Shown: positions 1 through 64,000 of the stretch, in pieces
How positions within the stretch are numbered: position 1 is the stretch's first letter
How the letters are laid out: the number at the start of each line of letters is the position of its first letter
IMG/VR virus record: IMGVR_UViG_3300042384_001501
Location: 1-64,000 of that record
Strand: one strand, 5' to 3'
From: a virus
Length of the DNA stretch: 64,000 nt
Made by a program: the position numbers and the translations under genes
Notes under the pieces: model-generated
Databases searched by the model: none
What the model was told of the DNA's origin: nothing
Seen by the model: the letters and a program-made list of their open reading frames with translations, nothing else

Positions 1-394
1 TACCCATGAAGTTTTCTCTGTATCTTGGACCTGAGATACAAGCCATCTCGAAGAACATGGGGATTTTGGTTTTTTGAATCATCTTGTTAAAGCAGAACTC
101 AGCATGTGACTTTCTCTTTTTGAAGAATGATATTTGGGTTTCTCCCCATGCATACTTGGATGGGATTTTATTCTCACTGAAGTGGAACCCTGTCTTCTTT
201 GTTGTAACTTCGATGTTCAACACACGAGAATATTCTTTGGTTGACCAATTGTATTTGTCAGTTTCCCCAACTGATACAATACGAACTTTCACATCACCGA
301 AACCATTCCATGTATCTTGGAAAGTTAATGAGTTGGTCTTCTGTAAGAACTTCTTAACTAACTTGGTTGAGTATTTATCAGCTGTGATTTTCAT
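1..394 (-). CDS. Hypothetical phage protein, partial (3' end outside window)
   Basis: An open frame runs leftwards from an ATG at 392-394 to the edge of the window, giving 131 codons without a stop. The product starts MKITADKYSTKLVKKFLQ and is rich in Lys, Phe and Thr. No family is recognised and there is no signal peptide or membrane segment. A host-type promoter (TATATTTG at 421-428, minus strand) lies about 27 nt upstream, which supports the start. An overlapping plus-strand frame over the same bases has no promoter and an atypical composition, so the minus frame is preferred. Function unknown. Confidence 0.8.
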   Translation of the reverse strand, partial: MKITADKYSTKLVKKFLQKTNSLTFQDTWNGFGDVKVRIVSVGETDKYNWSTKEYSRVLNIEVTTKKTGFHFSENKIPSKYAWGETQISFFKKRKSHAEFCFNKMIQKTKIPMFFEMACISGPRYRENFMG

Positions 395-420
395 GGTGGG
401 TGTGGTGTTTTATTGTTCTA

Positions 421-428
421 CAAATATA
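421..428 (-). promoter_or_regulatory. Host-type (Bacteroidetes) promoter, -7 element
   Basis: TATATTTG on the minus strand fits the Bacteroidetes -7 consensus TAnnTTTG and sits upstream of the gene starting at 394. It is preceded by CGCCG, as is the plus-strand promoter at 612. Confidence 0.65.
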
Positions 429-611
429 CGGCGATTATCTTTACCACACAAGAAAAATCTTATCTTTTTTTTCTTTAAAGCAGGGTGGAGTACACACTCC
501 AAGCATTCTATTATGTGCCAGCCCTTTATCCCCTCATCGTTATAAGGTACGTAATACAAAGTTACGGTAAAAATAATTAATAAAAAAATAGGATACTAAC
601 TTTATTCGCCG

Positions 612-619
612 TATCTTTG
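612..619 (+). promoter_or_regulatory. Host-type promoter TATCTTTG, no gene directly downstream
   Basis: TATCTTTG matches TAnnTTTG. The predicted transcript would begin at the inverted repeat 622-662; the next gene (780) has its own promoter. It may drive a small RNA or a structured leader. Confidence 0.5.
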
Positions 620-621
620 TG

Positions 622-662
622 TTGGTGCTTTTTTATATAAAAAAAAATATATAAGGCACCAA
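622..662 (+). repeat. Inverted repeat / possible small structured RNA
   Basis: TTGGTGC (622-628) and GCACCAA (656-662) are perfectly complementary and enclose an AT-rich inner part with TATATA on both sides. It begins directly after the promoter at 612, so a transcript would start with this hairpin. No U-tract follows, so it is not a classic terminator. Confidence 0.45.
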
Positions 663-766
663 GCTAAGTTACGGCAAAAATATCAAACCCCCAAATAAAC
701 TTATTAACAAAATGTTTCCCTCATTAATAAGGTAAACATTTATTTGGTGGGGGAGAATATTATTCG

Positions 767-774
767 TATCTTTG
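767..774 (+). promoter_or_regulatory. Host-type promoter TATCTTTG
   Basis: TATCTTTG ends 5 bases before the ATG of the gene at 780, implying an extremely short leader. Confidence 0.65.
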
Positions 775-779
775 TATGA

Positions 780-1052
780 ATGAAAAAGGTATACACATTT
801 AATGATATAGAATTTAAACCCCACGCAGCAGTGAAGGGTGGAGTTCAAGGTAAACTTATTCTCCCCAACAACATTACTGTATCTGTGGTAGGTGGTCCAC
901 AACTATATGGTGATGGTGTAGATACCTTTGAAGTGGCAGCATGGTACACCGACTCAAGTGATTGGATTAAACTATCTGACTACGATGATGTGAAAAGTTA
1001 TGTAGAGAAGGATGAGATTGACTTCATACTATTTGAACTATCTAAAAAGTAA
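780..1052 (+). CDS. Small hypothetical phage protein (90 aa)
   Basis: The 90-residue product starts MKKVYTFNDIEFKPHAAVKGG and looks like a compact alpha/beta protein: predicted strands around KLILPNNITVSVVGG and FEVAAWYTD, followed by an acidic C-terminal helix. The start at 780 is favoured over the overlapping ATG at 776, which reads into a stop after eight codons. A host-type promoter lies just upstream, so it may be expressed early. No function is recognised. Confidence 0.8.
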   Translation: MKKVYTFNDIEFKPHAAVKGGVQGKLILPNNITVSVVGGPQLYGDGVDTFEVAAWYTDSSDWIKLSDYDDVKSYVEKDEIDFILFELSKK

Positions 1053-1310
1053 TTAACATATTGGGAGGGGGGAGTTGTTGATAAATATTCATAACTCCCC
1101 CCCATATACGGGGTACTCCCCCTATACCCCTGACACCCCCCTCCCGTATCCCCCCTTATATAGGTCATTTTGTCAGTCAAAAGGGGGGTACAATACCGTC
1201 GATAAAATTTTGGGAAATTTTTTATGGAAAAGGGACCCCCTTCCTCATGAAGGGTGGTAAAAGTAAAAATAAATTTTTGAAAAATTTTTGGGAATTTGGG
1301 TTTTTTATTT
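1053..1310. other. Intergenic C-rich tract with a G/C-run hairpin
   Basis: No supported gene. It contains a 10-bp stem of GGGGGGAGTT (1067-1076) with AACTCCCCCC (1093-1102) around a 16-base loop, then a tract of C4-C7 runs on the plus strand to about 1160, then AT-rich sequence with repeated AAATTTTTGG leading to the promoter at 1311. The hairpin may end transcription of the gene at 780, though no T-tract follows. The 61-codon frame at 1075-1260 encodes mostly Pro/Tyr/Thr from the C-runs and is not credible. Confidence 0.5.
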
Positions 1311-1318
1311 TATCTTTG
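1311..1318 (+). promoter_or_regulatory. Host-type promoter TATCTTTG
   Basis: TATCTTTG lies 13 bases before the ATG at 1332. The AAATTTTTGGGAATTTGGG sequence upstream supplies TTG for a -33 element and is nearly repeated before the promoter at 2276. Confidence 0.7.
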
Positions 1319-1331
1319 TAAAAAAATATAT

Positions 1332-1805
1332 ATGGAACCTGAAGAAGACATAATGAGTATTTTAGGAGATAATGGTTTGTTAACTACTGTAAGAGAATAT
1401 GGTGGTTATACTGTAACTAATGGAGGAGTGAGTGTTAACTCATATAGTGATGGATACGATACCCCCAACGGAAAGGGGGAAATGTTTTTTCCTGAATTAT
1501 TGTTTAAGATTATTAAGAAGAACTTACCAGGTATCTCTTCAATTGAGATTGATAGTTACAGAAACAATTTTACATATAGCCATATAGATTTTGAACCTAT
1601 TCCAAGGTATCTTGTTAAATTGATTATTAAGTTTCATTGGGATGCTAAGGACGTATACACCCCTGAGAAGTTAAATGAAAGTATTAACACATCTTTTTCT
1701 ATGATGCATACCGACATTGATTTCATTAAGTTTGAAGTTAAACGAATCAGTATTGAGAAACGTGATTATGAGAGTGAGTTCTTCAGTATGTTTATGAAAA
1801 AATAA
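1332..1805 (+). CDS. Hypothetical protein (157 aa)
   Basis: The reading frame is open further upstream, but the start MEPEEDIMSILG at 1332 is chosen because the host-type promoter at 1311-1318 would exclude earlier starts. The C-terminal half (PRYLVKLIIKFHWDAKDVY, then a helix, then DFIKFEVKRISI) has the strand-helix-strand pattern seen in several other small proteins of this window (8890, 9204, 19845, 20140). No function is recognised. Confidence 0.75.
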   Translation: MEPEEDIMSILGDNGLLTTVREYGGYTVTNGGVSVNSYSDGYDTPNGKGEMFFPELLFKIIKKNLPGISSIEIDSYRNNFTYSHIDFEPIPRYLVKLIIKFHWDAKDVYTPEKLNESINTSFSMMHTDIDFIKFEVKRISIEKRDYESEFFSMFMKK

Positions 1806-1846
1806 TTTTTTTCCGTTGTTTCAATCCCCCCTACCCCCTTTTTTTG
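1803..1846 (+). repeat. Repeated intergenic element, copy 1 (T-run/CGTTGTT/C-run/T-run)
   Basis: After the stop codon the sequence reads T-run, CCGTTGTTTCAAT, a C-rich run, then a second T-run leading into a promoter. Very similar copies occur at 4286-4326 and 5425-5471. Confidence 0.6.
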
Positions 1847-1854
1847 TATCTTTG
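1847..1854 (+). promoter_or_regulatory. Host-type promoter TATCTTTG
   Basis: TATCTTTG ends 6 bases before the ATG at 1861. Confidence 0.7.
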
Positions 1855-1860
1855 TATATT

Positions 1861-2241
1861 ATGACTAATCAGATTATTGATATTTACATAAAAAACTTTT
1901 TAACATATTACCATAAGGGTTGGTATTGGGTTATTAATCCTATGAATTATGAATGGGTTGTCAGTGTGGGTAAGACGGGATATACATTTTATAACAATCA
2001 GTTTTGGTCCACATTTAAATCGATTTATCCTTTAGGCGATTCAACTGATAACATTAAGGGTTGGGTTGTTTATAAATTGGGGGTTCCTTTAAGTAAACAT
2101 TGTTACCCTGATTATATAAATGGTGAATATGATTGGAGGGATGAATTTGATGAACCAACGGTTATTGAGGTGGTTAACGATGGTGAGTTGGTCTCTTCCC
2201 ATAAACACGACCCCTTATCTACAGTTAAGGGTCATATGTAA
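1861..2241 (+). CDS. Hypothetical protein (126 aa), Trp/Tyr-rich
   Basis: The product begins MTNQIIDIYIKNFLTYYHKG and is unusually rich in Trp and Tyr (for example GWYWVINPMNYEWVV). It has no membrane segment. The start is fixed by the promoter at 1847, which lies inside the longer open frame. The protein is unrecognised; its position in a run of single-gene host-promoter units suggests an early gene that may act on the host. Confidence 0.75.
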   Translation: MTNQIIDIYIKNFLTYYHKGWYWVINPMNYEWVVSVGKTGYTFYNNQFWSTFKSIYPLGDSTDNIKGWVVYKLGVPLSKHCYPDYINGEYDWRDEFDEPTVIEVVNDGELVSSHKHDPLSTVKGHM

Positions 2242-2275
2242 AAAAAAAATTTTTGGAAAATTTTGGGAATTTTAC

Positions 2276-2283
2276 TATCTTTG
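2276..2283 (+). promoter_or_regulatory. Host-type promoter TATCTTTG
   Basis: TATCTTTG with TTG about 20 bases upstream (AATTTTTGGAAAATTTTGGG), a good Bacteroidetes -33/-7 arrangement. ATG follows at 2290. Confidence 0.75.
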
Positions 2284-2289
2284 TATATT

Positions 2290-2550
2290 ATGGAAGATAA
2301 GGAAAGAATACAGGAATTGGAAGGTACCATCTTTGACTTGAGGTCTGAGTTAAATGAGTGTATTGATAAGGAAAGAATATATAGGGAAATATTATCTGAG
2401 ATTAATGATTCTATTATTAATTTACTTCAAAGGGAACAGGAGAATGAGAGATTTAGGTTTGATGAGAAGATTGATTTTAGGCAATATGTTCTTAATGTGA
2501 AAAAGGACCTTAATGACTATAGAAGATTATATAGAAATATTAATTTCTAA
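2290..2550 (+). CDS. Small coiled-coil protein (86 aa)
   Basis: The product starts MEDKERIQELEGTIFDLRSE and is almost wholly charged helix with heptad-like Leu/Ile spacing, so a coiled coil is likely. There is no signal peptide. The start follows from the promoter immediately upstream. No family is recognised; it could be a small regulator or a binding partner of a host protein. Confidence 0.75.
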   Translation: MEDKERIQELEGTIFDLRSELNECIDKERIYREILSEINDSIINLLQREQENERFRFDEKIDFRQYVLNVKKDLNDYRRLYRNINF

Positions 2551-2580
2551 TATATTTTTGTTTTATTAGGCTACTTTTTG

Positions 2581-2588
2581 TATCTTTG
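2581..2588 (+). promoter_or_regulatory. Host-type promoter TATCTTTG
   Basis: TATCTTTG upstream of the lipoprotein gene at 2617, leaving a leader of about 20-28 bases. Confidence 0.65.
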
Positions 2589-2616
2589 TTTCGTCATACA
2601 AAAAAAACTTAAACAT

Positions 2617-2820
2617 ATGAAAAAAATACTTTTCTACTTATTCATTTTTATTCTATTCATTTTAACAGGAGTTTATTTCTCATCATGTAATACTCAAAAG
2701 GGTTACAATTATTCTACCCACCGAAAGAAGTCTGAGCAGATGCATAGACAGACTCAGAGGGTTAACAAGCATAGTCACGACCAACTCAATCACAAGTGTT
2801 CACCGAAGAAACGTAGATAA
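2617..2820 (+). CDS. Small lipoprotein (67 aa)
   Basis: The N-terminus MKKILFYLFIFILFILTG is a signal peptide followed by a VYFSSC lipobox, so the mature protein would be lipidated at Cys and anchored in the envelope. The mature part is short, basic and His-rich. The start at 2617 is preferred over an in-frame upstream start because it opens directly with the signal peptide. Early expression from a host-type promoter fits a role in the host envelope such as superinfection exclusion; that is inference only. Confidence 0.75.
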   Translation: MKKILFYLFIFILFILTGVYFSSCNTQKGYNYSTHRKKSEQMHRQTQRVNKHSHDQLNHKCSPKKRR

Positions 2821-2824
2821 AATC

Positions 2825-3529
2825 TTGATTCCGAAAAAAATATATCAAACCAATAAATTACCTCAACCTGATTTTGCGGTTGAGAATATTAAAAATTTAA
2901 ACTCGGAATATGAATATCAATTTTTCAATGACGATGATTGTGTTCAATTTATACAAAATTTTTTTGGTAGTGATGTTTTAGATGTTTATTTTAATATGAG
3001 GACATTGCAACATAGAGCTGATTTATTCAGGTATTGTCTTCTTTATACATATGGTGGTGTTTATGTGGATATTGACATACAGATGTTATCCCCAATTGAT
3101 GATATAATAGATTTGTCCGAAAACTCCAAATTAATTTCCGTCAAAGATGTTAGTAAAGGACATGGAATCTACCAAGGGTTTTTAGTTTCCGAACCAAAAA
3201 ACGAAATATTTTTACCGTTGATTGAAGATATGTTAAAAAATCCAAACCCACAAGATTATGCGTACCATATAGAATTTTTTGGTAAACAACTTTTAAAAAA
3301 ATCTAAACTTAATGAATTTATATTAAATGAAAAAGTGCAAATGGATGATGGGGACAATTATTTTTTATTTAAGGAGATTAAGAATGGGAAATCGGAATAT
3401 GTAATTGTGGATAAAAACAATCAATTGATTTTTTGTGGAAATAATCACAGGTACCCATATGAAGGTTATACAAAATGTTGTTCATCTAATTTCTTTTCTA
3501 AGAAATTTTCAAAAAATTATTTTAAATAA
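2825..3529 (+). CDS. Glycosyltransferase, GT32 (OCH1-like) family
   Basis: The 234-residue product opens IPKKIYQTNKLPQPD, the typical entry of sugar-binding GT32 enzymes (IPKxIHQTW). It carries RTLQHRADLFRYCLLYTYGGVYVDIDI near residues 59-86 (split here: RADLFRY, then GGVYVDIDI), with the metal-binding DxD at 82-84. The family transfers a nucleotide sugar onto glycans or proteins. The only credible start is TTG at 2825, four bases after the lipoprotein stop, so the two genes form an operon. It may modify host surface glycans or a virion component. Confidence 0.8.
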   Translation: MIPKKIYQTNKLPQPDFAVENIKNLNSEYEYQFFNDDDCVQFIQNFFGSDVLDVYFNMRTLQHRADLFRYCLLYTYGGVYVDIDIQMLSPIDDIIDLSENSKLISVKDVSKGHGIYQGFLVSEPKNEIFLPLIEDMLKNPNPQDYAYHIEFFGKQLLKKSKLNEFILNEKVQMDDGDNYFLFKEIKNGKSEYVIVDKNNQLIFCGNNHRYPYEGYTKCCSSNFFSKKFSKNYFK

Positions 3530-3556
3530 CATTTAACCCCCTTTTTATTTTTAACG

Positions 3557-3563
3557 TATTTAT
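3557..3563 (+). promoter_or_regulatory. Phage late-type promoter motif TATTTAT
   Basis: CGTATTTATTGTGATATG: TATTTAT ends 6 bases before the ATG at 3570. Confidence 0.5.
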
Positions 3564-3569
3564 TGTGAT

Positions 3570-3878
3570 ATGAAATACATTATTACACCTGAACAGTTGG
3601 ACAAAGTTATGAAACGTTATTTTGATGGGGTGTTTAAAGATGCCAAGTGGAGTGAAAAATATATTAGTGGATACGGTGAAACGTGGTCCGGTTTATTTAA
3701 TCAGGATGGTGAGATGTTGGTTGGTTATCCAGAACATGATAATACCACTTATTTTACTGACGGAACATATTTTAGTAATATGTGGGAGTTCTTTAGTGTT
3801 GATGCAAAAGAATTTACTGATGCGATAGGTCGTTACATTAAAAAAACATATGGGTGTGAGTTTGATTATATTTGGTAA
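3570..3878 (+). CDS. Hypothetical small alpha/beta protein (102 aa), paralogue of next gene
   Basis: The product starts MKYIITPEQLDKVMKRYFDG and resembles the next gene (MKYKITKEQYSKLV) over its first 30 residues, including a shared FKDxK. The ITPEQLDKV opening also recalls the ITESQL-type tags elsewhere, but no [ILV]-x-E exit follows. The C-terminal part is a mix of Gly/Trp-rich loops and a helix. Preceded by a TATTTAT motif. Function unknown. Confidence 0.75.
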   Translation: MKYIITPEQLDKVMKRYFDGVFKDAKWSEKYISGYGETWSGLFNQDGEMLVGYPEHDNTTYFTDGTYFSNMWEFFSVDAKEFTDAIGRYIKKTYGCEFDYIW

Positions 3879-3883
3879 TCGGG

Positions 3884-3890
3884 TATTTAT
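3884..3890 (+). promoter_or_regulatory. Phage late-type promoter motif TATTTAT
   Basis: GGGTATTTATTTTTATATG: 6 bases from the motif to the ATG at 3897. Confidence 0.5.
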
Positions 3891-3896
3891 TTTTAT

Positions 3897-4289
3897 ATGA
3901 AATACAAAATCACAAAGGAACAATATTCTAAACTTGTCTATACGTTAATTGAAGCATTTTTTAAGGATGTTAAATTTTACAAAGATGATGGTGGGGGTTA
4001 TTTGACTTATGATATTACTGTTGATGGTGAGGACACTGCTTTTATTCACACAAAAAAAAGTCCTCATATATCTGAGGGATGTAAAAATGAACTTGTAATA
4101 TATGATGAAACTATATTAAAGATAACAAACTTTGTTCCGATTTTTAGGAAGAAGGTATTCTCAAAAATACTCATTAAATATTTTTCTGATATTACTGGTG
4201 AAGATATTGATTGTATTAATTTTGATATGAAACTTCATGGAAGTGATGATACAATTATATATACAAAAAAATTCAAAAAGAAAAAATAA
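3897..4289 (+). CDS. Hypothetical small alpha/beta protein (130 aa)
   Basis: It starts MKYKITKEQYSKLVYTLIEA, continues FFKDVKFYKDDGGGYLTYDI and ends in a very basic KKFKKKK tail. It shares its N-terminal helix and the FKD motif with the gene at 3570, and has the helix-strand-helix-strand plan of other small proteins here. It has its own TATTTAT element, and a repeated T/C-run element follows its stop. No function is recognised. Confidence 0.75.
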   Translation: MKYKITKEQYSKLVYTLIEAFFKDVKFYKDDGGGYLTYDITVDGEDTAFIHTKKSPHISEGCKNELVIYDETILKITNFVPIFRKKVFSKILIKYFSDITGEDIDCINFDMKLHGSDDTIIYTKKFKKKK

Positions 4290-4326
4290 TTTTTTTCGTT
4301 GTTCCAATTCCCCTTTTTTTATTTTT
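4286..4326 (+). repeat. Repeated intergenic element, copy 2
   Basis: T-run, CGTTGTTCCAATTCCCC, T-run; the same order as at 1803-1846 and 5425-5471. Confidence 0.55.
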
Positions 4327-4423
4327 AAGATATATTTATATATAAATTAAACATATTATGAAAAAGGTTTTAAGATTAACAGAATCAGATTTGATTAAAC
4401 TTGTTAAGAGGATTGTTAAAGAA
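4321..4423 (+). repeat. Promoter-plus-tag cassette, copy 1
   Basis: From ATTTTTAAGATATA to the end of the tag this segment aligns without gaps to 4681-4783 (offset 360). It covers the late-type promoter, leader, ATG and the class A tag. Confidence 0.75.
4333..4339 (+). promoter_or_regulatory. Phage late-type promoter motif TATTTAT
   Basis: AAGATATATTTATATATAA, 18 bases before the ATG at 4358. Confidence 0.5.
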
Positions 4424-4606
4424 GACGTTTCTTCAACTCCTACTACAACACAAAAAACCATTTCTTTGGATTGTGCAAGAAAAACTGCTGACAATATTGC
4501 GTTAACTACCCAACAGGTTAATAAATGGTGTCCTAAAGTAATTGTTAAACCATCACCACAACCAACACAAAGTAACCCAACACAACAGTTAGGAACTGCT
4601 ATTTAA
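4358..4606 (+). CDS. Tagged protein, class A tag (82 aa)
   Basis: The protein opens MKKVLRLTESDLIKLVKR followed by IVKE|D, the class A tag with its [ILV]-x-E exit near residue 22. The remaining 60 residues are Thr/Pro/Gln-rich around a short helix (LDCARKTADNIALTTQQVNKWC). If the tag is a capsid-targeting propeptide, the mature protein would be a small packaged peptide. Its promoter and tag are duplicated 360 bases downstream before an unrelated protein body. Confidence 0.8.
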   Translation: MKKVLRLTESDLIKLVKRIVKEDVSSTPTTTQKTISLDCARKTADNIALTTQQVNKWCPKVIVKPSPQPTQSNPTQQLGTAI

Positions 4607-4622
4607 ACTAATTTTTTGTAGT

Positions 4623-4688
4623 ATGAAAAAATTCATTATAACAGAAGAAGAGAAAAATAGAATTCTAGTGAGGGGTTTTTATTTTTAA
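4623..4688 (+). pseudogene. Stranded class B tag remnant (21 codons)
   Basis: ATG at 4623 encodes MKKFIITEEEKNRIL and then runs into VRGFYF and a stop at 4686-4688. The first 15 residues are a perfect class B tag like those at 8459 and 12107, but the cargo is missing; the frame dies at the point where the duplicated promoter-tag cassette (4681) begins. It looks like the stump of a tagged gene replaced by recombination, though a real micropeptide cannot be excluded. Confidence 0.55.
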
Positions 4689-4783
4689 GATATATTAATA
4701 TATAAATTAAACATATTATGAAAAAAATTGTAAGATTAACAGAATCCGATTTGATAAGACTTGTTAAAAAAGTTATCAAAGAA
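4681..4783 (+). repeat. Promoter-plus-tag cassette, copy 2
   Basis: Second copy of 4321-4423. The leader before the ATG is nearly identical (TATTAAT replaces TATTTAT) and the class A tag codons are largely conserved; similarity ends at the tag boundary. Confidence 0.75.
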
Positions 4784-5071
4784 CAAGAATTTGAAGATGA
4801 TGAATTTGACATGGGTATGAATTCTGATTGTGATAGAATTATTGATGAAATGGAATACATTTTTCAAGATTTTATGAGATATTACAAAAACTCATCACCT
4901 GATACGAAATCTATCTTAGGAGCTTCGGAGATGTACCACGACTTAGAATCAGAACTTGGTGGTCTTCTTGATATGGCTGAAGAAAATGATTGTGAAAATC
5001 GTTACGATATTGAATCAACGTATGAGGAACTTTTAGATATGTTTCGTCGACATACCGAACTTGATTTATAA
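4718..5071 (+). CDS. Tagged protein, class A tag (117 aa), acidic
   Basis: It opens MKKIVRLTESDLIRLVKK then VIKE|Q at about residue 22, the most typical class A tag in the window. The body is acidic and helical (EFEDDEFDMGMNSDCDRIID, then repeated Glu-rich helices). No enzyme motif is visible. A clear intrinsic terminator follows at 5095. It is interpreted as a packaged protein of unknown role. Confidence 0.8.
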   Translation: MKKIVRLTESDLIRLVKKVIKEQEFEDDEFDMGMNSDCDRIIDEMEYIFQDFMRYYKNSSPDTKSILGASEMYHDLESELGGLLDMAEENDCENRYDIESTYEELLDMFRRHTELDL

Positions 5072-5094
5072 ATTTAAAATTACAAGAATATTTA

Positions 5095-5127
5095 AAACCC
5101 CATTCCTAATAAGAGTGGGGTTTTTTT
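5095..5127 (+). terminator. Intrinsic terminator
   Basis: CCCCATTC/GAGTGGGG stem followed by a T7 run. Confidence 0.85.
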
Positions 5128-5129
5128 AT

Positions 5130-5137
5130 TATCTTTG
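5130..5137 (+). promoter_or_regulatory. Host-type promoter TATCTTTG
   Basis: TATCTTTG directly after the terminator and 8 bases before the ATG at 5146. Confidence 0.7.
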
Positions 5138-5145
5138 TATCTCAT

Positions 5146-5427
5146 ATGCAAAAACCCATTGAAAAAATCGTTAGTCATATTGTGGAAAAGAAATATCCAT
5201 TGTTTGGGGATATTAATGTGAGACCTGAGAAGAATCCGTTTCGTGATTACACATATGGGGAAAGTGGTGTAATTTATGACGTTACCCTTATTATTGATTT
5301 TAAAACATTCCTTATGGAATATTGGGAGAGGTGGGATGAAATTAAAAATTTAGTTATTGATACAATTAAATTTCTTGGTATTGATAACACCATTAGAGTT
5401 AAGATTAAGTATTCCGATAAATTATAA
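5146..5427 (+). CDS. Hypothetical small alpha/beta protein (93 aa)
   Basis: It starts MQKPIEKIVSHIVEKKYPLF with an N-terminal helix, then a strand (VIYDVTLIIDFKTFL), a helix (WDEIKNLVIDTIKFLG) and a final strand (IRVKIKYSDKL). The same topology recurs in at least six other genes here, suggesting an expanded family. Unlike most relatives it uses a host-type promoter. Function unknown. Confidence 0.8.
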   Translation: MQKPIEKIVSHIVEKKYPLFGDINVRPEKNPFRDYTYGESGVIYDVTLIIDFKTFLMEYWERWDEIKNLVIDTIKFLGIDNTIRVKIKYSDKL

Positions 5428-5471
5428 AAATTTTTTTCTCCGTTGTTTCAATCCCCCCACCCCCTTTTTTG
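5425..5471 (+). repeat. Repeated intergenic element, copy 3
   Basis: T-run, CTCCGTTGTTTCAAT, C-rich run, T-run; closest to copy 1 at 1803. Confidence 0.6.
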
Positions 5472-5481
5472 TTTTAAGATG

Positions 5482-5488
5482 TATTTAT
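5482..5488 (+). promoter_or_regulatory. Phage late-type promoter motif TATTTAT
   Basis: AAGATGTATTTATAATAAAA upstream of the ATG at 5503; the same spacing as before 8459. Confidence 0.55.
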
Positions 5489-5502
5489 AATAAAATATTA
5501 TT

Positions 5503-6354
5503 ATGAATAAAGTTGTTAGATTAACTGAATCAGATTTGGTTAAAATAGTTAAAAGAGTTATTAAAGAAGAAAACAATCCTAATACATTAGTTTCAACAGA
5601 AGGGGATAAAGTGAAAAATTATTACCTACAACATTTTTCAAAACCTGAAACCATTGATAAGTTTAAAAATAAAAATAATATTGATAAAATAAAAAAATAT
5701 ATCCCAACAATAAAGTATATTTTATACTCAGAAAACAGTGGCGTCGGCGGATTTGTTAACCAAAATAAACCTGGAATTATAAATTTGAACACTAATAATC
5801 TAATTCGTGACATTAAGGGATTTGTAACGTCTAAAGGGACTTACTTGTATGATACAATTCTGCATGAAATGGGTCACTTGATTGATTTCAAATTACAGGA
5901 ATTGGGTGAAAATACAATTGCAAAATCATCAGGGTATTATAAACCAACTGGAGGTAAAGATGATTATGTTTTCTCAGACGTAGAGACTTATGCGAGAGTT
6001 CAAAGATTAAGAGAGACTTTGGGACTTAATCCAAACGCTAATGGAGAAGAAATTAAAAAGAAATTAATTGAGTTTATCAAACTTAAAAAATTAACTTTTC
6101 CAAATGTTAAGATACAAGATGTTAAATCACCTACTACAGGGTTATTATTTACACCAACACAAACATCCAAAGGTGAGTTATCTGACCTTTGGAAATTTTA
6201 TTCTCCAATTAGAATTAATAATACAACTGTTCCTGATATTAGTGCGTTATTCGCTAAGTTCTCATCTTATCGAAATGGTGGCTTAGTATTTCTTAATCTT
6301 GACGTAATCGGTAGAGTGAATATTACAACTAAAGGATTACCCGATACAAAGTAA
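5503..6354 (+). CDS. Tagged zinc metallopeptidase (HExxH), 283 aa
   Basis: The class A tag MNKVVRLTESDLVKIVKR ends in VIKE|E near residue 22. The body carries LYDTILHEMGHLIDFKLQEL, a gluzincin-type HExxH at residues 121-125 with zinc ligands His121 and His125 and catalytic Glu122, and a likely third ligand in FSDVETYARV about 35 residues later. The family hydrolyses peptide bonds. A tagged protease fits an ejected effector acting on host proteins, or a virion-internal protease. The substrate is unknown. Confidence 0.8.
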   Translation: MNKVVRLTESDLVKIVKRVIKEENNPNTLVSTEGDKVKNYYLQHFSKPETIDKFKNKNNIDKIKKYIPTIKYILYSENSGVGGFVNQNKPGIINLNTNNLIRDIKGFVTSKGTYLYDTILHEMGHLIDFKLQELGENTIAKSSGYYKPTGGKDDYVFSDVETYARVQRLRETLGLNPNANGEEIKKKLIEFIKLKKLTFPNVKIQDVKSPTTGLLFTPTQTSKGELSDLWKFYSPIRINNTTVPDISALFAKFSSYRNGGLVFLNLDVIGRVNITTKGLPDTK

Positions 6355-6393
6355 CTTTTGATTGTCCAACCCCCTTTTTTTGTTTTTCAATTA

Positions 6394-6400
6394 TATTTAT
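6394..6400 (+). promoter_or_regulatory. Phage late-type promoter motif TATTTAT
   Basis: Upstream of the ATG at 6415; preceded by a CCCCC/T-run as in other intergenic regions. Confidence 0.5.
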
Positions 6401-6414
6401 AAAAAAACATTATT

Positions 6415-6753
6415 ATGGGAAATATTCAAGATTATAAACAAAGATTTTTTAATTTGATGGAATCAACAATAGGGGACGTTAAGCCTCTAATAAATGAAGA
6501 CGAATCTACAACTAATAAATTCTGTTGGGAAAATCCTGAATGGAAAGAAATTGATGACGATGTTAAATTCAAAGGTACATGGAAACTTCAGGGTAACAAA
6601 GTGTTATTAACATATGAACGTTCAATTATGTCTCTTAGTAATACTGAAGTAATAATTAAACCAAATGGATTTGATACGTGGAGAGGTAATGTAACTTCAG
6701 GTAAAATTGAAAAATCATATTCGGGGGACTACACAATTTGTTTCTTTAAATAA
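6415..6753 (+). CDS. Tagged small beta-rich protein (112 aa)
   Basis: The N-terminus MGNIQDYKQRFFNLMEST leads to IGDVKPLINE|D at about residue 29. The piece [IL]GD[VA]KPLI[NS]E is shared with the gene at 8459 (LGDAKPLISE|Q). The body WKEIDDDVKFKGTWKLQGNK and following looks like a small beta barrel (lipocalin-like, low confidence). It is 21 bases upstream of the tagged gene at 6775, so the two are probably co-transcribed. Confidence 0.75.
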   Translation: MGNIQDYKQRFFNLMESTIGDVKPLINEDESTTNKFCWENPEWKEIDDDVKFKGTWKLQGNKVLLTYERSIMSLSNTEVIIKPNGFDTWRGNVTSGKIEKSYSGDYTICFFK

Positions 6754-6774
6754 AAACGTATTAAAAACTGAAAT

Positions 6775-7851
6775 ATGAAAAAATTATTATTTGTTACTGA
6801 AAACGAAAGGCAAACAATTTTAGAAATGCATGGGTTCATTAATAACCCAAATGTTATTAATGAGGAATATACCGAATTAGAAAAAATATTTAAAAACCCG
6901 TATGCCGAATTAGAAAAAATATTTATAAACCCTTTTGTTAAAGGTTTGGAAAAATCAAACCCAAAGGCGTTTGATGAATTAAGTAAAATTTTAGATAGAA
7001 GAGCCGATGAAACATTATCAGGAGCTTTTGATAGGGTCTTATCAAAAGCGGTTGATAATGGAAGTAGAGCAGATGGAGTTAATGCGCTTAAATTTTGTAA
7101 ACAATTAAGTTTAATTAATGACCAATTTGCTGAAGAATTTTATAAAAATCAAATTGAAGTAATTAATAAAATTAGATTACATCCTGAATATTCCAAACAA
7201 TGGGAACTAATGGTTAAAAATAATTTTGGTGAAAAAGTTCTTGAGAAATATAAAAAAAATAATATGGGTTCAGTTAAACCTGTTGAAAAAACCCCAACTG
7301 AGCCTAAACCATCTGAGAAACCTGCCGAACAAAAACCAACCCCACCTAAACCTGCGGAACAAGTAAAACCTCAAACGGGAATATCAATAGGAAATTTCAC
7401 AGTTAGGCCACTAAATGACGGTTCAAAACTTGCCAAATTTATGGACGCATTTTTTGAAAAAGTTTTTTACGAAGGAAATAATAAATTTATGAACGGATTT
7501 CCAAAAGAAGTTATAAAACAATTTACACCTGAAACAAAAAGTTACTTATTACAATTATTAGATATTGTTAAACGAAAAAACCTTACAAGTGGTCTTGAAC
7601 AGGGTTTTAAGTCCGATTATGGTCGTTTACCTAAAACTGTTGATGAGGAAATTGAGATGTTATCGAACAATTTTTGGGGTGGAAAGTCACAGTTTGGAGG
7701 TCGTAGACAAGGGGGAATACAAGGAATGTTAGGCGAAGCACCCATTCCGACAGAGAATGTTTTGGACAACCTTACGAATACTACGATGTCACCGAGTCAA
7801 AAAAAAGAACTTATGGAATACGGTCACAAAATTGAGGTGTTTAAAAAATAA
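6775..7851 (+). CDS. Tagged protein, class B tag (358 aa), paralogue of 23677
   Basis: It opens MKKLLFVTENERQTILEMHG with NVINE|E at about 27-31. Roughly the first 160 residues match the protein at 23677 (shared FDELS, FCKQLS/FCRKLS, NDQFA and GEKVLEK blocks), a helical domain. A Pro/Lys/Glu-rich linker (EKTPTEPKPSEKPAEQKPTP) separates it from a different C-terminal domain. A short duplication near the tag repeats AELEKIF. Probably a packaged multi-domain protein; function unknown. Confidence 0.8.
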   Translation: MKKLLFVTENERQTILEMHGFINNPNVINEEYTELEKIFKNPYAELEKIFINPFVKGLEKSNPKAFDELSKILDRRADETLSGAFDRVLSKAVDNGSRADGVNALKFCKQLSLINDQFAEEFYKNQIEVINKIRLHPEYSKQWELMVKNNFGEKVLEKYKKNNMGSVKPVEKTPTEPKPSEKPAEQKPTPPKPAEQVKPQTGISIGNFTVRPLNDGSKLAKFMDAFFEKVFYEGNNKFMNGFPKEVIKQFTPETKSYLLQLLDIVKRKNLTSGLEQGFKSDYGRLPKTVDEEIEMLSNNFWGGKSQFGGRRQGGIQGMLGEAPIPTENVLDNLTNTTMSPSQKKELMEYGHKIEVFKK

Positions 7852-7871
7852 TACAAATTTTATAAAAAAAT

Positions 7872-7903
7872 AAACCCCATTCATTTGTTTGATGGGGTTT
7901 TTT
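7872..7903 (+). terminator. Intrinsic terminator
   Basis: AAACCCCAT...ATGGGGTTTTTT hairpin ending the 6415-7851 operon. Confidence 0.8.
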
Positions 7904-7907
7904 GTTT

Positions 7908-7915
7908 TATATTTG
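7908..7915 (+). promoter_or_regulatory. Host-type promoter TATATTTG
   Basis: TATATTTG ends 4 bases before the ATG at 7920, directly after the terminator. Confidence 0.65.
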
Positions 7916-7919
7916 CTCT

Positions 7920-8417
7920 ATGAATTTAGATAACTACACTTTTGACGAGCTTATTAAATTAAAGAATGAAGTTAACTTTCGAATCAATTCTTTTGAGGAT
8001 GGGTATTTTTATATCTGTGATGTTCGTTCTTATGGTAGGAATTGGAAAGAAAATCATATAAATCCCCATACGGTTCAGGAACTATGTTATCATTATTTTG
8101 GTGATGAAGGTATTGTTGATGTTTATACAAACAATCCTGATTTGGATATTGAAAACTATGGGGGTGTTAAATTTGTCCCAACAAAAGAAGATTTGGATAA
8201 ATGGAAAAATTATAGGTTTATAGAAACCCACATTCCTATTTGGGAACAAAATATTAAGGAGTGGGAAGACCGAGATAATGTTCCGTTTAATCGTAGACCA
8301 TTATTCCAACCATATGTAAACTCTGAGGATATTGAGGGGTATAAAAAAGAAATGTCTGAACTTGAGGGTACATTTGTGGCACCTGTAAGTATTGAGAGAT
8401 ATTTTGAGGAAGAGTGA
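7920..8417 (+). CDS. Hypothetical protein (165 aa)
   Basis: The product starts MNLDNYTFDELIKLKNEVNF and is rich in aromatic and acidic residues. The start at 7920 is set by the promoter lying inside the longer open frame. No membrane segment, tag or catalytic motif is seen. It is an isolated host-promoter unit between two late-type operons, so it may be expressed at a different time from its neighbours. Confidence 0.75.
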   Translation: MNLDNYTFDELIKLKNEVNFRINSFEDGYFYICDVRSYGRNWKENHINPHTVQELCYHYFGDEGIVDVYTNNPDLDIENYGGVKFVPTKEDLDKWKNYRFIETHIPIWEQNIKEWEDRDNVPFNRRPLFQPYVNSEDIEGYKKEMSELEGTFVAPVSIERYFEEE

Positions 8418-8437
8418 TTTTTTTTTGTCATATAATG

Positions 8438-8444
8438 TATTTAT
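8438..8444 (+). promoter_or_regulatory. Phage late-type promoter motif TATTTAT
   Basis: ATAATGTATTTATAATAAAA, 14 bases before the ATG at 8459. Confidence 0.55.
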
Positions 8445-8458
8445 AATAAAACATTATT

Positions 8459-8890
8459 ATGAAACATCTTTTAAATAACATTTCTGAAGAAGAAAAAAAC
8501 AGAATCCGTGAACAACACACAGGAGGTAAAAAAATCGTAATTGAAAACTTTAATAAATTGTTGAATAGCAAGTTGGGTGATGCTAAACCATTGATTAGTG
8601 AGCAAAAAACTGAAGACCCAACTAAAGACATGTATAGTGTTTTAATTGGTTATTTAGTTAAACTTTCAGAAGATGGAGGTAAAAAAGGAATCCAAGGATT
8701 GGATGACATGGCGGCAATCAAAGAAACGAGAATGTATTTTGAAGCGTTGAGGGATGGAAAAACCCCAAAACCTTTGAGTAAACCTGCTGAAATTGTTAAA
8801 AATTATGCAATGGCCGAAACAAGAAAAATGCAAGGTCAAGAATTAGTTGCTTTAAAACAGTATGGTGAGAACGTTAAAACTAAACTTTAA
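8459..8890 (+). CDS. Tagged protein, class B tag (143 aa)
   Basis: It opens MKHLLNNISEEEKNRIREQH, a clear class B tag, and continues to KLGDAKPLISE|Q near residue 49, the second shared exit motif (compare 6415). The body is helical and Lys-rich (DMAAIKETRMYFEALRDGKT). No enzyme motif is seen. Its stop overlaps the next start (TAATG), indicating translational coupling with 8890. Confidence 0.8.
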   Translation: MKHLLNNISEEEKNRIREQHTGGKKIVIENFNKLLNSKLGDAKPLISEQKTEDPTKDMYSVLIGYLVKLSEDGGKKGIQGLDDMAAIKETRMYFEALRDGKTPKPLSKPAEIVKNYAMAETRKMQGQELVALKQYGENVKTKL

Positions 8891-9207
8891 TGAAACTCAA
8901 AATATCCCAATCTAAGTTAACTACTCTTGCTCAAACTGCGGTAGATAATACTCTGATGACCATTAAAAATGAATCAGAAGATTGGGGTATGGGTGAGATG
9001 TCTGAACTTGTTCAAGTTGATGGGGTAGAAAGAATTGAGGTAGTTAAAGTTGAAAAAAAAGGTAACCCATTTAAAATTGACGTAATATTCTATGTCAATG
9101 ATGATGGAATATACTACAGTGAATTAATTGAGGAAATATCTGCAAGGGTGGACCAAGATTGGATTCCTAATTCATATATACACGTTATTGAATTTATTAA
9201 AATTTAA
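8890..9207 (+). CDS. Hypothetical small alpha/beta protein (105 aa)
   Basis: It starts MKLKISQSKLTTLAQTAVDN and follows the helix-strand-strand-helix-strand plan: FKIDVIFYVNDDGIYY, then a helix (SELIEEISARVD), then IHVIEFIKI at the C-terminus. It is a likely divergent relative of the genes at 9204, 5146 and 19845. It overlaps the tagged gene upstream and converges with the minus gene 9204-9563 by four bases. Confidence 0.75.
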   Translation: MKLKISQSKLTTLAQTAVDNTLMTIKNESEDWGMGEMSELVQVDGVERIEVVKVEKKGNPFKIDVIFYVNDDGIYYSELIEEISARVDQDWIPNSYIHVIEFIKI

Positions 9208-9563
9208 TAAGTAAAATCAATTTCTAAATATACGTGACTTAGAACGGTATCAACAGTTTCTACAATACTTTCAGTGAAATCGTCCAATAAGTATTCAGGG
9301 ATATCATCTAAAGAATATCCTGTCTCAAATTGACCTTCAACACCCTGAAGAACTTCCAATGGTTTGACATAGATAACACCTTCATATTTGAATTTACCTT
9401 GTTTTTCTTTATGTAAAGAAATCTTAGTTACTTTATAAGGAATTTTAACTTCAATTGGCAATTCGTTTTCAGAATATGGGGTATGGTAGTAACTTTCAAA
9501 TACTCCATCAGATTTTACAAACTTTTTAATTAAATTTAAAGTGACTAAAGTTTCTTTGTCCAT
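9204..9563 (-). CDS. Hypothetical small alpha/beta protein (119 aa)
   Basis: The product starts MDKETLVTLNLIKKFVKSDG and contains two strand regions (IEVKIPYKVTKISL; FKYEGVIYVKPLEV), an acidic helix (LLDDFTESIVETVDTVLS) and a terminal strand (VYLEIDFTY). The layout mirrors the convergent neighbour at 8890. It is transcribed from the palindromic promoter shared with 9576. Function unknown. Confidence 0.75.
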   Translation of the reverse strand: MDKETLVTLNLIKKFVKSDGVFESYYHTPYSENELPIEVKIPYKVTKISLHKEKQGKFKYEGVIYVKPLEVLQGVEGQFETGYSLDDIPEYLLDDFTESIVETVDTVLSHVYLEIDFTY

Positions 9564-9577
9564 ATATTTATAAATAT
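9564..9577. promoter_or_regulatory. Palindromic bidirectional late-type promoter
   Basis: ATATTTATAAATAT is a perfect palindrome giving TATTTAT on both strands; it occupies the whole 12-base gap between divergent starts at 9563 (-) and 9576 (+), so both transcripts would be essentially leaderless. Confidence 0.55.
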
Positions 9578-10085
9578 GTCAGATAACTTTTCACAAAAGA
9601 TAATTTCTCATTTAGATAATGGAATGTCTCCATTAGAGATTGCGGAGTATTTTGGTGGTTTGGGACCATTTATTCAAAAAGTTTCGAAGTATCCTTATTT
9701 AAAAGCATTGGTCGATTCAAAGTTAGGAGGTGAACTTGAGTTTGAAACTGAAGTAAATGATTATTTTAAAAGATACAAAGTACCAGTACAAATAACTGAA
9801 ATTGAAAAGGCCGATGACTTTGAAAAAATGTATGACATCTATGTTGACGTGGTAATACCAGAAGTTACAGATAAATCCGATATTGCAATTTTATTTAATT
9901 ATTTACACAATATAGAACCTGATTATGCTGATGATTGGGCATACTTTAATGATATGAAATTTAATTCTGATACAATGACACATGTCGTGTCAATCAATGG
10001 TATTAATTGGAAAGATATGAACCTATTGATTAACACGACAGAAGAAGACGTTGAAAGAATAATCCCTAACGAATACGAAATATAA
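9576..10085 (+). CDS. Hypothetical protein (169 aa)
   Basis: It starts MSDNFSQKIISHLDNGMSPL; residues 17-45 (MSPLEIAEYFGGLGPFIQKV) resemble a short helical DNA-binding-like segment seen in many phage proteins, but no clear helix-turn-helix can be claimed. The C-terminal half is acidic. It is the first gene of a plus-strand run (9576, 10087, 10573, 10686). The start overlaps the promoter palindrome; a start at the later Met17 is possible. Confidence 0.7.
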   Translation: MSDNFSQKIISHLDNGMSPLEIAEYFGGLGPFIQKVSKYPYLKALVDSKLGGELEFETEVNDYFKRYKVPVQITEIEKADDFEKMYDIYVDVVIPEVTDKSDIAILFNYLHNIEPDYADDWAYFNDMKFNSDTMTHVVSINGINWKDMNLLINTTEEDVERIIPNEYEI

Positions 10086-10086
10086 T

Positions 10087-10563
10087 ATGGAAAGAAGTAG
10101 TTTAGAAAGATTTAATGATAAAATATTAATTAAAATCATTGACATCATATTGAAAGATTTTGATGGTGATGAATGGAAAAATGTGTTTGATGATGCATTG
10201 TATTATGAAAAATATGAGTCAAATATCGGAGCTCTTGGGATTGATGTTGAAACAATTGATGTGGATTATATGTATTCATTGATTACATTAAACATTAGAG
10301 ACGATTTTAAAATTCCATTAAATAGACCGAATCTTGCAAAATATGCTCAAGATGTTGATGTAAGTGAAAGGGTTATCCAAACAAACAGGTTTAGAAATTT
10401 TGTATATTCATATGATGAAGGTATTGTCACTGAAAAGTTTAGATTTGAGGAAAGTGAAGGAATACTTTCAATATACGACGGTAACATAATTAATACTGAG
10501 GTTAATGATAGTGAGGACCTTGATTGGGAATATTTCTCACCTGATAAGATAAAAGATATTTAA
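10087..10563 (+). CDS. Hypothetical acidic protein (158 aa)
   Basis: It begins MERSSLERFNDKILIKIIDI, one base after the previous stop, so it is coupled to 9576. It is acidic and mixed alpha/beta (YMYSLITLNIRDDFKIPLN is strand-like). No tag, signal peptide or known motif was found. Confidence 0.75.
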   Translation: MERSSLERFNDKILIKIIDIILKDFDGDEWKNVFDDALYYEKYESNIGALGIDVETIDVDYMYSLITLNIRDDFKIPLNRPNLAKYAQDVDVSERVIQTNRFRNFVYSYDEGIVTEKFRFEESEGILSIYDGNIINTEVNDSEDLDWEYFSPDKIKDI

Positions 10564-10572
10564 AATATTCAC

Positions 10573-10686
10573 ATGGCAAAGGCAAAAAAACAAGGTAAAC
10601 CAAAACGTAATAGACGTAACTTTTTTAAAAATCTTAAAAGGATTTTAAATAACGTAAAAGTATTGAGAGAAATTAAGGAATCTTAA
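10573..10686 (+). CDS. Small highly basic protein (37 aa)
   Basis: The product MAKAKKQGKPKRNRRNFFKN continues LKRILNNVKVLREIKES. About 40 percent of it is Lys/Arg, suggesting nucleic-acid or ribosome binding. It fills the gap between 10087 and 10686 and its stop overlaps the next start (TAATG), which supports it as a real gene. A similar small basic protein is encoded at 20514-20654. Confidence 0.65.
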   Translation: MAKAKKQGKPKRNRRNFFKNLKRILNNVKVLREIKES

Positions 10687-10988
10687 TGAAACATATTTTA
10701 ACTGACAAACAAGTAAAACAAATTATAGAAAAAGGTGAAACTCTATTGAAATCTTTATTTAACGATGATGATAGGATATGCGGATTCAAAATATTTTTAA
10801 ACGATGAACGTATAGATGATGATGATTCAGTTTTTGATGTATATGTTTTGTTAAATAAAAAGTGGGTGATTGAAGACAATTGGTCAACCTTTAGGTCAGG
10901 ACATATTCGAGACAAAGTTAAACAAACCGCATCTCAAATCATTAGTAAAAACATTGAAGTTTATAGTTACGCTAAAGATTGTAAATAA
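10686..10988 (+). CDS. Hypothetical small alpha/beta protein (100 aa)
   Basis: It starts MKHILTDKQVKQIIEKGETL, an N-terminal helix like those of 3570 and 8890, then an acidic loop, a strand (VFDVYVLLNKKW), a helix (HIRDKVKQTASQIISKN) and a last strand (IEVYSYAK). It shares the topology of the expanded small-protein family. It overlaps the small basic gene upstream and nearly abuts the convergent minus gene at 10989. Confidence 0.75.
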   Translation: MKHILTDKQVKQIIEKGETLLKSLFNDDDRICGFKIFLNDERIDDDDSVFDVYVLLNKKWVIEDNWSTFRSGHIRDKVKQTASQIISKNIEVYSYAKDCK

Positions 10989-11600
10989 TTATTTTGATAA
11001 ATGAGACATTAACACTCCCCCTAATGCGGTTGCGTGTACTTGTAAATGGTTAATTGACTCCATATCAAGTTTAGTTTTACGTTTAGTAAAATCTAAACCT
11101 AATGTACCAATAAATTTTTCATCTATTGATTTAATTGCGAACAGGTAACCTGATTTACAACCACTCTCTTCAGCAATATATTTTAAACCAAATGTTGAAA
11201 CTGCCTCGTCTTTAAAATCAGGAATCTCAATAACATCATTTTCCAATAGTTGATTGATTGATTTACTAAATAAATTAACAGGGATATTGTGGAAATTTGA
11301 TTGTATTGAGTTAACACCCGCCCCAACTGTTTCATACATCACACTAAATTTCGCCATTGACTTACCTGTTGGATAAAAATTACCTCCGTTATGAAACTGA
11401 GTAATCCAAACTCTGTCGGCTTTAAATTCATCTTTAATATGTTCAATTCTTGAGGTTATTAATTCTGAAACTTTTAAAGTCTCATGTACTAAATCTGGTT
11501 TTTTCTTACGTTTATCTAAAAAGTTTTTAACAACTATAATTGATATCGGTCCTAAGACACCTGTGATAAACGCGACTACAATCTCTGATGATAATTCCAC
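10989..11600 (-). CDS. Membrane-anchored GAF-like protein (203 aa)
   Basis: An N-terminal membrane segment (about residues 7-27, IVVAFITGVLGPISIIVVKN) is followed by a basic cytoplasmic patch (LDKRKKKP) and a helix. The rest (VWITQFHNGGNFYPTGKS, then GYLFAIKSIDEKFIGTLGLD) has the pattern of a GAF sensor domain, which binds small ligands. It may be an inner-membrane sensor or a degenerate GAF used for protein contacts. Similar proteins occur in T4-like phages; that statement is from memory. Transcribed alone. Confidence 0.7.
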   Translation of the reverse strand: MELSSEIVVAFITGVLGPISIIVVKNFLDKRKKKPDLVHETLKVSELITSRIEHIKDEFKADRVWITQFHNGGNFYPTGKSMAKFSVMYETVGAGVNSIQSNFHNIPVNLFSKSINQLLENDVIEIPDFKDEAVSTFGLKYIAEESGCKSGYLFAIKSIDEKFIGTLGLDFTKRKTKLDMESINHLQVHATALGGVLMSHLSK

Positions 11601-11629
11601 TACAATATAAATTGAAATTTATTTACTAA

Positions 11630-11636
11630 ATAAATA
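11630..11636 (-). promoter_or_regulatory. Phage late-type promoter motif (minus strand)
   Basis: TATTTAT on the minus strand, 29 bases upstream of the start at 11600. Confidence 0.4.
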
Positions 11637-11671
11637 TAATGAATTAAATAAAAAAAGTCCACAATTGATGA

Positions 11672-11678
11672 TATTTAT
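11672..11678 (+). promoter_or_regulatory. Phage late-type promoter motif TATTTAT
   Basis: GATATTTATTAAAATATG, 6 bases before the ATG at 11685. Confidence 0.5.
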
Positions 11679-11684
11679 TAAAAT

Positions 11685-12110
11685 ATGAAAATTTCTTTAC
11701 ACGAAAACATTGAAAGAATTAAGTCATTATTAAATGTTAATGAACAAGCTGGCTCCGCACCTTGTAAACAACCCAATCAGATAAAAACAACTTCAGGTGA
11801 GACCGAACTCATGGGATATATTTTAGATGTTCTTGATGATAACAATATAAATTTAAAAAATTGTAAAGATAGAAAATGTATTGATGATAAAATGTTGGCT
11901 GAAAAAATCATAAGTGAGTTACTTAACTCTTTAGTTGATAAAAGAGATTTGGGTACTGAGTTAAGTTCTGAGAACAAAAGAAATTTTGACTACTACACTA
12001 AAATAATGAGAGGGATATTTCCAACGTATAATAAAGCTCACTACAATAGAGGCACATGCGCCATGAAATCAAAAGTTAGTAAAACAACTACAACAACATA
12101 TTATAAATGA
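11685..12110 (+). CDS. Tagged protein (141 aa), HENIERIKSLLNVNE variant tag
   Basis: The N-terminus MKISLHENIERIKSLLNVNE|Q is a variant tag closing in V-N-E; its ERIKSLL core resembles ILNRIKLL in 21803 and IERVKKLLNE in 43141. The body contains paired cysteines (NCKDRKC) and a helical segment but no recognised domain. It overlaps the cell-wall hydrolase gene at 12107 by four bases (ATGA), so the two are coupled and may work together. Confidence 0.75.
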   Translation: MKISLHENIERIKSLLNVNEQAGSAPCKQPNQIKTTSGETELMGYILDVLDDNNINLKNCKDRKCIDDKMLAEKIISELLNSLVDKRDLGTELSSENKRNFDYYTKIMRGIFPTYNKAHYNRGTCAMKSKVSKTTTTTYYK

Positions 12111-13219
12111 TTATGAAAACAAATTTATTTGAAATTAGTCAAGACGAAAAAAACAGAATTTTAAACCTTCATGAAGGTCACACAAAAAATCATTATTTAA
12201 ATTTAATTAATGAAGAATCAACGTACAACCCTAAGTCAGAAGCAATTCAAAAAAAATTAAGTGAATTAGGTTACGGTAAAATTGTTGGAAGTCCTGATGG
12301 TAAATACGGACAAAAAACAGCTTGTGCAGTTGCTAAATTCCAAGAGGACAACAATTTAATCGTTGATGGTAAGGTTGGTAAAATAACTGCTACAAAACTT
12401 GGGGTTGATGCTTATTTTCCTAAAGGTGTTAGTATTATTTCTTGTGGTACCAAAAATACTGACAATAAACAAAAAGTTACTGATGACTCAGGTAAACAAA
12501 ATTGTCAGTCAGTTTTACCTGAAACATGTTCAAAAATTAGTCCAAATAAGGAAACTACTATTGGTAATGGTGGAAGTGAGGGTTGTTCACAATATGTTGG
12601 ACTGTCTATAGGTGAAAAATTAGGTGATGCTTGGAAAGCCTTTAACGCGGCTAAAAAATACGGAGTTAAATATAATATGTTTACAGACGGCTCAATTGAT
12701 TGGAATAATGTTAGGAACAAAATGAAATCCAATAAAATAAATTCATCAACTTGTGATTGTTTTACTGAGGAAGGTGAAAGTAAAGATAAATCTTGTAGTT
12801 CAGGTTCTGAGATTGCCAAAACTATTAGTTCATTTTATCCGTCATCGTCTAATTTCAGTAATGGTTCGTTGAAAGTAGGTGATATAGTTGGTATGTACTA
12901 CAGAGATTCAGGTAACAAAGGTAAAGCTTTTTGTGAAAGAGCTTCACAAAGAGGATTAGATAGTAGTGGTAATGTTAAAGATACTGACCCATTTACATTT
13001 AATACCCACGTTGGATATGTTGGAGCGATTAAAAATGGTGTACCGATAATTTATCATAGTGTACACGGAACAAGATTAGCGACACCGGCAAACCAATTAA
13101 AAAGTAAAAATGGTAGTGCGATGATTGTTTGGGTAACAGGCGGACCTAAATCTGCTGAACAAGATTCTACAAAACCAAAAGATGTATCTTGGTATGAAAA
13201 AATATCAGATTGGTTTTAA
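12107..13219 (+). CDS. Tagged cell-wall hydrolase: PG-binding domain plus NlpC/P60-like domain
   Basis: A class B tag (FEISQDEKNRILNLHEGH) exits at NLINE|E near residue 36. Residues about 40-100 form a PG_binding_1 domain (SEAIQKKLSELGYGK, PDGKYGQKTACAVAKFQ). The C-terminal domain has a likely catalytic Cys in SEGCSQYV (about 160) and His in FNTHVGYVGAI, followed by IIYHSVHG, resembling NlpC/P60 or CHAP cysteine peptidases that cut peptidoglycan stem peptides. A second in-frame ATG at 12113 is an alternative start. A tagged wall hydrolase fits entry through the peptidoglycan. Confidence 0.75.
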   Translation: MIMKTNLFEISQDEKNRILNLHEGHTKNHYLNLINEESTYNPKSEAIQKKLSELGYGKIVGSPDGKYGQKTACAVAKFQEDNNLIVDGKVGKITATKLGVDAYFPKGVSIISCGTKNTDNKQKVTDDSGKQNCQSVLPETCSKISPNKETTIGNGGSEGCSQYVGLSIGEKLGDAWKAFNAAKKYGVKYNMFTDGSIDWNNVRNKMKSNKINSSTCDCFTEEGESKDKSCSSGSEIAKTISSFYPSSSNFSNGSLKVGDIVGMYYRDSGNKGKAFCERASQRGLDSSGNVKDTDPFTFNTHVGYVGAIKNGVPIIYHSVHGTRLATPANQLKSKNGSAMIVWVTGGPKSAEQDSTKPKDVSWYEKISDWF

Positions 13220-13237
13220 CTTTTTTAAAAAATGTAA

Positions 13238-13244
13238 TATTTAT
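13238..13244 (+). promoter_or_regulatory. Phage late-type promoter motif TATTTAT
   Basis: GTAATATTTATTAATAAATA upstream of 13272. Confidence 0.5.
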
Positions 13245-13271
13245 TAATAAATAAAAAAAAATAAAAAAAAA

Positions 13272-13670
13272 ATGAAAAAAATTGTTAGATTAACAGAATC
13301 AGATATCGTTAGATTAGTTAAGAAAGTAATCAACGAAAACACTCGAATGGCAATAAATGAAGGGGCTGTAAATGCTGCTGGAGGTACATTCGAATTTAAT
13401 GGAAACGAACCTTACGTTAAAGTAAATGGTAGAAAATTCAAAACTACGATTGACTCTTTAGTCTACAAAGGACCTGTAAATATTTCTAGAGTCCAAGAAA
13501 AGGCAGGTTCACTTTATGGAAAAAATGTTTGTGTTGCTGATAGTAAAAATCAAGAAATGTGTTTTGATATTTCAAAGGCGCAAGACTTAGTTAATCAAGT
13601 AAACCAAGGAAAACAATGGATAGAAATGGGTAATTCGGCTGGTAAAGTAATTTTCCAAGCTTGGCAATAA
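13272..13670 (+). CDS. Tagged protein, class A tag (132 aa)
   Basis: It opens MKKIVRLTESDIVRLVKK then VINE|N near residue 22, a standard class A tag. The body is beta-rich (GGTFEFNGNEPYVKVNGRKF) with two cysteines (NVCVADSKNQEMCFD) and a C-terminal helix. No known family. The gene stands alone between a late-type promoter and a strong terminator, so it is a monocistronic tagged unit. Confidence 0.8.
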   Translation: MKKIVRLTESDIVRLVKKVINENTRMAINEGAVNAAGGTFEFNGNEPYVKVNGRKFKTTIDSLVYKGPVNISRVQEKAGSLYGKNVCVADSKNQEMCFDISKAQDLVNQVNQGKQWIEMGNSAGKVIFQAWQ

Positions 13671-13687
13671 AAAAAATAATATCAATT

Positions 13688-13714
13688 AAAAACCCCTCTA
13701 AAGAGGGGTTTTTT
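13688..13714. terminator. Bidirectional intrinsic terminator
   Basis: AAAAACCCCTC-TAAA-GAGGGGTTTTTT between convergent genes 13272 (+) and 13734 (-). Confidence 0.85.
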
Positions 13715-13733
13715 AGTTTATAAGGATTTTGTA

Positions 13734-14159
13734 TTAGTTAACCGATACAACTTCCAAATCAAAAATAAGTTTTTTACCTGCAAGTGGATGATTCATATCC
13801 AATACAACAGTGTCTTCTTTAATTTCTGATACAGTAACATTTATAGGGCCATGCTGATTCATACCCTGTAATTGGTCACCAACTTTAACTTCCGCAGGAA
13901 CTTTAGATTTTTCAACTTCTTGAATTAACATTGGATTTGGTTCCCCATAAGCATTTTCAGGTTCGATTTCAATAGTTCTTGTTTCTCCAACTGACATACC
14001 TATTAGTCCGTTTTCAAAACCTGGAATTAATTGACCCTGACCCAAAGTTGTAACTAATGGAGTACGACCTTCAATAAGAGAGCTATCAAAAATAGTCCCG
14101 TCTTCTAATTTTCCTGTGTAATTTACGGTAACACTATCACCATTTTCAATTTTTTTCAT
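13734..14159 (-). CDS. slyD: FKBP-type peptidyl-prolyl isomerase, SlyD-like
   Basis: The 141-residue product starts MKKIENGDSVTVNYTGKLED and carries FKBP hallmarks in order: GTIFDSS, LGQGQLIPGFENGLIGMSVGE (split: LGQGQLIPGFE, GLIGMSVGE) and AYGEPNP, then the insert-in-flap region (VKVGDQLQGMNQHG) and DMNHPLAGKKLIFDLEV, as in SlyD. The family isomerises prolyl bonds and acts as a chaperone. The metal-binding His-rich tail of some SlyD proteins is absent. It was probably captured from a host and may assist virion protein folding. Confidence 0.9.
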   Translation of the reverse strand: MKKIENGDSVTVNYTGKLEDGTIFDSSLIEGRTPLVTTLGQGQLIPGFENGLIGMSVGETRTIEIEPENAYGEPNPMLIQEVEKSKVPAEVKVGDQLQGMNQHGPINVTVSEIKEDTVVLDMNHPLAGKKLIFDLEVVSVN

Positions 14160-14209
14160 AGTTCAATAATAAAATATTATTTTTTATTTGTCAAATACAA
14201 ATTAAGATA

Positions 14210-14216
14210 TATTTAT
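14210..14216 (+). promoter_or_regulatory. Phage late-type promoter motif TATTTAT
   Basis: TTAAGATATATTTATATAG, the same phrase as before 4358; ATG at 14234. Confidence 0.5.
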
Positions 14217-14233
14217 ATAGAAATAGAAAAATT

Positions 14234-14590
14234 ATGAAAAAAATACGTTTAACTGAAACAGAATTAACATCTTTAATTCGAAATATTGTTATTGAAACTC
14301 AAAATGAAGAGATGAACGAAGAAATGGAAAATTACTTCAACCCTGAAGCTATGGAGACAGGTGAGGCGATTGTTACCATTATTGGGACTGTAATCGGAAT
14401 GTTAGGAATTGCAGGTTCTCACTACATTAAAGCAGCAATCAAAAAATTAAGAAAATCAGGTAACGATGCTGAAGCTGATAAAGTGGAAGAGGCATTACAG
14501 GCTGAAATGAGTAAAATGAAAAGTCGTGAGATGAGTTCTGGTGAAGATGAACCAGTAATGGAAAGTCGTATTGTAAGAAGAAGAAAATAA
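14234..14590 (+). CDS. Tagged membrane-active protein (118 aa), class A variant
   Basis: The tag MKKIRLTETELTSLIRNIVI ends E|T near residue 21. It is followed by a hydrophobic stretch (AIVTIIGTVIGMLGIAGSHY) long enough to span a membrane, then an amphipathic Lys/Glu helix and a basic end (RIVRRRK). A packaged protein with one membrane segment could insert in the host inner membrane during DNA entry; this is inference. A terminator follows at 14606. Confidence 0.75.
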   Translation: MKKIRLTETELTSLIRNIVIETQNEEMNEEMENYFNPEAMETGEAIVTIIGTVIGMLGIAGSHYIKAAIKKLRKSGNDAEADKVEEALQAEMSKMKSREMSSGEDEPVMESRIVRRRK

Positions 14591-14605
14591 AATATATAAA
14601 ATTGT

Positions 14606-14635
14606 TAAAAACCCTCATTTATTGAGGGTTTTTTT
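14606..14635 (+). terminator. Intrinsic terminator
   Basis: AAAAACCCTCA-TTTAT-TGAGGGTTTTTTTT hairpin and T-run. Confidence 0.85.
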
Positions 14636-14656
14636 TGTGCATTTAAAAAAAATGTG

Positions 14657-14664
14657 TATATTTG
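14657..14664 (+). promoter_or_regulatory. Host-type promoter TATATTTG
   Basis: TATATTTG 27 bases upstream of the ATG at 14692, directly after a terminator. Confidence 0.65.
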
Positions 14665-14691
14665 TTTAATAATTAAAACAATAACCCGACC

Positions 14692-14856
14692 ATGAAAAAC
14701 TTCAAACTAAAATTAACAGCCTGTATGATGGCTTTGGCAGTTGATATGATTTTAATTGTAAATGCTCCAAATAAATCAGTATTCACTATTGGTATTTTGT
14801 TGGCAGTAATCCAATCGGTTTTATGGGGTAAACTAATGTCTGAAATTAAAGAATAA
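14692..14856 (+). CDS. Small integral membrane protein (54 aa)
   Basis: The product starts MKNFKLKLTACMMALAVDMI and has two predicted membrane segments (TACMMALAVDMILIVNA and FTIGILLAVIQSVLWG) joined by a short turn, ending KLMSEIKE. It is a self-contained unit with its own host-type promoter (14657) and terminators on both sides, which supports a real gene despite its size. Such small host-promoter membrane proteins may alter the host envelope; the function is unknown. Confidence 0.7.
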   Translation: MKNFKLKLTACMMALAVDMILIVNAPNKSVFTIGILLAVIQSVLWGKLMSEIKE

Positions 14857-14881
14857 AAAAACCCCTCAAAGAGGGGTTTTT
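14857..14881. terminator. Bidirectional intrinsic terminator
   Basis: AAAAACCCCTC-AAA-GAGGGGTTTTT between convergent genes. Confidence 0.85.
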
Positions 14882-14882
14882 A

Positions 14883-15710
14883 TTAGAATACTTCTACTTC
14901 TTCCATCATTAACTGATAGGCTCTTGCAAGTCGTGTCATTCCAATTCCACCACCAAAACGTGGGAAGAAATCGTGAGATAAAAATTCCTCTAACTCCTTT
15001 TCAACTCTTTCTTTACCGAATAGTTCAAATAGTTTTTCAGAATATTTTCCATTTTCAATTGTGTAGAAGTTATTTCTCATTTCTTCCACATTGGAGCTTC
15101 TTTCTGCCGAACCAATTGTTTCTTGTCCGTAAAGAATCACATCGACTTTATTGAATATTCTATTTTGATTCTCTCTCATATTCCAAAATGGATTGGTTCT
15201 GTATGGGAAATTCTGAAGAGATACTACGGGTCCTTTTTCTTCCCACATTCTTGTTTCGTGTTCATTTTCTAAAATTGAAACTCCTCCATATTCTTCACAA
15301 ACATCATCATAGTTAACCTCAATTGGTTTATCAAATCCTAAGTAGTCCAAAAGCTCTGATTCCAATTTTATCATTTCTTTCATTCCTCCTTTGGATTCAA
15401 ATTCAAACATTGGGAAAATTAATTCGTGTCTGCCAGGAATTGGGTCTTTTTCTTGTCTATAAGACGTTGAGATACAGTACACACCATTCCATTCAGGATT
15501 TTTAAGAAGTTCGTATTCTAACCACATTTGACCCGTCTGTGGTAACGGCCAAACCTCTCCTTGATAATTGAATGTTGTAATTGAATGTGGGTTTTCACAT
15601 GCTGCCAAGATTGATAATCTTGATTGGGTTGGGACTTCTTTAAATCCTTTTTCTTGAAAGAATGTTCTCATTTTTTGAACTAATTCATTGTAAGTTTTTG
15701 TGTTTTTCAT
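14883..15710 (-). CDS. Class II aminoacyl-tRNA synthetase-like catalytic core (AspRS/AsnRS-type)
   Basis: The 275-residue protein carries class II motif 2 (YRQEKDPIPGRHELIFPMFE, near residues 100-120) and motif 3 (GGGIGMTRLARAYQL, near 255-270). These form the ATP/aminoacyl-adenylate fold of the Asp/Asn/Lys group. There is no N-terminal OB-fold anticodon-binding domain, so it is unlikely to be a normal tRNA synthetase. Relatives include tRNA-independent ligases such as asparagine synthetase and lysyl-transfer paralogues. The substrate cannot be read from sequence. It is transcribed alone on the minus strand. Confidence 0.8.
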   Translation of the reverse strand: MKNTKTYNELVQKMRTFFQEKGFKEVPTQSRLSILAACENPHSITTFNYQGEVWPLPQTGQMWLEYELLKNPEWNGVYCISTSYRQEKDPIPGRHELIFPMFEFESKGGMKEMIKLESELLDYLGFDKPIEVNYDDVCEEYGGVSILENEHETRMWEEKGPVVSLQNFPYRTNPFWNMRENQNRIFNKVDVILYGQETIGSAERSSNVEEMRNNFYTIENGKYSEKLFELFGKERVEKELEEFLSHDFFPRFGGGIGMTRLARAYQLMMEEVEVF

Positions 15711-15746
15711 TTTTTTTTATTTTTAGTTTATTGTTAACGTATGGGC

Positions 15747-15772
15747 AAAAAAAATCCTGACAATTGTCAGGA
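15747..15772 (-). terminator. Palindrome with T8 on the minus strand (terminator or operator)
   Basis: TCCTGACAATTGTCAGGA (15755-15772) is a perfect 18-base palindrome followed on the minus strand by eight T. It could end minus transcription from the 15.8 kb region or act as an operator upstream of the synthetase-like gene. Confidence 0.5.
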
Positions 15773-15867
15773 CTTATTACTTTGTTTATATATGTTTCGC
15801 AGTTTTTTTCTCATATTTCTTATTAAATATAGTATAATTTTAAAAAAGTATAAATAATAAATAAAAA

Positions 15868-15874
15868 TATTTAT
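15868..15874 (+). promoter_or_regulatory. Phage late-type promoter motif TATTTAT
   Basis: AAATATTTATTAATATGG; 4 bases before the ATG at 15879. Confidence 0.5.
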
Positions 15875-15878
15875 TAAT

Positions 15879-16085
15879 ATGGAATTAGATAACATTAATC
15901 AATTAGTTTTTGAATTTTTTGAAAGTAGGAGTGATTTAAAAAGTAAATTTTATGATTCACTTCATCGTTTAATTTTTGATAAAGAAAGTACTCATTTAAA
16001 AAATTTATTAATTTCTTATGAAAGTCAAATAATTGATTTTGAAAAAAGAAAAAATAAAAAAACTACAGAAAAAGAAAAAGAATAA
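15879..16085 (+). CDS. Small charged helical protein (68 aa)
   Basis: It starts MELDNINQLVFEFFESRSDL and ends in a Lys/Glu-rich tail (KRKNKKTTEKEKE). It is probably one long helix pair. It is followed 14 bases later by the zinc-finger-like gene at 16100, probably in one transcript. Function unknown. Confidence 0.7.
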   Translation: MELDNINQLVFEFFESRSDLKSKFYDSLHRLIFDKESTHLKNLLISYESQIIDFEKRKNKKTTEKEKE

Positions 16086-16099
16086 CTATTTTTTGATTA

Positions 16100-16282
16100 A
16101 TGATAGATTTTGGTATTAAACATAAAAATATTTGTCAACAGTGCAAACGAGAAAAAGAGGATTGTTGTGAATTAACATCTTCTTTGTCTGATAAAAAGTA
16201 CATATTGTGTTTATCTTGTGTACGATTTTTTGACTACTTCTTAAATCACCCAAAAACTTTAAGACAAAAAAATAAAAAGTAG
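16100..16282 (+). CDS. Small Cys-rich zinc-finger-like protein (60 aa)
   Basis: Cysteines are arranged as CQQC-x6-CC and later CLSC within 60 residues, so a treble-clef or ribbon zinc site is likely. The tail is basic (RQKNKK). Small zinc proteins of this kind often bind nucleic acid or RNA polymerase. The start at 16100 gives a compact protein directly downstream of 15879; it is not otherwise recognised. Confidence 0.65.
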   Translation: MIDFGIKHKNICQQCKREKEDCCELTSSLSDKKYILCLSCVRFFDYFLNHPKTLRQKNKK

Positions 16283-16319
16283 AAAACAACTATATTTTTA
16301 AGTTTTTTGTAAAGAATAA

Positions 16320-16326
16320 TATTTAT
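16320..16326 (+). promoter_or_regulatory. Phage late-type promoter motif TATTTAT
   Basis: AATATTTATTCTATATG, 5 bases before the ATG at 16332. Confidence 0.5.
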
Positions 16327-16331
16327 TCTAT

Positions 16332-17750
16332 ATGAAAAAATTATTAACTGAGGGTGGAATACGTAATATTAACGAATTATCTAAAAGATACAAAAAAGCG
16401 AAAATTTATTTTCATATGGACTTAGATGGTGTTACAACCGCTTTGGCTATGAAAAAATATTTGGAAGATAATGGTATTAAAGTTGTCGAATCTGAGGTAA
16501 TACAATACGGTGATAAAGAATTTTCAGTTAGAAAGGCCGATGCTCATGGAGAAATAATGCCGGTTTTGGTAGATTTTGCTCACGGTAAACCAATGTTTAT
16601 TGTACACACTGACCATCACGACAGACAGGCAGGAGCTGATGACACAAGTTCTAAATCATTTAGACAAGCACGTTCAAATGTTGAGACTTTATCTCAAATT
16701 ATACCTGCGAGTGAAATTTTCACACCTGAGGATGTTGCAACAATATCAATGGTTGATAGCGCTGATTATGCTTCTAAAGACATCACACCAAAAATGGTGA
16801 TGAATTATGTTTTTAATTTTGATAAAGACAAATCGGCAAAAGAAAACAGAATGATGTTGGGATTAGTGACTAACAAGTTACTTTTAGCGTTCAAAAATAA
16901 ACCAGATTTTTTAGAAAATTTGGTTATGACCTCTAAACCATCAATACTGTCAATATTCAATATTATAAGTAAAATTGTTAAAGATAGAAATTATCCATCA
17001 TCTTCAGAACTTGAAAAAAATAAAGAAGGTTATATTAAATCAATGAAAACCAGCCCAAATGTTAAGACTGAGGATGGAATCATTGTCCAATATGGTGGTG
17101 GTAGTATGATAAAGGCCGGTTCATACGATAGGTACACTCCATTTGAAAATAATCCTGACGCCGACTTTTTGGTTATTGCTTGGCCATTAGGCTTATTACA
17201 AGCGTCTTGTAATCCATTTAAAAAAGAAAGAGAATTAAAAGGGGTAAATCTTGGTGAAATTGCTCAAGAAGTTTTGAGTAAATGGGAAAGTAAATTAAAA
17301 GATAGAGTTATACCACTGTCAACAATTAAGTGGATTTCAGAATCTGATAAATCTTTTAGCGAACAATCTGTAGGATTCACATTTAAAGACTTTGCAGCAA
17401 TTTACGGTGAAAAAATGATGGATATTGATAATGGTATGGAATATTTGGGTATTATAAAAGACCTAATGTCAAAACCATTTAAAAGTTTAACAGACCAAGA
17501 GAAAGAATTATTAGATAAATTGGGTGTAACTGCTTGGGACATAATACAAGCAAATTCTGGTGGTCACAAATGTATTACTAATATTTCAGGTTTAAATTTC
17601 TTTGGTAGAAGTAAAAGACCACCTGAAGGGAAATACAGTAAACCTGCGGATAGTGAAGACGCCGCATATGTTAAATTCTTAAAGACATTACAAAAAGAAT
17701 TCGTACAAAAATTACAAGAAAAAATTAAAGAATCTAAATCGGTAAAATAA
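16332..17750 (+). CDS. DHH-DHHA1 family phosphoesterase (472 aa), tag-like N-terminus
   Basis: Motif I FHMDLDGVTTAL (His28, Asp30, Asp32), VDF near 80, the DHH signature HTDHHDRQ (Asp93-His95) and a GhhxD-like SMVDSADYAS give the metal-binding site of RecJ/NrnA-type enzymes. A C-terminal SGGHKCITNISG near residue 410 matches the DHHA1 GGH substrate-binding motif. Members hydrolyse nanoRNA, cyclic dinucleotides or single-stranded DNA. The first 15 residues (MKKLLTEGGIRNINE|L) end in an INE triplet like the tags. The protein is longer than NrnA; the extra middle region is unassigned. Confidence 0.8.
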   Translation: MKKLLTEGGIRNINELSKRYKKAKIYFHMDLDGVTTALAMKKYLEDNGIKVVESEVIQYGDKEFSVRKADAHGEIMPVLVDFAHGKPMFIVHTDHHDRQAGADDTSSKSFRQARSNVETLSQIIPASEIFTPEDVATISMVDSADYASKDITPKMVMNYVFNFDKDKSAKENRMMLGLVTNKLLLAFKNKPDFLENLVMTSKPSILSIFNIISKIVKDRNYPSSSELEKNKEGYIKSMKTSPNVKTEDGIIVQYGGGSMIKAGSYDRYTPFENNPDADFLVIAWPLGLLQASCNPFKKERELKGVNLGEIAQEVLSKWESKLKDRVIPLSTIKWISESDKSFSEQSVGFTFKDFAAIYGEKMMDIDNGMEYLGIIKDLMSKPFKSLTDQEKELLDKLGVTAWDIIQANSGGHKCITNISGLNFFGRSKRPPEGKYSKPADSEDAAYVKFLKTLQKEFVQKLQEKIKESKSVK

Positions 17751-18081
17751 TTTTATCTCCGACATTTATTTTATTTTTGTGACAATATCCTGAAGGTAAT
17801 TCTAATACGTAATTACCTGATGAGCAGTATCTTGGACAATCTTCAGAGTTACATTTTTCACATGAGTTGAATATCTTAACGATTTCAAATTTTTCATTTA
17901 GAAATAAAATGTCTAAATCAATTATACAATCTTTCATCCAAAAACAATCGTAATCATCACCAATTAAAAATAACATACACCCAAACCCATCAAAAGTTTT
18001 GTTTTGCATACCTTCCATTTTTTCTTTTGGTGTTGAGCAAACCTTACATGTTAATTTTTTACCTTTAAGTGAAATTTTCAT
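17734..18081 (-). CDS. DUF192 family protein (115 aa)
   Basis: The layout matches DUF192: an early EGMQNKTFDGFGCMLFLIG, then CFWMKDCIIDLDILFLNEKF (the conserved FWMKNTxIPLDI block), and a late YVLELPSGYCHKNKINVGDK. Six cysteines and a CEKCNSEDCPRYC insert are additional to the usual family. There is no signal peptide. The molecular role of DUF192 is not known. The gene converges on and overlaps the end of the DHH gene. Confidence 0.85.
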   Translation of the reverse strand: MKISLKGKKLTCKVCSTPKEKMEGMQNKTFDGFGCMLFLIGDDYDCFWMKDCIIDLDILFLNEKFEIVKIFNSCEKCNSEDCPRYCSSGNYVLELPSGYCHKNKINVGDKIILPI

Positions 18082-18086
18082 ATTAT

Positions 18087-18093
18087 ATAAATA
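18087..18093 (-). promoter_or_regulatory. Phage late-type promoter motif (minus strand)
   Basis: Minus-strand TATTTAT, 5 bases upstream of the start at 18081. Confidence 0.5.
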
Positions 18094-18117
18094 GATTGAT
18101 TTTTTATTTGATTGTAG

Positions 18118-18124
18118 TATTTAT
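18118..18124 (+). promoter_or_regulatory. Phage late-type promoter motif TATTTAT
   Basis: GTAGTATTTATAGTATATTG, 16 bases before the ATG at 18141. Confidence 0.55.
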
Positions 18125-18140
18125 AGTATATTGAAATGTT

Positions 18141-18503
18141 ATGAGTAAAAAAATTAATATAAACGAATCCGAAAAAGATAGAATCCTCAATTTACATAAT
18201 GACCCATCTTTAAAAAGAAAATTATTTGAAACTGAGGTACCTGAAACTTTAACTCCTGAAACTCTTAAGCCAAGAACTAAGGATGAATTTATGAAAGTTT
18301 TTAATATGGGACAAAATTACCCATGTTCATTCCAACACGGACATTTTAAAGTTGATGACACTCAATTAAATGCTCCTGATAAGGATGACTTTGAAATAAA
18401 AGATGGTACTACAGGAAACGTTTATCACGACGCGGTTAAAGTTTATTTCAAACCAAATCCGTCCTTTGAAGGACACAAACCTGTTGCGATTGTTTTATTT
18501 TAA
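18141..18503 (+). CDS. Tagged protein, class B tag (120 aa)
   Basis: MSKKININESEKDRILNLHN is a class B tag; the exit triplet is probably KLFE|T near residue 33. A Thr/Pro-rich linker (VPETLTPETLKP) follows, then a compact domain with PCSFQHGHFKVDD and a C-terminal strand. No known family. It converges on and overlaps the minus gene at 18500 by four bases. Confidence 0.75.
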   Translation: MSKKININESEKDRILNLHNDPSLKRKLFETEVPETLTPETLKPRTKDEFMKVFNMGQNYPCSFQHGHFKVDDTQLNAPDKDDFEIKDGTTGNVYHDAVKVYFKPNPSFEGHKPVAIVLF

Positions 18504-19198
18504 AACTCTATTTGTTCTTCAAATAATACGTGGTGTTCGTAATCTTCTTCGTTAATACCTATAGATAATTGAACCAAGTTGTCATTGGTATATATTTCAA
18601 AATAACCTTGAGAACCTTCATTTATTTCCCATCCTCCATAATTTGATTCTAACATGTTATAAAGAAAATCACTAAAGGATGCCGGCATTTCCACTTCTAT
18701 ATCTCCATTACTTAATCCACGTTCATTAATATATCCACTATCACCACCTCCGTCGAAATCTACTTTAATGGTCCTAATTCCTTCTGATTTCCACTTGGTA
18801 ATCTCCTCAATCATTTCTTTATCAGTAATTTCTTTTTCATTACCATAATCTCTTGTATTTGTGATAGATTCTCTATCCTCAATAGATAATGATTGATTTT
18901 TAACTGTATATCTAACATACATACTGTGATTATTATCCCAATCTATGTTATCCCAAATTGACTCATTATTTACAACTACTTCATATAATCTTTCAAAAAA
19001 ATTTGTTAATTTTTCAGGAACTTTTGGTTCAAATGTTCCATGGACGTATGGATGAAACCAACCAGAGTCAACATCTCCTCCAGCATTAACGTAGAATTCT
19101 GCGGATATGTATTTCCCACCTTCACTTTTTAACCAAAAATGAAGTAATTTAAATAATTTTTTATTTTCAGGATTTGATATAAATTCTTGTAAAGTCAT
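18500..19198 (-). CDS. Hypothetical protein with internal duplication (232 aa)
   Basis: The two halves are similar: FYVNAGGDVDSGWFHPYVHG with a following PEKLTNFFERLYEVV, and VDFDGGGDSGYINERGLSNG with a following PASFSDFLYNMLESN; each is then followed by a Trp-rich strand region. It is therefore a tandem duplication of a GGD-S-G unit of roughly 100 residues. The pattern recalls DUF6878-type proteins from memory. No catalytic residues are assigned. Own late-type promoter at 19203. Confidence 0.7.
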   Translation of the reverse strand: MTLQEFISNPENKKLFKLLHFWLKSEGGKYISAEFYVNAGGDVDSGWFHPYVHGTFEPKVPEKLTNFFERLYEVVVNNESIWDNIDWDNNHSMYVRYTVKNQSLSIEDRESITNTRDYGNEKEITDKEMIEEITKWKSEGIRTIKVDFDGGGDSGYINERGLSNGDIEVEMPASFSDFLYNMLESNYGGWEINEGSQGYFEIYTNDNLVQLSIGINEEDYEHHVLFEEQIEF

Positions 19199-19202
19199 AC
19201 TG

Positions 19203-19209
19203 ATAAATA
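19203..19209 (-). promoter_or_regulatory. Phage late-type promoter motif (minus strand)
   Basis: Minus-strand TATTTAT 4 bases upstream of the start at 19198. Confidence 0.5.
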
Positions 19210-19563
19210 TTAATCATTTATTTCTAATTCTAATGTTTTTAACATCCACATAGGTTTTTTTTCATTTTGAATCGCGTCAATCCATTCTTTTGCAGTTGGT
19301 ATGTACCCATTACAATCTTCTTTAACATGTTGTTCTCCGACATACCTCGTATATACTACAATATCATCACTATTAATAAATGATGGACCAAACCTTTTTT
19401 CCATTTCAAATATACCCTCCGAATGATGCCTAAACATTCTATGTGTAGAATGTCCGTACCAAGCCTTGGTTTCATCTAACCATTCATGTAAATGAATATA
19501 GTCTTCCCATTTACCTCCAAATTTTTTTACTGAACTTTTTGCATGTAATATTGGATGTGCCAT
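19210..19563 (-). CDS. DUF6915-like conserved protein (117 aa)
   Basis: The sequence follows a pattern I recognise as DUF6915: HAKSSVKKFGGKWEDYIHLH, then WLDETKAWYGHSTHRMFRHH, SEGIFEMEKRFG, VYTRYVGEQHVKEDCNGYIP and a final W-rich end. It is His-rich (about ten His) with a conserved RHHSEGIF block, which may bind metal. No biochemical function is established. The family is shared by phages and bacteria. Confidence 0.75.
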   Translation of the reverse strand: MAHPILHAKSSVKKFGGKWEDYIHLHEWLDETKAWYGHSTHRMFRHHSEGIFEMEKRFGPSFINSDDIVVYTRYVGEQHVKEDCNGYIPTAKEWIDAIQNEKKPMWMLKTLELEIND

Positions 19564-19829
19564 TATTTTTTAATTGATGTTGTTAATACGTAATCTGTGT
19601 CTAAACTTAAAAATTTCCAAGCGTCTAAAATCAAAATTTCTAATGCTTCAGGAAATATCTCTATTGATAAATCGTAGTCAGTAGGAATAAGTACTACTGA
19701 CATATGAATTTTTTTTAGTTGTGTCGAATATCCCATTGTATCAATAACAATAGTTGAACCTGGACCAAAAAAAGAATCAATATCTTTTTTATATAATTTA
19801 TTTATTAATTTTTCAAAGTATTGATTCAT
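19563..19829 (-). CDS. Hypothetical small alpha/beta protein (88 aa)
   Basis: The start MNQYFEKLINKLYKKDIDSF at 19829 is chosen because the upstream in-frame Met lies inside the divergent gene and its promoter. The product has an N-terminal helix, strands (IHMSVVLIPTDYDLSIEIF) and a C-terminal helix with a last strand, as in the expanded small-protein family. It ends at the base where 19210-19563 starts, so it is the first gene of that minus-strand pair. Confidence 0.7.
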   Translation of the reverse strand: MNQYFEKLINKLYKKDIDSFFGPGSTIVIDTMGYSTQLKKIHMSVVLIPTDYDLSIEIFPEALEILILDAWKFLSLDTDYVLTTSIKK

Positions 19830-19844
19830 TATATTTATAATAAT
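19830..19844. promoter_or_regulatory. Divergent late-type promoter
   Basis: The 15-base gap between starts at 19829 (-) and 19845 (+) contains TATATTTATAATAAT with TATTTAT at 19832-19838 on the plus strand; transcripts would have almost no leader. Confidence 0.5.
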
Positions 19845-20150
19845 ATGACAAACGAACAAAAAGCTAAAGTTTATATTAAAGGATTACGTAAATTTTTAGA
19901 TAAAATCCCAAATCTTATAGAGTATAAAATATTGGATGAAAATCAAATTTATGAGGCTATTGTTAATAATAAAGATAAGTGGTTTTGGAGGGTTGATATT
20001 GTTATAGAATACTATATTGAAATGGATAATGAAGAAGATTCTAATTGGGTCGGAAATCTACACAAATATGTAAATTTACTTTCAAAAAGTTTAGAAATTG
20101 AAAATATAATTTTACCTGATATTACTTTTAAGGCGAAAGTTAGGGAATAA
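19845..20150 (+). CDS. Hypothetical small alpha/beta protein (101 aa)
   Basis: The start MTNEQKAKVYIKGLRKFLDK is taken at 19845, just after the divergent promoter. It has an N-terminal helix, then strands (YKILDENQIYEAIVN; FWRVDIVIEYYIEMD), a helix (NLHKYVNLLSKSLE) and a strand (ITFKAKV). Same topology as 19563, 20140, 8890 and 5146. It converges on 20140 with an 11-base overlap. Confidence 0.7.
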   Translation: MTNEQKAKVYIKGLRKFLDKIPNLIEYKILDENQIYEAIVNNKDKWFWRVDIVIEYYIEMDNEEDSNWVGNLHKYVNLLSKSLEIENIILPDITFKAKVRE

Positions 20151-20484
20151 TATAATACCTCAACTCCAAAGTATTTATTCTATCATTGTAAACAAGTTTA
20201 ATAAAAGATTTTATGTGAGTTCTTATTTCTTTATAATGTGACCCATCTAAATATTTTACAAAATACTCGGATAGGTACCCATCACTTGTTTGTATGATAT
20301 CTAAAAGTGTTAAATTAGAGCCTGTCATTTTTAAAAATGTAGGTAATTTAATTTTTACTTCATAGATAACATCTAATTTATCATCTTTTTTATCTACGGA
20401 AATCAAGTTTGCATCCTCCAAAAAATCATAATTTTTTAGTAAAAACTTTTTTATAGTTTTTTGAAGAATGTCAAACTTGTCCAT
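20140..20484 (-). CDS. Hypothetical small alpha/beta protein (114 aa)
   Basis: It starts MDKFDILQKTIKKFLLKNYD and shows the family plan: helix, strand (DKLDVIYEVKIKLPTFL), helix and a final strand (TLELRYYIIP). It overlaps the convergent gene 19845 at its 3' end. Function unknown. Confidence 0.7.
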   Translation of the reverse strand: MDKFDILQKTIKKFLLKNYDFLEDANLISVDKKDDKLDVIYEVKIKLPTFLKMTGSNLTLLDIIQTSDGYLSEYFVKYLDGSHYKEIRTHIKSFIKLVYNDRINTLELRYYIIP

Positions 20485-20513
20485 AGTGTTAATAATAGTA
20501 AATAAAAAATTAT

Positions 20514-20654
20514 TTATCTACCTTGTCCTCGGTAAGCTTTTTTGTAATTTTTTGACCTTTTATTATTAGTCATTTTTTTAGAAAATTTACCAGATTTTTT
20601 CACACCGAAAGTAACCTTACTTGATGTGCCCCCTTTTGATACTTTTGCTGCCAT
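20514..20654 (-). CDS. Small highly basic protein (46 aa)
   Basis: The product starts MAAKVSKGGTSSKVTFGVKK and continues SGKFSKKMTNNKRSKNYKKA to an Arg-Gly-rich end. It has about 16 Lys/Arg and almost no acidic residues, so it probably binds nucleic acid. It is comparable with the basic peptide at 10573. It lies upstream of 20140 on the same strand with a 29-base gap. Confidence 0.65.
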   Translation of the reverse strand: MAAKVSKGGTSSKVTFGVKKSGKFSKKMTNNKRSKNYKKAYRGQGR

Positions 20655-20701
20655 TATATATTATTTGCCAATAAGTATTTCATTATTTTATATTTTATGA
20701 A

Positions 20702-20708
20702 TATTTAT
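20702..20708 (+). promoter_or_regulatory. Phage late-type promoter motif TATTTAT
   Basis: GAATATTTATCTTAAAAG, 47 bases upstream of 20756. Confidence 0.4.
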
Positions 20709-20755
20709 CTTAAAAGAACTTAGGTTCATAAATTTTAAACCCAAATTAATGGATA

Positions 20756-20959
20756 GTGATGACTTGGAGACAAATATTTCACAGAAATGTTGCAACATAT
20801 TGTCTAATGGCTGGAATGTTTTTCAACCCTTTAGGATTCGACATCATTTTCAAAATGATTTTAGATGCTACGAATTCTTATTGGATTACCACAGGTATTT
20901 TTTATGGTATATCTCTATCATTTTTTGGATTATATTTTTTATTTCGTAAAAAACAATGA
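20756..20959 (+). CDS. Small membrane protein (67 aa)
   Basis: MMTWRQIFHRNVATYCLMAG is followed by MFFNPLGFDIIFKMI and a second hydrophobic segment (YGISLSFFGLYFLF) with a basic end (RKKQ). Two membrane passes are likely. The frame is preferred to the +1 shadow because of this pattern and because its stop overlaps the start of 20956. Proteins of this type occur in T4-like phages of marine bacteria, from memory. Role unknown. Confidence 0.7.
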   Translation: MMTWRQIFHRNVATYCLMAGMFFNPLGFDIIFKMILDATNSYWITTGIFYGISLSFFGLYFLFRKKQ

Positions 20960-21534
20960 AAAATTCAATTAGTAACGTGACTCCACAAAAAATTTCTGAG
21001 GGATTAAATTACCATTTAGATAATAATATTCCAATTACTGAAAATGTTTTTAGACCTCATTCTCAATCATTTTTTAATTTAATTAATGAAGTTAGAAGTT
21101 TATACATGAATGACCAAATTTCTTTAGATGAAGAAGAGATTGAATTAATTGAGACTGAAATTGGTAACACAGCAATCTTACAAGATGGTACTGAAGTTTA
21201 TTTGGACATTCCATTATCTGAGGAGTTTTTAAATGAAGCGGAATATAATGGTAAAAAAGTTGAACTTGGGAAACCAAGAAGAAATACAGGTGGAGGTAAA
21301 AAATATGTTGTTTACGTTAAAAATCCATCTACAGGAAGAGTTAAGAAAATATCTTTTGGTGACGTTCATGGAGGGTTAACCGCCAAAGTTTCTAATCCAA
21401 AGGCTCGAAAGGCATTTGCTTCAAGACATAATTGCAAGTCTAAAAAAGATAGAATGACTGCCGGTTATTGGGCGTGTCGTTTAAATAGATTTGGTCACTT
21501 GTGGGGTGGTAAAACTTATCCAGGGTATTGGTAA
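20956..21534 (+). CDS. Conserved phage protein with DUF5872-like C-terminus (192 aa)
   Basis: The N-terminal part reaches FFNLINE|V near residue 46, another [ILV]-x-E site. The C-terminal part (KKYVVYVKNPSTGRVKKISF, then GDVHGG, KARKAFASRHNCKSKKDRM and a Trp/Cys/Arg-rich end YWACRLNR) is the phage domain often labelled DUF5872, from memory. The domain is basic and frequent in virion-associated proteins. It is coupled to the upstream membrane protein by overlap. Confidence 0.75.
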   Translation: MKNSISNVTPQKISEGLNYHLDNNIPITENVFRPHSQSFFNLINEVRSLYMNDQISLDEEEIELIETEIGNTAILQDGTEVYLDIPLSEEFLNEAEYNGKKVELGKPRRNTGGGKKYVVYVKNPSTGRVKKISFGDVHGGLTAKVSNPKARKAFASRHNCKSKKDRMTAGYWACRLNRFGHLWGGKTYPGYW

Positions 21535-21537
21535 TAT

Positions 21538-21810
21538 ATGAAACCTTATATAGATTCTGAGATTACTGAAAATTCTAAAATAAGAGTATTCAATTCTGAA
21601 GTTGATTCAGGTGAATTACATTGGCATAGAGATAGAGAAACCCGTTTAGTTGAAGTTATTGAAGGTAATGGTTGGGAATTACAATTAGATGATAAATTAC
21701 CCGTTAAAATGGAGGTGGGAAGCGAATATCTAATCCCTAAAGGTATTTATCATAGAACAATAAAAGGATATGGTGATTTGAAACTAAAAATCACATTTAT
21801 AAATGAGTGA
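21538..21810 (+). CDS. Cupin-like small protein (90 aa)
   Basis: The product has the cupin pattern: GELHWHRDRETRLVEVIEGN (metal-binding-like HxH with a following E), then GSEYLIPKGIYHRTIKGYGD (the second conserved G-x5-P-x4-H). A small beta-barrel binding a metal or sugar is likely. It begins four bases after 20956 and overlaps the large tagged gene at 21803. Confidence 0.75.
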   Translation: MKPYIDSEITENSKIRVFNSEVDSGELHWHRDRETRLVEVIEGNGWELQLDDKLPVKMEVGSEYLIPKGIYHRTIKGYGDLKLKITFINE

Positions 21811-23653
21811 AAATATTTTAAATAGAATTAAATTATTAATGGAGTATGACACAAGTAAAACTTTGTCTGAAAATGAATTAATGATTGAACAATTGGTTTA
21901 TCAAAAAAAACCTGAAGGAGGGTACAAATTAGTAGATGGACCATACCAAGGGTTAAAGCCTTCTGAAATTTTCCCAAATTTAAATTCTAAAACATATCCA
22001 AAAGAATTGGATAATAATAGACAACCCATTTCAACATCACCTGTCCCATCTTTTCAAAAAAATGATTATACTCCAAAACAAGATTACAATGAATTTGCGG
22101 ACCCAAAATCTAAATGGAATAAAAACCGTGCAGCCGAAAGACTTGGAGTTAGTCCTGACAGAGTTGTATGGGACCCAAATGTAACACAGGACCAACAATA
22201 TATGGATAAATCGGGTACTCATACTAAAAAAGTTAAAGTTGGTGGGTGGGTTAAAATGACTGCCGAAAACGTTGGGTTAAGAGGTACACCATTTGGGTTT
22301 CACCCAAGTGAATATCCTGAGTACAAAAAAAGAAAAAAGGAATTAGATGAACTATGTCAAAATTCAAAAACAGGAGTTTACAATAATAATAAGTCGGAAT
22401 GTGATGCAAAATATGAAGCGTTAAAGAATGAATATTATCATTCCGATTTTCCTTATGGTATAACTAAACAAGAATTTTTAGATTGGTCAAAAGGACAAGA
22501 AGATATAAGCGGACAAAAAAATAAAGAAATATTGGCAGTTAAAGATGGGATTAAAGGTCTTTATCGTAATAACGATTATGTAGATTCCGTTGGGTTACCA
22601 AAATCAGATTATTTTATGACTTTTCACAATGAATTGGTTAAAAGTTCTGAAAATCAAATGGTCTCAAGTAAAATCAGTCAATACAATGAATTATCCGATA
22701 TATTAGATGCTGTTTATGAAAGAAACCCAAAGGCGATTGAAAGATTAACCCAAAGTGATTTAGATAAATTTTGGGAAAAATGGGGAGATGTGATTGAAAT
22801 AATAATTTATGTTGTTGGACCCGCAATATTGACTTGGGGAGCGTCATTGGCGGTAAGTGCCGCGGGACTTGCAATTACGGAAGGGGCTCAATTAGTGAGA
22901 ATAGTTACCGCTCTTGGGGAATATGGAATACCAGTAGCAATGGGTACTACCAAGTGGATTAAAAATGGTAAATTAACAGGTGATGCGGTTATGGATTTTG
23001 TCTTTGCCCTTTTACCTATTATTCATAAGGGTATTGGTATTGTGAAACAACCATCTGCCGCAGTATGTGAAAGTTTAGCTAGTAAATTTGCACAATATAA
23101 CACTAAAACTGTTAGTGGTATGAAAAAGTTTATATCGAACTTAACTCAGGAAGAAAAATATATTTTTAGACAGGTAGTTAAAAATAAGCAAAATCTTGGT
23201 AAAGGTATTGATGATGCTTTAAAGGCTCAAATTAAATCCGCAAATAAAAGGGCAGATTTACTTGTAAAGGCAATTGGTGTAGAGTCTGTTGGTAACATCG
23301 CACCAAAATATGGTTATCTTCTATATAAAGGTATTAAATATACATTAGTACCTGACATTACAGTGATTGAAATTGCTAAACATATGGCTGAAAAATATGG
23401 GTTAACTAACGACAAAGAAACACAACTGGCTAAAGATTTAGAAGAGTTTAGAAGTAACAATCCTGATTGGTTTATACCATTATTGGCTAACATTTCTGAT
23501 GTTTTGGAAAAAAATAAAGATGCAGATTGGTCAAAAATAATTACTAGTAAATCATATGAAAGATTAGGTGGAGATGAAATTATGATGATGTTAGGACAAC
23601 TTGATATGTCAAATTGGTTAGTCGATGAAAATGGTAATCCATTAGAATTATAA
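21803..23653 (+). CDS. Large tagged protein with hydrophobic hairpin (616 aa)
   Basis: The variant tag MSENILNRIKLLMEYDTSKT continues LSENELMIE|Q near residue 30. Central residues about 320-380 (IEIIIYVVGPAILTWGASLA and ALLPIIHKGIGIV) form a hydrophobic region flanked by charged helices, a layout seen in membrane-inserting or toxin-translocating proteins. A Tyr/Lys-rich N-terminal region (EYPEYKKRKKELDELC) precedes it. No enzyme motif was found. It could be an ejected protein that helps DNA cross the inner membrane; this is inference. Confidence 0.7.
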   Translation: MSENILNRIKLLMEYDTSKTLSENELMIEQLVYQKKPEGGYKLVDGPYQGLKPSEIFPNLNSKTYPKELDNNRQPISTSPVPSFQKNDYTPKQDYNEFADPKSKWNKNRAAERLGVSPDRVVWDPNVTQDQQYMDKSGTHTKKVKVGGWVKMTAENVGLRGTPFGFHPSEYPEYKKRKKELDELCQNSKTGVYNNNKSECDAKYEALKNEYYHSDFPYGITKQEFLDWSKGQEDISGQKNKEILAVKDGIKGLYRNNDYVDSVGLPKSDYFMTFHNELVKSSENQMVSSKISQYNELSDILDAVYERNPKAIERLTQSDLDKFWEKWGDVIEIIIYVVGPAILTWGASLAVSAAGLAITEGAQLVRIVTALGEYGIPVAMGTTKWIKNGKLTGDAVMDFVFALLPIIHKGIGIVKQPSAAVCESLASKFAQYNTKTVSGMKKFISNLTQEEKYIFRQVVKNKQNLGKGIDDALKAQIKSANKRADLLVKAIGVESVGNIAPKYGYLLYKGIKYTLVPDITVIEIAKHMAEKYGLTNDKETQLAKDLEEFRSNNPDWFIPLLANISDVLEKNKDADWSKIITSKSYERLGGDEIMMMLGQLDMSNWLVDENGNPLEL

Positions 23654-23676
23654 TAATAAAATAAAAATATAAAAAA

Positions 23677-24714
23677 ATGAAAAAAATATTATCTGTTAAT
23701 CCAAACGAAAAACAAAGAATTTTAGAAATGCATGGGTTTACAAATAACTCAAATGTTATTAATGAACAATATAGTGAATTACGAAGTAAAATCGTAGACA
23801 AGTTTGTTTCAGGATTAGAAAAAAACGATGTCAAGGCATTTGATGAGTTAAGTACCATTATAGGTAGAAAGTCCAATGAAGCATTAGACGTAGCCTTTAA
23901 TAGAGTATTAGATTTGGCGGTTAATGGAGGTAGAGTAGAAGGGGCTAAAGTTATGCAATTTTGTAGAAAATTAAGTTCATTTAACGACCAATTTGCTCAA
24001 AAATTTTATGAAAATCAAATTAAAATAATTGATAAAATTAAACAAAAATACCCTAATGACTGGGAAAAATTGGTTAAAACCAATTATGGTGAAAAAGTTC
24101 TTGAAAAGGCTAAAAAAGGAGCGTCGTCCTCCTCCTCCTCTTCATCAAAATTAGATGAATTAGGAATTGCTACTCAAATTCAAAATTATTTAAATCCTAA
24201 TAGATTTGATGGTTTAAGTAGACAAGCATTTGATGCTCAATTTGTACTTACAAAAAATAATTTATCACGTACATCTGACATATTTTCAAGTCAAACATTA
24301 TTAAATGACGTGTTTGGTACTATTTTTTCAAAAAACGCCACAGCTGACCAAATCCAAGAGTTACTTAATGCTATGAGTATGAAAATAGGATTTAATAAAG
24401 AACAACAAGAAGTTTTTGACAAATTATTAAATTATTTTTCAACAGGTAAAAACCCTTCATTTGGAAAATATCAAACTCCATGGTTAAATGACCTCGCAAA
24501 TATGGGTTCAAGTGCTTGGAATGGTGCAAAACCTATTGTTGAACCTATTGCCGATAAATTAGTAAAGAAAGGTATTACGGCTTTAAAAATTGCGGGAATT
24601 ACTGTTGGGGTTGTAGTTTTCTTAGTTATTGTTTTACTATTTGCGGCAATTTCAGCGTTAAGAGGTGGAGGAAGTAAGAAAGAAAGAAAATATAATTCTA
24701 AGTACGAAGACTAA
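23677..24714 (+). CDS. Tagged protein, class B tag (345 aa), paralogue of 6775
   Basis: MKKILSVNPNEKQRILEMHG and NVINE|Q reproduce the start of 6775, and about 130 further residues align (FDELS, FCRKLS, NDQFAQKF, GEKVLEK). After a poly-Ser linker (eight serines) the C-terminal half differs and ends with a membrane segment (AGITVGVVVFLVIVLLFAAI) and a basic tail. The pair shows a shared tagged module joined to different effectors. It follows 21803 by 23 bases in the same operon. Confidence 0.8.
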   Translation: MKKILSVNPNEKQRILEMHGFTNNSNVINEQYSELRSKIVDKFVSGLEKNDVKAFDELSTIIGRKSNEALDVAFNRVLDLAVNGGRVEGAKVMQFCRKLSSFNDQFAQKFYENQIKIIDKIKQKYPNDWEKLVKTNYGEKVLEKAKKGASSSSSSSSKLDELGIATQIQNYLNPNRFDGLSRQAFDAQFVLTKNNLSRTSDIFSSQTLLNDVFGTIFSKNATADQIQELLNAMSMKIGFNKEQQEVFDKLLNYFSTGKNPSFGKYQTPWLNDLANMGSSAWNGAKPIVEPIADKLVKKGITALKIAGITVGVVVFLVIVLLFAAISALRGGGSKKERKYNSKYED

Positions 24715-25334
24715 TCAAATTTTTTTAATATTTTTTCAAAAATATTTTTTAAAGTTTTAGAACTAATTATTGTTAATCCCCAAGCGGAAACTCTCTTAGT
24801 TAGTTCTAAAATTTCATCCTCAGTTATTGAGTGTGATGTTGCGATTTGTAATAATATAGGAATTATTGGAATTAAAAAAGAATATGCAATAATTCCTGAC
24901 ATTGCATTAACAGTTATATTTAATCCACTTAAAAAATTTAAAAAAGTACTTTTTAAATCTGAGGCCTTTTCTTTAACAATTAAAAAATTCTCATAAAGAC
25001 CTTTTTCTTTTAATGAATTTTTAATTTTTTTTAAATTATCAGAATTTTGAAAAATTACTGAAAACACCACACCAATTAAAATTAAGGATTTATCGGTTGA
25101 AGTTAACTCAGGCATTTGTCCGTCAATTAACTGACTTAAAGGAGTTAAAAACCCACCAATTGCCGAGCTCCATGTTAATAATAATTTAAAATCTAAACTT
25201 AAATTACCTTTAACTTCTGAGTATATTTTTTTTATTAAATCTTCAGAATTATTTTTTACATTTTCTAAATCATTAGAAACGGATTCAATAATCAATAATC
25301 GTCTTTGTGATTCGCTTAATATTAATGTTGACAT
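24711..25334 (-). CDS. Membrane protein with tag-like N-terminus (207 aa)
   Basis: It starts MSTLILSESQRRLLIIE|SVS, resembling class B tags with an exit in I-I-E. Two or three hydrophobic segments follow (KSLILIGVVFSVIFQ; SGIIAYSFLIPIIPILLQIA), separated by charged helices. It is probably an integral membrane protein with a short N-terminal tag. Its gene overlaps the convergent 23677 by four bases and shares the palindromic promoter with 25347. Confidence 0.7.
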   Translation of the reverse strand: MSTLILSESQRRLLIIESVSNDLENVKNNSEDLIKKIYSEVKGNLSLDFKLLLTWSSAIGGFLTPLSQLIDGQMPELTSTDKSLILIGVVFSVIFQNSDNLKKIKNSLKEKGLYENFLIVKEKASDLKSTFLNFLSGLNITVNAMSGIIAYSFLIPIIPILLQIATSHSITEDEILELTKRVSAWGLTIISSKTLKNIFEKILKKFD

Positions 25335-25347
25335 ATTTATAAATATA
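25334..25347. promoter_or_regulatory. Palindromic bidirectional late-type promoter
   Basis: ATATTTATAAATATATG: TATTTAT on both strands fills the gap between divergent starts at 25334 (-) and 25347 (+). Confidence 0.5.
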
Positions 25348-25928
25348 TGAGTAAAAGAATTAAACCTGAATTGAAAATTGGTGACAGGGTAGTTTGTCTA
25401 GAAATGGAGGATGAACCAAAATATTTTGGAGAAAGGGGTACAGTTACCGGGATTAATAAAGGACCCGGATTTCTTCAATATAATGTGGAGTGGGATAATG
25501 GAGGTGGACTTTTTTTACTTGATACCGATTCATGGATTTTAGAAAAAGATTTCAAAAAAAAATCAAAAATTAACGAAAATGATGACGTTAATAAACTTGC
25601 GGAAAATTCTAAAATATTGAAATATTTTAAAATGTTGGAAATAAAAAAATATTTGGATTTATTAAGAGAAACAGGTATTGTAAATATGTTTGGAGCATCT
25701 CCGTATCTTTATATTGGGGGAAATATTCTTAAAAAAGAACATTACGATGTTGAAGACGATAATTTTGAAGATTTGGTAGAACTGGCGGATAATACTAGAA
25801 ACATAATGATTAGAGGTTCTATGAAAATGCTAGAAGACGAGGGTAAAGAAATTACTCCTGAAAATGTTAACAAAGTTATTAGACGTTACTCCTCAAAAAT
25901 TCTATCTTTTTGGATGACTCATTATTGA
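25347..25928 (+). CDS. Hypothetical protein with SH3/KOW-like N-terminus (193 aa)
   Basis: The first 65 residues (KIGDRVVCLEMEDEPKYFGE, RGTVTGINKGPGFLQYNVEW, DNGG) resemble an SH3-like or KOW barrel. The rest is helical and acidic. No catalytic motif was found. Proteins with this N-terminus occur in T4-like phages, from memory. It converges on 25922 with a short overlap. Confidence 0.7.
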   Translation: MSKRIKPELKIGDRVVCLEMEDEPKYFGERGTVTGINKGPGFLQYNVEWDNGGGLFLLDTDSWILEKDFKKKSKINENDDVNKLAENSKILKYFKMLEIKKYLDLLRETGIVNMFGASPYLYIGGNILKKEHYDVEDDNFEDLVELADNTRNIMIRGSMKMLEDEGKEITPENVNKVIRRYSSKILSFWMTHY

Positions 25929-26164
25929 TGTGTTAAAAATATAGGATTTCTTTCACCAAAATACCCACCGAGAATATTATAATAATAGTATTCGTAGGCT
26001 TCATCTTCAGTCATATCCTCCATTAATTTTGTGATGATTTTATCTCGAGAATAAAGAACCCTTGGCTCGTTACCAAATTCCTCAGTAATACCTACAATAC
26101 AATCATCAAATCCATCTAATAAGATTGCACCTTCGGCAAATTCATTAACATCTTGAATTATCAT
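25922..26164 (-). CDS. Conserved small phage protein (80 aa)
   Basis: MIIQDVNEFAEGAILLDGFD continues DCIVGITEEFG, VLYSRDKIITKLMEDMTEDE and AYEYYYYNILGGYFGERNP. I recognise this pattern from many T4-like phages, but no function is known. It overlaps the RmlC gene (26161) by four bases and is probably translated from the same message. Confidence 0.75.
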   Translation of the reverse strand: MIIQDVNEFAEGAILLDGFDDCIVGITEEFGNEPRVLYSRDKIITKLMEDMTEDEAYEYYYYNILGGYFGERNPIFLTHQ

Positions 26165-26658
26165 AATTCTGAAAAATTAATGCCGTCACTATCTTTGTCA
26201 CTCATTTTTAATTTAAAAGTGAAACCTGATGTCATTTTTGTAATTAACTCTCTAACATCTTCAACACTATCCCATTTTATCGAAACTTCATGGTCTGAAG
26301 AGTATTCTTCATCGACTAAGTAATTGACTATAGTTCCACTTTGTAAAGTTAAAAATCCATGAGCATATCCATGAGGTACATAAAGAACATCACCTTCATT
26401 CATCATAAAATCAAAAGTTTTACCAAAATTTGGGTTTAACTTATCAATACAGACACAAAAATCTAAAATGCGTCCCTGAATAACAGTTAATTGTTTTGCT
26501 TGCGATTTTGGGTATTTTTGCAAATGTAACCCTCTGAAAACAAAAATATCTTCATTAATACTAATGTTTGATTGAATCCATTTATCGGATAATTTAATTG
26601 GTGTGAAAGAACCTCTATGGTCTTTGAATATTGGTTGTTTTTTTAATTCAGGAGTCAT
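26161..26658 (-). CDS. rfbC: dTDP-4-dehydrorhamnose 3,5-epimerase family protein
   Basis: The product (165 aa from MTPELKKQPIFKDHRGSF) has RmlC hallmarks: FKDHRGSF, VFRGLHLQ with catalytic-type His, and YVPHGYAHGFLTLQ. It is a cupin-fold sugar epimerase that makes dTDP-L-rhamnose precursors; some relatives are sugar isomerases or sensors. The start at 26658 is chosen because a host-type promoter (26664) lies just upstream. No other rhamnose pathway genes are present, so it would act on host-made substrate, perhaps with the GT32 enzyme at 2825. Confidence 0.85.
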   Translation of the reverse strand: MTPELKKQPIFKDHRGSFTPIKLSDKWIQSNISINEDIFVFRGLHLQKYPKSQAKQLTVIQGRILDFCVCIDKLNPNFGKTFDFMMNEGDVLYVPHGYAHGFLTLQSGTIVNYLVDEEYSSDHEVSIKWDSVEDVRELITKMTSGFTFKLKMSDKDSDGINFSEL

Positions 26659-26663
26659 AATAC

Positions 26664-26671
26664 CAAATTTA
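26664..26671 (-). promoter_or_regulatory. Host-type promoter TAAATTTG (minus strand)
   Basis: TAAATTTG fits TAnnTTTG and lies 5 bases upstream of the RmlC start at 26658. Confidence 0.55.
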
Positions 26672-26709
26672 ATAATAATACTTTTTTTTGTCAAATGTAT
26701 ATGTCAATA

Positions 26710-26716
26710 TATTTAT
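26710..26716 (+). promoter_or_regulatory. Phage late-type promoter motif TATTTAT
   Basis: CAATATATTTATTGTAAAATC, 14 bases upstream of 26731. Confidence 0.5.
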
Positions 26717-26730
26717 TGTAAAATCAAACT

Positions 26731-27165
26731 ATGAAAGCATATTTTTTAAACATATCTGAAGAAGAAAGAAAACAAATCACTGAAAGACATATTGGTCTAT
26801 ACGATGGTTACAGAACATTACAACCTCAAGGTAATATGACCCCTTTAACTGTTGAGGATTTAGCCGGTGATAAAAAAGGTGTAACTGTTTCAAATGAGGG
26901 AGAAGTTATGGAATACAGAAACAAGGATATAAATAAAAAAACTAAACAAGTTTGTGAATCTTGTGGTGGGTTATATGAAGGTAAAATGTGTGAACAATGT
27001 TCGACTATGAAAGAGGCTGAAGAATGTAACGAATGTGGTGATAGTAATAAAGAATATACTATGGAAGAATTAGAGGAAAACGTTAAAGTTAAATCTAAAA
27101 CTAATTTAATTTCTGAAGAAATTAATAAATCAAAAGATTGGTTTAATCGATTAAAAAAATATTGA
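26731..27165 (+). CDS. Tagged protein with zinc-ribbon cysteines (144 aa)
   Basis: MKAYFLNISEEERKQITERH is a class B tag; the exit is less clear (LTVE|D near residue 42 is the best candidate). The body has CESCGGLYEGKMCEQC followed by CNECG, enough for one or two zinc ribbons, and a helical C-terminus. A small packaged zinc-binding protein is likely. The next gene starts one base after its stop. Confidence 0.75.
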   Translation: MKAYFLNISEEERKQITERHIGLYDGYRTLQPQGNMTPLTVEDLAGDKKGVTVSNEGEVMEYRNKDINKKTKQVCESCGGLYEGKMCEQCSTMKEAEECNECGDSNKEYTMEELEENVKVKSKTNLISEEINKSKDWFNRLKKY

Positions 27166-27166
27166 T

Positions 27167-27487
27167 ATGAACTTGGAATTGGTCGATTTCTATTATAATC
27201 AAAAAACTAATATGATTGAGGTCGATTTCAGAATAGATGATGATTCTGAAGACGTAATTCGACATGAGGAATTTGATGTCGATGTCATATTAGAATCAGG
27301 ATTTCAAATAGTTGATTTTGACGATTTAAGTGATTCATATTCATCTTATGATGATTTAGAAGATTTTATTTTTGAAAAAGAAGAATCTTCAATTGAACCA
27401 ACACTTGATGAATATGAATTAAAAAATTTCCTTATTGAGTATTATTCAAACAATACTGGTAAATTACCTGACACTGAAATATTTTAG
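27167..27487 (+). CDS. Hypothetical acidic protein (106 aa)
   Basis: It starts MNLELVDFYYNQKTNMIEVD and is very acidic (clusters DDDSED, DFDDLSD, DDLEDFIFEKEE). No tag or known motif was found. It is coupled to the tagged zinc-ribbon gene and converges on the lipoprotein gene at 27484 with a four-base overlap. Confidence 0.7.
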   Translation: MNLELVDFYYNQKTNMIEVDFRIDDDSEDVIRHEEFDVDVILESGFQIVDFDDLSDSYSSYDDLEDFIFEKEESSIEPTLDEYELKNFLIEYYSNNTGKLPDTEIF

Positions 27488-27990
27488 GGACCTACTCGTG
27501 TAAATTTGATTACAACCGATTCGTAAGGACCTGATGACCCAAATGCCCATTGACCTGTACTTCTTAAAGTTAATGATTCTAATGTAACGTCAACAATTTT
27601 AAATTTCTTAACTGTACCATCAATGTTGAAACTTAAAATTTCATCACCACCGACTGAGGTTACACGAGACAATACATATTGGTTTAACCAAATTGTTTGA
27701 CCAGTTGTAGTACCAACAGGGTTAAATGATATCGTTGAATTAGAAATGTGCCATCTTGTAATACCAACTTCGATTGCGTCTAAAGGTAATGTACCATTTG
27801 GATTTACATACAAATCACCAGTGTAAAAATTTTCACCACTTTCATCAGGTGATTGGTCTGAAGCCAACAAAGTTACTCTATCAATTACATATTCTCCACT
27901 TATTGATGTGTATTGAGCATTCCATTCGTCAGTCTTATAACATGAAGTTAAACTGAAAATACAAAGTAAAAATACGATTAATTTGTTCAT
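27484..27990 (-). CDS. Lipoprotein (168 aa)
   Basis: MNKLIVFLLCIFSLTSC is a lipoprotein signal with an LTSC lipobox, so the mature protein is lipidated at Cys17. The mature part is beta-rich with Ser/Thr/Gly loops and resembles lipocalin-like or Ig-like Bacteroidetes lipoproteins, without a specific match. It has a host-type promoter (28006) and stands alone, so it may be expressed from the phage early. A surface-exclusion role is possible but not shown. Confidence 0.8.
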   Translation of the reverse strand: MNKLIVFLLCIFSLTSCYKTDEWNAQYTSISGEYVIDRVTLLASDQSPDESGENFYTGDLYVNPNGTLPLDAIEVGITRWHISNSTISFNPVGTTTGQTIWLNQYVLSRVTSVGGDEILSFNIDGTVKKFKIVDVTLESLTLRSTGQWAFGSSGPYESVVIKFTRVGP

Positions 27991-28005
27991 TGGATTATTT
28001 TTTTA

Positions 28006-28013
28006 CAAATATA
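28006..28013 (-). promoter_or_regulatory. Host-type promoter TATATTTG (minus strand)
   Basis: TATATTTG 15 bases upstream of the lipoprotein start at 27990. Confidence 0.65.
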
Positions 28014-28037
28014 CTATTTTTTTTCTAATTACAAAAA

Positions 28038-28044
28038 TATTTAT
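28038..28044 (+). promoter_or_regulatory. Phage late-type promoter motif TATTTAT
   Basis: AAATATTTATAAAGTAAAATG, 8 bases upstream of 28053. Confidence 0.5.
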
Positions 28045-28052
28045 AAAGTAAA

Positions 28053-28349
28053 ATGTTGTTTGACTTTGAAACATACATAAACTTATTAAAAAGTTTTGGT
28101 GAGGAAAAACTGACTGAACAAGAATCAACTCCCCCTCCTTCAGGCGGTGCATCAGGAGGAGGTTCTACACCTCCGGCTGCATACCCAACAGTTACTAAAT
28201 GGGAGAGTGGTCTAACAAGAGGTAAGGCAAATCAAATTGGTAATACTAAATGGGAGAGTGGTCTAACAAGAGGTAAGGCAAATCCAGTTAATAACAAAGA
28301 AAAATGGACAACAGGAATTAAACGAGGAAAAGCAAATACGTTATTATGA
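28053..28349 (+). CDS. Tagged repeat peptide with WESGLTRGKAN units (98 aa)
   Basis: MLFDFETYINLLKSFGEEKL then TE|Q gives a short tag with an L-T-E exit near residue 22. After a Pro/Gly/Ser linker the C-terminus holds three copies of a unit KWESGLTRGKAN (the third is KWTTGIKRGKAN). The unit is basic and could bind nucleic acid or pack against a partner. The first two copies are identical at DNA level. It overlaps the start of 28346, so it is coupled to the PG-binding protein. Confidence 0.75.
   Translation: MLFDFETYINLLKSFGEEKLTEQESTPPPSGGASGGGSTPPAAYPTVTKWESGLTRGKANQIGNTKWESGLTRGKANPVNNKEKWTTGIKRGKANTLL
28194..28233 (+). repeat. Direct repeat, copy 1 (40 bp, 51-bp period)
   Basis: ACTAAATGGGAGAGTGGTCT and the next 20 bases are identical to 28245-28284; both are within the coding region. 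Confidence 0.85.
28245..28284 (+). repeat. Direct repeat, copy 2 (40 bp)
   Basis: Exact copy of 28194-28233; a third, diverged unit follows in protein sequence. Confidence 0.85.
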
Positions 28350-29914
28350 AAAATACAGACTTAAAAAAAATTGTTAGAAAAGTTTTATTAGAAGCGGTGG
28401 ACACTTCATTGGTAAATAGAATAATTAAAAAATTAGATAGTTCTAGTTCTCAGTATGGTTGGACTCTTGGGGGAGGGACTGATGAGGATGCGTACGTTAG
28501 TGCGATACAAGAAATACCAAATTTTGAAACCGCGAAGGCAATCAACGACAAATTTAATTTAAGAGAATCAGTAGATGACGAATTTAATTTTGATAAAGAT
28601 GATGATTGGGAGTATGTTAGTCAAATTTTTGACCACATGGAAAGTATTGGGGTAAAAGTGATAAATCCAACTAATCAGGATTCTTTTGATTTTGATTTTT
28701 CAAAAAATAGGTCCACAATAGGTGGAGGTGATTCCTCTGACCAAGGAGGGGGACAAAAAACACCTGACAAAGAACAAGAGGTAGTTATTTCAAAAGGAAA
28801 ATGTAAAGATGCACCATCTCTTACTAGTATATGTTCAGGTTCGGCTTATTTAAAGAGTTGTATGAAAGGTATTAAAGGTTCTAAAGACGACGCAATATCT
28901 AAAGTACAAGAATTTTTAATAAGTAAAGGTTTTAAAAAAGTTTCAAAAACAGGGGAGGTAGATGCAATTTATGGTCCTTTAACTAAAGAAATGGTTAAAC
29001 AATATCAAACATCTGTTAATATAAAGGCCGATGGAATTGCCGGACCTCAAACTGTTTCAACTATGGGTATTTGTAAAGTCACTAATAATCAACAAGGTGG
29101 TACATTACCGGGACCATCACTACCAGGACCGTCACTACCAGGCCCTGACGGTGGTATACCTACAAAACCTGTTGACGACCCACTTGATGTTAAGGAAACC
29201 ATATGTAGACCTGCAGATAAACAAGTTATCACAGCTTATAATTCAATAGTTGATAATATAAAATCTGAAGAACCTAATTTTTTGAGGAGAGAGTGTCGAT
29301 TAGTAATTAATTATCAAATGGAACAAAAAGAACATTGTGATAATTTAGAAGAAGTAATATGTTTTTGTGGAACTAAAGCCAGTTCAGGTGACGACGGGTA
29401 TTCTTATATGGGAGAAAGAAAACAGTATTTAAAAAATTATGTTAAGACTTACTGTAAATCTGAATTTGTAAAAGATGATAATAAACCAATCACTGTAGAT
29501 AAAAATAGACCAATAATTCCCGGATGTCAAACACCTGGAAGTGTCATTGCAATTCTTCAACAGGAAGATGATAAATTAAGTAAAGAAGATTGTAAAATAT
29601 TATTTAATGAGGCGGTTAATTGGTATAACTCATGGAAAAAATGTGAAAGAGGGAAACACTCTCCAAATCCTGCGTACAAAGACAAATGTTTTTCTTGTCT
29701 AAATAGATATAATTTCAATTGGAAAGATTTAGGTAGTGGGGAAAATAAAGTTATGAAGATGTATAATTTTAATAAAAGAGAGATTAATAAAAAACAAAGA
29801 AGAGAACTTACAAGAATGGAATCAATTGAATCTTTAAATACCGCTCTTTTGTACATGAATTATGACATGAATAAAACTTTAACTGAAAATAAAAATATAA
29901 TTTTAAAAAAATGA
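28346..29914 (+). CDS. Tagged peptidoglycan-binding protein, annexin-like N-terminus (522 aa)
   Basis: MKNTDLKKIVRKVLLE|A is a tag with an L-L-E exit at about residue 16. Residues 30-110 (GGGTDEDAYVSAIQEIPNFE and onward) recall the GTDE helix repeat of annexin-like phage domains. Residues about 190-250 are PG_binding_1 (KVQEFLISKGFKKV, then IYGPLTKEMVKQYQTSVN). A PGPSLPGP linker and a Cys-rich C-terminal domain follow. The last 30 residues (MNYDMNKTLTEN) resemble the 21803 tag, an apparent C-terminal tag. Likely virion-associated and wall-binding. Confidence 0.75.
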   Translation: MKNTDLKKIVRKVLLEAVDTSLVNRIIKKLDSSSSQYGWTLGGGTDEDAYVSAIQEIPNFETAKAINDKFNLRESVDDEFNFDKDDDWEYVSQIFDHMESIGVKVINPTNQDSFDFDFSKNRSTIGGGDSSDQGGGQKTPDKEQEVVISKGKCKDAPSLTSICSGSAYLKSCMKGIKGSKDDAISKVQEFLISKGFKKVSKTGEVDAIYGPLTKEMVKQYQTSVNIKADGIAGPQTVSTMGICKVTNNQQGGTLPGPSLPGPSLPGPDGGIPTKPVDDPLDVKETICRPADKQVITAYNSIVDNIKSEEPNFLRRECRLVINYQMEQKEHCDNLEEVICFCGTKASSGDDGYSYMGERKQYLKNYVKTYCKSEFVKDDNKPITVDKNRPIIPGCQTPGSVIAILQQEDDKLSKEDCKILFNEAVNWYNSWKKCERGKHSPNPAYKDKCFSCLNRYNFNWKDLGSGENKVMKMYNFNKREINKKQRRELTRMESIESLNTALLYMNYDMNKTLTENKNIILKK

Positions 29915-30555
29915 CAAAGACTGAAAAACAATTTAAAATAGTTTGTGAAAAATTCATACAATCCCCACCAAAATACAGGATGAAGATTGTGTTACCACAA
30001 TTAATTGAATCTATGAATCAAGTAAAACTTGAAAAGTTAAAAATGTTAAGTGAAGATAAAAGTTGGCTTGATAGTATAGGTGACACAGTATCAGGTTGGT
30101 TTGGTGGTACAGGTATGAACACTATTTGGGAAAGAGTTATTGACGGTATTTTAGATGGTATGGGATTAGAAGAAGGTATAATGAGAGATACTGTATCTGT
30201 AGTTTTAGCGAATGCTAAATGGAGTGAAATTCCAGGTATACTTACCGACTGTAATAAATTTAGTGATTTAGTTGTTGCTCAAATACCTGAAATTGTTACA
30301 AAATATGTCGCCAGACAATTTGTAGATGAAGACATTTTAACAGTTGCATTAAGAAAAACAATTATTGACACTCTTGCAACTACCGAATTTGCTCAAAGTA
30401 TGAAAGGTACCGTTAGAAAAATTGTTTGTGATGCAATGGGATGGTTAGGAGGATTATTTGGTGATGGGATAACACAGGAAAAAATAGACCAACGTAAAAA
30501 AGAACTTCCCGCTTATAGTAGAGGGAAAGACACAAAACCAGTAGTATTTAAGTAA
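29911..30555 (+). CDS. Hypothetical helical protein (214 aa)
   Basis: It starts MTKTEKQFKIVCEKFIQSPP, overlapping the stop of 28346. An early KMLSE|D near residue 48 is a possible exit triplet. The rest is helical with Trp/Gly-rich turns (SGWFGGTGMNTIWERVIDGI; GWLGGLFGDG) that could associate with membranes. No enzyme motif was found. It is the last gene of the 28053 operon. Confidence 0.7.
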   Translation: MTKTEKQFKIVCEKFIQSPPKYRMKIVLPQLIESMNQVKLEKLKMLSEDKSWLDSIGDTVSGWFGGTGMNTIWERVIDGILDGMGLEEGIMRDTVSVVLANAKWSEIPGILTDCNKFSDLVVAQIPEIVTKYVARQFVDEDILTVALRKTIIDTLATTEFAQSMKGTVRKIVCDAMGWLGGLFGDGITQEKIDQRKKELPAYSRGKDTKPVVFK

Positions 30556-30627
30556 CTTAAAAAAATTGATGAACTGAGAAGTTCTCAATATAAACCATAT
30601 ATTTCAAAGGGGGTATTTAAATCTACG

Positions 30628-30653
30628 ATAAAGGTGACGAGAGTCACCTTTAT
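30628..30653. terminator. Bidirectional intrinsic terminator
   Basis: ATAAAGGTGAC-GAGA-GTCACCTTTAT followed by TGTTTTT, between convergent genes. Confidence 0.8.
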
Positions 30654-30658
30654 TGTTT

Positions 30659-31147
30659 TTAAAAACTTTGTAAAAATTCTTCGTAAATTCTTTTTAATTT
30701 TTCAGTCGACGAATCATAAAAGATATTAGGTTCAGAAGGGAGTGTTATCATTTTTAATCCTGATTCATGAAGTAGTTTGTCACCTTTTTTTAAATTACAC
30801 GGACTACAACAAGTTACAAGATTTGACCAAGTATTTCCTCCACCTTTACTTTTTGGTAAAATGTGGTCAATTGTTAAATTTTTTTTACTTCCACAATAAA
30901 CGCAAGTGTGACCATCTCGTCTCATAATTCTATGACGGTTAACTCTCATTTTTCTGAATTTATACTTAACGTAATTATTTAAACGAATTATAATTGGTTT
31001 ATTGATAACATATAAACCACAATAAATTAACTCATCAGAACTTTTAACCGCTTCAGCTTTACCTTTATATAATAAATTAAAACCTCTTTTAAAAGAAGTT
31101 ACATTTATTGGGGAATAATCTGAGTTTAAAACTAAAACTGAATTCAT
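30659..31147 (-). CDS. HNH endonuclease (162 aa)
   Basis: From the start MNSVLVLNSDYSPINVTSFK the protein carries the HNH core with zinc cysteines: GHTCVYCGSKKNLTIDHILP, then KSKGGGNTWSNLVTCCSPCN, i.e. CxxC, DH, N and CxxC. The MNxVLVLNxDYSP opening is typical of a family of stand-alone bacterial and phage HNH enzymes. The start at 31147 fits the host-type promoter at 31156. It could be a free-standing homing-type nuclease or a host-DNA nuclease. Confidence 0.85.
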   Translation of the reverse strand: MNSVLVLNSDYSPINVTSFKRGFNLLYKGKAEAVKSSDELIYCGLYVINKPIIIRLNNYVKYKFRKMRVNRHRIMRRDGHTCVYCGSKKNLTIDHILPKSKGGGNTWSNLVTCCSPCNLKKGDKLLHESGLKMITLPSEPNIFYDSSTEKLKRIYEEFLQSF

Positions 31148-31155
31148 AATTGATA

Positions 31156-31163
31156 CAAATATA
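31156..31163 (-). promoter_or_regulatory. Host-type promoter TATATTTG (minus strand)
   Basis: TATATTTG 8 bases upstream of the HNH start at 31147. Confidence 0.65.
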
Positions 31164-31202
31164 AAAACAATATTTGATTTTTCAAAATACACTTATCATT
31201 TA

Positions 31203-31209
31203 TATTTAT
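31203..31209 (+). promoter_or_regulatory. Phage late-type promoter motif TATTTAT
   Basis: TTTATATTTATTTGATATGG, 5 bases before the ATG at 31215. Confidence 0.5.
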
Positions 31210-31214
31210 TTGAT

Positions 31215-31985
31215 ATGGATAAAAATAAATTAATTTCATTAGCAAATAGATTAGGAAAAACTATTCTAAAAAAATATTCAGGTAAAATGTTACCTGGTGA
31301 TGCGTATAATCAACTAAGAAAGGATGAACAATATAGTTTTTTATTTAGACAACCAAATGGCCACATTGTCATTATTTGTTTTTTAGTTTCAATACCTGAA
31401 AGTCAAAGAGAAACTCAATTTGATAATATAATGTCAAGTTTATTCACATTTACGTATTATACAATTGAAAGTGACGAGGTTGATGAGGAGTGTTCTGACT
31501 GTTACGGTAATGGAACGGTCGATTGTAGTAATTGCGATGGTAATGGTAAGGTTGATTGTGATGAATGTGATGGTGATGGTGAAGATTCAGATGGTGATAC
31601 TTGTGACAGATGTGATGGTGAAGGTGATTTTCAATGTGACTATTGTGGTGGTAGTGGACAAGAGACTTGTGACAGATGTGAAGGCCAAGGATACATAAAC
31701 ATTGATGACACTTATGAAATTGAACAGTATTATTGTGCATCATACGGCCCAAATACACTTGAAGTTTGTGAAATGTATGAGAAAGATGATGTTGTAACAT
31801 CAGGAGATATTAATACTATTGAGAATAGAAAAAAAACAATAGTATTATACACCGATACGAGAAATATTGTGGAAAACAGTGAGTTATATCGTAACGATAT
31901 TCATTTTTATGAATATAACAGGACTCCTGAATTTTATGGTAATGGTAACTATATTTCTGACACCCACATTAATGATAAAGATTAA
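31215..31985 (+). CDS. DnaJ-type zinc-finger protein without J domain (256 aa)
   Basis: Residues about 94-160 contain six CxxCxGxG-type units (CSDCYGNG, CSNCDGNG, CDECDGDG, CDRCDGEG, CDYCGGSG, CDRCEGQG), the zinc-binding, unfolded-peptide-binding region of DnaJ, which has four. There is no N-terminal HPD-containing J domain, so it cannot recruit Hsp70 in the usual way. Flanking regions are mixed alpha/beta and unassigned. It may be a holdase or scaffold for virion assembly. A terminator follows. Confidence 0.8.
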   Translation: MDKNKLISLANRLGKTILKKYSGKMLPGDAYNQLRKDEQYSFLFRQPNGHIVIICFLVSIPESQRETQFDNIMSSLFTFTYYTIESDEVDEECSDCYGNGTVDCSNCDGNGKVDCDECDGDGEDSDGDTCDRCDGEGDFQCDYCGGSGQETCDRCEGQGYINIDDTYEIEQYYCASYGPNTLEVCEMYEKDDVVTSGDINTIENRKKTIVLYTDTRNIVENSELYRNDIHFYEYNRTPEFYGNGNYISDTHINDKD

Positions 31986-31987
31986 AA

Positions 31988-32011
31988 AAAGAGGACTTTG
32001 TCCTCTTTTTT
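31988..32011. terminator. Bidirectional intrinsic terminator
   Basis: AAAAGAGGAC-TTTG-TCCTCTTTTTT between 31215 (+) and the tRNA on the minus strand. Confidence 0.8.
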
Positions 32012-32015
32012 GTTA

Positions 32016-32090
32016 TGGTACCCCCGTCTGGACTCGAACCAGAAATAACTGCTTAGAAGGCAGTGGGTATATCCCTTTACCTACAGGGGC
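32016..32090 (-). tRNA. tRNA-Arg (anticodon TCT)
   Basis: The minus strand folds as a standard cloverleaf: acceptor GCCCCTG with CGGGGGT, D-stem GGTA/TACC, anticodon stem ACTGC/GCAGT with loop CTTCTAA (anticodon TCT, reading AGA), T-arm TCTGG-TTCGAGT-CCAGA, discriminator A and encoded CCA. The acceptor stem has two G-T wobbles. AGA is the main Arg codon of this AT-rich phage, so the tRNA would support late translation. It lies downstream of three small minus-strand genes and may be processed from their transcript. Confidence 0.9.
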
Positions 32091-32129
32091 GATTTTATTA
32101 ATACAAATATAAATAAAAAAATAGAAGTA

Positions 32130-32303
32130 TCAAATTTTTTTAATAGTATACCTATGTCCCGAATCTGAATTCATCTGAAGAATGTTTTTAAAATCTTCAG
32201 CTTGTTCACTTGAGTCAAATTCAAGAACTTCATCCTGAGAATTTAAAATTATTACAGGTAATTCTTTTTTATCAACTTTGATATATTTTACTATACAATA
32301 CAT
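32130..32303 (-). CDS. Small hypothetical protein (57 aa)
   Basis: The product starts MYCIVKYIKVDKKELPVIIL and continues with NSQDEVLEFDSSEQAEDF, a strand-helix layout, ending TIKKI. It looks like a small beta-alpha-beta protein as found in many phages. It starts two bases after the stop of 32306 and so belongs to the same minus-strand operon, between the PspC-like gene and tRNA-Arg. Confidence 0.7.
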   Translation of the reverse strand: MYCIVKYIKVDKKELPVIILNSQDEVLEFDSSEQAEDFKNILQMNSDSGHRYTIKKI

Positions 32304-32305
32304 AT

Positions 32306-32497
32306 TTAAAAATGTGTTCCACTATAATTGTCCCATGGACAAGGGTCCACAGATATTTTTAATTTAGATTTTTTAATAATTTGAATATCTTTATCTTTTA
32401 AAAAATCAGAATCGTTTTTAAAATCTTTCCAAGTGTCAAAATCTTTTAAAGATTCTAACACCTCAACAGGTAAAATAACATATTCAGTACTATTCAT
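32306..32497 (-). CDS. Small hypothetical protein (63 aa)
   Basis: It starts MNSTEYVILPVEVLESLKDF and is a charged, mostly helical protein ending near DPCPWDNYSGTHF. The opening YVILPVEVLESL resembles toxin-antitoxin or phage regulator strand-helix starts, but no call is justified. It is the middle gene of a three-gene minus operon. Confidence 0.65.
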   Translation of the reverse strand: MNSTEYVILPVEVLESLKDFDTWKDFKNDSDFLKDKDIQIIKKSKLKISVDPCPWDNYSGTHF

Positions 32498-32501
32498 AAT
32501 T

Positions 32502-32675
32502 CTATCTTGATGGTAGCATTATCCACATCACAATATAAATAGTAACAACTGGAATACTTGTAGAAAATAACAAATATAAAAAAATTAATCTAACAATAAA
32601 TGAGGGTATTCCAAATTTCTCAGAAATCCCTGAGCAAATCCCTCCTAATATTTTTCCATATGATGAACGATACAT
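32502..32675 (-). CDS. PspC-domain membrane protein (57 aa)
   Basis: The sequence MYRSSYGKILGGICSGISEK continues FGIPSFIVRLIFLYLLF and a second hydrophobic stretch ending VMWIMLPSR. It matches the PspC domain (R-x-GKxLGGVCxGIAxxFGID, then one or two membrane passes and an I-x-MPxE-like end). Cellular PspC proteins sense envelope stress. A phage copy could stabilise or signal at the inner membrane during infection. It is first in the minus operon, behind a host-type promoter. Confidence 0.8.
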   Translation of the reverse strand: MYRSSYGKILGGICSGISEKFGIPSFIVRLIFLYLLFSTSIPVVTIYIVMWIMLPSR

Positions 32676-32679
32676 ATTA

Positions 32680-32687
32680 CAAAGTTA
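32680..32687 (-). promoter_or_regulatory. Host-type promoter TAACTTTG (minus strand)
   Basis: TAACTTTGTAATATG: the element ends 4 bases before the PspC-like start at 32675. Confidence 0.65.
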
Positions 32688-32728
32688 CAAAAAAAAAATG
32701 AAATACACAACATTTATAATGAATAATA

Positions 32729-32735
32729 TATTTAT
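32729..32735 (+). promoter_or_regulatory. Phage late-type promoter motif TATTTAT
   Basis: ATATATTTATAATATATG, 5 bases before the ATG at 32741. Confidence 0.5.
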
Positions 32736-32740
32736 AATAT

Positions 32741-33973
32741 ATGAAATTCAACCAAGTTACAAATGCGGGTGAGAAAAAAATTACCAGAGGATATGGTATG
32801 AAAATGCACCCTATTCATAAAAGAATGAAAATGCACCATGGAATTGACATTCCAGTATCGACAGGTCATGACATTTATTCAATTGCGGATGGTATAATTA
32901 TCGATAGTGAAATTAGAAGCGACGCTTGTGGAGGTACTATAAAAGTTTCTCACGGAGTTGTAAATGGTAAAAAATTATACACTAGATTTTGTCACTGTAG
33001 TAAACTTTTAAAGAAAAAAGGTGACATTGTCAAACAAGGTGATGTTATCGCAAAATCAGGTGGAGGTAAAGGTGACCCAGGACGAGGTGGGTCCACGGGT
33101 CCACATATTCATTTTGAAGTTTACGAAAATGGAAGTACTGTTGACCCAATGCCTTATTATAAAAATTCTGTAGGTGGGGAACAAACTGAGTTACCGAGTG
33201 AAGTTGATTTGGACAAATATAAAGATGAGTTAGAAAAGGATGGTGATTTAGATATGGACACAGGTGATACAAAGAAAACATCAAGACAAGTTGCTAAAGA
33301 TTTAATAAAAAAATTATTTGGAATAGATAAAAATTCGTCTATTGAAAATGAGGTTGTAAATGAAATATTTAGAGTTAGAGAAATTATAGAAGAACTAATT
33401 CCGACTTTTAAAATTGACACAGGTAGTAATAATGATAATAATGACGGTAAAACTTGCGGACCGTATGACCCTAATTCACTACCCGTTAAACCATGTACCT
33501 CAAGAGTTGCAAATGGTAACGTGATTACATATACAGGGTCAGATGTTATTGCTCAAGACACTGGTACTATCACGGGTGTCACTAAAGGAAGTTATACTCA
33601 GGCAATAAAAATTGGTAATACCGCTTATTATTGGAATGGTAGCTTAGATAAACAAATGGGTGTTAATATAAATAAGGGTGATAAATTAGGTATGACAGGG
33701 TCAGATAAAAAATTAATTACCCAACCTTATAGTTCACAAACTCCAAATAAGACTCAAACTTCTACTCCTTCTAAAAATGATGGAAAGACAGTAAATCCTT
33801 TAGCTCAAACCTCAAGTGACTCTAGAAATCAGGCTAAAAATTACGTTAAAAATATTATTAACACATTAACAGGTACCCAAACACAAGCTCCAACTACAAA
33901 AAAGGAATCAATTGAAAAATTAAAACCTTTAATTGAAAACGAATTAAAAAGTTTTAAAAAATTTATAAAATGA
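32741..33973 (+). CDS. M23-family metallopeptidase (LytM-type), 410 aa
   Basis: The N-terminal 150 residues form a complete M23 domain: KMHHGIDIPV (His32 and Asp36), the ADG strand, and STGPHIHFEVYENG (His122 and His124), the zinc site that cuts peptidoglycan cross-links. A second, degenerate M23-like unit follows near residues 250-330 (VIAQDTGTITGVTKGSYTQA, KGDKLGMTGSD). The C-terminus (ESIEKLKPLIENELKSFKKF) is tag-like. No N-terminal tag or signal peptide is present. It overlaps 33970, which carries another degenerate unit. Confidence 0.85.
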   Translation: MKFNQVTNAGEKKITRGYGMKMHPIHKRMKMHHGIDIPVSTGHDIYSIADGIIIDSEIRSDACGGTIKVSHGVVNGKKLYTRFCHCSKLLKKKGDIVKQGDVIAKSGGGKGDPGRGGSTGPHIHFEVYENGSTVDPMPYYKNSVGGEQTELPSEVDLDKYKDELEKDGDLDMDTGDTKKTSRQVAKDLIKKLFGIDKNSSIENEVVNEIFRVREIIEELIPTFKIDTGSNNDNNDGKTCGPYDPNSLPVKPCTSRVANGNVITYTGSDVIAQDTGTITGVTKGSYTQAIKIGNTAYYWNGSLDKQMGVNINKGDKLGMTGSDKKLITQPYSSQTPNKTQTSTPSKNDGKTVNPLAQTSSDSRNQAKNYVKNIINTLTGTQTQAPTTKKESIEKLKPLIENELKSFKKFIK

Positions 33974-34713
33974 CAGGTAATTACAAAGTTAAAGCCCCGA
34001 TAGGAGGTGTGGGAATTAGACAAAAGGATACTTCAGATAAAGGAATTTTATTTGAGGTTACGGATGGTAATGATTATTCAGTGTACCCATGTTTACCTGG
34101 TATTGTGTCAAAAATTGACGATGAGGAAGTAACAATTAAACATAAAGATTATGTTGGTAAAGACTTTATTTCAATATATGAGATTGACGGTAAAATTAAA
34201 GTAAAAGAAAAACAAGAAGTTACTCAGTCAACTGTAATTGGTAAAACCGATGAAGAAGTAATTTTTAAAGTTAAAGATGGTGGTTCATATACTAGCGCTA
34301 AAGATTTTATAGGTAAAGAATTTGGTAAGACAAAAGAAACTACATTATCATCAAAACAAAAAGCTAGATGTATTGCTAGAAGTATTGTTGGATTACCAGC
34401 TAAAGCCTTTGGTGTTGACGAATACGACCCATGTGCCGAGTTTTACGGAGAAAAATCTAAGGAACCATCTGAACCAGTTGATACTGAAATAAAAAAAGAT
34501 GGGAAAAATAATAATGTGGACAATAATGGGGGGAAAAAATCTAAAGATATTGACATTGACCCAAATAAATCATTACCTGACTCGACAGGTGGAGAAGAGG
34601 AAGAAGATGAACCAAGTTTACTGGGCACTGGAGTTAAAATGATTGGTGCAGTTACGGAGTCTAAAAAATTAAATGAAGAGATATTAAGGATAAAAGAATT
34701 ATTAAGACTATAG
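33970..34713 (+). CDS. Degenerate M23-like protein (247 aa)
   Basis: The first 100 residues (KVKAPIGGVGIRQKDTSDKG, then YPCLPGIVSKIDDEEVTIKH) have the beta pattern of an M23 domain but lack the zinc histidines, so no catalysis is expected. A Cys-containing helical region, a long acidic/Asn-rich linker and a C-terminal LNEEILRIKELL follow; the last part resembles the N-terminal tags of 11685 and 21803. It is probably a binding partner of the active M23 protein upstream. Confidence 0.7.
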   Translation: MTGNYKVKAPIGGVGIRQKDTSDKGILFEVTDGNDYSVYPCLPGIVSKIDDEEVTIKHKDYVGKDFISIYEIDGKIKVKEKQEVTQSTVIGKTDEEVIFKVKDGGSYTSAKDFIGKEFGKTKETTLSSKQKARCIARSIVGLPAKAFGVDEYDPCAEFYGEKSKEPSEPVDTEIKKDGKNNNVDNNGGKKSKDIDIDPNKSLPDSTGGEEEEDEPSLLGTGVKMIGAVTESKKLNEEILRIKELLRL

Positions 34714-34719
34714 TTTGTT

Positions 34720-35124
34720 ATGTTTGATAAAGAACAAATAAAAAGACTTAAAGAATTATTGTCTCAAATGGGATTTAGTAATGAAGATATTAAATCAGAG
34801 ATGAGATATTTAAAAAAACATTTAGAAAATTTACCTGAAGAAATTATATTATATAGAATTATAAGTGTTGATAACAAAGAAGATATTAATACTAAATTAC
34901 CTGGTTCTCACTACAGTCATTCTAAAAAAGATTTAATGAGTTCTCATAATTTTACCACAGGGTATGGTGAAAAAAAATTCTTAATAACTGTAAAGGCTAA
35001 AAGAAATCAGATTGATTTTTTTTCAACACTTGAAAATAATATATTGTATCCTAACGAACAAGAAATTACCTTAAAAAATAAAGGTAAGGGTGTTGAGATA
35101 ACGTCTATAAAAGAAATAAAATAA
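34720..35124 (+). CDS. Candidate ADP-ribosyltransferase (134 aa)
   Basis: After a helical N-terminus (MFDKEQIKRLKELLSQMGFS) the protein shows the order expected of R-S-E class mono-ADP-ribosyltransferases: ILYRIISV (Arg46), a GSHYSHS segment, FLITVKAK strands, and LYPNEQEITL with E-x-E at 113-115 followed by a strand ending VEITSI. The family moves ADP-ribose from NAD to a protein or tRNA; T4 packages such an enzyme (Alt). The assignment is by motif order only. It follows 33970 by six bases. Confidence 0.6.
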   Translation: MFDKEQIKRLKELLSQMGFSNEDIKSEMRYLKKHLENLPEEIILYRIISVDNKEDINTKLPGSHYSHSKKDLMSSHNFTTGYGEKKFLITVKAKRNQIDFFSTLENNILYPNEQEITLKNKGKGVEITSIKEIK

Positions 35125-35144
35125 AGGGACCGAAGTCCCTTTAT
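35122..35144. terminator. Bidirectional intrinsic terminator
   Basis: AAAGGGAC-CGAA-GTCCCTTT between the ADP-ribosyltransferase gene (+) and the tmRNA 3' end (-). Confidence 0.8.
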
Positions 35145-35148
35145 TATT

Positions 35149-35541
35149 TGGTGGAGATGCCGGGGGTCGAACCCGGGTCCAAATAAGTAAGACATAAAAC
35201 ACTACACGTTTAGGTCATTGTTTTTCTAAACAATCCGAAACTTCACAATTCCCTTATTTTATAGTGGTTCGGTTTACTGAGAACTAATCCTCCACTTTGT
35301 TTCTTTTTGGGTAGAAACCACACCACAACTACGACTTCTGTTGCAAGGTTGTATGTCTGCCGACCCCTAGTAGGTTAATTTTAAATTAAGCTACAGATAC
35401 TTCTTCAGTACGGATTAAACCGATTGTAGAAAGTTTGTTGATAACGTTGCCGTTTATAATTTGAATCAGTTTAACGGAGTTAACTCAGCTCCGACGTGCG
35501 TTTTATGGCGTATCATACCTGTCAAAGCCAAAAACATCCCC
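35149..35541 (-). ncRNA. ssrA: tmRNA (transfer-messenger RNA)
   Basis: The ends pair as a tRNA-like domain: 5' GGGGATG with 3' CATCTCC, then ACCA with encoded CCA. The third pair is G-U, the alanine identity element. The 5' part reads GGCTTTGACAGG like the conserved GGATTCGACGGG, and the T-arm is CCGGG-TTCGACC-CCCGG. Length is 393 nt, normal for a one-piece tmRNA. It rescues stalled ribosomes by adding a peptide tag. The internal reading frame ends RTEEVSVA and TAA (35386-35388), not the usual ALAA. A near-consensus GTTCTTTG lies just upstream. Confidence 0.92.
35386..35451 (-). other. tmRNA tag-peptide reading frame
   Basis: Within the tmRNA, codons from about 35451 down to the TAA at 35386-35388 encode Gly followed by NVINKLSTIGLIRTEEVSVA. 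The exact resume codon is not certain; Gly at 35449-35451 is the best guess. The tag is long and ends VSVA. Confidence 0.65.
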
Positions 35542-35594
35542 ATAAATCAAAGAACTATTGTGTAAAGATATAAATATATTCTTACTTATACAAG

Positions 35595-35601
35595 TATTTA
35601 T
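35595..35601 (+). promoter_or_regulatory. Phage late-type promoter motif TATTTAT
   Basis: CAAGTATTTATTAAAAAAATATG, 9 bases before the ATG at 35611. Confidence 0.5.
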
Positions 35602-35610
35602 TAAAAAAAT

Positions 35611-36693
35611 ATGAAACTTTACGAAGCGTTAAAAAAATTTATTCAGGGTACGGCCGATGAATGGGACGTAAGGAGGAGTGATGATAACACTAGAATAGGT
35701 AGAGTGAATCAAAATAGTTTAGGTAAATCGTTAGTTACATTAACATTTTATGAAGAGGAATTTGCAAAAATTTTCTTGGGGGACAATTCCGAATCTGATA
35801 ATAACACCTATTATTTCAATGTAGCATTTAATAGAAGGGGATATTATGGAGGTTCAGTATTTGTCGACGCTCATTATTTTGGGGATGATGAGTGGAAATA
35901 CGGTGCCTGTTGGTGGTATTTTAATGAAGACAACAGAAATTTATTTTTATCAATTTTAAAAATACTTAATCCGGGATTAGTTGAATTAGATGATAATGGA
36001 AAACCTGATGACGAGGCGTTTCAATTTTTACTAAGTAAATATACTGATGAAATTGAACAAATTAATTACGAATACGCTGAACTTTATGATGAGTCATTAG
36101 TTGTTGGTTTAAGGGAGTATATTTTAAAAAAAACTTGTGATGTATTTTCAGAATTTGGAATTTATGAGAAAGATTGTGCCCGTCAATACTTAACAACAGT
36201 TTCGGTATTAATGTCTTTATGGAAAATGACTAATACTGATGAAGACTCAAATGTTTTAGATTTATTACATAATTTAGCAATACAAAGAGATTTAATAATT
36301 GATGAAGATTTATATGAAGATTATTACTCATATTTTGACGAAAAAAACTTTGACTCAGAATCATTTAATAGAACTGTAGAAAGACAATTAGAAAAAATAA
36401 AAGACAAAATTGATGAGGAAATAGATGAAGGTACATTACAAGATAGTATTAAAATACATAATCAATTATCAAAATTAGGTTATAATTTTGGTAGGTGGTA
36501 TAGTTTACCTGACCAAAAACATTTTAATAAAATTGGAAAAAAGAACGAAAAATTTAAGTTACTTAACGTAATTGGGGGAAAAGTAGTATTCAATAGGTTA
36601 AATCCTGACAATGGAATAGCACAGTCCGCAATGGGACCCGAAGATTTTTTTAATTATTTATACCATCCAGAATTGTTTGAATCAAAAAAATGA
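35611..36693 (+). CDS. Hypothetical protein (360 aa)
   Basis: It starts MKLYEALKKFIQGTADEWDV. The N-terminal third is beta-rich with aromatic clusters (YYFNVAFNRRGYYGGSVFVD, WKYGACWWYF); the middle is helical and acidic, and the C-terminal part holds a GRWYSLPDQKHFNKIGKK segment. No recognised domain and no tag. The stop overlaps the promoter of the peptidase gene at 36708. Confidence 0.7.
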   Translation: MKLYEALKKFIQGTADEWDVRRSDDNTRIGRVNQNSLGKSLVTLTFYEEEFAKIFLGDNSESDNNTYYFNVAFNRRGYYGGSVFVDAHYFGDDEWKYGACWWYFNEDNRNLFLSILKILNPGLVELDDNGKPDDEAFQFLLSKYTDEIEQINYEYAELYDESLVVGLREYILKKTCDVFSEFGIYEKDCARQYLTTVSVLMSLWKMTNTDEDSNVLDLLHNLAIQRDLIIDEDLYEDYYSYFDEKNFDSESFNRTVERQLEKIKDKIDEEIDEGTLQDSIKIHNQLSKLGYNFGRWYSLPDQKHFNKIGKKNEKFKLLNVIGGKVVFNRLNPDNGIAQSAMGPEDFFNYLYHPELFESKK

Positions 36694-36694
36694 T

Positions 36695-36702
36695 TATCTT
36701 TG
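36695..36702 (+). promoter_or_regulatory. Host-type promoter TATCTTTG
   Basis: TATCTTTG ends 5 bases before the ATG at 36708 and overlaps the stop of 35611. Confidence 0.6.
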
Positions 36703-36707
36703 TCCTT

Positions 36708-37538
36708 ATGGATAAAAATATAGAATTTCTTAAAACAGTATTATCAATTCCAACTCACACTTATCATGAAGATAGGATGATTGATTTTTTAATTGATTAT
36801 TTAAGTGAAAAAAAATACCCTTTTAAAATTGATGAGTTGGGTAATATATACGTAACAAAAGGACTAATTTCAGAAAACGAATTTTATCCTTGTGTCGTTG
36901 CTCATACTGATACTGTACACCCTATTGACACTATCAATATTAGAGAAGAACAACGTAAAGATTCCAAAGGGAATTTAAATTTTAGTTTGAAAGCGTATAA
37001 TGATGAAGGAGAACCTACAGGGATTGGGGGTGATGATAAATGTGGAGTATTTGCCTGTTTACAACTTTTAGAAGAATTTGAAGTTTTAAAAGTTGCATTT
37101 TTTGTGTCTGAGGAAGTTGGTTGTATTGGCTCAAAAGAGGCTGACCCTGTATTTTTTAATGATGTAGGGTACGCAATTCAATTTGATGCTCCTGATGATT
37201 ATATGGTTACAGAATATTGTTTTGGTGTAAAAATGTTTGAAACTGATTCTCCGTTTCACACTACCGCTAAAACAGTATTAACTGAAAACATGTTATCAGA
37301 ACCAAGATTTATGCAACATCCTTATACAGATATTTGGCAATTAAAACAAAAATTTGATTTTTCATGTATCAATCTTTCTGTTGGTTATCACTCGTACCAT
37401 ACAAAACACGAATATGTGGTTGTAGATGAAGTTTTTGCAGGTATTGAATCAGGTAAAAAATTAATTCAGGAGTTGGGAAATACAAAATATGTTTATAAAC
37501 ATATTCCTCGAGACTTAACAAAAGGATTTTTTAATTAA
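36708..37538 (+). CDS. M20-family-like metallopeptidase (276 aa)
   Basis: Metal ligands appear in the order of di-zinc aminopeptidases: VVAHTDTVH (His, Asp), GIGGDDKCGVF (Asp), SEEVGCIGS (catalytic Glu pair), QFDAPDD (Asp) and a late GYHSYHTKHEY (His), as in PepT/M20. The enzyme would cleave small peptides or acyl-amino acids in the cytoplasm. It is shorter than PepT (about 400 aa), with the dimerisation insert largely missing. The start at 36708 follows the host-type promoter. It may recycle peptides released by Clp-type proteolysis nearby. Confidence 0.8.
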   Translation: MDKNIEFLKTVLSIPTHTYHEDRMIDFLIDYLSEKKYPFKIDELGNIYVTKGLISENEFYPCVVAHTDTVHPIDTINIREEQRKDSKGNLNFSLKAYNDEGEPTGIGGDDKCGVFACLQLLEEFEVLKVAFFVSEEVGCIGSKEADPVFFNDVGYAIQFDAPDDYMVTEYCFGVKMFETDSPFHTTAKTVLTENMLSEPRFMQHPYTDIWQLKQKFDFSCINLSVGYHSYHTKHEYVVVDEVFAGIESGKKLIQELGNTKYVYKHIPRDLTKGFFN

Positions 37539-37541
37539 AAT

Positions 37542-37568
37542 AAAAAAGGGGGTTTATTCCCCCTTTTT
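37542..37568. terminator. Bidirectional intrinsic terminator
   Basis: AAAAAAGGGGG-TTTATT-CCCCCTTTTT; it overlaps the last codons of the convergent Clp gene. Confidence 0.8.
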
Positions 37569-39596
37569 CTTTTTCCCTTTTTTAGTTGTTTTATTTTTTG
37601 TAAGGATAACATCTTCATCTTTAATTGAAATATTGTAGGATTCATTAATTTCAATATTATTCTTTAACACCTCATCCGACACAAAATCTTCAATTTTTTC
37701 TTGTATTGCTCTTTTTAATGGTCTTGCACCATATACCTCGTCAAATCCAACTTTAGAAATATATTCAATAACTGAATTATCAAATGTAATATCGTAACCA
37801 AGTTTAACTAACCTATTTGTTAATTTTGATACCTCAACTAAAACAATTTTTTGAATGTCTTCGTCTTGTAATGTGTTGAATATTATAATTTCATCTAACC
37901 TATTAATAAACTCAGGGGCAAAATAGTTCTTTAACTCTTTAGTAAGAATTCCTTTTTTGGCTTCTTCATTTTTATAGACATTTTTTGATGAATCAAAACC
38001 AATTCCAGCACCAAAGTCTTGTAGTTTTTTAACTCCAATATTTGAAGTCATAATTATTAAACAATTCTTAAAATTAATCTTACGACCAAAACTATCAGTC
38101 ATATATCCTTCGTCTAAAAGTTGAAGTAACGCTGAAAAAATATCTTTATGTGCTTTCTCAACTTCATCAAACAACACTACTGAATATGGTTTAGTTTTTA
38201 CTTGTTCAGTTAATTGTCCTCCCTCGTCATAACCCACATATCCAGGAGGTGAACCAATCAATCGAGATACTGAGTGTTTTTCTTGGAATTCACTCATATC
38301 TACCCTTATCAGACTATCTTCACTTCCAAATATTTGTTTTGCCAATTCTTTGGCCAATAAAGTTTTACCTACACCTGTTGACCCTAAAAATATAAATGAA
38401 CCAATTGGTTTGTTTGGGTCTTTAATACCTAATCGATTTCTACGAATAGACTTTGCAATTTTGATAACCGCTTCTTTTTGACCTATTACAGACTTGTTAA
38501 GTTCTTCTTCTAAATTAATTAAAACATTTTTATCGTCTAAACTTAATTTATTTAATGGGATTTTTGTCATGGTTGAAACCACATCATAAACTAATTCCTC
38601 AGGTACGTCTTTTCTATTATGTAACAAATCCTCCTCAAATAACTTCTTTTCAATGTCTAAAAGATTTAAAACTTTTTTTTCTTTGTCCCTTAAACTAGCC
38701 GCTTCTTCATAATTTTGTTTTTTAACAACTAATAATTTTTGTTGTTTAATTTCCATCGCCTCTTTTTTTAATTCCTCAATAATCTCAGGGTTTTTAATAT
38801 CAACTTGAGCTCTTGCTCCGACCTCGTCTAAAATGTCAAAAGCTTTATCTGGAAATTCTCTATCCGTAATATATCTCTCCGCCAAATCAACACATATTTG
38901 TAATATATTATCTGAAAATATTACTTTGTGGTAGTTTTCATATTTGTCTTTAACGTTTTTAAGAATTTGAAAAGTCTCCTCTTTAGTTGATGGACTAACT
39001 ATTACTTTTTGAAATCTTCTATCTAACGCCCCATCCTTCTCAATTTGTTTTTTGTATTCATCCAAAGTTGTAGCACCAATACATTGTATTTCACCACGAG
39101 ATAACGCAGGTTTTAATATGTTAGATGCGTCAAGGGAACCAGAAGCGTTACCTGCCCCGACAATTGTGTGGATTTCGTCAATGAATAGTATGACATTTGG
39201 ATTCGCTTGAATTTCTTCTAAAATAACTTTTAACCTCTCTTCAAATTGACCACGATACTTGGTACCCGCAACAATTGAATTAATTTCTAAAGATAAAATT
39301 CGTTTATCTAAAAGATTTCTTGGGCAGTCACCCTCAAATATTTTCATAGCTAAACCCTCAACTATTGCGGTCTTACCACATCCAGGTTCACCTATGATTA
39401 TTGGGTTATTTTTTTTTCTTCGAGATAATATTTGGGCAATTCTAATAATTTCGTTTTCTCTACCAACAACGGGGTCTAATTTACCTTCCTCCGCTAATTT
39501 AATTAAGTCTCTACTAAAATTATCTAAAACAGGAGTATTGCTATTAGTCTCCACTTTTTTCGGATTTTTCATTCCGTCTTCAACTGAGTCTGTCAT
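37554..39596 (-). CDS. clpC: ClpC-like AAA+ unfoldase lacking the N-domain (680 aa)
   Basis: Two AAA+ modules are present: Walker A GEPGCGKT at 69-76 and GSTGVGKT near 395, each with Walker B and Arg-finger regions (FIDEIHTIVGAGN; LFDEVEKAHKD). A UVR-type middle segment (KKQNYEEAASLRDKEKKV) marks it as ClpC rather than ClpB. The Clp N-terminal repeats are missing. GAGIGFDSS near residue 540 keeps an IGF loop, used to dock ClpP. No clpP gene is visible, so it may capture host ClpP and redirect proteolysis. Confidence 0.9.
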   Translation of the reverse strand: MTDSVEDGMKNPKKVETNSNTPVLDNFSRDLIKLAEEGKLDPVVGRENEIIRIAQILSRRKKNNPIIIGEPGCGKTAIVEGLAMKIFEGDCPRNLLDKRILSLEINSIVAGTKYRGQFEERLKVILEEIQANPNVILFIDEIHTIVGAGNASGSLDASNILKPALSRGEIQCIGATTLDEYKKQIEKDGALDRRFQKVIVSPSTKEETFQILKNVKDKYENYHKVIFSDNILQICVDLAERYITDREFPDKAFDILDEVGARAQVDIKNPEIIEELKKEAMEIKQQKLLVVKKQNYEEAASLRDKEKKVLNLLDIEKKLFEEDLLHNRKDVPEELVYDVVSTMTKIPLNKLSLDDKNVLINLEEELNKSVIGQKEAVIKIAKSIRRNRLGIKDPNKPIGSFIFLGSTGVGKTLLAKELAKQIFGSEDSLIRVDMSEFQEKHSVSRLIGSPPGYVGYDEGGQLTEQVKTKPYSVVLFDEVEKAHKDIFSALLQLLDEGYMTDSFGRKINFKNCLIIMTSNIGVKKLQDFGAGIGFDSSKNVYKNEEAKKGILTKELKNYFAPEFINRLDEIIIFNTLQDEDIQKIVLVEVSKLTNRLVKLGYDITFDNSVIEYISKVGFDEVYGARPLKRAIQEKIEDFVSDEVLKNNIEINESYNISIKDEDVILTKNKTTKKGKKKKGE

Positions 39597-39672
39597 AAGT
39601 TTTTTTATAAGATTAAGTCTATTTTATTTAAAATTCAATAATTTGATGTTATGATTTAAAAAAAACAATATT

Positions 39673-39915
39673 ATGGCAATTAAAAGTGAAAAAATTGAGG
39701 GTACTAAAATAATTTGTGAGATAGAATCATCTAATCTTTCTAAGACAGATTATGATACAATAAGTAAAAAATTAATTGTGGAATTTAAAAATGGGTCGTC
39801 ATACGAATACGAAAATGTTCCCCATGAATTATATACACAGTTCAGAATGTCAGAATCTCAAGGTAGTTTTTTTAGTAAAAGTATTTCAAAAAAATTTAAG
39901 TATAAAAAATTGTAA
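39673..39915 (+). CDS. KTSC-domain protein (80 aa)
   Basis: The second half (YDTISKKLIVEFKNGSSYEY, ENVPHELYTQFRMSESQGSF, FSKSISKKFKYKKL) fits the KTSC domain, a small beta-rich module: Y-x-L-x-V-F-x-G-x-Y-x-Y, then VP and S-x-G-x-F-x(5)-I. Its function is not established. The gene lies between the Clp gene (divergent) and the nucleotidyltransferase at 39937. Confidence 0.85.
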   Translation: MAIKSEKIEGTKIICEIESSNLSKTDYDTISKKLIVEFKNGSSYEYENVPHELYTQFRMSESQGSFFSKSISKKFKYKKL

Positions 39916-39924
39916 AATTTTAAG

Positions 39925-39931
39925 TATTTAT
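39925..39931 (+). promoter_or_regulatory. Phage late-type promoter motif TATTTAT
   Basis: TAAGTATTTATTATTTGTG, 5 bases before the GTG start at 39937. Confidence 0.5.
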
Positions 39932-39936
39932 TATTT

Positions 39937-40686
39937 GTGAAATTAGATAAAGAAATACTTCAAAGTTTTAATGTGAAAGATGAATTATGTCCTGACATTT
40001 GGGAGGGACAAGGTGAATCTACAAAATTAAAACCTAACGTAAGAAAAAAACTACTTCAAATTGCTGAATTATTTAGAGAATTTGTTGGAGTCAATTTTTT
40101 TGTTGACGACATTGTTCTAATGGGTTCATTGGTTAATTATAATTGGTCTAAATTTTCAGATGCTGATTTACATATAATCGTCGACTTTAGTGAGTTTGAC
40201 CAAGATAAATTAGATGTTTATCAAGAATTATTTGAGGTTAAGAAAAAAATATTCGCACAAATTCATAATATAAAAATTTACGGTTACGATGTTGAATTAT
40301 ATATTCAGGATAAATCTACTGAAGCTGTGAGTTCAGGAGTTTACTCAGTATTAAATGATGAATGGTTATCTTTTCCCGAAAAAGAAGGATTCAAACTTGA
40401 TAAGAAATTATTAAAACAAAAAATATCACAGTGGGTTAACATTATTGATGGTGTTGAAGATATTGTAAAAGATTTAGACGATGAAGAGGCAATTGAACTA
40501 GTTAAAAGTTACAAGAAAAAATTAAAAAAATTTAGAACTTGTGGTTTAGAAAAGGGTGGAGAGTATTCATATGAAAATATAGTATTTAAATATTTAAGAC
40601 GTTCTGGACAAATCGGTAAATTACACAATTTACAAACAAAAATTGAAGACGAATCTCTGTCTTTAAAAGAAAATTTAAAATTTTAA
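39937..40686 (+). CDS. Pol-beta superfamily nucleotidyltransferase (249 aa)
   Basis: The motif LMGSLVNYNWSKFSDADLHI (Gly63-Ser64, Asp75 and Asp77) followed by IIVDF, and later a third acidic strand in YDVELYIQD near residue 118, are the catalytic features of minimal nucleotidyltransferases that transfer NMP to proteins, RNA or small molecules. The C-terminal half is helical and Lys-rich. The start is GTG, fixed by the promoter distance. The protein is common in large phages; its substrate is unknown. Confidence 0.8.
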   Translation: MKLDKEILQSFNVKDELCPDIWEGQGESTKLKPNVRKKLLQIAELFREFVGVNFFVDDIVLMGSLVNYNWSKFSDADLHIIVDFSEFDQDKLDVYQELFEVKKKIFAQIHNIKIYGYDVELYIQDKSTEAVSSGVYSVLNDEWLSFPEKEGFKLDKKLLKQKISQWVNIIDGVEDIVKDLDDEEAIELVKSYKKKLKKFRTCGLEKGGEYSYENIVFKYLRRSGQIGKLHNLQTKIEDESLSLKENLKF

Positions 40687-40706
40687 TCAATTTACATAAT
40701 TCAAAG

Positions 40707-40717
40707 TATTTATTTAT
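40707..40717 (+). promoter_or_regulatory. Double late-type promoter motif TATTTATTTAT
   Basis: Two overlapping TATTTAT motifs, 51 bases upstream of 40769. The 5' leader in between contains CAGCATTTTACTGCC; it is longer than those of other late genes. Confidence 0.45.
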
Positions 40718-40768
40718 AAAACACTAAATAAAACAGCATTTTACTGCCTTATTAAAAAGTAAAAAAAT

Positions 40769-41974
40769 ATGAGTAAGTTAAAACCGGTTGGTAGCGAAAA
40801 ATTACAAGGGTTGGATAAAATTCAACGTATTATGGAAATCGCTAGATATAAAGAGGTTATCCCACAATCAATAAATGAAGTATCATCTCGTGAATACCAA
40901 ATAGTATTGGCAGATGGTCAAACGTATTCAATCGACAAAGAAAAATTGGGATACGTAATTAAGAAAAAAGTTAATGAGGATTTTGATTATGTTGAACCTA
41001 TGAAAAATAGGTCTCATTATAGGTCTTATTCTCAGGCCTTTAAAAAACTTAATCTGATAGCTCAGGAAGTTAACAGATTAACTGAGACTGAAGAAAATAT
41101 TTCTTTATTTAATGAAGACAAAAAATATTTGCTAAAAACACCAAAACCAAAAATGGAGGATGAACCTCAAGGTCCAGCACCTATGGGTCCACCATCAGCC
41201 GCGGCTGAACCATCACCTGCACCGTCACCTGAACCTGAAATGGGTGGAGAAGATATGGGTGGAGAAGACATGGGACCTGAAATGGGAGGAGAAGATATGG
41301 GACCTGAAATGGGAGGAGAAGAAGGGGAAGATATGGGGCCTGAAATGGGTAACGAAGGGGAAGAAGAAACTTCTTTTAAGGATATTCAAAAATTGACAGG
41401 AAAACTATCTCAAAAAATTAGAGAAATTGAAGACGAACAACCTTTAACAGGTAAAGATGTTAAGTACGTAATTAATTCAATTTTGTCGGCTTTAAATTTA
41501 GATGAGTTATCGAGTGATGATAAAGAAGAAATCGTATCTAGATTTGAAGAAGAAGATGAGGATAATATGACATCAGATGATATGGATTTTTCATCAAGTG
41601 AGGAAGATATGGGACCTGAAATGGGGTCTGAGGATGAGGAAGAACAGACTCAACCTGAAATGGGTGAATCGGCTCCGGCTCACAAATCGTCAATAGCATC
41701 GGACAATTTTGAAATGTACAATATGAATGAATCTAAAATTGAAAACATTCTTAAAGGTTATTTCTTTGAGTCTAAAGATGAAAAACAATACAAAAAAAAT
41801 AGATTTTCATATGTTACAGATTTTGCTGTGACAAAAAAACAAGCTAATGTTGCTAAAAATTTAATGGAGGCAGCACCAAGTTTACATTTTGTTGGTAGAA
41901 CAACAAAGAAAAATTTAATATTTGAAAATAACGGACAACAAGTAAAAGTTACTCCTAACGGTAATATTTTATGA
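40769..41974 (+). CDS. Acidic head-assembly/core protein candidate (401 aa)
   Basis: An N-terminal helical region (MSKLKPVGSEKLQGLDKIQR) reaches a QSINE|V triplet near residue 38. The middle is a Pro/Ala linker and several GGEDMGPEM repeats, very acidic, then a helical unit (LTGKDVKYVINSILSALNLD), further acidic repeats and a basic C-terminal domain (HFVGRTTKKNLIFENNGQQV). Acidic repeat proteins next to capsid genes are typical prohead-core components. It lies upstream of the head cassette and overlaps 41971. Confidence 0.65.
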   Translation: MSKLKPVGSEKLQGLDKIQRIMEIARYKEVIPQSINEVSSREYQIVLADGQTYSIDKEKLGYVIKKKVNEDFDYVEPMKNRSHYRSYSQAFKKLNLIAQEVNRLTETEENISLFNEDKKYLLKTPKPKMEDEPQGPAPMGPPSAAAEPSPAPSPEPEMGGEDMGGEDMGPEMGGEDMGPEMGGEEGEDMGPEMGNEGEEETSFKDIQKLTGKLSQKIREIEDEQPLTGKDVKYVINSILSALNLDELSSDDKEEIVSRFEEEDEDNMTSDDMDFSSSEEDMGPEMGSEDEEEQTQPEMGESAPAHKSSIASDNFEMYNMNESKIENILKGYFFESKDEKQYKKNRFSYVTDFAVTKKQANVAKNLMEAAPSLHFVGRTTKKNLIFENNGQQVKVTPNGNIL

Positions 41975-42351
41975 GTTATTTAGTTTTTATAAATGGTCTT
42001 GGACCAAATTATAAAGGGGAAATGAGATATGAATTCATTTTCTCAAAAAATTTAGAAGTGTGGGGAGAGGATTGGGAACACGAGCCGGCAAACTCATATC
42101 CAAAACCACCTGAACTTGAAGATATAGAAAGTGTTGGGGTATTATCTGAAGGGGGAATAGAATTAGAATTGATACAAAATTCAGATTATTTCTCAATGAA
42201 AGATGCGGTAGATGGGGTTGTTTGTTTAGGTTGGGAAAGTGATAAAGAAAAGGACGAAAGATTGGTGTTTAGATTTGGTGAGAAAGAAGAGGAAACAAAA
42301 AATAAATTATACTCCCAAGACATAATTTTGGGTTTTGAAAAAGTATTGTAA
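41971..42351 (+). CDS. Conserved phage protein (126 aa)
   Basis: It starts MSYLVFINGLGPNYKGEMRY; the FIFSKNLEVWGEDWEHEPAN and PPELEDIESVGVL segments give it a distinctive Trp/Pro-rich character. No tag or catalytic motif. It is coupled by ATGA overlap to 40769 and is one base away from 42353, so it sits inside the head-assembly operon. Proteins with this pattern are found in T4-like phages, from memory. Confidence 0.75.
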   Translation: MSYLVFINGLGPNYKGEMRYEFIFSKNLEVWGEDWEHEPANSYPKPPELEDIESVGVLSEGGIELELIQNSDYFSMKDAVDGVVCLGWESDKEKDERLVFRFGEKEEETKNKLYSQDIILGFEKVL

Positions 42352-42352
42352 A

Positions 42353-43144
42353 ATGAGCTTAGTCAACAAAAAACAAGTATTAACAAAAATGGGATTCAGT
42401 CCAAAAACATTGTCTCTTATGACTGAGTCTGAAATATCAAAATTATTCAAGACTTTTTTAATTGAAACAAAAAAAGAAAATAAAGAAGCAGTTCAGGTAA
42501 CTAAAATTGTGTTGGATAAAAATAATCCTACGGACGTTAAAACTGCGAATTTTTGTTTACAAAATCCTTCAGACTCAAAATGTAAAAATGTTGAGATGAA
42601 AGAGGGTAAAAAAACAAAGAAAAAAAATCCATGGGCTATTTGTACTTCTGTAATGGGTGCTGAATTCGGTACGAAAGAAAGAAGTGACTGGACAAAAAAA
42701 CAAATGGATAAATATGAAAAATGTGTGGTTGGTGTAAAAAAATCAATTAAAGAAGGAAAAAATCCTATAGAAGTTTTGTTAGAAGATAAATTTAGAGGTA
42801 TTATTGTAGAAAATTTAAGACCAAAAATAACAAAATCTGATATAATGAAAATGATTTTTGAAAACGTAGAAATGGCCGACCCTGCGGTTAAACCAAAAAC
42901 AAAACCTGGAGTTAAACCCGATACAGATTATGACCCATTTATATCACCTGACCCCGATGACCAACCTGAGGCTAATACACCTGAACCAAAAACAAAACCA
43001 AAACCTGGTGTAAAACCTGATGTTGATTATGACCCATTTATTTCACCCGACCCAGATGACCAACCTGAGGCAGGTGCTAGAGGTTTAGAGAGTTTTATGT
43101 CGGCAGTTAAAAAAATGGGAATGTTAAAAAAAGGTAAGAGATGA
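42353..43144 (+). CDS. Tagged protein with Pro-rich repeats (263 aa)
   Basis: The N-terminus contains TESEISKLFKTFLIE|T near residue 40, tag-like with an L-I-E exit. A Cys-containing domain follows (NPWAICTSVMGAEFGTKERS, then KYEKCVVGVKKSIKEG), then two nearly identical repeats of GVKPDTDYDPFISPDPDDQP and a basic end. The start at 42353 is one base after the previous stop. Likely a packaged or head-associated protein. Confidence 0.7.
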   Translation: MSLVNKKQVLTKMGFSPKTLSLMTESEISKLFKTFLIETKKENKEAVQVTKIVLDKNNPTDVKTANFCLQNPSDSKCKNVEMKEGKKTKKKNPWAICTSVMGAEFGTKERSDWTKKQMDKYEKCVVGVKKSIKEGKNPIEVLLEDKFRGIIVENLRPKITKSDIMKMIFENVEMADPAVKPKTKPGVKPDTDYDPFISPDPDDQPEANTPEPKTKPKPGVKPDVDYDPFISPDPDDQPEAGARGLESFMSAVKKMGMLKKGKR

Positions 43145-44676
43145 ACAACAAAAAAATTTTAATAGAACGAGTTAAAAAACTACTCAATGAGGCACCACCT
43201 ATGAGTTTTGGTCCTGAATTAGGAGGGGCTAGACCAAGTAAAGATTTACAATCAAAGATTGAAGGTGGTAAATTACCATTAAGTCAATTTGGATTAACTC
43301 AAGCTCAAGTAGATTTTTTTACATCACAAGCATTTAAAGAATCTGTTTTGAATTTAGAAAGATTAATGGACAGAAGTTCAGGAGTTATTCCTCGACTAAC
43401 AAGAGGTAATCAAAATTTAAAGAAGGACGCTCAAACCGCCTTTAGAGAATTATACTCTTTAGTCAGTGACCTATTAGGTGAGTTAATCCAACTACAAGGA
43501 AGAAATCAAGAAGAATTAGAACAAATCGCCAATGAGTCAGTTGAAAAGGCGATGGGTATTGACAGAAAGTTTTTTGACAATAAGTTAACACTAGATGGTA
43601 AGTTTACTCAGGGAGCATTACGTCAACTACAAGGAATGAAAGCAAAAGTTCAAAAAATTTCTGATGAAGAAATTATGAAAAAATTTGCAAGTGTTGATGA
43701 AGAGAAAAAAGAAAAACTTGAACAAATGAGACAGGAGTTTGAAAGTATGGGTGTCGAGTTTGATGAGGAGCAAGCTAAAAAGGCGATAGATTCTACTTTT
43801 AAAATGTCCCCTGAAGCGATTCAGGCGGCTAAAAAATCATTCTCAGATGAAGTTTCTAGAAGAATGATTATTAACTTATTCAGACGTGGTATGTCACTTT
43901 ATTATGTAAACGCTTATGAAATATGTAAAGATAAGATAGAGAGTTTACCTGGTGGTGATAGAATTATCGAATTATCTAACGTGTTACAACCGATAATGTT
44001 ACATATGTATTGGTTATTCCCTGATATTGGTTCTATGGGAACGACAGGAGGAGGACAAATCGGTCAGATTGAGGTTGTACCACCTAAGAGCGGAAACCAA
44101 GGTCAAAATGACGATGAAGAAGAGGATGAAGAAGAGGATGAAACACCAAAACCAACACAGCAACAATCATCATCACAACAACCGACAGGACCATTTATTA
44201 TTAGAGCAAGGGCAATGACTTTACCATTATTAGTTCATGAATTAGTAAAAGGTGTTGCAATGTTCTTCACGTCAGCAGGTGGTGAAAAAACTGAACAAGG
44301 TAGATTGGCAAAACAACAAGCAAGTTCATTAGAAATTGAAGCATACGATTTAGTTTATGGTGAAAAATTCTTTATGGAATTTTACAAAGTTTTTAATAAA
44401 TTAGTACCCGATAAACAAGAACAAAGAGATTTAACACCATTTGTACTTAAATTTTTATCTGAAGAAAAATATGAAGTTTTGGTTGAATTAGCTAAATCAT
44501 TATTCACTTTAGGATTAACTGACCAAAATTTCGCTGAAAATTTTATAACACAGTTAGTTGAAAAATCTAAAAAATTAGTAAATAAAATGCAACAAAACCC
44601 ATCGTATGTTGAAAAGAAAAAATACGGTGAAGAACAGTTTGACGATGAAGATTTTCTATCAGGATTAGGATTCTAA
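43141..44676 (+). CDS. Tagged large protein (511 aa), head-operon member
   Basis: MNNKKILIERVKKLLNE|A is a tag with an L-N-E exit at about residue 17. The remainder is helical with an acidic linker (QNDDEEEDEEEDETPKPTQQ) at about 325-350. A conserved middle region (SRRMIINLFRRGMSLYYVNA; LPLLVHELVKGVAMFFTSAG) suggests a structured virion protein. It overlaps 42353 and is followed by a terminator before the terminase. Function unknown; an internal head protein is likely. Confidence 0.7.
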   Translation: MNNKKILIERVKKLLNEAPPMSFGPELGGARPSKDLQSKIEGGKLPLSQFGLTQAQVDFFTSQAFKESVLNLERLMDRSSGVIPRLTRGNQNLKKDAQTAFRELYSLVSDLLGELIQLQGRNQEELEQIANESVEKAMGIDRKFFDNKLTLDGKFTQGALRQLQGMKAKVQKISDEEIMKKFASVDEEKKEKLEQMRQEFESMGVEFDEEQAKKAIDSTFKMSPEAIQAAKKSFSDEVSRRMIINLFRRGMSLYYVNAYEICKDKIESLPGGDRIIELSNVLQPIMLHMYWLFPDIGSMGTTGGGQIGQIEVVPPKSGNQGQNDDEEEDEEEDETPKPTQQQSSSQQPTGPFIIRARAMTLPLLVHELVKGVAMFFTSAGGEKTEQGRLAKQQASSLEIEAYDLVYGEKFFMEFYKVFNKLVPDKQEQRDLTPFVLKFLSEEKYEVLVELAKSLFTLGLTDQNFAENFITQLVEKSKKLVNKMQQNPSYVEKKKYGEEQFDDEDFLSGLGF

Positions 44677-44686
44677 AAAAATATTT

Positions 44687-44709
44687 AAAAACCCCTCATT
44701 GAGGGGTTT
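44687..44709 (+). terminator. Intrinsic terminator
   Basis: AAAACCCCTC-ATT-GAGGGGTTTC between the 40769-44676 operon and the terminase. Confidence 0.8.
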
Positions 44710-44730
44710 CTTATTTAATATCATTTCAGA

Positions 44731-44737
44731 TATTTAT
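44731..44737 (+). promoter_or_regulatory. Phage late-type promoter motif TATTTAT
   Basis: CAGATATTTATTATTATG, 4 bases before the terminase ATG. Confidence 0.55.
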
Positions 44738-44741
44738 TATT

Positions 44742-46490
44742 ATGAATTTAACTAAAGAACAAGTTATTTTGGAATATACCAAGTGTATGAAATCAACTCC
44801 ATACGCTTTAAAAACATATTTACAAACTTACGACAATACTGTTCAAAAATATGTACCATTAGAATTATTTCCTGACCAAATAGGTTTAGTAAATGATTAT
44901 GAGACGTATAATGAAAACATTGCTTTAAAATATAGACAGGCTGGGGTATCCACTGTAACCGCGGCATGGTCTTCAAAAAAATTAATATTTGCTTCTAAAA
45001 ACAAACCTGAGAAAATATTAATTATTGCCAATAAATTAGATACTGCCGTTGAAGTGGCAAATAAAATTAGAGGATTTACCGAACAATGGCCTTCTTGGGT
45101 TGGTGTTACCTTTTCCTCTGAAAAAAATTCACAAAGACACTTTAAATTAACTAATGGTTGTGAGGTTAAGGCGGTTGCGACATCTAAGGATGCCCTACGT
45201 GGATATACTCCGACTATTTTAATATTTGATGAGGCGGCGTATATTGAGGCTGACGGGGATTTTTGGGCGGCTTGTATGGCGTCGTTATCTACGGGGGGTA
45301 AAGTTATTGTGGTTTCTACTCCTAATGGATTTGACCCAATTTATTATGAAATTTATGACCAAGCGTTAAAAGGTATGAATGAGTTTAAAATTTCAGAAAT
45401 GGTTTGGTGGAAAGACCCAAGGTACGCTAAAGATTTACAATTATTAAATGTTAAAGACATAATACATTACTATTTGAATCGTAATGAATATCAAGATGTT
45501 GAAATAATTGATTACTCTAATAAAGAAAAAGACTTCGATGAAATACGTAGATTAGTTAATGACGGATATCGACCTAGTTCTTCTTGGTACGAATCAATGG
45601 TTAAAAAATTGAAGTACGATAAAAGAAAAGTTAACCAAGAATTAGAGTGTGCGTTTTTAGGTTCGGGTGATAACGTAATTGATTCAAACATTATTGAAAA
45701 TATTAAATCAACAATGATTAAAGACCCTGTCAATAAGATGATTGGTGGTTCTTTATGGATATGGAAAGAACCTGAAATTGGACATAAATACATTATGGGT
45801 GTTGACGTTTCAAGGGGAGATAGTGAGGATTATTCGACATTTCAAATTTTGGATTTTACAACACGTGAACAAGTTGCGGAATATGTTGGTAAAATACCAC
45901 CTGATATTCTTGCGGAAATCTGTTATAAATGGGCGATGATGTATTCGGCATTTATTGTTGTGGATATAACTGGGGGTATGGGTGTTACAACATCTCGTAA
46001 ATTACAAGAGTTAGGGTACAAAGATTTATATATTGATGGATTAGACTCAACAAATAGATGGAAATGGGACCCAAAATCTCAAGATAAAATACCAGGTCTA
46101 AACTTTAACAATAAAAGAGTACAAATTATTGCCATGTTTGAAGAATATTTGAGACATGGATTAATTATAAGGTCTAATAGATTACTTAATGAAATGAATA
46201 CGTTCATTTATATTAATGGTAGACCTGACCACCAAAAAGGACAACATGATGATTTAATTATGTCAATTGCAATGGCGGTGTACATTGGAGAATCTTCATT
46301 TGCTTCAATAACAAAAGTTAGTGAGCAGGCAAAAGTCATGATTGAAGCTTGGCAAGTTAATAATAATGAACCAACTTATAGGTCACAATTTTTTGACCCA
46401 ATGACAGATTCAAACAAAAAACAAACAAATAATCAACCAAGTAAAAGTGATTATCAGAATTATGGATGGTTATTTGGGGGTATGAGATAA
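44742..46490 (+). CDS. terL: Terminase large subunit (T4 gp17-like)
   Basis: The 582-residue protein has the ATPase-nuclease order of TerL: a Walker-A-like YRQAGVST at 65-71 (the usual Lys is missing), Walker B LIFDEAAYIE with Asp163-Glu164, VVSTPNG coupling motif near 190, and an RNase-H-fold nuclease with MGVDVSRGDSEDYS (Asp355), VVDITGGMG near 404 and QHDDLIMSIAMA near 510. It translocates DNA into the prohead and cuts it. It starts an operon with the adhesin-like gene nine bases downstream. Confidence 0.95.
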   Translation: MNLTKEQVILEYTKCMKSTPYALKTYLQTYDNTVQKYVPLELFPDQIGLVNDYETYNENIALKYRQAGVSTVTAAWSSKKLIFASKNKPEKILIIANKLDTAVEVANKIRGFTEQWPSWVGVTFSSEKNSQRHFKLTNGCEVKAVATSKDALRGYTPTILIFDEAAYIEADGDFWAACMASLSTGGKVIVVSTPNGFDPIYYEIYDQALKGMNEFKISEMVWWKDPRYAKDLQLLNVKDIIHYYLNRNEYQDVEIIDYSNKEKDFDEIRRLVNDGYRPSSSWYESMVKKLKYDKRKVNQELECAFLGSGDNVIDSNIIENIKSTMIKDPVNKMIGGSLWIWKEPEIGHKYIMGVDVSRGDSEDYSTFQILDFTTREQVAEYVGKIPPDILAEICYKWAMMYSAFIVVDITGGMGVTTSRKLQELGYKDLYIDGLDSTNRWKWDPKSQDKIPGLNFNNKRVQIIAMFEEYLRHGLIIRSNRLLNEMNTFIYINGRPDHQKGQHDDLIMSIAMAVYIGESSFASITKVSEQAKVMIEAWQVNNNEPTYRSQFFDPMTDSNKKQTNNQPSKSDYQNYGWLFGGMR

Positions 46491-46499
46491 TTATTCAAT

Positions 46500-48062
46500 A
46501 TGGGAGTAGAAGAATTACCAAATAACGGAAATAAATTTACAGGTTCAAGAATGATTGTACCTGGTGTTGGTTTAAATATTTATAAAGTTCAAAAAAACGA
46601 TAAATTTGCAGTCAAAAGAAACCAATATGCGAATTCAATAAACGCATCCCCAACACCAACTCCTTCGTTTACCCCAACAAACACTCCTACACCAACTATT
46701 ACTCCAACAAACACAATGACCCCATCTGTTACTCCAACTCTAACGCCAACACCTTCAAGTACTCCCCCACTCCCTCCACAAACATTTGTTTTAAGTGGTA
46801 ATTCAACAACTACTGTTGCTGGGACATTTTCAGTATCCTCAAGTGGTGGGTATATTGATTATGGTGATGGGGCGACAACTTCATTAACATTAGGTACAAA
46901 TGTAATTAATCATACATATTCGTCACCATATACAGGAGTAATAACTATAAACTATTTTGGTAATATCACTTCATTAAATATTAATAATTGTGTACCTGAT
47001 AATAGTACAGTGATAAATGTTAGTACATCTGAAATTGTTAATCTTACAAATATTACACAGTTAATATTATCTAGTGGAAGATTAACGGGACAATTTAGTG
47101 ATTTTACACCATTAACATTATTGACTAATTTAAATATTAAAAATGATTATACTGCAAGTGTAATTTCAGATATACCGCAAAATATTACACAGTTGATTTT
47201 AGGGGCTCAAGGGTATACCACAATTAGTGGTAACATAAGTGCTTTGTCAGGTAATAATTTAACATTCCTTGGAATCTATGGTACAAATACCGTAAGTGGT
47301 AACATATCAACTTTACAATCAACACTAAGTACTATTGCTATTTGGGGTTCTAATACAGTATCAGGAAATACATCTTCATTTAATTTCCCATCTTTAGATA
47401 ATATAAATATACGTGGAAATAATACAATTGGTGGGGATGTTGTTAACCTACCTTCATCATTAACCAATCTTTATATTACAGGTAGTAATACATTATTTGG
47501 AAATATATCCGATATCCCGATATTAATTAACAATTTGACTATAGATTCTTCCACTGGTGGAAATTTAACAGGTAATTTATCTGATTTACAACGAACTGGG
47601 TTTTATCTTATAACTTTGTCAGCACCTAATCATACATTTGGTCTTGATATTGACACGATGCCTGTTGTTTCAGGAACATCATTTTATGCGAGAGTTAATG
47701 GAGACTTAACTGGAGACATATCAAATTTATTTGATTCAGGTTTAAGTTTCCCATTTTGTTCAATAACTATACAAAACGATAGTGGTACATCTTCAAGTAT
47801 TTCATATACCCCAAGTACCTATCCATGGGGTTCTGTTAACCTTAAAACCTTTACAATTAATAGAAATGGAGGGTTATCAAGCACAATTGTAAATAATTTA
47901 TTGATAGATATCGATTCGTTTGGAGGTGGAATTACTTGGGGAACAAATCCTGCGTGTGCTGGAGGTAGTAGTATAAACCTAAAAGGTACCAGAACTTCAG
48001 CTTCTGACGCAGCGGTTACGAGTTTAAATGGTAAAGGAGTTACAGTTACAATTACCCCTTAA
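46500..48062 (+). CDS. Repeat-rich adhesin-like surface protein (520 aa)
   Basis: A short N-terminal head (about 50 residues) leads into a Pro/Thr stalk (TPTPTPSFTPTNTPTPT type, about residues 52-98), a PKD/Ig-like beta domain and then a long solenoid of NITQLIL / LTNLNIK / GNISxL / VSGNIS-type units like bacterial leucine-rich adhesins. Cys are few. It is probably displayed on the virion to bind the host surface. Its position between terminase and portal is unusual. Asn/Ser/Thr-rich composition suggests it was acquired or is fast-evolving. Confidence 0.7.
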   Translation: MGVEELPNNGNKFTGSRMIVPGVGLNIYKVQKNDKFAVKRNQYANSINASPTPTPSFTPTNTPTPTITPTNTMTPSVTPTLTPTPSSTPPLPPQTFVLSGNSTTTVAGTFSVSSSGGYIDYGDGATTSLTLGTNVINHTYSSPYTGVITINYFGNITSLNINNCVPDNSTVINVSTSEIVNLTNITQLILSSGRLTGQFSDFTPLTLLTNLNIKNDYTASVISDIPQNITQLILGAQGYTTISGNISALSGNNLTFLGIYGTNTVSGNISTLQSTLSTIAIWGSNTVSGNTSSFNFPSLDNINIRGNNTIGGDVVNLPSSLTNLYITGSNTLFGNISDIPILINNLTIDSSTGGNLTGNLSDLQRTGFYLITLSAPNHTFGLDIDTMPVVSGTSFYARVNGDLTGDISNLFDSGLSFPFCSITIQNDSGTSSSISYTPSTYPWGSVNLKTFTINRNGGLSSTIVNNLLIDIDSFGGGITWGTNPACAGGSSINLKGTRTSASDAAVTSLNGKGVTVTITP

Positions 48063-48082
48063 TCTTTAATTTAATTTGAAAG

Positions 48083-48089
48083 TATTTAT
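48083..48089 (+). promoter_or_regulatory. Phage late-type promoter motif TATTTAT
   Basis: GAAAGTATTTATATTTAAGTATGG, 8 bases before the portal ATG. Confidence 0.55.
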
Positions 48090-48097
48090 ATTTAAGT

Positions 48098-49912
48098 ATG
48101 GCAGAAAAAAATTTTACAGTTTGGCAAAGATTGACACAGGCGTTTGGTCCAAATTCTTTATTGAATCAAGATTATCCTAGTTTAAAATTTGACAAAAAAG
48201 AACTTCTAAAAACAACTTCAAAAAGAGAGTATGAAAAAGAGTTGTTACAAGCTCAACAAACTTTTTATCTTTCGAATCAATGGACTAAAATTGAAAATAA
48301 TTTATATACTCAAGCAACATATTATGAGCCAACAAGATTATCGGCTTTTTATGATTATGAGTCTATGGAATTTACTCCTGAAATATCGGCAGCGTTAGAT
48401 ATCTACGCTGAGGAGTCAACAACTGTAAATGAGGATGGTTTTATGTTACAAATTTATTCTGAATCAAATAGAATAAAATCAATATTGGCCGATTTATTTA
48501 ATAATATTTTAGACATCAATACAAACTTACCAATGTGGACAAGAAACACATGTAAGTATGGTGATAACTTTGTATATATCAAATTAGACCCTGAAAAAGG
48601 TGTAATTGGTTGTATGCAATTACCAATCATCGAAATCGAAAGATTAGAAAGAGGTATGATGGCTAAAGGTAAGTCAATTGACGAGGACCCAACTAAAAAA
48701 CATTTAAAATTCACATGGAAACACAAAGACATGGAATTTAATACTTGGGAAATTGCTCACTTTAGATTATTGGGTGATGACAGAAGATTACCTTATGGTA
48801 CGTCTATGTTGGAAAAGGCTCGTCGTATATGGAAACAATTGTTATTATCTGAAGATGCTATGTTAATCTATAGAACTTCAAGAGCCCCTGAAAGACGTGT
48901 GTTTAAAGTATTTGTTGGAAACATGGATGATAAGGACGTTGAACCATATATCCAAAGAGTCGCAAATAAGTTTAAAAGAGACCAAGTAGTTGATTCTAAA
49001 ACAGGTAACGTTGATATGAGATTTAATCAAATGGCGGTTGACCAAGATTATTTTATTCCTGTACGTGACCCTGCACAAGCGTCTCCAATTGAAACACTAC
49101 CTGGAGCTCAAAACTTATCTGAAATTGCGGACATTGAGTATATCCAAAAGAAATTATTAACTGCGTTACGTGTACCTAAAGCTTTCTTAGGATTTGAGGA
49201 AGTTGTTGGTGATGGTAAAAACTTAGCGTTACAAGATATTCGTTTTGCAAGAACAATCAACAGAATTCAAAAGAGTATGTTGCAAGAACTTAACAAAATT
49301 GGTATTATTCACTTGTTTATGTTAGGATTTGAAGATGAATTATCTAATTTTAGATTATCATTAACAAACCCATCTAAACAAGCCGACTTGTTAATGGTGG
49401 ACATTTGGAAAGAAAAAATACTTCTTTACAAAGATATGGTTGCAGACCCTGGTTCAGGAATTGCTGCGGTATCACAGTCTTGGGCTAAAAAACATATCCT
49501 TGGATTTTCTGATGAAGAAATTAAACTCGATATTCAACAACAACGTATTGAAAAAGCAGTTGGTGAGGAGCTTAAGAAAACTGCTGAAGTCATAGTTAAA
49601 ACAGGTTTATTTGATAATATAGATAAACTATACGGTAAAAAAGAAGGTGAACCTGGCGGGGCTCCATCTGCACCGTCTGAGGGTGGTACACCTTCAGATT
49701 TAGGAGGAGGTGGTCCAATTGGAGGAGAAACCCCTCCACCACCCCCACCTGGAGGAGAAGCTCCCCCAACGGTACCTGAAAATTTAAATCCTAAGAATAA
49801 AGATTTAATTCTTGAAAAAGTTCTCAGAGAGGACGATGAGTTTGTGGACTTTGAAAAAAACAAAGATTCTATGAAAGAAATAAATGACACTTTAGAAAGA
49901 TTACTAAAGTAA
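48098..49912 (+). CDS. Portal protein (T4 gp20-like)
   Basis: The 604-residue protein has the features of T4-type portals: an N-terminal helical clip region, PTRLSAFYDYESMEFTPEIS and ALDIYAEESTT near 75-105, the WEIAHFRLLGDDRRLPYGTS wing segment near 215, RAPERRVFKVFVGNMDDKD, and ALRVPKAFLGFEEVVGDGKN near 360. The C-terminus has a Gly/Pro-rich linker. The dodecameric portal forms the DNA gate and nucleates head assembly. It lies directly upstream of the core, protease and capsid genes as in T4. Confidence 0.93.
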   Translation: MAEKNFTVWQRLTQAFGPNSLLNQDYPSLKFDKKELLKTTSKREYEKELLQAQQTFYLSNQWTKIENNLYTQATYYEPTRLSAFYDYESMEFTPEISAALDIYAEESTTVNEDGFMLQIYSESNRIKSILADLFNNILDINTNLPMWTRNTCKYGDNFVYIKLDPEKGVIGCMQLPIIEIERLERGMMAKGKSIDEDPTKKHLKFTWKHKDMEFNTWEIAHFRLLGDDRRLPYGTSMLEKARRIWKQLLLSEDAMLIYRTSRAPERRVFKVFVGNMDDKDVEPYIQRVANKFKRDQVVDSKTGNVDMRFNQMAVDQDYFIPVRDPAQASPIETLPGAQNLSEIADIEYIQKKLLTALRVPKAFLGFEEVVGDGKNLALQDIRFARTINRIQKSMLQELNKIGIIHLFMLGFEDELSNFRLSLTNPSKQADLLMVDIWKEKILLYKDMVADPGSGIAAVSQSWAKKHILGFSDEEIKLDIQQQRIEKAVGEELKKTAEVIVKTGLFDNIDKLYGKKEGEPGGAPSAPSEGGTPSDLGGGGPIGGETPPPPPPGGEAPPTVPENLNPKNKDLILEKVLREDDEFVDFEKNKDSMKEINDTLERLLK

Positions 49913-49915
49913 TAA

Positions 49916-49922
49916 TATTTAT
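49916..49922 (+). promoter_or_regulatory. Phage late-type promoter motif TATTTAT
   Basis: AATAATATTTATAGTTATG, overlapping the end of the portal region; ATG at 49927. Confidence 0.5.
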
Positions 49923-49926
49923 AGTT

Positions 49927-50643
49927 ATGAAATTTGGACTTTATAAAACAGCAATAGAAAAAAAATTAGTTAACTCATTTGTTAGTGAGAATTTAACTAA
50001 AGACATGAAACAATTCAAAGATTTAGTTTTGAATTCTGAAGAAACTAAAACTTTATTTTTCATTTATGATAAATTAAATGAAAATTTAGGTTTAGATAAA
50101 GATAGTGCAAATATTCTTGTTGATGAAGTTATCAAAGAAACTAAAGACATTATTATTCCAAATAACCATTTAGAAAAATTAAATAAATGGTTAAAAAATG
50201 AATTATCTGAGTCAGAATATTCTCACATAGATAAAATTTTAAACACAAATATTAATAAAATTGAAGAAAGGATTGAAAGTAGAAAAATTGTTGTTGAAAA
50301 TCTAATGAAAGAAAAACAAACAAAAAAAACTACCCCTAAATTACCTATATCATCTTTAAAGAAAATTGCAAACTCAGTAGCTTCAAAATATCTATCTAAC
50401 TTAGACGAATCAACTCAAAAAGAAGTCATTTCATTACTTAAAGAAAATGAAGACGTTTTAGAAATTAAATTTAATGAGGAAAAAGAACAAGTTATATCTA
50501 AATTAAATTCCCTTATTGAGTCAGAAACAGAAGAAGAGACTAAGAAAAAAATAAATGAGACTAAAGAAAAAGTCACATCTACAATTTTTTCAGTTAACGA
50601 ATTAATTAAAATTAAAGAACTAAATTCACATTTGGTTCTCTAA
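49927..50643 (+). CDS. Helical head-cassette protein (238 aa), possible prohead-core component
   Basis: It starts MKFGLYKTAIEKKLVNSFVS and is almost entirely charged coiled helix (repeated KIEERIESRKIVVENLMKEK-like segments). It stands between portal and protease, where T4 has small core proteins gp67 and gp68. No sequence match to those is claimed. Its 3' end overlaps the convergent bS21 gene by 18 bases. Confidence 0.6.
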   Translation: MKFGLYKTAIEKKLVNSFVSENLTKDMKQFKDLVLNSEETKTLFFIYDKLNENLGLDKDSANILVDEVIKETKDIIIPNNHLEKLNKWLKNELSESEYSHIDKILNTNINKIEERIESRKIVVENLMKEKQTKKTTPKLPISSLKKIANSVASKYLSNLDESTQKEVISLLKENEDVLEIKFNEEKEQVISKLNSLIESETEEETKKKINETKEKVTSTIFSVNELIKIKELNSHLVL

Positions 50644-50814
50644 TTTTGATTGTAGGTAAATAGCCTTTCTTTTTTCCTCTCTTTTAGTTGTACTTTTCTT
50701 AGCAAAATACTTTCTTTTAGTTAATTCTTTAACTTGTTTAACTTTGATAACTTTACTTTTAAGTTCTTTCAAAGCCTTTTCAATGTTTTGATTTTTTACT
50801 TTTACAATTAGCAT
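50626..50814 (-). CDS. rpsU: Ribosomal protein bS21
   Basis: The 62-residue product MLIVKVKNQNIEKALKELKS continues KVIKVKQVKELTKRKYFAKK and STTKREEKRKAIY, the complete layout of bS21: an initial V-K-V strand, A-L-K-x-x-K helix, R-K-x-F/Y-x-K-K-S/P-T-x-K-R and a basic tail. bS21 binds near the 3' end of 16S rRNA on the small subunit. No Shine-Dalgarno sequence precedes its ATG. It is the only minus-strand gene in the head cassette and converges on 49927. Confidence 0.88.
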   Translation of the reverse strand: MLIVKVKNQNIEKALKELKSKVIKVKQVKELTKRKYFAKKSTTKREEKRKAIYLQSKLENQM

Positions 50815-50885
50815 TTTTTCTTTTTGACAAAAATATTAAAGTTTATTATATTTTCCAAAAATAAACGTATGAATTATGAACACAA

Positions 50886-51344
50886 ATGAAGAAGGGAAAA
50901 TCGGTATCTGTCAAAGGGTACAAAAAATTCAAGGCAAATTATGGAACAGTAGATTCTAAAAATTTAAAATCTTTTTATATAAATATACAATCATGGTTAA
51001 CACCAAAGAAAGATGAGGAAAATTGGGAAAGAATTGTCATGAATTTTAATAGGTCAATTAGACACACAATTTATGAAATACTAAATTTTGATTTTATTGA
51101 CACTAATTTTATAGTTGATACGGATTTAAGAAGTAGTGGACTTTCAGTCAATAAAAGTTCTTTTATGAACTTAGAAATAACTTTCTATATTAAAAATATA
51201 AATGATTTCAAATCTCCAATAATTAAAGATTTTGTTAAAACAATTATTGATTTAATTGATTCAGAAAATTTTAAAAACAACAAAAATTTTGTTTTTAACT
51301 TAACTAAAACAAACAAAACAAAAGTGAATAATATTTATTTATAA
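50886..51344 (+). CDS. Hypothetical protein (152 aa) in head cassette
   Basis: It starts MKKGKSVSVKGYKKFKANYG, a basic opening, then a helical stretch and an alpha/beta C-terminal half (NLEITFYIKNINDFKSPIIK, then helix and VFNLTKTNK) similar in plan to the expanded small-protein family. It lies eight bases before the protease and is probably co-transcribed with it. Function unknown; the location suggests an assembly role. Confidence 0.7.
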   Translation: MKKGKSVSVKGYKKFKANYGTVDSKNLKSFYINIQSWLTPKKDEENWERIVMNFNRSIRHTIYEILNFDFIDTNFIVDTDLRSSGLSVNKSSFMNLEITFYIKNINDFKSPIIKDFVKTIIDLIDSENFKNNKNFVFNLTKTNKTKVNNIYL

Positions 51345-51352
51345 AATTCACA

Positions 51353-52072
51353 ATGCAAGATTTGAAAATTTTAGGTCCAAAAGATTCAGGTAAAGGAATA
51401 CTGATAGAAATGGATGCGGGATATATCTCACCGACAGAGTCTCGTAACTTGGCGGTAATACAAGAAAGTAAATCGGCTTTAGACTATTCAAAACCTTTTG
51501 AGTTCTATGCTGTTTTACAAAAATATAATACACCAAACAGAAATGGTAGAATTTATCCTGAAAAAATATTAAAAAGAGAAGTTGAAAATTATAAAAAAAA
51601 TTATATATCAAAAGGAACCGCTCTTTCGGAATTAAACCATCCTGAATCATCATTAATTGATTTAGATAGAGTTTCTCACATAATCACTGAAATGTGGTGG
51701 GATGGTCATATATTACTTGGTAAATTAAAACTTTTAACATCACCTGGGTTTCACGAAAGAGGAATTGTATCAACAAAAGGAGACCAAGCCGCAAATCTTT
51801 TAAGACAAGGTGTTACATTAGGGATATCATCAAGAGGAGTCGGTTCGTTAGTTAAAAAGGGGGAACAAAATGAAGTACAAGAAGATTTTGAACTAATTTG
51901 TTTTGACTTAGTATCATCACCATCTACTCCAGGAGCATATCTTTTCCAAGATATGGCTGATAAACACAAGTACGAAGAAAATTTGCAAGAAGAACAATTA
52001 CAAAAAGCTGAAAGGTCAACAACAAAATCACTTGATTTAATGAAAAAACTTAACGATTATTTATCAAAATAA
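51353..52072 (+). CDS. Prohead maturation protease (T4 gp21-like)
   Basis: The 239-residue protein carries the herpes-assemblin-like serine protease signature of phage prohead proteases: NRNGRIYPEKIL at 63-73, ALSELNHPESS with catalytic His96, and GVTLGISSRGVGS with catalytic Ser159 or Ser160, then DFELICFDLVSSPSTPGAY. T4 gp21 cuts after the E of [LI]-x-E in scaffold, capsid and internal proteins. It lies upstream of core (52399) and capsid (54042) genes. It is the proposed enzyme for removal of the tags found across this window. Confidence 0.9.
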   Translation: MQDLKILGPKDSGKGILIEMDAGYISPTESRNLAVIQESKSALDYSKPFEFYAVLQKYNTPNRNGRIYPEKILKREVENYKKNYISKGTALSELNHPESSLIDLDRVSHIITEMWWDGHILLGKLKLLTSPGFHERGIVSTKGDQAANLLRQGVTLGISSRGVGSLVKKGEQNEVQEDFELICFDLVSSPSTPGAYLFQDMADKHKYEENLQEEQLQKAERSTTKSLDLMKKLNDYLSK

Positions 52073-52078
52073 TTTATT

Positions 52079-52294
52079 ATGGAAATGGACGAAAAATATT
52101 TTGTTGCAAAAATTCAGTACGATTTACCCGATGAAAATTCAGGTAAAATAAAAAAAGTAAGAGAAGAGAAATTAGTTAAAGGTTACAACGTCACAGATGT
52201 TGAGGCTAAAGTAACTAAAGCCTATGAATCGTTCTCTTATGATTGGAGAATTACATCAGTCGCTGAAAGTAAGATTGATGAAATTTTCGAATAA
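52079..52294 (+). CDS. Small conserved protein, DUF4494-like (71 aa)
   Basis: The sequence MEMDEKYFVAKIQYDLPDEN continues with VREEKLVKGYNVTDVEAKVT and YESFSYDWRITSVAESKIDE. The pattern (a strand, K-V-x-E-x-x-L-V, a helix with EA-x-x, a strand with I-x-S-V) resembles DUF4494, which is common in Bacteroidetes. No function is known. It ends the protease transcript before the terminator at 52317. Confidence 0.6.
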   Translation: MEMDEKYFVAKIQYDLPDENSGKIKKVREEKLVKGYNVTDVEAKVTKAYESFSYDWRITSVAESKIDEIFE

Positions 52295-52316
52295 GTATTA
52301 ATTTTTAAAGTTTATG

Positions 52317-52343
52317 AAAAAGGAGGGATTACCCTCCTTTTTT
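52317..52343 (+). terminator. Intrinsic terminator
   Basis: AAAAAGGAGGG-ATTA-CCCTCCTTTTTT after the protease operon. Confidence 0.85.
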
Positions 52344-52385
52344 ATTTTATTTACATTATGTGGTGAATTTTTCTAAAGTACTGAA

Positions 52386-52392
52386 TATTTAT
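52386..52392 (+). promoter_or_regulatory. Phage late-type promoter motif TATTTAT
   Basis: GAATATTTATCAAAAAATG, 6 bases before the ATG at 52399; it supports that start over the upstream GTG at 52360. Confidence 0.5.
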
Positions 52393-52398
52393 CAAAAA

Positions 52399-54015
52399 AT
52401 GCAAAAAATGGCAGAAAATAAAAACTTAGTTGAAGAAGCGGTAATCCAATTAAAAAATTTGGAAGAAGCTATCAATGAAAACGCAAAAGAAATACTTGAG
52501 TCAACAATGAAGCAAGAAATTAGCGAGCTTGTAAAGGAGTCTTTAAAAGAGGCTGAAGAAGAAGAGGAAACTGAAGATTTTGAAGAAGAATCTGATGAAT
52601 CGGAAGAAGAAGAATCTGATGAATTTGAAATGGAAGACGAAGAAGGTTCTGAAGAAGAATTTGATGAGTTTGAAATGGATGATGAAGAAGAGTCTGACGA
52701 AGAAGGTTTTGAAGATGAAATGGGACAGGATGATGAAGTAATTGATTTTACACAAATGCCTGATTCTGATGAAACTCAAGATTTGTTATTAACAGTTTTC
52801 AAAAAAATGAAACCAGAAGATGAAGTCGAAATCCAAAAAGACGGGGAGTATGCACATTTGAAAGACGGTGACGATGAGTACCTTATTCCAATGAACGAAT
52901 CTCGTGAGGATGATGACGATGACAATGACGACGAAGAATTTGAGTCAGAGTTAGAAGAAACTATCTATGAAATTTCTATGGACGACGAAACAGGTGAAAT
53001 GGAAGAACAATGGCAAGGTTTGGCCGCTGATATGGCAATTGCCGCAGCACCAGTTATTGCTGACAAAATGTTTGGAGACGATGAAGAAGAAGAATTAGAA
53101 GAAACTATTTACGAACTTCACATGGATGGTGAAGATGGTGAAGATGATGATGAACTTCCTTCTCCTCCAAAAGAAGAAAGACCTGGTGGGATGTTTTATG
53201 AAAGAGACATGGATGTTGAGTATGAAGAAGATGAAGATGATGATATGGAAGACGGATACGAAGAATTTCCAATGGATGATTTAGAAGAAATGGATTATCA
53301 ATCTGAAGAATATACAGAAGAAATGATGCATGAGACTACTAAACCAAAAGTTGGTAAGGGTGGTAAAATCGGAAAACCTAAATTTTCATACAAGAAAACT
53401 ACTGGTGGTTTTAAAGAAAAAATGACAGCCGCTAATCCTACAAAAGGTACAGGTAAACCAAAGTTTGAATACAAAGAATCAACTAAAAAAATGAAGAAAG
53501 GTGAATTTAAAGAAGCTTCTCGTACATTAGGTTCAGGTTCAAAATTTAGAAAAGGTGGTCTACCGAAACCAGCCGCTCATTCGGCATTCAATATTAATAT
53601 TGAAGAACACTATTCTTTGATGGAAGAAGTAGAAATGTTGAGAGCTAAAAATGAAGAGTACAGAAAAGCTTTGAATATTTTCAGAGACAAACTTAACGAA
53701 GTTGCTGTATTCAATTCAAATTTAGCGTACACTACAAGATTATTTACTGAACACACAACATCAAAGCAAGAAAAAATAAATGTTTTAAGAAGATTTGATT
53801 CTGTAGAAACACTTAAAGAATCTAAAAATCTATATAAAACTATTAAGGACGAACTTTCATCAACTACTAAAGGAAAAATCACTGAGTCAATCGAAAAAGT
53901 AATGGACAACGAACCAGTAATTACAGGTTCTGCTCAAAACTTAATTGAATCTAAGACTTACGAAAATCCTCAGTTTATGAGAATGAAGGACTTAATGACA
54001 AAAATAATAAAATAA
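52399..54015 (+). CDS. Prohead core scaffold protein (T4 gp22-like)
   Basis: The 538-residue protein is helical and extremely acidic in residues about 50-290 (long runs of Glu/Asp with EFEMDDEEE-type repeats), then has a basic Gly/Lys/Thr linker (KVGKGGKIGKPKFSYKKTTG) and a helical C-terminus (AYTTRLFTEHTTSKQEKINV, LRRFDSVETLKES). Size, acidity and position directly before the capsid gene match the main scaffold gp22. Several [ILV]-x-E triplets (NLVE, EILE) would allow degradation by the protease. ATG at 52408 is an alternative start. Confidence 0.8.
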   Translation: MQKMAENKNLVEEAVIQLKNLEEAINENAKEILESTMKQEISELVKESLKEAEEEEETEDFEEESDESEEEESDEFEMEDEEGSEEEFDEFEMDDEEESDEEGFEDEMGQDDEVIDFTQMPDSDETQDLLLTVFKKMKPEDEVEIQKDGEYAHLKDGDDEYLIPMNESREDDDDDNDDEEFESELEETIYEISMDDETGEMEEQWQGLAADMAIAAAPVIADKMFGDDEEEELEETIYELHMDGEDGEDDDELPSPPKEERPGGMFYERDMDVEYEEDEDDDMEDGYEEFPMDDLEEMDYQSEEYTEEMMHETTKPKVGKGGKIGKPKFSYKKTTGGFKEKMTAANPTKGTGKPKFEYKESTKKMKKGEFKEASRTLGSGSKFRKGGLPKPAAHSAFNINIEEHYSLMEEVEMLRAKNEEYRKALNIFRDKLNEVAVFNSNLAYTTRLFTEHTTSKQEKINVLRRFDSVETLKESKNLYKTIKDELSSTTKGKITESIEKVMDNEPVITGSAQNLIESKTYENPQFMRMKDLMTKIIK

Positions 54016-54041
54016 ACAATTAATAAAAATCCAAAAATAAA

Positions 54042-55835
54042 ATGGGAGCATTATTAGAATCAGGTCTTGTTGGTAACATCGGTCTTAAGCACCTTAAAGT
54101 TATCAAAGAAGATACTATTAACAAATGGGACAAATTAGGGTTCCTTGAAGGTCTTCGTGGCCACCTAAAAGAAAACGTAGCACAATTATATGAGAACCAA
54201 GCTTCTCACTTAATCAACGAAGCTACTTCAGACGGAAATTCAGGTTCATTTGAAACTGTTGTTTTCCCGATTATCAGACGTGTATTCTCTAAATTATTAG
54301 CGAATGAAATCGTTTCTGTACAAGCGATGAACTTACCAATCGGTAAATTGTTCTTCTTTGTACCAAAAATCCAAGGTTACACTGGTACAACTCAGTTAAC
54401 TAATGATACTACATCTCCATGGGCTCACAGAGCACCTGTAGGAGCACCTGGTAACTATCCTGGTGACCCAAATGCAGGTTATAATGATGCTGCAGCTTTC
54501 ACTAAGAATCTTTATGATTTGTATTATGAAGGTAATGAGGCGGCTTTAGACCCACCTGGATTGTATGATTACTCAAAAGGACGTTGGTCAGCGACTACTG
54601 CGGCGACTTTCACTCAAGTATGGACAGGACAAAGATTAGTACAATCAGGTTATCCAAGTACTACTTACAGAAAAGTAATCGTTTCTTTATCTGGTTTCAG
54701 TACTTCAGGTGAAGGTAGATTAGTTGGTCCTGAAGGTAACCAAATGGATACTGAGGATTTCTTAGCAAGTTTACGTTTAGTTTCTTCAGCAAATACACAA
54801 AACCCATTATTGTTCAGAGTTGTTACTCAAGTATACGGTCAAGGTATTGTTAACTACGGTTCACAATCACAAGCTGCTTGGCCAACTCAAGGTAACGGTG
54901 GTTACTACAATAACATTTGTAGTGCATCTGGTGTTATCTACTTAGAAGTTGATTTAAGTGTACCTTGTTCTGTAACTGATAACAGTTTAGATGGTTATTC
55001 AGGTTCTACATTCGCAGCTGACACAGCCACTGGTTCTATCATTGCGGTTTATAAAATCTATGAAGAACTTGAGTTTGAAGACGCTATCGGTGAAGTTTCT
55101 TTTGAATTAGATTCAGTAACTGTTACTGTAACTGAAAGAAAGTTAAGAGCTCAGTGGTCTCCTGAATTGGCTCAAGACGTTGCGGCATTCCACAACATCG
55201 ATGCTGAGGCTGAATTAACAGCTTTATTATCTGAACAAGTTGCGGCTGAAATCGACCGTGAAATCTTACGTGACTTACGTAAAGGTGCAGCTTGGCAATT
55301 ACGTTGGGATTACAACGGATGGAAGAGAGGAACTGCAGCTAACCCATTAACTCAGTACACTCAAAAAGACTGGAACCAAACATTGATTACTGCAATCAAC
55401 CAATTGTCAGCACAAATCCACAAGTCAACACTTCGTGGTGGAGCTAACTGGATTGTTGTATCTTCTGAGGTTTCTGCAATCTTCGATGACTTAGAATACT
55501 TCCACGTATCTAACGCTTCTCCTGAGCAAGACCAATACAACATGGGTATTGAGAGAGTTGGTACTTTAGCTGGTCGTTACCAAGTATACCGTGACCCTTA
55601 CTTCCCGCCAAACCAAGTTTTGATTGGACACAAGGGTACTTCATTACTTGACACTGGTTACGTTTACGCACCATATGTACCTCTACAATTAACTCCAACT
55701 ATGTACAATCCATTCAACTTCACACCTATCAAAGGTATCATGACACGTTACGCTAAGAAGATGGTTAACAACCGTTTCTACGGACGTATCACAGTTGACG
55801 GTGTACGTACATTTGACTTGAGAGAGTTAAGATAA
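54042..55835 (+). CDS. Major capsid protein (T4 gp23-like)
   Basis: The 597-residue protein has gp23 features: an N-terminal propeptide ending SHLINE|ATSDG (Glu60-Ala61, compare the gp23 cut after Glu65), then FETVVFPIIRRVFSKLLANE, VQAMNLPIGKLFFFVPKIQG, and late RDLRKGAAWQLRWDYNGWKR and YFHVSNASPEQ, DPYFPPNQVLIGHKGTS blocks. GC and codon choice are visibly higher and more even than its neighbours, as expected for the most expressed gene. It is followed by a strong terminator. Confidence 0.95.
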   Translation: MGALLESGLVGNIGLKHLKVIKEDTINKWDKLGFLEGLRGHLKENVAQLYENQASHLINEATSDGNSGSFETVVFPIIRRVFSKLLANEIVSVQAMNLPIGKLFFFVPKIQGYTGTTQLTNDTTSPWAHRAPVGAPGNYPGDPNAGYNDAAAFTKNLYDLYYEGNEAALDPPGLYDYSKGRWSATTAATFTQVWTGQRLVQSGYPSTTYRKVIVSLSGFSTSGEGRLVGPEGNQMDTEDFLASLRLVSSANTQNPLLFRVVTQVYGQGIVNYGSQSQAAWPTQGNGGYYNNICSASGVIYLEVDLSVPCSVTDNSLDGYSGSTFAADTATGSIIAVYKIYEELEFEDAIGEVSFELDSVTVTVTERKLRAQWSPELAQDVAAFHNIDAEAELTALLSEQVAAEIDREILRDLRKGAAWQLRWDYNGWKRGTAANPLTQYTQKDWNQTLITAINQLSAQIHKSTLRGGANWIVVSSEVSAIFDDLEYFHVSNASPEQDQYNMGIERVGTLAGRYQVYRDPYFPPNQVLIGHKGTSLLDTGYVYAPYVPLQLTPTMYNPFNFTPIKGIMTRYAKKMVNNRFYGRITVDGVRTFDLRELR

Positions 55836-55854
55836 TCTATCTTAAACCAAATAT

Positions 55855-55883
55855 AAAAAGGTCAGAGAAATCTGACCTTTTTT
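55855..55883 (+). terminator. Intrinsic terminator
   Basis: AAAAAGGTCAG-AGAAAT-CTGACCTTTTTT after the capsid gene. Confidence 0.9.
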
Positions 55884-55894
55884 ATTTATTAAAC

Positions 55895-55901
55895 TATTTA
55901 T
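55895..55901 (+). promoter_or_regulatory. Phage late-type promoter motif TATTTAT
   Basis: ACTATTTATAAAATATTAAA, 32 bases before the ATG at 55934. Confidence 0.45.
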
Positions 55902-55933
55902 AAAATATTAAATAAAAATTAAGAAATACAATT

Positions 55934-56122
55934 ATGGCAATATTAAGTGCAAATACATTCTATAACTACACTAATGAAAAACAAGGAGCGTTTAATGGAG
56001 GTGTTTACTCAGGTAGTACACAAGTTCCACATCCTATTGCGGGTAGTCCGACAAACTCTAATGACATTATAGTTGATTATAGTGCGGTTACTTTAGGAGG
56101 ATTTAATGGTTTAAATAGTTAA
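55934..56122 (+). CDS. Small hypothetical virion-type protein (62 aa)
   Basis: The product MAILSANTFYNYTNEKQGAF continues with NGGVYSGSTQVPHPIAGSPT and ends in a Gly-rich segment. It lacks charged helices and looks like a small beta or extended structural peptide, possibly a decoration or tail peptide. It is a single-gene unit after the capsid terminator with its own late-type promoter. Confidence 0.65.
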   Translation: MAILSANTFYNYTNEKQGAFNGGVYSGSTQVPHPIAGSPTNSNDIIVDYSAVTLGGFNGLNS

Positions 56123-56139
56123 CAATTATAATTTAATTG

Positions 56140-56907
56140 TTAAGATAAACTATTCATTATATTTTCAATCTTAGATGCACTTCCAGAAACTGCACTATTT
56201 CTTCTTGACTGAACCGCAACTTTTTTAAGTTCAGATACTGACGTATTACCTTTTTCCACCTCTTCATTAATTGCGTTTGCAAATTTTTGAAAAAATCCTG
56301 AGCCATTCCAAGAAGCGTATATAAAGTGGAATAATAACGCGTTACTTTTCATAACAATATTTTTAGCCTCAGGAGATAAGTATTTATCAGCAAGTTTATT
56401 AAAATGAGGTTCCATTATTTTAACCACCAGGTCTATTAGTTTTTGTTCTAAATTACCACCTCTATAATAACGTTTCCAAACTCTTCTATTTTTATTCCCA
56501 TCAATCAAATTCCAAAATTCAACACCGGCATTGCTTGTATTTAATGTTCCTCCGTGTTTCCTATCAATTCCAAACATAGTTTCACCTGAGTCACCCATTC
56601 CTGAAGATTTATGCCATTGTGGGTTAAAATATCCACCTTCTAATTTATTAATAACTAATTCAGTCATTTTTTTAAAATCTCCTGATATTGTACCAAATGA
56701 ATTGTCTGAACCATTATTGGTAGATGTGTCAGATGTATTAGAAGAATCTTTATCATCTTTGTTAATTAATTTACCCCCAATTCTTTTTTTCACCCTATCA
56801 AGCATTGCTTGTATGAACGAATCACCAACAATATTACTATCATTTTGTTCAGTGATATTATAATTTACAATTTTTTTTAATTGTTCTTCAGTAACTTTAA
56901 TTTTCAT
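56140..56907 (-). CDS. Tagged lysozyme-like muramidase (GH108-like), 255 aa
   Basis: The N-terminus MKIKVTEEQLKKIVNYNITE|Q is a class A-like tag with an I-T-E exit at residue 20. After a Ser/Asn/Asp linker the C-terminal domain has INKLEGGYFNPQWHKSSGMG and DSGETMFGIDR, resembling GH108 muramidases (EGGY, G-G-x-T-x-x-G-I), with the Glu of LEGGY as likely acid catalyst. It would cleave glycan strands of peptidoglycan. It overlaps 56904 by four bases, so wall-degrading functions are paired. Confidence 0.75.
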   Translation of the reverse strand: MKIKVTEEQLKKIVNYNITEQNDSNIVGDSFIQAMLDRVKKRIGGKLINKDDKDSSNTSDTSTNNGSDNSFGTISGDFKKMTELVINKLEGGYFNPQWHKSSGMGDSGETMFGIDRKHGGTLNTSNAGVEFWNLIDGNKNRRVWKRYYRGGNLEQKLIDLVVKIMEPHFNKLADKYLSPEAKNIVMKSNALLFHFIYASWNGSGFFQKFANAINEEVEKGNTSVSELKKVAVQSRRNSAVSGSASKIENIMNSLS

Positions 56908-58487
56908 ATCTTATCTCCAAATTTTTCATAGAAATATTTAAGGATTGCAAAATTCATATGAGCGTACCCTTTAGTACAGAATACGTGTCCTGAATAAGAA
57001 CCTTTATCTTTATTTGAACAGTACCATTCTAATCTTTTTCTTGTTTGTCCATAAAATCCAGTAGTTCCCCAATTTTTTGGGTCACAAACCAAATAAGTAT
57101 TTGGTCCAAAAGATATTCCTGTTTCGTATGTTGATGGGTCAATTAAACCGACTAATTTTAAACTACTATCTTGAGCATAATTCCATGTTTCTCGTCCACC
57201 TTGTGAAAATCCTGCAATAGATGATACCACTCCACCAAATTTTTCTTTTACGTATTTTTTAACGTTGTTTAAATTATTAAAATGGTGAGTAATTACAATT
57301 ATTTTATTATTACTGTAAGGTCTCAAATAAGGTATGTATTTTTCCATTGCGGAACGATTTGCGGTACCCTTTGAGTATCCTGAAGTATGAGCTCCCCCAA
57401 AAAATACGTGTACTTGATTACCTTTATATGAATCAGATTTAATAATCACATATTCATTATCTCCTGTCACTTCTGAATTAGTTTCTGATGGTTTTGTTTG
57501 AACTTTTTTAGGGTCTTGAAGTCTCTCCAAAGTTTTTTTATCTACTGATGATGATACAGTTAATGATTGGTCTTCTTGAAAAGTTTCTAATGCCTTTTTA
57601 GTTTTAGGACCAAATAAACCATCAACTCCACACTTACCTAAGTCATAGTTCAAACGGTTCAAGATGTTCTGAATTTCGGTAACTGGTGACCCCATATGAC
57701 CAATTCTCATTACAACATCCCCTTTTTTAATTTGTTCTAACGTTGGGGACTCTGAATATGACTTTGTTGGTTGACAACCAGACTTCTTAAATTGTTTTAC
57801 GGTTTCTTTTTCAAGTTTAGGGTCTACTTTATCACTTTTATAATAATCATCAATTTTAGAATTCGGTATAACTTCTGTTTTACCCCCACTATTTAAAGAC
57901 TCTCCCCCGACATAAAATAAATGCCAAGGTTCTGCTTTACGCAGTACACCATCTCTTAAATAAGATACTTTAAAACCAAATTTTCCACAATTATTTTCAA
58001 CCCATTTTTTAACATCTGAATTCTGATTCCACCAAGACGGTTCAACACTTATTATATCAAATGCCTTTCCTGTATGATGTTGAGAAAATCCGGGTAACGC
58101 AGAATACTTTTGTCTTTGTGACACACCACCATCCCTTTTTATTTTACCACCAAATGTATCGACTTGTTTGGAATAACTTCTATATGATGAGACCACGGTA
58201 GCTTTAGATGACACCTCAGGAAATTCTTTTTTTAATGATGATAACAATTTTGATATTTGGATTTTTGCCTTTGAAACCTCCCCACCATTGTCTTCATAGT
58301 ACTGACCTTCTTGTTTCATCTCATCATCCACATGTTTATCATTAATTGTAGTATTGTACTTTGATTCAACACTTGATAAAGATGATTTAATATCAGAAGG
58401 TAAATCTCTATTAACTTTTTCAGTTAATAAACCATATTTTTTTAAAATATCATTTTTTTCAGATTCAGAAATAATTAACTTTCCCAT
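56904..58487 (-). CDS. Tagged three-domain wall enzyme: M15 VanY-like peptidase, PG-binding, alpha/beta hydrolase (527 aa)
   Basis: MGKLIISESEKNDILKKYGL then LTE|K gives a class B tag (exit at 23). Residues 98-195 are a D-Ala-D-Ala carboxypeptidase domain: VVSSYRSYSKQ, GFSQHHTGKAFD (His138, Asp144) and AEPWHLFYV (Glu186, His189). Residues about 265-325 are PG_binding_1 (GVDGLFGPKTKKALETFQED). Residues 345-527 look like an alpha/beta hydrolase with AGFSQGGRE (Ser429), Asp near 450 and His510. The combination of peptidase and esterase in one packaged protein is unusual. Confidence 0.8.
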   Translation of the reverse strand: MGKLIISESEKNDILKKYGLLTEKVNRDLPSDIKSSLSSVESKYNTTINDKHVDDEMKQEGQYYEDNGGEVSKAKIQISKLLSSLKKEFPEVSSKATVVSSYRSYSKQVDTFGGKIKRDGGVSQRQKYSALPGFSQHHTGKAFDIISVEPSWWNQNSDVKKWVENNCGKFGFKVSYLRDGVLRKAEPWHLFYVGGESLNSGGKTEVIPNSKIDDYYKSDKVDPKLEKETVKQFKKSGCQPTKSYSESPTLEQIKKGDVVMRIGHMGSPVTEIQNILNRLNYDLGKCGVDGLFGPKTKKALETFQEDQSLTVSSSVDKKTLERLQDPKKVQTKPSETNSEVTGDNEYVIIKSDSYKGNQVHVFFGGAHTSGYSKGTANRSAMEKYIPYLRPYSNNKIIVITHHFNNLNNVKKYVKEKFGGVVSSIAGFSQGGRETWNYAQDSSLKLVGLIDPSTYETGISFGPNTYLVCDPKNWGTTGFYGQTRKRLEWYCSNKDKGSYSGHVFCTKGYAHMNFAILKYFYEKFGDKI

Positions 58488-58490
58488 TAT

Positions 58491-58703
58491 TTATAAATAT
58501 CTAATAAGTACGGAAATAAATTCCGCCTCCGATAAACTATAAATACCCTGTTTGTAAGAATAATTTAGAATTCTTCGGATTAAGTCTTTTTTTTGGGGGT
58601 CAGTTAAATTTTGTATTAAAAAGGATAAATCTTCATTTGGATTATAATTTATTGTTTCAAAAATTGTTTGATTTGGTATTTTTTCTTCATGAGTATTATC
58701 CAT
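58491..58703 (-). CDS. Small hypothetical protein (70 aa)
   Basis: From MDNTHEEKIPNQTIFETINY the product is acidic then helical (LTDPQKKDLIRRILNYSYKQ). The start at 58703 is chosen because the divergent promoter and the gene at 58742 lie just beyond. The stop is three bases before the start of 56904, so it leads that operon, although a TATTTAT also sits at its end. Confidence 0.65.
   Translation of the reverse strand: MDNTHEEKIPNQTIFETINYNPNEDLSFLIQNLTDPQKKDLIRRILNYSYKQGIYSLSEAEFISVLIRYL
58493..58499 (-). promoter_or_regulatory. Phage late-type promoter motif (minus strand)
   Basis: Minus-strand TATTTAT 5 bases upstream of the start at 58487, inside the last codons of 58491-58703. Confidence 0.5.
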
Positions 58704-58711
58704 AGGTGATA

Positions 58712-58725
58712 TATTTATATAAATA
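58712..58725. promoter_or_regulatory. Divergent late-type promoter pair
   Basis: TATTTAT at 58712-58718 (plus) and the reverse complement at 58719-58725 (minus) lie back to back between starts at 58703 (-) and 58742 (+). Confidence 0.5.
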
Positions 58726-58741
58726 GTAATATTGATTAATA

Positions 58742-60043
58742 ATGAAAGAAACCCATTTAATAAAAAAAATAAGGGAGATAATAAAAGAAACCAACTCAAG
58801 TTCAGCAGCAGGATTTTATAACGTACCAATGAGACCCGGATTAAGATTGTGGAAGAAAAAAGAAATGGGTGCGTTTACTGAAAAACTTAATGGGTACGAT
58901 AACGCAGAATTATATGTTGACGCGTTAGATGGAAATATTGACACTAAAAATGCAAAGGAAAAAGAGAGAATCTCAAGAAAAATATCTAAATATTATGATA
59001 AACACCCAACTCAAAACGATGATGATGGTAATGTTTTAAATGATGTCAATATTAAAGAAGCAACATATAATGATGGAGGTGAATATAGCGCACCATTAAG
59101 TTTTGAGCCAATTAAATGGGATAAACATACTATGGCACCATATGTATATCATTCCACTCATGACCATAATGAAAAAGGTAAATTAGGTAACATTGGTGGT
59201 AAAGTATCATTCAAACATGGATATATGGAAAAACCACACCCAAAAAAAGGTAAGTCAAAAAAAATAATAACACCTAAAGAAAATAAAGATGTAGTTAATG
59301 AGGATTTAGCAGTTTGGTTTGGTAAAAAAAAGAAACCAAAAGGTAGTAAACAACCTAAAGGTCCTTGGGTTAATATTTGTAAAAAAGTAGATGGTAAACA
59401 TCCACCTTGCGGAAGACCTCAGGCAACTGATAGAGCTTACCCAAAATGTAGAGCTGCGGGCGTTGCTGGGAAAATGTCAGATTCAGAAAAAAGAAACGCG
59501 TGTCAACAAAAAAGAAGAGCAGAAAAAACTCATTCAAAATCAGGTACAGGTAATAAACCTAAAATGGTTTCTCATAAAACAAATGAAAATATGTCAAAAA
59601 AAATTAAAATTACAGAATCACAATTAAAGAACTTGGTTTATTATCTTAATGAACAAAATACATTACCAATAACTTTATCATGTATAGAACCTGATAACCC
59701 AAGTTCTCCAGGAATACAATTTAAAAATTTAAAATTTGTGAATAAAGGTACACAAACTTTAAATGATAAAGAAGAGACAATTTATGTTTTTGAGAAGACT
59801 AGTCTTGAACCTTATAAACAAGAATCCGTACAACAAAAATTTACAACAGTAAAAATTGAAAACCCTGAGTTGGTTAAAGTTTTAGAACAACGAGGATATA
59901 AGAACGTATCAAATTTTAGTTTTTTAAAAACCTACCATCTAAATAGAAAGTTTTATTGTGGAGTCTTCTTCACAAAAGATAACGATAATTCAGATAATTT
60001 TGCAAAAACAAATGATATTGTTTCATTAAAACCAACAAAGTAA
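58742..60043 (+). CDS. Fused tagged protein with an internal second tag (433 aa)
   Basis: MKETHLIKKIREIIKE|TNSSS is an N-terminal tag with an I-K-E exit. Residues about 195-275 (KGPWVNICKKVDGKHPPCGR, YPKCRAAGVAGKMSDSEKRN, then a basic KRRAEK stretch) are a phage domain of the DUF5872-like group. At residue 284 (59591) a second Met starts MSKKIKITESQLKNLVYYLN then E|Q, a complete class A tag, followed by a separate beta-rich domain. It looks like two tagged genes joined in frame. Confidence 0.75.
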   Translation: MKETHLIKKIREIIKETNSSSAAGFYNVPMRPGLRLWKKKEMGAFTEKLNGYDNAELYVDALDGNIDTKNAKEKERISRKISKYYDKHPTQNDDDGNVLNDVNIKEATYNDGGEYSAPLSFEPIKWDKHTMAPYVYHSTHDHNEKGKLGNIGGKVSFKHGYMEKPHPKKGKSKKIITPKENKDVVNEDLAVWFGKKKKPKGSKQPKGPWVNICKKVDGKHPPCGRPQATDRAYPKCRAAGVAGKMSDSEKRNACQQKRRAEKTHSKSGTGNKPKMVSHKTNENMSKKIKITESQLKNLVYYLNEQNTLPITLSCIEPDNPSSPGIQFKNLKFVNKGTQTLNDKEETIYVFEKTSLEPYKQESVQQKFTTVKIENPELVKVLEQRGYKNVSNFSFLKTYHLNRKFYCGVFFTKDNDNSDNFAKTNDIVSLKPTK

Positions 60044-60048
60044 TTTTA

Positions 60049-60300
60049 TTATTTTGTAGTTAAAGAATCTAATTTTTGTAAATCATCATTAGTTGTAAAA
60101 TACAAACCAACAAATTTGTCAAACTCACCTTTAGGTAATTTTTTAAGGTGTCTCGCTAAAGTTTGTTGTGAGTACCAATCATCAGAATGTTTTTCTTGAT
60201 TTTCAATAACACAAGTTTTTGTTTGTTTACAACATTCTTTGTTTGATGTACAAGAGGACAATAGAAAAACAACTGATAATAAAAAAATAAAAGATTTCAT
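60049..60300 (-). CDS. Small lipoprotein (83 aa)
   Basis: MKSFIFLLSVVFLLSSCTSN is a lipoprotein signal with an LSSC lipobox (lipidation at Cys17). The mature part has a Cys cluster (KECCKQTKTC) and a helical end. It converges on 58742 and is driven by the late-type motif at 60305. A late lipoprotein could be a spanin-like or exclusion factor; the sequence does not decide. Confidence 0.75.
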   Translation of the reverse strand: MKSFIFLLSVVFLLSSCTSNKECCKQTKTCVIENQEKHSDDWYSQQTLARHLKKLPKGEFDKFVGLYFTTNDDLQKLDSLTTK

Positions 60301-60304
60301 ACTT

Positions 60305-60311
60305 ATAAATA
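60305..60311 (-). promoter_or_regulatory. Phage late-type promoter motif (minus strand)
   Basis: Minus-strand TATTTAT, 4 bases upstream of the lipoprotein start. Confidence 0.5.
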
Positions 60312-60358
60312 TTTAATTTTATATTGTAAAGTTACTTAAAAATTTTGATTATTCAAAA

Positions 60359-60365
60359 TATTTAT
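60359..60365 (+). promoter_or_regulatory. Phage late-type promoter motif TATTTAT
   Basis: CAAAATATTTATTAAAAAAATG, 7 bases before the ATG at 60373. Confidence 0.5.
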
Positions 60366-60372
60366 TAAAAAA

Positions 60373-60765
60373 ATGAAAGTTTGTTTAAAATACCCAAAAA
60401 ACACTTTAACTAGTAAGGAACTAAAAGTACTTGGTAAATTTATTCAGTTATTACAAAAAATAATGCCACTTTCAAACAAGATAAAAATTGTCTTTTTAGA
60501 TGAGAGAGTTGGTAAAATGACAACAGGTTCTTATAAAAAGAGTAAACACATTATTAAAGTCTTAATTAAAAATAGGTTACTTGCCGATTTGTTAAGAACG
60601 TTATCCCATGAATGGGGGCACGCTTTTGATAACGAACATATTAATTTTGAAGATAGGAGAGAAGTTGGGGGAGAATCTGAAAATTTTGCAAATGCAATAT
60701 CAGGAGCTGTAACCAAACACTTCATCAAAAAAAATCCTCAAGTTGAGGATATTATTTTTGAGTAA
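60373..60765 (+). CDS. Zinc metallopeptidase-like protein (HExxH), 130 aa
   Basis: The motif LSHEWGHAFDNEHI gives HExxH at residues 79-83, followed by GGESENFANAISGA with Glu101 as likely third ligand, the layout of small gluzincin or M78-like phage domains. It is short and lacks a tag or signal peptide. The protein may be a structural peptidase domain or a minimal protease. It converges on 60766. Confidence 0.75.
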   Translation: MKVCLKYPKNTLTSKELKVLGKFIQLLQKIMPLSNKIKIVFLDERVGKMTTGSYKKSKHIIKVLIKNRLLADLLRTLSHEWGHAFDNEHINFEDRREVGGESENFANAISGAVTKHFIKKNPQVEDIIFE

Positions 60766-61164
60766 TTAATTACAAATTTTAGAATAGATAGTTTCTAAAG
60801 AATGTTTGATTTGTACATCTAAATCTTTTTCCATCTGTAAAGCCCTTTCTTCCATCTCTTTTTTGAAAAAGTCTTTTAATTTTGACCAATCAATATCAGG
60901 TAGTTTAATAAAATAACTATAAGTATGGTTAGTAATTGTTACCTCACCATCTTCCATAGTAATAAAAATACCATATTGCTCGTTTTTAATGTATTTTTTA
61001 CGAGAAATCGGGGCAATTAACAACTCAGAATTAGGATTGTGAATCAATCTTCTACAAATTGCGGTACATTGATTTATACGTGTCCTTTGAAGTTTTCTAA
61101 GTTCACTTTCATTGATACTTCTAACAAAAATTTTGTAACGGGCAATTAATCTTTTTAGTGACAT
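60766..61164 (-). CDS. Hypothetical protein (132 aa)
   Basis: It starts MSLKRLIARYKIFVRSINES with basic helices (LRKLQRTRINQCTAICRRLI), a beta middle (EQYGIFITMEDGEVTITNHT) and a helical end. No tag or membrane segment. It abuts the convergent metallopeptidase. No TATTTAT lies directly upstream. Function unknown. Confidence 0.7.
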   Translation of the reverse strand: MSLKRLIARYKIFVRSINESELRKLQRTRINQCTAICRRLIHNPNSELLIAPISRKKYIKNEQYGIFITMEDGEVTITNHTYSYFIKLPDIDWSKLKDFFKKEMEERALQMEKDLDVQIKHSLETIYSKICN

Positions 61165-61208
61165 TTTTTATTTATTTATGTCTACAAAGATATTGCAAAA
61201 ATTTTAAT

Positions 61209-61733
61209 TTAACAATAAGGTGATGAACATTTTTTCTTACCATCTAAACCTGGCATTCTTCCTTTACAAACCTGAACTGCGTATCCGTTAGCGTATGCAC
61301 TAGGGTAAACTTTAAACTTTGATTTTGCTGCGGATTTACCACGAGAACAAAGTTTTGTTCCTGACTTTTTACGACCTTCATTCATTTGATATAACGCCAA
61401 GGCTTCATCAGGGTTTTCATTATCCATCGCCATTGACATATCGTCTAAAACATTGTCATTTTCCATCATATCACCATCATCTACATTCATAGACAATTCC
61501 ATACCATCTTTTTTTGTTTCATTCATTAGAAAGTCAAATACTTGGTCCATATTGTTTTTTGCCTCAGCAATATGGTCTTGAGCCCAATCATGTCCATTAG
61601 ATAGAATCTCCTCAACCATATTACGGTCTAAATCTAACAATAAACCACATTGTCTTCTCATTTGTTCTAAATTACTGAAAAACATATATCTTTCAGATTC
61701 TTCTTTTAAAATTTTTTTAATTAATTTTTCCAT
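61209..61733 (-). CDS. Tagged conserved phage protein with basic Cys C-terminus (174 aa)
   Basis: The start MEKLIKKILKE|ESERYMFFS is a short tag with an L-K-E exit near 11. A helical acidic middle follows, and the end (KKSGTKLCSRGKSAAKSKFK, VYPSAYANGYAVQVCKGRMP, GLDGKKKCSSPYC) is a phage module I recognise by its KLCxRGKxAAKxKFxVYPSAYANxYA pattern. The module occurs in many virion-associated phage proteins; its role is unknown. It follows 61735 by one base. Confidence 0.75.
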   Translation of the reverse strand: MEKLIKKILKEESERYMFFSNLEQMRRQCGLLLDLDRNMVEEILSNGHDWAQDHIAEAKNNMDQVFDFLMNETKKDGMELSMNVDDGDMMENDNVLDDMSMAMDNENPDEALALYQMNEGRKKSGTKLCSRGKSAAKSKFKVYPSAYANGYAVQVCKGRMPGLDGKKKCSSPYC

Positions 61734-61734
61734 A

Positions 61735-62241
61735 TTATCCTTTTAATTCTTCTTTTAATTGGTCACAAATTATAGAAAGAAAAGATTCTATTTCTCTTTC
61801 TAAACCCTCATATTTTTCAAACAAATTTTCACCATCATTAGATTCAAAATTACAAACTGAATATTCACCATCAGAAGTACAATAAATCTCACCATAATAT
61901 TCATCACCACTAATTGTAAAATAACCTGAATGAATAATTTCATCTAAATTTTGTTCAGTTACCTCATACTTAAATGACATTGACGGAATTCCGGGAGATT
62001 CGTCAAATCTCCAAGTTTCACCACTTTTAACCAATTCTTTTGAAGTTGTTAATTCTTCATCGTCTAAAAACTCATTATTTAATGAATAGTGGTCAAGATA
62101 TTTTTTTTCTTTATCGGTTAAAGATTTCATACCTGATGAATTAATTTTGTCAAGTATTGCGTCAATTTCTCCCATCCCCTCAGATAAAAATGTATCTATT
62201 ATAAATTTTAATTGAGATTCTTTAAGTATTAATTTTCTCAT
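61735..62241 (-). CDS. Tagged acidic protein (168 aa)
   Basis: MRKLILKESQLKFIIDTFLS then E|G is a class A-like tag with an L-S-E exit near residue 21. The body is acidic and beta-rich (GYFTISGDEYYGEIYCTSDG). It overlaps the structural gene 62238 by four bases and leads into 61209, so three minus genes form an operon driven from 63749. Confidence 0.75.
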   Translation of the reverse strand: MRKLILKESQLKFIIDTFLSEGMGEIDAILDKINSSGMKSLTDKEKKYLDHYSLNNEFLDDEELTTSKELVKSGETWRFDESPGIPSMSFKYEVTEQNLDEIIHSGYFTISGDEYYGEIYCTSDGEYSVCNFESNDGENLFEKYEGLEREIESFLSIICDQLKEELKG

Positions 62242-63731
62242 TTTTTATTAACTATTTGAAACTTTAATGTTCTTTTATAAGTATCTATTTCACCTGAAGT
62301 TAATACTTTTATATCTACAAAATATTCGTTTGGTATTTTATCTCTAGTGTCGAAAATAAAATAAAATTCATTTGAAGTCCGATTAATTTGAGTCCAATCT
62401 TGTACTTGAACTTCTGTTTGTCCTTCTCTAACATAAATTCTATAATATGATTTTACTTTTTGTAACGTCTCATTATTTGAATAAGCCTTTTTAATAATCA
62501 CACCTACTTTCCTTACGTCAGTATTTAATATTTTTTCGTCTTGTTTAATTCCGTAAAAATCAAATCCATATAGTTTAGGGTCCTTACTTTGTATACCAAT
62601 TTGAAAAGATTGTGAAAATGGTAAAGCAATAAAATCATTTGTTATTGACGGTAAATTATTATTATTGTATTCCAAATTTTTCCATACATCATTATATGTA
62701 CAAGGACTATTAATTGTAATAGGAGGAATTTCAACTTTGTATATCCCTTTAGTAACTAAACAAGTTGATAAATCTTGGAATAAAACCGACCCATTGTTAC
62801 TAATTATATCAACTAAAGGAGTTGTATCTAAATTTGTGAAATCACCATTAATATAAGAATATAAATATAAATTATTTGTTGTGTTACCATAAAAAGAATT
62901 TCTATCATCATCAATTAAATCATTATAATTAGTTTCTAAATATGGTTCATAAAAAGTTTGAGTATGTCTTGTAAAAAAACCAACAACATAGTTTTCGGTT
63001 AAACCTGTTAACGTTTCTAAGTCAGGTAAAAATGCAATTCCCCAACCCGCAACTTCCGCACCATTTAAAATTGCATTTACCTCTGAGGTCATATTGAATT
63101 CAATATCTTCATTACCAAATTCAAAATGTTGGGTATCAACAATTGTTATTGCGGAGTAATTTATACCATTACCTGTAGCTGAGTTAGTATTGTCGTATAT
63201 ACCTGGTGTTCTCCAAGTGGTTGTTGTAGTTAAATTATACCAATTTGATGGTCTTTCTGAAAAAGATTTATCATTAATTTCTTCACTCGGTGTTAAAACT
63301 CCTGTTGGGGTATTAGAAGTTTTATTAGTTGGATAAAAGTCGTACCCAACACCTTCATCCCAAGTTACAAAATTGTTATTTTGATTATAAGTTGGGGGTA
63401 TTCTAAATAATATTAAATCAAAAGAAGTTGCTCTTTTTACCCCTTCGGAATCTTTGGTGTTTAATAACTCTTCATCAAAAGATGAAGTATTTGTCATTCT
63501 TAATGTATGAGTTATTTGACCATTACAGTCAGTTGAAATTACTCCATTATTATATTTTTGTATTAAATCACTTAAATCTAAATTAAAAATAAATCTTGAA
63601 TAAGATGTATTTGTGAATGAATCCGAGGTCGGTCCAAAATAAAGTTGGGTAACAGGATTCCTACCTGTGTTAGTATAACTATTATATAATAATGTATTAT
63701 TCTTGCTAAAATAAGATTTATGAACTGACAT
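62238..63731 (-). CDS. Phage structural protein candidate, beta-rich (497 aa)
   Basis: It starts MSVHKSYFSKNNTLLYNSYT and proceeds TGRNPVTQLYFG, SRFIFNLDLSDLI, SFDLILFRIPPTYN and WDEGVGYDFYP, with many Asn/Thr-rich beta segments and a C-terminal Ig-like part (VKSYYRIYVREGQTEVQVQD). The opening resembles DNRLRE-like virion domains that are common next to tail or neck genes. Predicted soluble. It is probably an appendage or tail-associated structural protein; no specific function. Confidence 0.65.
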   Translation of the reverse strand: MSVHKSYFSKNNTLLYNSYTNTGRNPVTQLYFGPTSDSFTNTSYSRFIFNLDLSDLIQKYNNGVISTDCNGQITHTLRMTNTSSFDEELLNTKDSEGVKRATSFDLILFRIPPTYNQNNNFVTWDEGVGYDFYPTNKTSNTPTGVLTPSEEINDKSFSERPSNWYNLTTTTTWRTPGIYDNTNSATGNGINYSAITIVDTQHFEFGNEDIEFNMTSEVNAILNGAEVAGWGIAFLPDLETLTGLTENYVVGFFTRHTQTFYEPYLETNYNDLIDDDRNSFYGNTTNNLYLYSYINGDFTNLDTTPLVDIISNNGSVLFQDLSTCLVTKGIYKVEIPPITINSPCTYNDVWKNLEYNNNNLPSITNDFIALPFSQSFQIGIQSKDPKLYGFDFYGIKQDEKILNTDVRKVGVIIKKAYSNNETLQKVKSYYRIYVREGQTEVQVQDWTQINRTSNEFYFIFDTRDKIPNEYFVDIKVLTSGEIDTYKRTLKFQIVNKK

Positions 63732-63748
63732 TTATAAATGGTTTATTT

Positions 63749-63755
63749 ATAAATA
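63749..63755 (-). promoter_or_regulatory. Phage late-type promoter motif (minus strand)
   Basis: Minus-strand TATTTAT, 17 bases upstream of the start at 63731 and just beyond the stop of the next gene. Confidence 0.5.
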
Positions 63756-64000
63756 TCAATTAATACGAATATTTTGGTTTAAAACAGTATTTCTAGCATC
63801 TGCTAAGGCATCTCTTAACTTTTGTTTAGTTAATTTTCTAACACCGTATGGACCTTCATCGGGGGCTTCGTTTGGGTTGTGTATATGGTCAGTAACAAAA
63901 TCAACTATTAAATCTAATAAATCTAATAATTTTTCTCCCCTAACTGAAGAATTAGTCTTATCAACAAAAGATTCTAAATCTTCAATACCTAATGTATCAA
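63756..64000 (-). CDS. Phage protein, partial (5' end outside window)
   Basis: A minus-strand frame is open from the window edge to a TGA at 63756-63758. The visible 80 residues (DTLGIEDLESFVDKTNSSVR, then LLDLLDLIVDFVTDHIHNPN, YGVRKLTKQKLRDALADARN) are helical with an HIHNP loop, and end VLNQNIRIN. I recall similar C-termini in T4-like structural genes but cannot name one. It is probably the upstream member of the structural cluster. Confidence 0.75.
   Translation of the reverse strand, partial: DTLGIEDLESFVDKTNSSVRGEKLLDLLDLIVDFVTDHIHNPNEAPDEGPYGVRKLTKQKLRDALADARNTVLNQNIRIN

Follow-up and report, generated by a model that had tools for sequence, protein, structure and literature searches.

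A probable internal-protein island in an uncultivated T4-type phage, with cargo apparently exchanged at shared N-terminal tags

In bacteriophage T4, the prohead protease gp21 cleaves after L/I-x-E, internal proteins carry capsid-targeting propeptides of 10-19 residues, and capsid targeting sequences have been suggested to be an evolutionary device for loading new proteins (PMC9026906). Analyzed here as a control, the T4 ipII and ipIII genes are identical over the 30/30 nt encoding MKTYQEFIAE, and only 47% identical thereafter. Head proteins with N-terminal propeptides are also found in phiKZ and SPN3US, where cleavage occurs after x-x-E; the first 15 residues of SPN3US gp53 and gp54 are identical (PMC5694885). 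In T4-like phages, PeSL promoter-terminator cassettes mediate shuffling, as far as the work of Arbiol (2010) and Comeau (2014) is described in PMC4503421 and PMC3950731. Short-homology recombination and gene loss, including deletion of ipIII, have been observed during laboratory evolution of T4 (PMC9391042).

The window analyzed here is a stretch of 64,000 nucleotides, part of a virus record of 84,404 bp (IMG/VR IMGVR_UViG_3300042384_001501) from an uncultivated T4-type phage, the host of which probably belongs to the phylum Bacteroidota. Portal, prohead protease and major capsid protein genes of T4 type are all present (Table 1), and the gp21-type protease would be the enzyme cleaving the tags described below. 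The capsid protein features I-N-E in 42/42 relatives (LINE), followed by A in 41 and by S in one; the LINE/A motif appears to be the counterpart of the T4 gp23 site. The window also hosts a tmRNA gene (35149-35541, minus strand; tag peptide GNVINKLSTIGLIRTEEVSVA) and a tRNA-Arg(tct) gene (32016-32090, minus strand). The tagged genes listed in Table 1 likely belong to a hypervariable internal-protein island, in which capsid-targeting tags are joined to unrelated cargo and swapped by tag-centred recombination.

Table 1. Coordinates of island features and head genes in the window
Feature	Position	Strand	Basis and remarks
Recurrent intergenic spacer (TTTTTTCGTTGTTCCAATTCCCC..., TTTTTCCGTTGTTCCAATCCCCCCTACCCCCTTTTTT)	4281..4318	+	blastn matches to self and relatives
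Leader/promoter, cassette 1, ATATTTATA motif	4316..4357	+	41/42 identical to 4676-4717
Class A tag, copy 1 (MKKVLRLTESDLIKLVKRIVKE)	4358..4423	+	V-x-E end; class A profile E 4.8e-13
Cargo 1, 60 aa, T/Q/P-rich	4424..4606	+	among other phage contigs, in L005 only
Start of a class B tag (stump; 15 codons, MKKFIITEEEKNRIL), truncated ahead of the [ILV]xE end	4623..4667	+	class B comparison and profile
Run-on of the stump frame (VRGFYF, stop) into half-terminator and cassette 2 leader	4668..4688	+	terminator 5' arm missing
Terminator 3' arm and T-run (GTGAGGGGTTTTT) without 5' arm; upstream breakpoint of cassette 2	4668..4680	+	comparison with intact hairpin at L049:7940-7960
Leader/promoter, cassette 2	4676..4717	+	leader comparison
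Class A tag, copy 2 (MKKIVRLTESDLIRLVKKVIKE)	4718..4783	+	I-x-E end; profile E 3e-16; separate helix 9-24 (AF2 model)
Cargo 2, 95 aa, net charge -22, predicted 3-helix bundle	4784..5071	+	homologues in L007, L009, L006
Third class A gene, cargo with HExxH (LHEMGH)	5503..6354	+	L051/L026 genes have other cargo behind a leader and tag ~90% identical
Class C tagged gene (..RFFNLMESTIGDVKPLINE/D)	6415..6753	+	
Intact class B tagged gene	6775..7851	+	profile E 8.9e-7
T4-type portal protein (gp20)	48098..49912	+	Portal_T4 E 5.4e-77
gp21-type prohead protease	51353..52072	+	Peptidase_S77 E 7.6e-26; phrog_207 E 4.3e-49
gp23-type major capsid protein, LINE/A motif at residues 57-61	54042..55835	+	Gp23 E 1.2e-72

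As T4 ipI, ipII and ipIII, the genes analyzed combine a short shared N-terminal propeptide, an [IL]-x-E end and unrelated cargo; in both systems the DNA diverges sharply right after the tag, gp21-type protease and gp23 reside in the genome, and the genes form a hotspot varying between relatives, as known for T-even ip genes (PMC12373910, PMC9026906, PMC3012670). The tags measure 22-48 aa, versus 10 in T4, and are unrelated in sequence; homology to the T4 capsid targeting sequence MKTYQEFIAE was tested and not found, the I-x-E end only being common. Unlike in T4, several tag classes coexist, with up to 14 class A matches in one contig. In the proteins at issue here, packaging, cleavage and any anti-restriction activity are putative. 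The likeness to phiKZ and SPN3US lies in the propeptides of the (here presumed) head proteins; these phages differ in their S/A-x-E cleavage motif, mostly much longer propeptides and a diverged protease. With PeSL, as far as described in the sources cited, the locus shares repeated terminator-promoter DNA between small genes, the terminator stem-loop preceding the promoter, as homology for module exchange, cassette 2 keeping only half of its terminator. Unlike in PeSL, the repeated block extends over the coding tag, and the exchange of cargo takes place within a single reading frame. Gain and loss between short repeats of a T4-type genome link the island to the T4 laboratory case, in which internal-protein genes were lost; yet that case concerns a single phage in the laboratory, the present one is deduced from natural relatives. 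By analogy, the island would work like the T-even internal-protein system combined with PeSL-type shuffling.

Positions 4316-4423 and 4676-4783 make up a direct repeat, 88% identical over 108 nt without gaps, beyond which divergence is complete. The ungapped alignment of 4321-4423 with 4681-4783, reported in a previous sequence-only reading of this DNA, is real; similarity begins about 5 nt earlier and stops at the last tag codon. Identical nucleotides are 41/42 in the leader, 54/66 in the tag, 20/66 in the 66 nt that follow and 11/40 in the 40 nt that precede, and the switch to different cargo past the tag is as abrupt as had been described. Ten codons are changed between the tag copies at 4358 and 4718, four of them synonymously. 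The two leaders are mutual nearest neighbours, 98% identical, the next-best leader found anywhere reaching 88%. The tags, in contrast, are 82% identical to each other, and each is 89% identical to tags of other phages. Leader and tag have therefore separable histories, and promoter and tag, previously taken as one moving unit, do not travel as a fixed unit; the mismatch between their neighbours places crossovers within or at the start of the tag, and also at its end. The tag is most readily understood as a block of common homology, on either side of which promoter and cargo are exchanged.

The ORF found at 4623-4688, between the two cassettes, spans 21 codons (MKKFIITEEEKNRILVRGFYF, then a stop). 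Scored by a class B profile built without the window, it stands out with E 7.9e-9 among 1,364 ATG frames and is thus a true class B remnant; a chance ORF is ruled out by this value (8e-9 in round figures). Since intact class B tags continue beyond RIL to LYE or LHE, or to a YLNE- or INE-type end, the stump is the first half of a tag only, without the presumed cleavage site. What had been called a perfect class B tag is cut inside the tag; the notion of a cargo-less stump broken where cassette 2 begins holds in that the stump is real, but the break lies within the tag, which is joined to a half-terminator. In the relative L049 a complete hairpin (AACCCCATTCTTATGAGTGGGGTTTTTT, -16.5 kcal/mol) precedes the same kind of cassette at the same place; another hairpin follows the window gene at 4718. 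The window stretch at the half-terminator folds no better than shuffled sequences (z -0.99). The presence of a half-terminator ahead of cassette 2 sets the upstream boundary of the cassette within the terminator. ATTCT, a short match between class B codons and the terminator loop, may represent microhomology at the junction.

The same junction is found in contig L005, which is 99.97% identical to the window over 9,971 bp; L005 may derive from the same phage population, and argues therefore only weakly against an assembly error. Relatives carrying both cargos without any class B trace were not encountered, the two cargos occurring together in L005 only, where the stump is present as well; nor was an intact class B gene found in relatives at the exact site of the stump. 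Of about 231 unique tagged ORFs, only 2 are stranded tags. The second, L171:7058-7204, is a complete class D tag of 48 aa whose stop codon follows LINE immediately; its sequence overlaps with the beginning of a class B gene.

The TATTTAT motif is located upstream of 61% of tagged and 23% of untagged genes, versus 7% in shuffled sequences. It also precedes terL, gp20 and gp21 (upstream of 44742, 48098 and 51353), which suggests late expression; read on the opposite strand, the motif corresponds to the core of the T4 late promoter (TATAAATA). In this promoter motif, shared with terL, gp20 and gp21, the island seems to depart from PeSL as described in the sources above. Copies of the long intergenic spacer reside also near 1796-1844 and 5426-5473, and are scattered in the phage and its relatives as shared DNA outside the tag. 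One cargo was found under three unrelated leaders (leader identity 52-57%, cargo identity 89-93%), a result indicating that crossovers fall in or next to the tag, and that either side can be exchanged.

Cargo varies at one site between close relatives in the L080/L019, L011/L036, L036/L049 and L171/window comparisons. Over the region as a whole, identity between L080 and L019 is about 95%, and the two differ by exactly one tag-cargo unit, 395 bp long, that only L019 has; when they are aligned at the tag, identity is 98% as far as +69, where unrelated cargo begins. In L011 and L036, upstream gene, leader and tag are 94% identical up to +73, in L036 and L049 identity is 91% over 1,112 nt to +66, and both pairs differ thereafter. 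The cargo of L049 recurs in L036 1.6 kb downstream, behind another leader, as expected from a deletion between two tags. In L171, the closest syntenic relative (flanks 90-92% identical), window positions 3901-5120 have no counterpart, and another class A gene occupies the place. Among non-homologous pairs, the median point at which DNA identity is lost is +66, a figure fixed partly by construction, as the tag is what the pairs share; the breakpoint argument rests on the three pairs with homologous upstream genes (91-98% identity through upstream gene, leader and tag), in which cargo switches at +66 to +73, hence at the tag end, where breakpoints had been anticipated. The sequence-only reading of a captured recombination event stands insofar as the locus was built by recombination and tags gain new cargo, as seen in relatives; it proved too simple in treating promoter and tag as a fixed moving unit, and missed the putative function of the tag as a head-protein address. 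Tagged genes seemed less conserved than untagged ones, 3/10 versus 12/20 being shared with G003 and 1/10 versus 10/20 with G001, though numbers are small.

The tags are probably capsid-targeting sequences, and the genes analogues of those for T4 internal proteins. Class A tags end in [ILV]-x-E in 121/125 unique proteins from related contigs, the motif occupying the last conserved columns against a background of 2.7% per position; the E column carries 4.1 bits of information, the column two residues further 0.65, conservation collapsing after the motif. The motif is short, and conservation inside tag A is partly selected, because loci were retrieved by similarity to the tag itself. Class B independently shows the same end: in 71/79 proteins an [ILV]xE lies no more than 25 aa after the RI motif, as against 16/79 and 8/79 for control windows taken from these proteins. 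In classes C and D, the tag closes with PLI[NS]E. Several sequence classes converge on [ILV]-x-E, the signature of the T4 protease. The tag protein is conserved across phages in which tag DNA has diverged, which denotes selection on the peptide. Class C (6415-6753) and class D (8459-8890) tags have a common second half, GD[VA]KPLI[NS]E, as if tags were composite. The class B genes at 6775-7851 and 23677-24714, about 17 kb apart, look like paralogues (70% DNA identity over 487 nt).

The 12 records searched first contain 3-14 class A tags per contig; among contigs with a related capsid gene, most of them fragments, 8/12 have such tags. One locus only was found in cellular genomes (a collection of 84,980 species). 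The class A profile gave no match in T4 and in Flavobacterium phage immuto, the whole 4718 protein none among cultured phages (50,697 records), and a text search of the literature for the tag motif found nothing. Other short N-termini with [ILV]xE, and a VSE/A in the capsid protein, were seen by eye in immuto.

Three distinct homologues of the 4718 cargo were identified, under tag A in L007, under tag B in L009 and untagged in L006. The untagged homologue (L006:7700-8228) lies directly behind a class A gene with different cargo. The class B tag borne by this cargo in L009 fits the class B stump adjacent to the cargo in the window, which a class B origin of the cargo would explain. In the AlphaFold2 model of the 4718 protein, the tag forms a helix (residues 9-24), which a disordered linker connects to a cargo of three helices, most of it with pLDDT >90. 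Pfam, PHROGs and fold searches returned nothing significant on the function of this protein, and 0/8 tagged proteins of relatives matched in a PHROG search. The acidity of the 4718 cargo (-22) hints at a DNA mimic; acidity is not a general trait of cargo, the median net charge of class A being 0. VanY and peptidoglycan-binding domains reside in tagged genes (window 56904-58487, 12107-13219 and 28346-29914), and part of the cargo may therefore target the cell wall as the phage enters.

Tags might have some other N-terminal function, as a translation leader, a docking peptide for a host factor or a degron, the T4-like end being coincidental. Support for packaging comes from sequence and analogy, several non-homologous tag classes exist, and some tags are accompanied by conserved leaders, a pattern that an expression element would also produce. 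Yet several classes share an [ILV]-x-E end, which proteases of the type found in this genome are known to recognize, the peptide is conserved where tag DNA diverged, and T4 ipII/ipIII have the same arrangement; we consider this alternative unlikely. Nor is it easy to credit a plain tandem duplication of one class A gene with subsequent divergence of cargo, the stump being an unrelated decayed gene. Cargo DNA shows random identity (20/66) beside a tag at 82% and a leader at 98%, homologues of cargo 2 occur elsewhere under other tags while cargo 1 has none, and each tag is closer to those of other phages than to its neighbour. The leaders, mutual nearest neighbours at 41/42, do indicate local copying of at least this part. 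Leader, tag and cargo each have their own level of identity and their own nearest neighbours, for which reason duplication is rejected as a full account; its probability is judged low.

Instead of being debris, the stump could function as a short peptide that acts as a decoy or competes for the packaging site; its frame is intact from ATG to stop, and a further solo tag is found at L171:7058-7204. It would however be a peptide without tag end and cleavage site, which runs into leader DNA, has no TATTTAT directly ahead and is common only to L005, nearly the same phage; with only 2 solo tags among about 231 unique tagged ORFs, this possibility appears very improbable. Hardly any weight is given to a faulty assembly of two paralogous cassettes: assemblers can go wrong at repeats of about 100 nt, but repeats at 88% are distinguishable, and a chimera is disfavoured by the identical junction of L005 (99.97% over 9,971 bp).

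According to the preferred reading, that of an internal-protein island, each gene would consist of a short N-terminal capsid-targeting tag joined to unrelated cargo. As in T4, the tag would bind the prohead core and be cut off after [ILV]-x-E by the gp21-type protease, and the cargo would be left in the head and injected with the DNA. Tags and leaders, being repeated along the island, set up stretches of DNA homology; crossovers in or beside the tag, and at microhomology of the upstream terminator or T-run, add, delete and swap cargo and promoters, as relatives show. At the locus described, a class A leader-tag cassette entering at the terminator would have cut a class B gene inside its tag, leaving the stump. 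More tentatively, and as a possibility rather than an expectation, several independent, non-homologous address tags (A, B, C/D) might share the same protease site, with tag DNA serving as a recombination platform for the open-ended loading of injected proteins.

If the reading is right, injected phage proteins could be recognized by their tag sequences across a large, uncultivated group that defies annotation, and would likely be early anti-defence factors, as T4 Ip1-3. The locus would illustrate how the repertoire turns over, address tags at the protein level doubling as DNA homology for cargo swaps, and would lend sequence-level support to the suggestion on capsid targeting sequences made in PMC9026906.

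Follow-up and report, generated by a model that had tools for sequence, protein, structure and literature searches.

In T4, head proteins are cleaved after L/I-x-E (PMC9026906), and the internal proteins are variable while their capsid-targeting sequence (CTS) is kept (PMC9026906, PMC3012670). An N-terminal stretch of P1 DarB, of which 30 residues are enough, guides both cargo and reporter into position at the capsid (PMC9024508). In SPN3US and phiKZ, N-terminal propeptides are removed by a gp245-type prohead protease and the internal protein load exceeds 40 MDa (PMC10052503).

The window (the whole stretch of 64,000 nt analysed here, from IMG/VR record IMGVR_UViG_3300042384_001501 of about 84 kb) belongs to a lake phage of Bacteroidota-type bacteria with a T4-type head module. 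The tags that head many of its proteins are very probably capsid-targeting propeptides, and the best reading of their sequences is that they work like the CTS of T4, though on a far greater scale and with sequences particular to the lineage.

Tagged genes and head module of the window

Translation of all coordinates confirmed the proposal of the first-pass annotation that about 25 unrelated proteins bear N-terminal tags ending in [ILV]-x-E: about 25 ORFs begin with a tag closing in hydrophobic-x-Glu. The tags of class A (4358, 4718, 5503, 13272, 14234 and, internally, 59591) and of class B (6775, 8459, 12107, 18141, 23677, 56904 and the remnant at 4623) are as it described them. The genes that it placed at 24711, 56140, 56904, 61209 and 61735 are indeed tagged, but these positions mark the 3' (low) end of genes on the minus strand, whose tags start at 25334, 56907, 58487, 61733 and 62241, respectively; 56140 and 61735, which it counted in class A, are only looser relatives of that class. 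At 26731, the class B helix is present but a convincing closing site is not, as ITE falls inside the helix. In the following lists, a slash marks the end of the tag.

Class A and class A-like tags:
4358..4423, plus: class A tag MKKVLRLTESDLIKLVKRIVKE/ of ORF 4358-4606
4718..4783, plus: class A tag MKKIVRLTESDLIRLVKKVIKE/ of ORF 4718-5071
5503..5568, plus: class A tag of ORF 5503-6354
13272..13337, plus: class A tag ...KKVINE/ of ORF 13272-13670
14234..14296, plus: class A tag MKKIRLTETELTSLIRNIVIE/ of ORF 14234-14590
56848..56907, minus: class A-like tag MKIKVTEEQLKKIVNYNITE/ of ORF 56140-56907
59591..59653, plus: internal in-frame second tag MSKKIKITESQLKNLVYYLNE/, aa 284-304 of ORF 58742-60043
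62179..62241, minus: class A-like tag MRKLILKESQLKFIIDTFLSE/ of ORF 61735-62241

Class B and related tags:
4623..4667, plus: class B remnant, 21-codon ORF MKKFIITEEEKNRILVRGFYF up to its stop, decayed gene
6415..6498, plus: tag FFNLMESTIGDVKPLINE, ending KPLINE/, of ORF 6415-6753
6775..6864, plus: class B tag ...RQTILEMHGFINNPNVINE/ of ORF 6775-7851
8459..8602, plus: long class B' tag ...KPLISE/ of ORF 8459-8890
12107..12214, plus: class B tag ...YLNLINE/ of ORF 12107-13219 (PG_binding_1 domain)
18141..18230, plus: class B tag ...KRKLFE/ of ORF 18141-18503
23677..23766, plus: class B tag ...NVINE/ of ORF 23677-24714
26731..26784, plus: class B-like helix, doubtful member
58419..58487, minus: class B tag ...YGLLTE/ of ORF 56904-58487 (body: VanY D,D-carboxypeptidase and PG_binding_1)

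Variant and short tags:
11685..11744, plus: variant tag ...LLNVNE/ of ORF 11685-12110
16332..16352, plus: 7-residue mini-tag MKKLLTE/ of a DHH-type phosphoesterase (weak Pfam match)
21803..21889, plus: variant tag ...ELMIE/ of ORF 21803-23653
25284..25334, minus: variant tag MSTLILSESQRRLLIIE/ of ORF 24711-25334
28053..28118, plus: variant tag ...EKLTE/ of ORF 28053-28349
28346..28393, plus: short tag MKNTDLKKIVRKVLLE/ of ORF 28346-29914 (PG_binding_1)
40769..40879, plus: [IV]NE/ site at aa 37 of ORF 40769-41974
42353..42466, plus: variant tag ...LMTESEISKLFKTFLIE/ of ORF 42353-43144
43141..43191, plus: short tag MNNKKILIERVKKLLNE/AP of ORF 43141-44676
58742..58789, plus: short tag MKETHLIKKIREIIKE/ of ORF 58742-60043
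61701..61733, minus: short tag MEKLIKKILKE/ of ORF 61209-61733

ORF 58742-60043, with its two tags, is apparently a fusion of two tagged proteins. Homologs of the 16332 protein begin with MRKILKE or MKKILKE, the aa-37 site of ORF 40769-41974 is kept in 11 of 12 homologs, and the tag of L103, the homolog of the minus-strand ORF 24711-25334, ends in ...LLVE/S. The 8459 tag type recurs in L073, L084, L094, L110 and L119.

The tags at 6415, 16332 and 40769, as well as the site of the capsid protein at 54042, had been overlooked in the first reading. The 6415 tag is similar to the latter half of the one at 8459, and the bodies of 6775 and 23677 are paralogs. ORF 3897 (KLIE/A) was rejected as a tagged gene, its homologs showing KLID or RLIN.

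The head module comprises the following genes:
44742..46490, plus: putative terminase large subunit (translated sequence and gene order, T4-like late module)
48098..49912, plus: putative portal (gp20-like) protein (translated sequence and gene order)
50626..50814, minus: ribosomal protein bS21 (PF01165), inside the head module
51353..52072, plus: T4 gp21-type prohead protease, proposed processing enzyme (39% identity to P-SSM2 gp21)
52399..54015, plus: putative gp22-like acidic scaffold (composition and position between gp21 and gp23)
54042..55835, plus: gp23-type major capsid protein (PF07068 match at 9e-65)

Both protease and capsid protein thus match T4 families. The capsid protein has a predicted maturation site, HLINE/A, after aa 60 (54221/54222), and in those capsid proteins of the clade whose listed sequence includes the N-terminus, L-[IL]-[NY]-E/[AST] stands at the place of FLTE/A in T4 gp23. 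The bS21 gene is a marker of the bS21 Bacteroidota phage clade.

Tags, junctions and bodies in related phages

The class A tag is 22 residues long and heads at least 143 distinct proteins in IMG/VR. Over 143 tags its conservation reaches 3.3 bits at Glu22, in a stretch (residues 13-22) that the search pattern did not include, and falls to 1.2 bits at the next residue and below 0.4 from residue 24. In related large phages, 237 proteins with tag A or B fall into 172 unrelated body families; among bacterial genomes totalling 257 Gb, only two contigs show the tag pattern. The class A HMM matched 220 of 2352 N-termini in tag/gp21 loci and none of 1720 control N-termini (Fisher 4e-55), and the class B HMM 58 and one, respectively (Fisher 5e-13), the totals of 220 and 58 stemming from loci chosen for tag or gp21; among 1098 internal segments, class A matched two and class B none. 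Strict HMMs gave five class A and seven class B matches in the window's own record. AF2 models the tag as a low-confidence helix separate from the folded body.

A tblastn search with a 23-aa tag gave no match in named phage records, where the low-complexity filter may have masked the tag. Searched against seven phage records, the tag HMMs gave no class A or B match in T4, P-SSM2 or immuto. Class A was also absent at E<=0.01 from four gp21-positive sequences of the clade, which are fragments only, some with diverged tags.

Hydrophobic-x-Glu on its own is frequent (about 34% of 22-aa windows), and raw positional counts show just a modest excess of it towards the N-terminus; the argument is therefore built on the tag HMMs and the junction tests. 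All 42 parsed class B tags end in [LIVMFY]-x-E, for which 34% are expected. Across four ortholog families, the tag itself varies freely, yet 69 of 70 members (22/22, 22/22, 11/11 and 14/15) have [LIVFMY]-x-E where tag and body meet; in an untagged neighbour family, just 2 of 23 have it. The junction is thus retained in 22/22 homologs of 58742, in 11/11 of 61735 and in 14/15 of 43141, whose tags span 6-45 aa, and in the 61209 family full class A tags and tags of 11-15 aa interchange on one body. The invariant Leu7 is encoded by TTA (80), CTT (25), CTA (20) and TTG (3), and the invariant Ser10 by five different codons. Such synonymous diversity at invariant residues indicates selection on the peptide, and conservation at the DNA level was therefore rejected.

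Proteins that must survive the protease are expected to be poor in its site. In the mature bodies of tagged proteins, the O/E of [LI]-x-E is 0.845 (95% CI 0.74-0.96), a depletion reached by 0 of 5000 length-matched samples; untagged proteins from these loci have 1.072 and controls 1.138, and the comparison motifs [LI]xD, [LI]xK and Ex[LI] are at about 1.2.

The first-pass annotation had also linked the tags to gp21-type proteases, and this co-occurrence was found: PF03420 is above cut-off in 32 of 49 tag records versus 4 of 45 control records (Fisher 1e-8). The other 17 tag records all lack a Gp23 match above cut-off, and the head module is therefore absent from them. All tested tagged records with a gp23 head gene also encode a gp21-type (S77) protease, and the sole tagged control record likewise has gp21. 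This linkage could partly reflect one shared lineage.

Most bodies are unknown proteins, and the others include cell-wall enzymes, NUDIX and esterase. Few of 80 bodies compared with Pfam, PADLOC and PHROGs could be annotated, and no clear class of anti-defence proteins emerged. The AF2 model of the 58742 family is mostly disordered and of low confidence (pLDDT 49), and a Foldseek search with the model of 61735 returned nothing significant. Cargo with PG-binding or VanY domains would need to act in the periplasm, which counts against the best explanation, as do the absence of tag HMM matches in T4, P-SSM2 and immuto, the four clade fragments with no class A match, and bodies that, unlike T4 internal proteins, are not basic.

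Proposed loading process and alternatives

The view of the tags as capsid-targeting propeptides, first put forward in the initial annotation, is supported by the co-occurrence with gp21, by the invariant junction and by bodies that are depleted in [LI]-x-E. From the sequences, we infer scaffold binding, actual cleavage, presence in the virion and ejection, and the process can be viewed as follows. During head assembly, the N-terminal amphipathic helix would dock the tagged protein on the gp22-like scaffold core of the T4-type prohead. The gp21-type protease (51353) would then cleave after the closing [LIVFM]-x-Glu, freeing the mature cargo inside the head, where it would remain with the packaged DNA and probably be ejected into the next host cell.

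Alternatively, the tags might be processed in the prohead for assembly only, the tagged proteins being core or scaffold parts (like gp67, gp68 and IPIII of T4) and not an ejected arsenal. This is consistent with the conservation of the tagged families 43141, 58742, 61209 and 61735 beside head and tail genes, but appears unlikely, as the 172 body families and the enzymatic domains (NUDIX, VanY, esterase) resemble accessory cargo more than scaffold. Amphipathic basic helices could also serve other sorting ends, for instance as localisation or interaction signals directed to the membrane, a replication compartment or a host factor that just happen to close with a hydrophobic-x-Glu helix. Such a role unrelated to the capsid is quite improbable given that the Glu junction is invariant on otherwise variable tags, that the capsid protein bears the same motif, that [LI]-x-E is depleted in the bodies and that the tags are linked to gp21.

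The swapping of tags between genes and the presence of bS21 in the phage would fit shared 5' ends that act as DNA or RNA elements, either as a hot spot of recombination by which genes are shuffled or as an enhancer of translation on bS21-modified ribosomes; the synonymous codons at Leu7 and Ser10, together with tags of quite different sequence that share the peptide junction only, make this very improbable. As for chance or low-complexity N-termini, the frequency of hydrophobic-x-Glu is opposed by the HMM matches, the junction test and the rarity of the pattern in bacterial genomes, which leave a practically negligible probability.

Within the capsid-targeting reading, virions of related large phages may carry an unusually large protein cargo. 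We lean slightly towards a broader proposal in which a lineage of large Bacteroidota phages would use the T4-type head as a general delivery device, interchangeable tags loading dozens of cargos. The rapidly exchanging cargo would then consist of wall enzymes, NUDIX, esterases and many unknown proteins, probably including host-takeover or counter-defence factors, and the protease would separate fused two-tag proteins. If true, the N-terminus alone would show the injected proteome of uncultured phages, and a tag search would name as virion cargo hundreds of candidates of unknown function. These would probably act within minutes of the start of infection and would be among the best places to look for host-takeover and anti-defence factors. 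Capsid targeting, in T4 confined to a handful of internal proteins, would become a loading code used across a lineage and would supply new short targeting peptides with which to package enzymes. The question of what large phages inject could then be put to direct test in immuto and other cultured T4-like Flavobacterium phages.

Comparison with known systems

As in the SPN3US/phiKZ system, N-terminal propeptides would be removed by a protease from a large internal protein load. However, that system has nine substrates, with propeptides mostly of 111-254 aa and no shared tag, and 42 head proteins remain uncleaved. P1 belongs to another phage type, and targeting was shown there for one giant protein, DarB, and not for a tag common to many.

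The window phage is likely to belong to the same group as the bS21-encoding freshwater Bacteroidetes phages, which carry a reverse-strand bS21 in the terminase/portal/protease/capsid block (PMC9723584), as was found here (PF01165, 50626-50814). The sections of that paper considered here do not mention N-terminal tags and raise bS21 encapsidation as speculation only (PMC9723584).

The closest likeness is to the CTS of T4 (IPI, IPII, IPIII, Alt), which gp21 processes. In both cases, a short N-terminal peptide is common to otherwise unrelated proteins, it ends in the gp21 consensus L/I-x-E (here [LIVFM]-x-E, except at 26731), and the genome encodes a gp21-type protease within a gp20-21-22-23 head module. 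T4 gp24 (MAKINELLRE/S) and gp23 (...FLTE/A) also resemble the short tags and the LINE/A site found here, although they are shell proteins whereas the tagged proteins are proposed cargo. Unlike in T4, several tag classes (7-48 aa) exist and the tagged bodies are not basic. As tag HMMs A1 and A3 match nothing in T4 and no recognisable sequence relation to its CTS was found, the tags are described as working like CTS and not as homologs. The scale also differs: T4 has a handful of such proteins, the 84-kb record here about 25 tagged genes, and its relatives 172 families. The cultured T4-like Flavobacterium phage immuto (MW353175) has other tag classes, unmatched by the class A and B HMMs, but shares gp21 and gp23 (41% identity); judged by eye, many of its ORFs open with short peptides ending in hydrophobic-x-Glu, such as MKKSQLRQIIKE/ and MENFDLKKFLVENKLT..LKE/, and its 5'-nucleotidase is headed by MKKVMGNLADLLLE/.

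Head module and setting of the tagged genes

The window takes up the first 64 kb of a linear IMG/VR record of 84,404 bases, whose head module is T4-like:

44742, putative terminase (from sequence and gene order)
48098, putative portal (from sequence and gene order)
50626-50814, minus strand, gene for ribosomal protein bS21, lying within the head module beside the protease and on the opposite strand to its neighbours
51353, protease (39% identity to P-SSM2 gp21)
52399, scaffold-like protein
54042, capsid protein (T4 gp23 match, E 2.5e-26; also PF07068)

A bS21 gene in this reverse-strand position marks freshwater phages with predicted Bacteroidetes hosts (PMC9723584) and places the window phage with these bS21-encoding phages. 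Flavobacterium phage immuto and Rhodothermus phage RM378 are among the nearest named relatives by capsid protein comparison. The remaining record beyond the window, inspected by eye, contains tail genes, apparent sugar-biosynthesis genes and no tags.

Conservation of the tags and of their closing site

The first-pass annotation had listed about 25 proteins with N-terminal tags ending in hydrophobic-x-Glu. Translation of every listed position confirmed the tags but corrected the strand of five genes, which run on the minus strand. A DNA pattern for class A tags (MKK-hydrophobic2-RLTES-D-[LF], residues 13-22 left free) matched at least 119 IMG/VR stretches, and 257 Gb of genomes from bacteria and archaea yielded only two. 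One of these two is a 113-kb Prevotella MAG contig (L204), perhaps of phage origin and binned together with the MAG; Gp23 was sought in its genome and not found. Among at least 143 distinct class A tags, residues 13-22, outside the search pattern, are mostly conserved (Arg14 3.1, Val16 3.5, Arg18 3.5 and Glu22 3.3 bits); residue 23 retains only 1.2 bits, and positions from 24 onwards stay under 0.4. In loci chosen by tag or protease, on contigs that are often fragments, the class A profile detected 220 of 2352 N-termini, versus 0/1720 in control loci and 2/1098 internal segments (class B: 58, 1 and 0, respectively). Single-linkage clustering sorts the tagged bodies into 172 families. A longer variant, MKKIIRLTESDLHRIVKESVNKILKE, occurs in L044, L048, L050, L072, L078 and L087, including the 412-kb record; these records look like a distinct lineage.

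[LIVMFY]-x-E closes all 42 parsed class B tags (expectation 34%). In four ortholog families, tag length and sequence vary while the motif stays fixed at the junction with the conserved body (58742, 22/22; 61209, 22/22; 61735, 11/11; 43141, 14/15), compared with 2/23 in the untagged neighbour family 60766; as homologs are non-independent samples, binomial p-values for these junctions are indicative only. On the body of the 61209 family, tags of 11-15 residues (MEKLIKKILKE, MRNIDNIIRKVIKE) and complete class A tags (MKKVIRLTESDLTRLVKRVLSE) both occur; the two kinds are thus interchangeable. The short tags resemble the second half of class A, as well as MAKINELLRE of T4 gp24. Homologs of 20956-21534 in L121, L103 and L014 have a short tag (e.g. 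MVILENLIKKVLKE) and the window copy has none, apparently a gain or loss of tag on one body.

Protease, capsid site and motif depletion

In the test of co-occurrence that the first-pass annotation had called for, tags went together with gp21-type proteases: among tag records of at least 59 kb, 32 of 49 contain PF03420, versus 4 of 45 controls (Fisher 1e-8). Common descent can account for some of this association. All 16 tag records that reach 187 kb contain PF03420. In the control set the sole tagged record (G075) is protease-positive, and class B gives the same result. None of the 17 tag records lacking PF03420 has Gp23 above cut-off (one weak partial match in G001), so the head module is absent from those fragments. 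The 268,739-base record G039 has two Peptidase_S77 matches (31291-31773 and 233494-233940), either a second prohead-type protease or two joined phages.

Capsid proteins of the clade contain ENQAS-x-LINE/[AST] near residue 60 (slash, predicted cut), or HLIYE/A or HLLYE/A at about residue 60 in gut forms; the T4 gp23 counterpart is ENQ...FLTE/A, with a propeptide of 65 residues (PMC9026906).

Mature parts of tagged proteins would be expected to avoid [LI]-x-E if a protease that cuts at this motif shared their compartment. Independently of the tag sequence itself, the observed/expected ratio of the motif is 0.845 (95% CI 0.74-0.96) in 183 tagged families, versus 1.072 in 607 untagged families of the same loci and 1.138 for controls; when untagged families were sampled 5000 times with matched lengths, no sample attained the tagged value, and comparison motifs are not depleted ([LI]xD 1.21, [LI]xK 1.23, reversed Ex[LI] 1.21).

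The many synonymous codons used at invariant tag residues indicate selection on the peptide, so the tags do not act as an element of the DNA or RNA. A different sorting role would leave the junction, the capsid site and the motif depletion unexplained. The tags are very probably targeting and cleavage signals for the capsid.

Proposed cargo and comparison with known systems

Among 80 distinct tagged bodies, the few Pfam matches are NUDIX, VanY, PG_binding_1, UPF0227 esterase, phage lysozyme and OmpA; those in the window are:

12107 and 28346, PG_binding
16332, DHH (weak match)
56904, VanY and PG_binding

Counted from residue 31, tagged bodies have a median length of 116 aa, versus 158 aa for untagged proteins. 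ORF 58742-60043 has another tag in frame at aa 284, as if two tagged proteins had been fused, and would be a cargo polyprotein if the protease cuts there; an internal ATG at 59591 could allow separate translation of the second part. Its residues 187-279 form a strikingly conserved Lys/Cys-rich stretch in the 58742 family (WFGTKKKPKGSKQPKGPWVNICRK...KCRAAGVAGKMSDSQKKAACQQKRRAEK), the rest of this head-region protein being low-confidence and probably disordered. The paralogs 6775-7851 and 23677-24714, with similar class B tags in one genome, point to a cargo duplication. We infer packaging, cutting and ejection; that the tagged proteins form an ejected arsenal is only slightly favoured, and a role confined to assembly is possible for conserved families near head genes.

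In the open literature searched, the string RLTESDL does not occur, and judged by title or abstract none of the papers found there on capsid targeting sequences deals with Bacteroidota phages. The tag profiles used detected no homology to the T4 capsid-targeting sequences (CTS). The tags, known here from sequence alone, would work like these CTS (PMC9026906, PMC3012670) and are analogous to the P1 DarB (PMC9024508) and SPN3US (PMC10052503) systems. The cultured, T4-like Flavobacterium phage immuto (L326, record 95000-144900) seemingly has other tag classes (MKKSQLRQIIKE/, MENFDLKKFLVENKLTxNSxxLxE/ and MKKQILSEQFRRMQKLAGIITE/), also on a 5'-nucleotidase, and would be the best experimental system for the tags.
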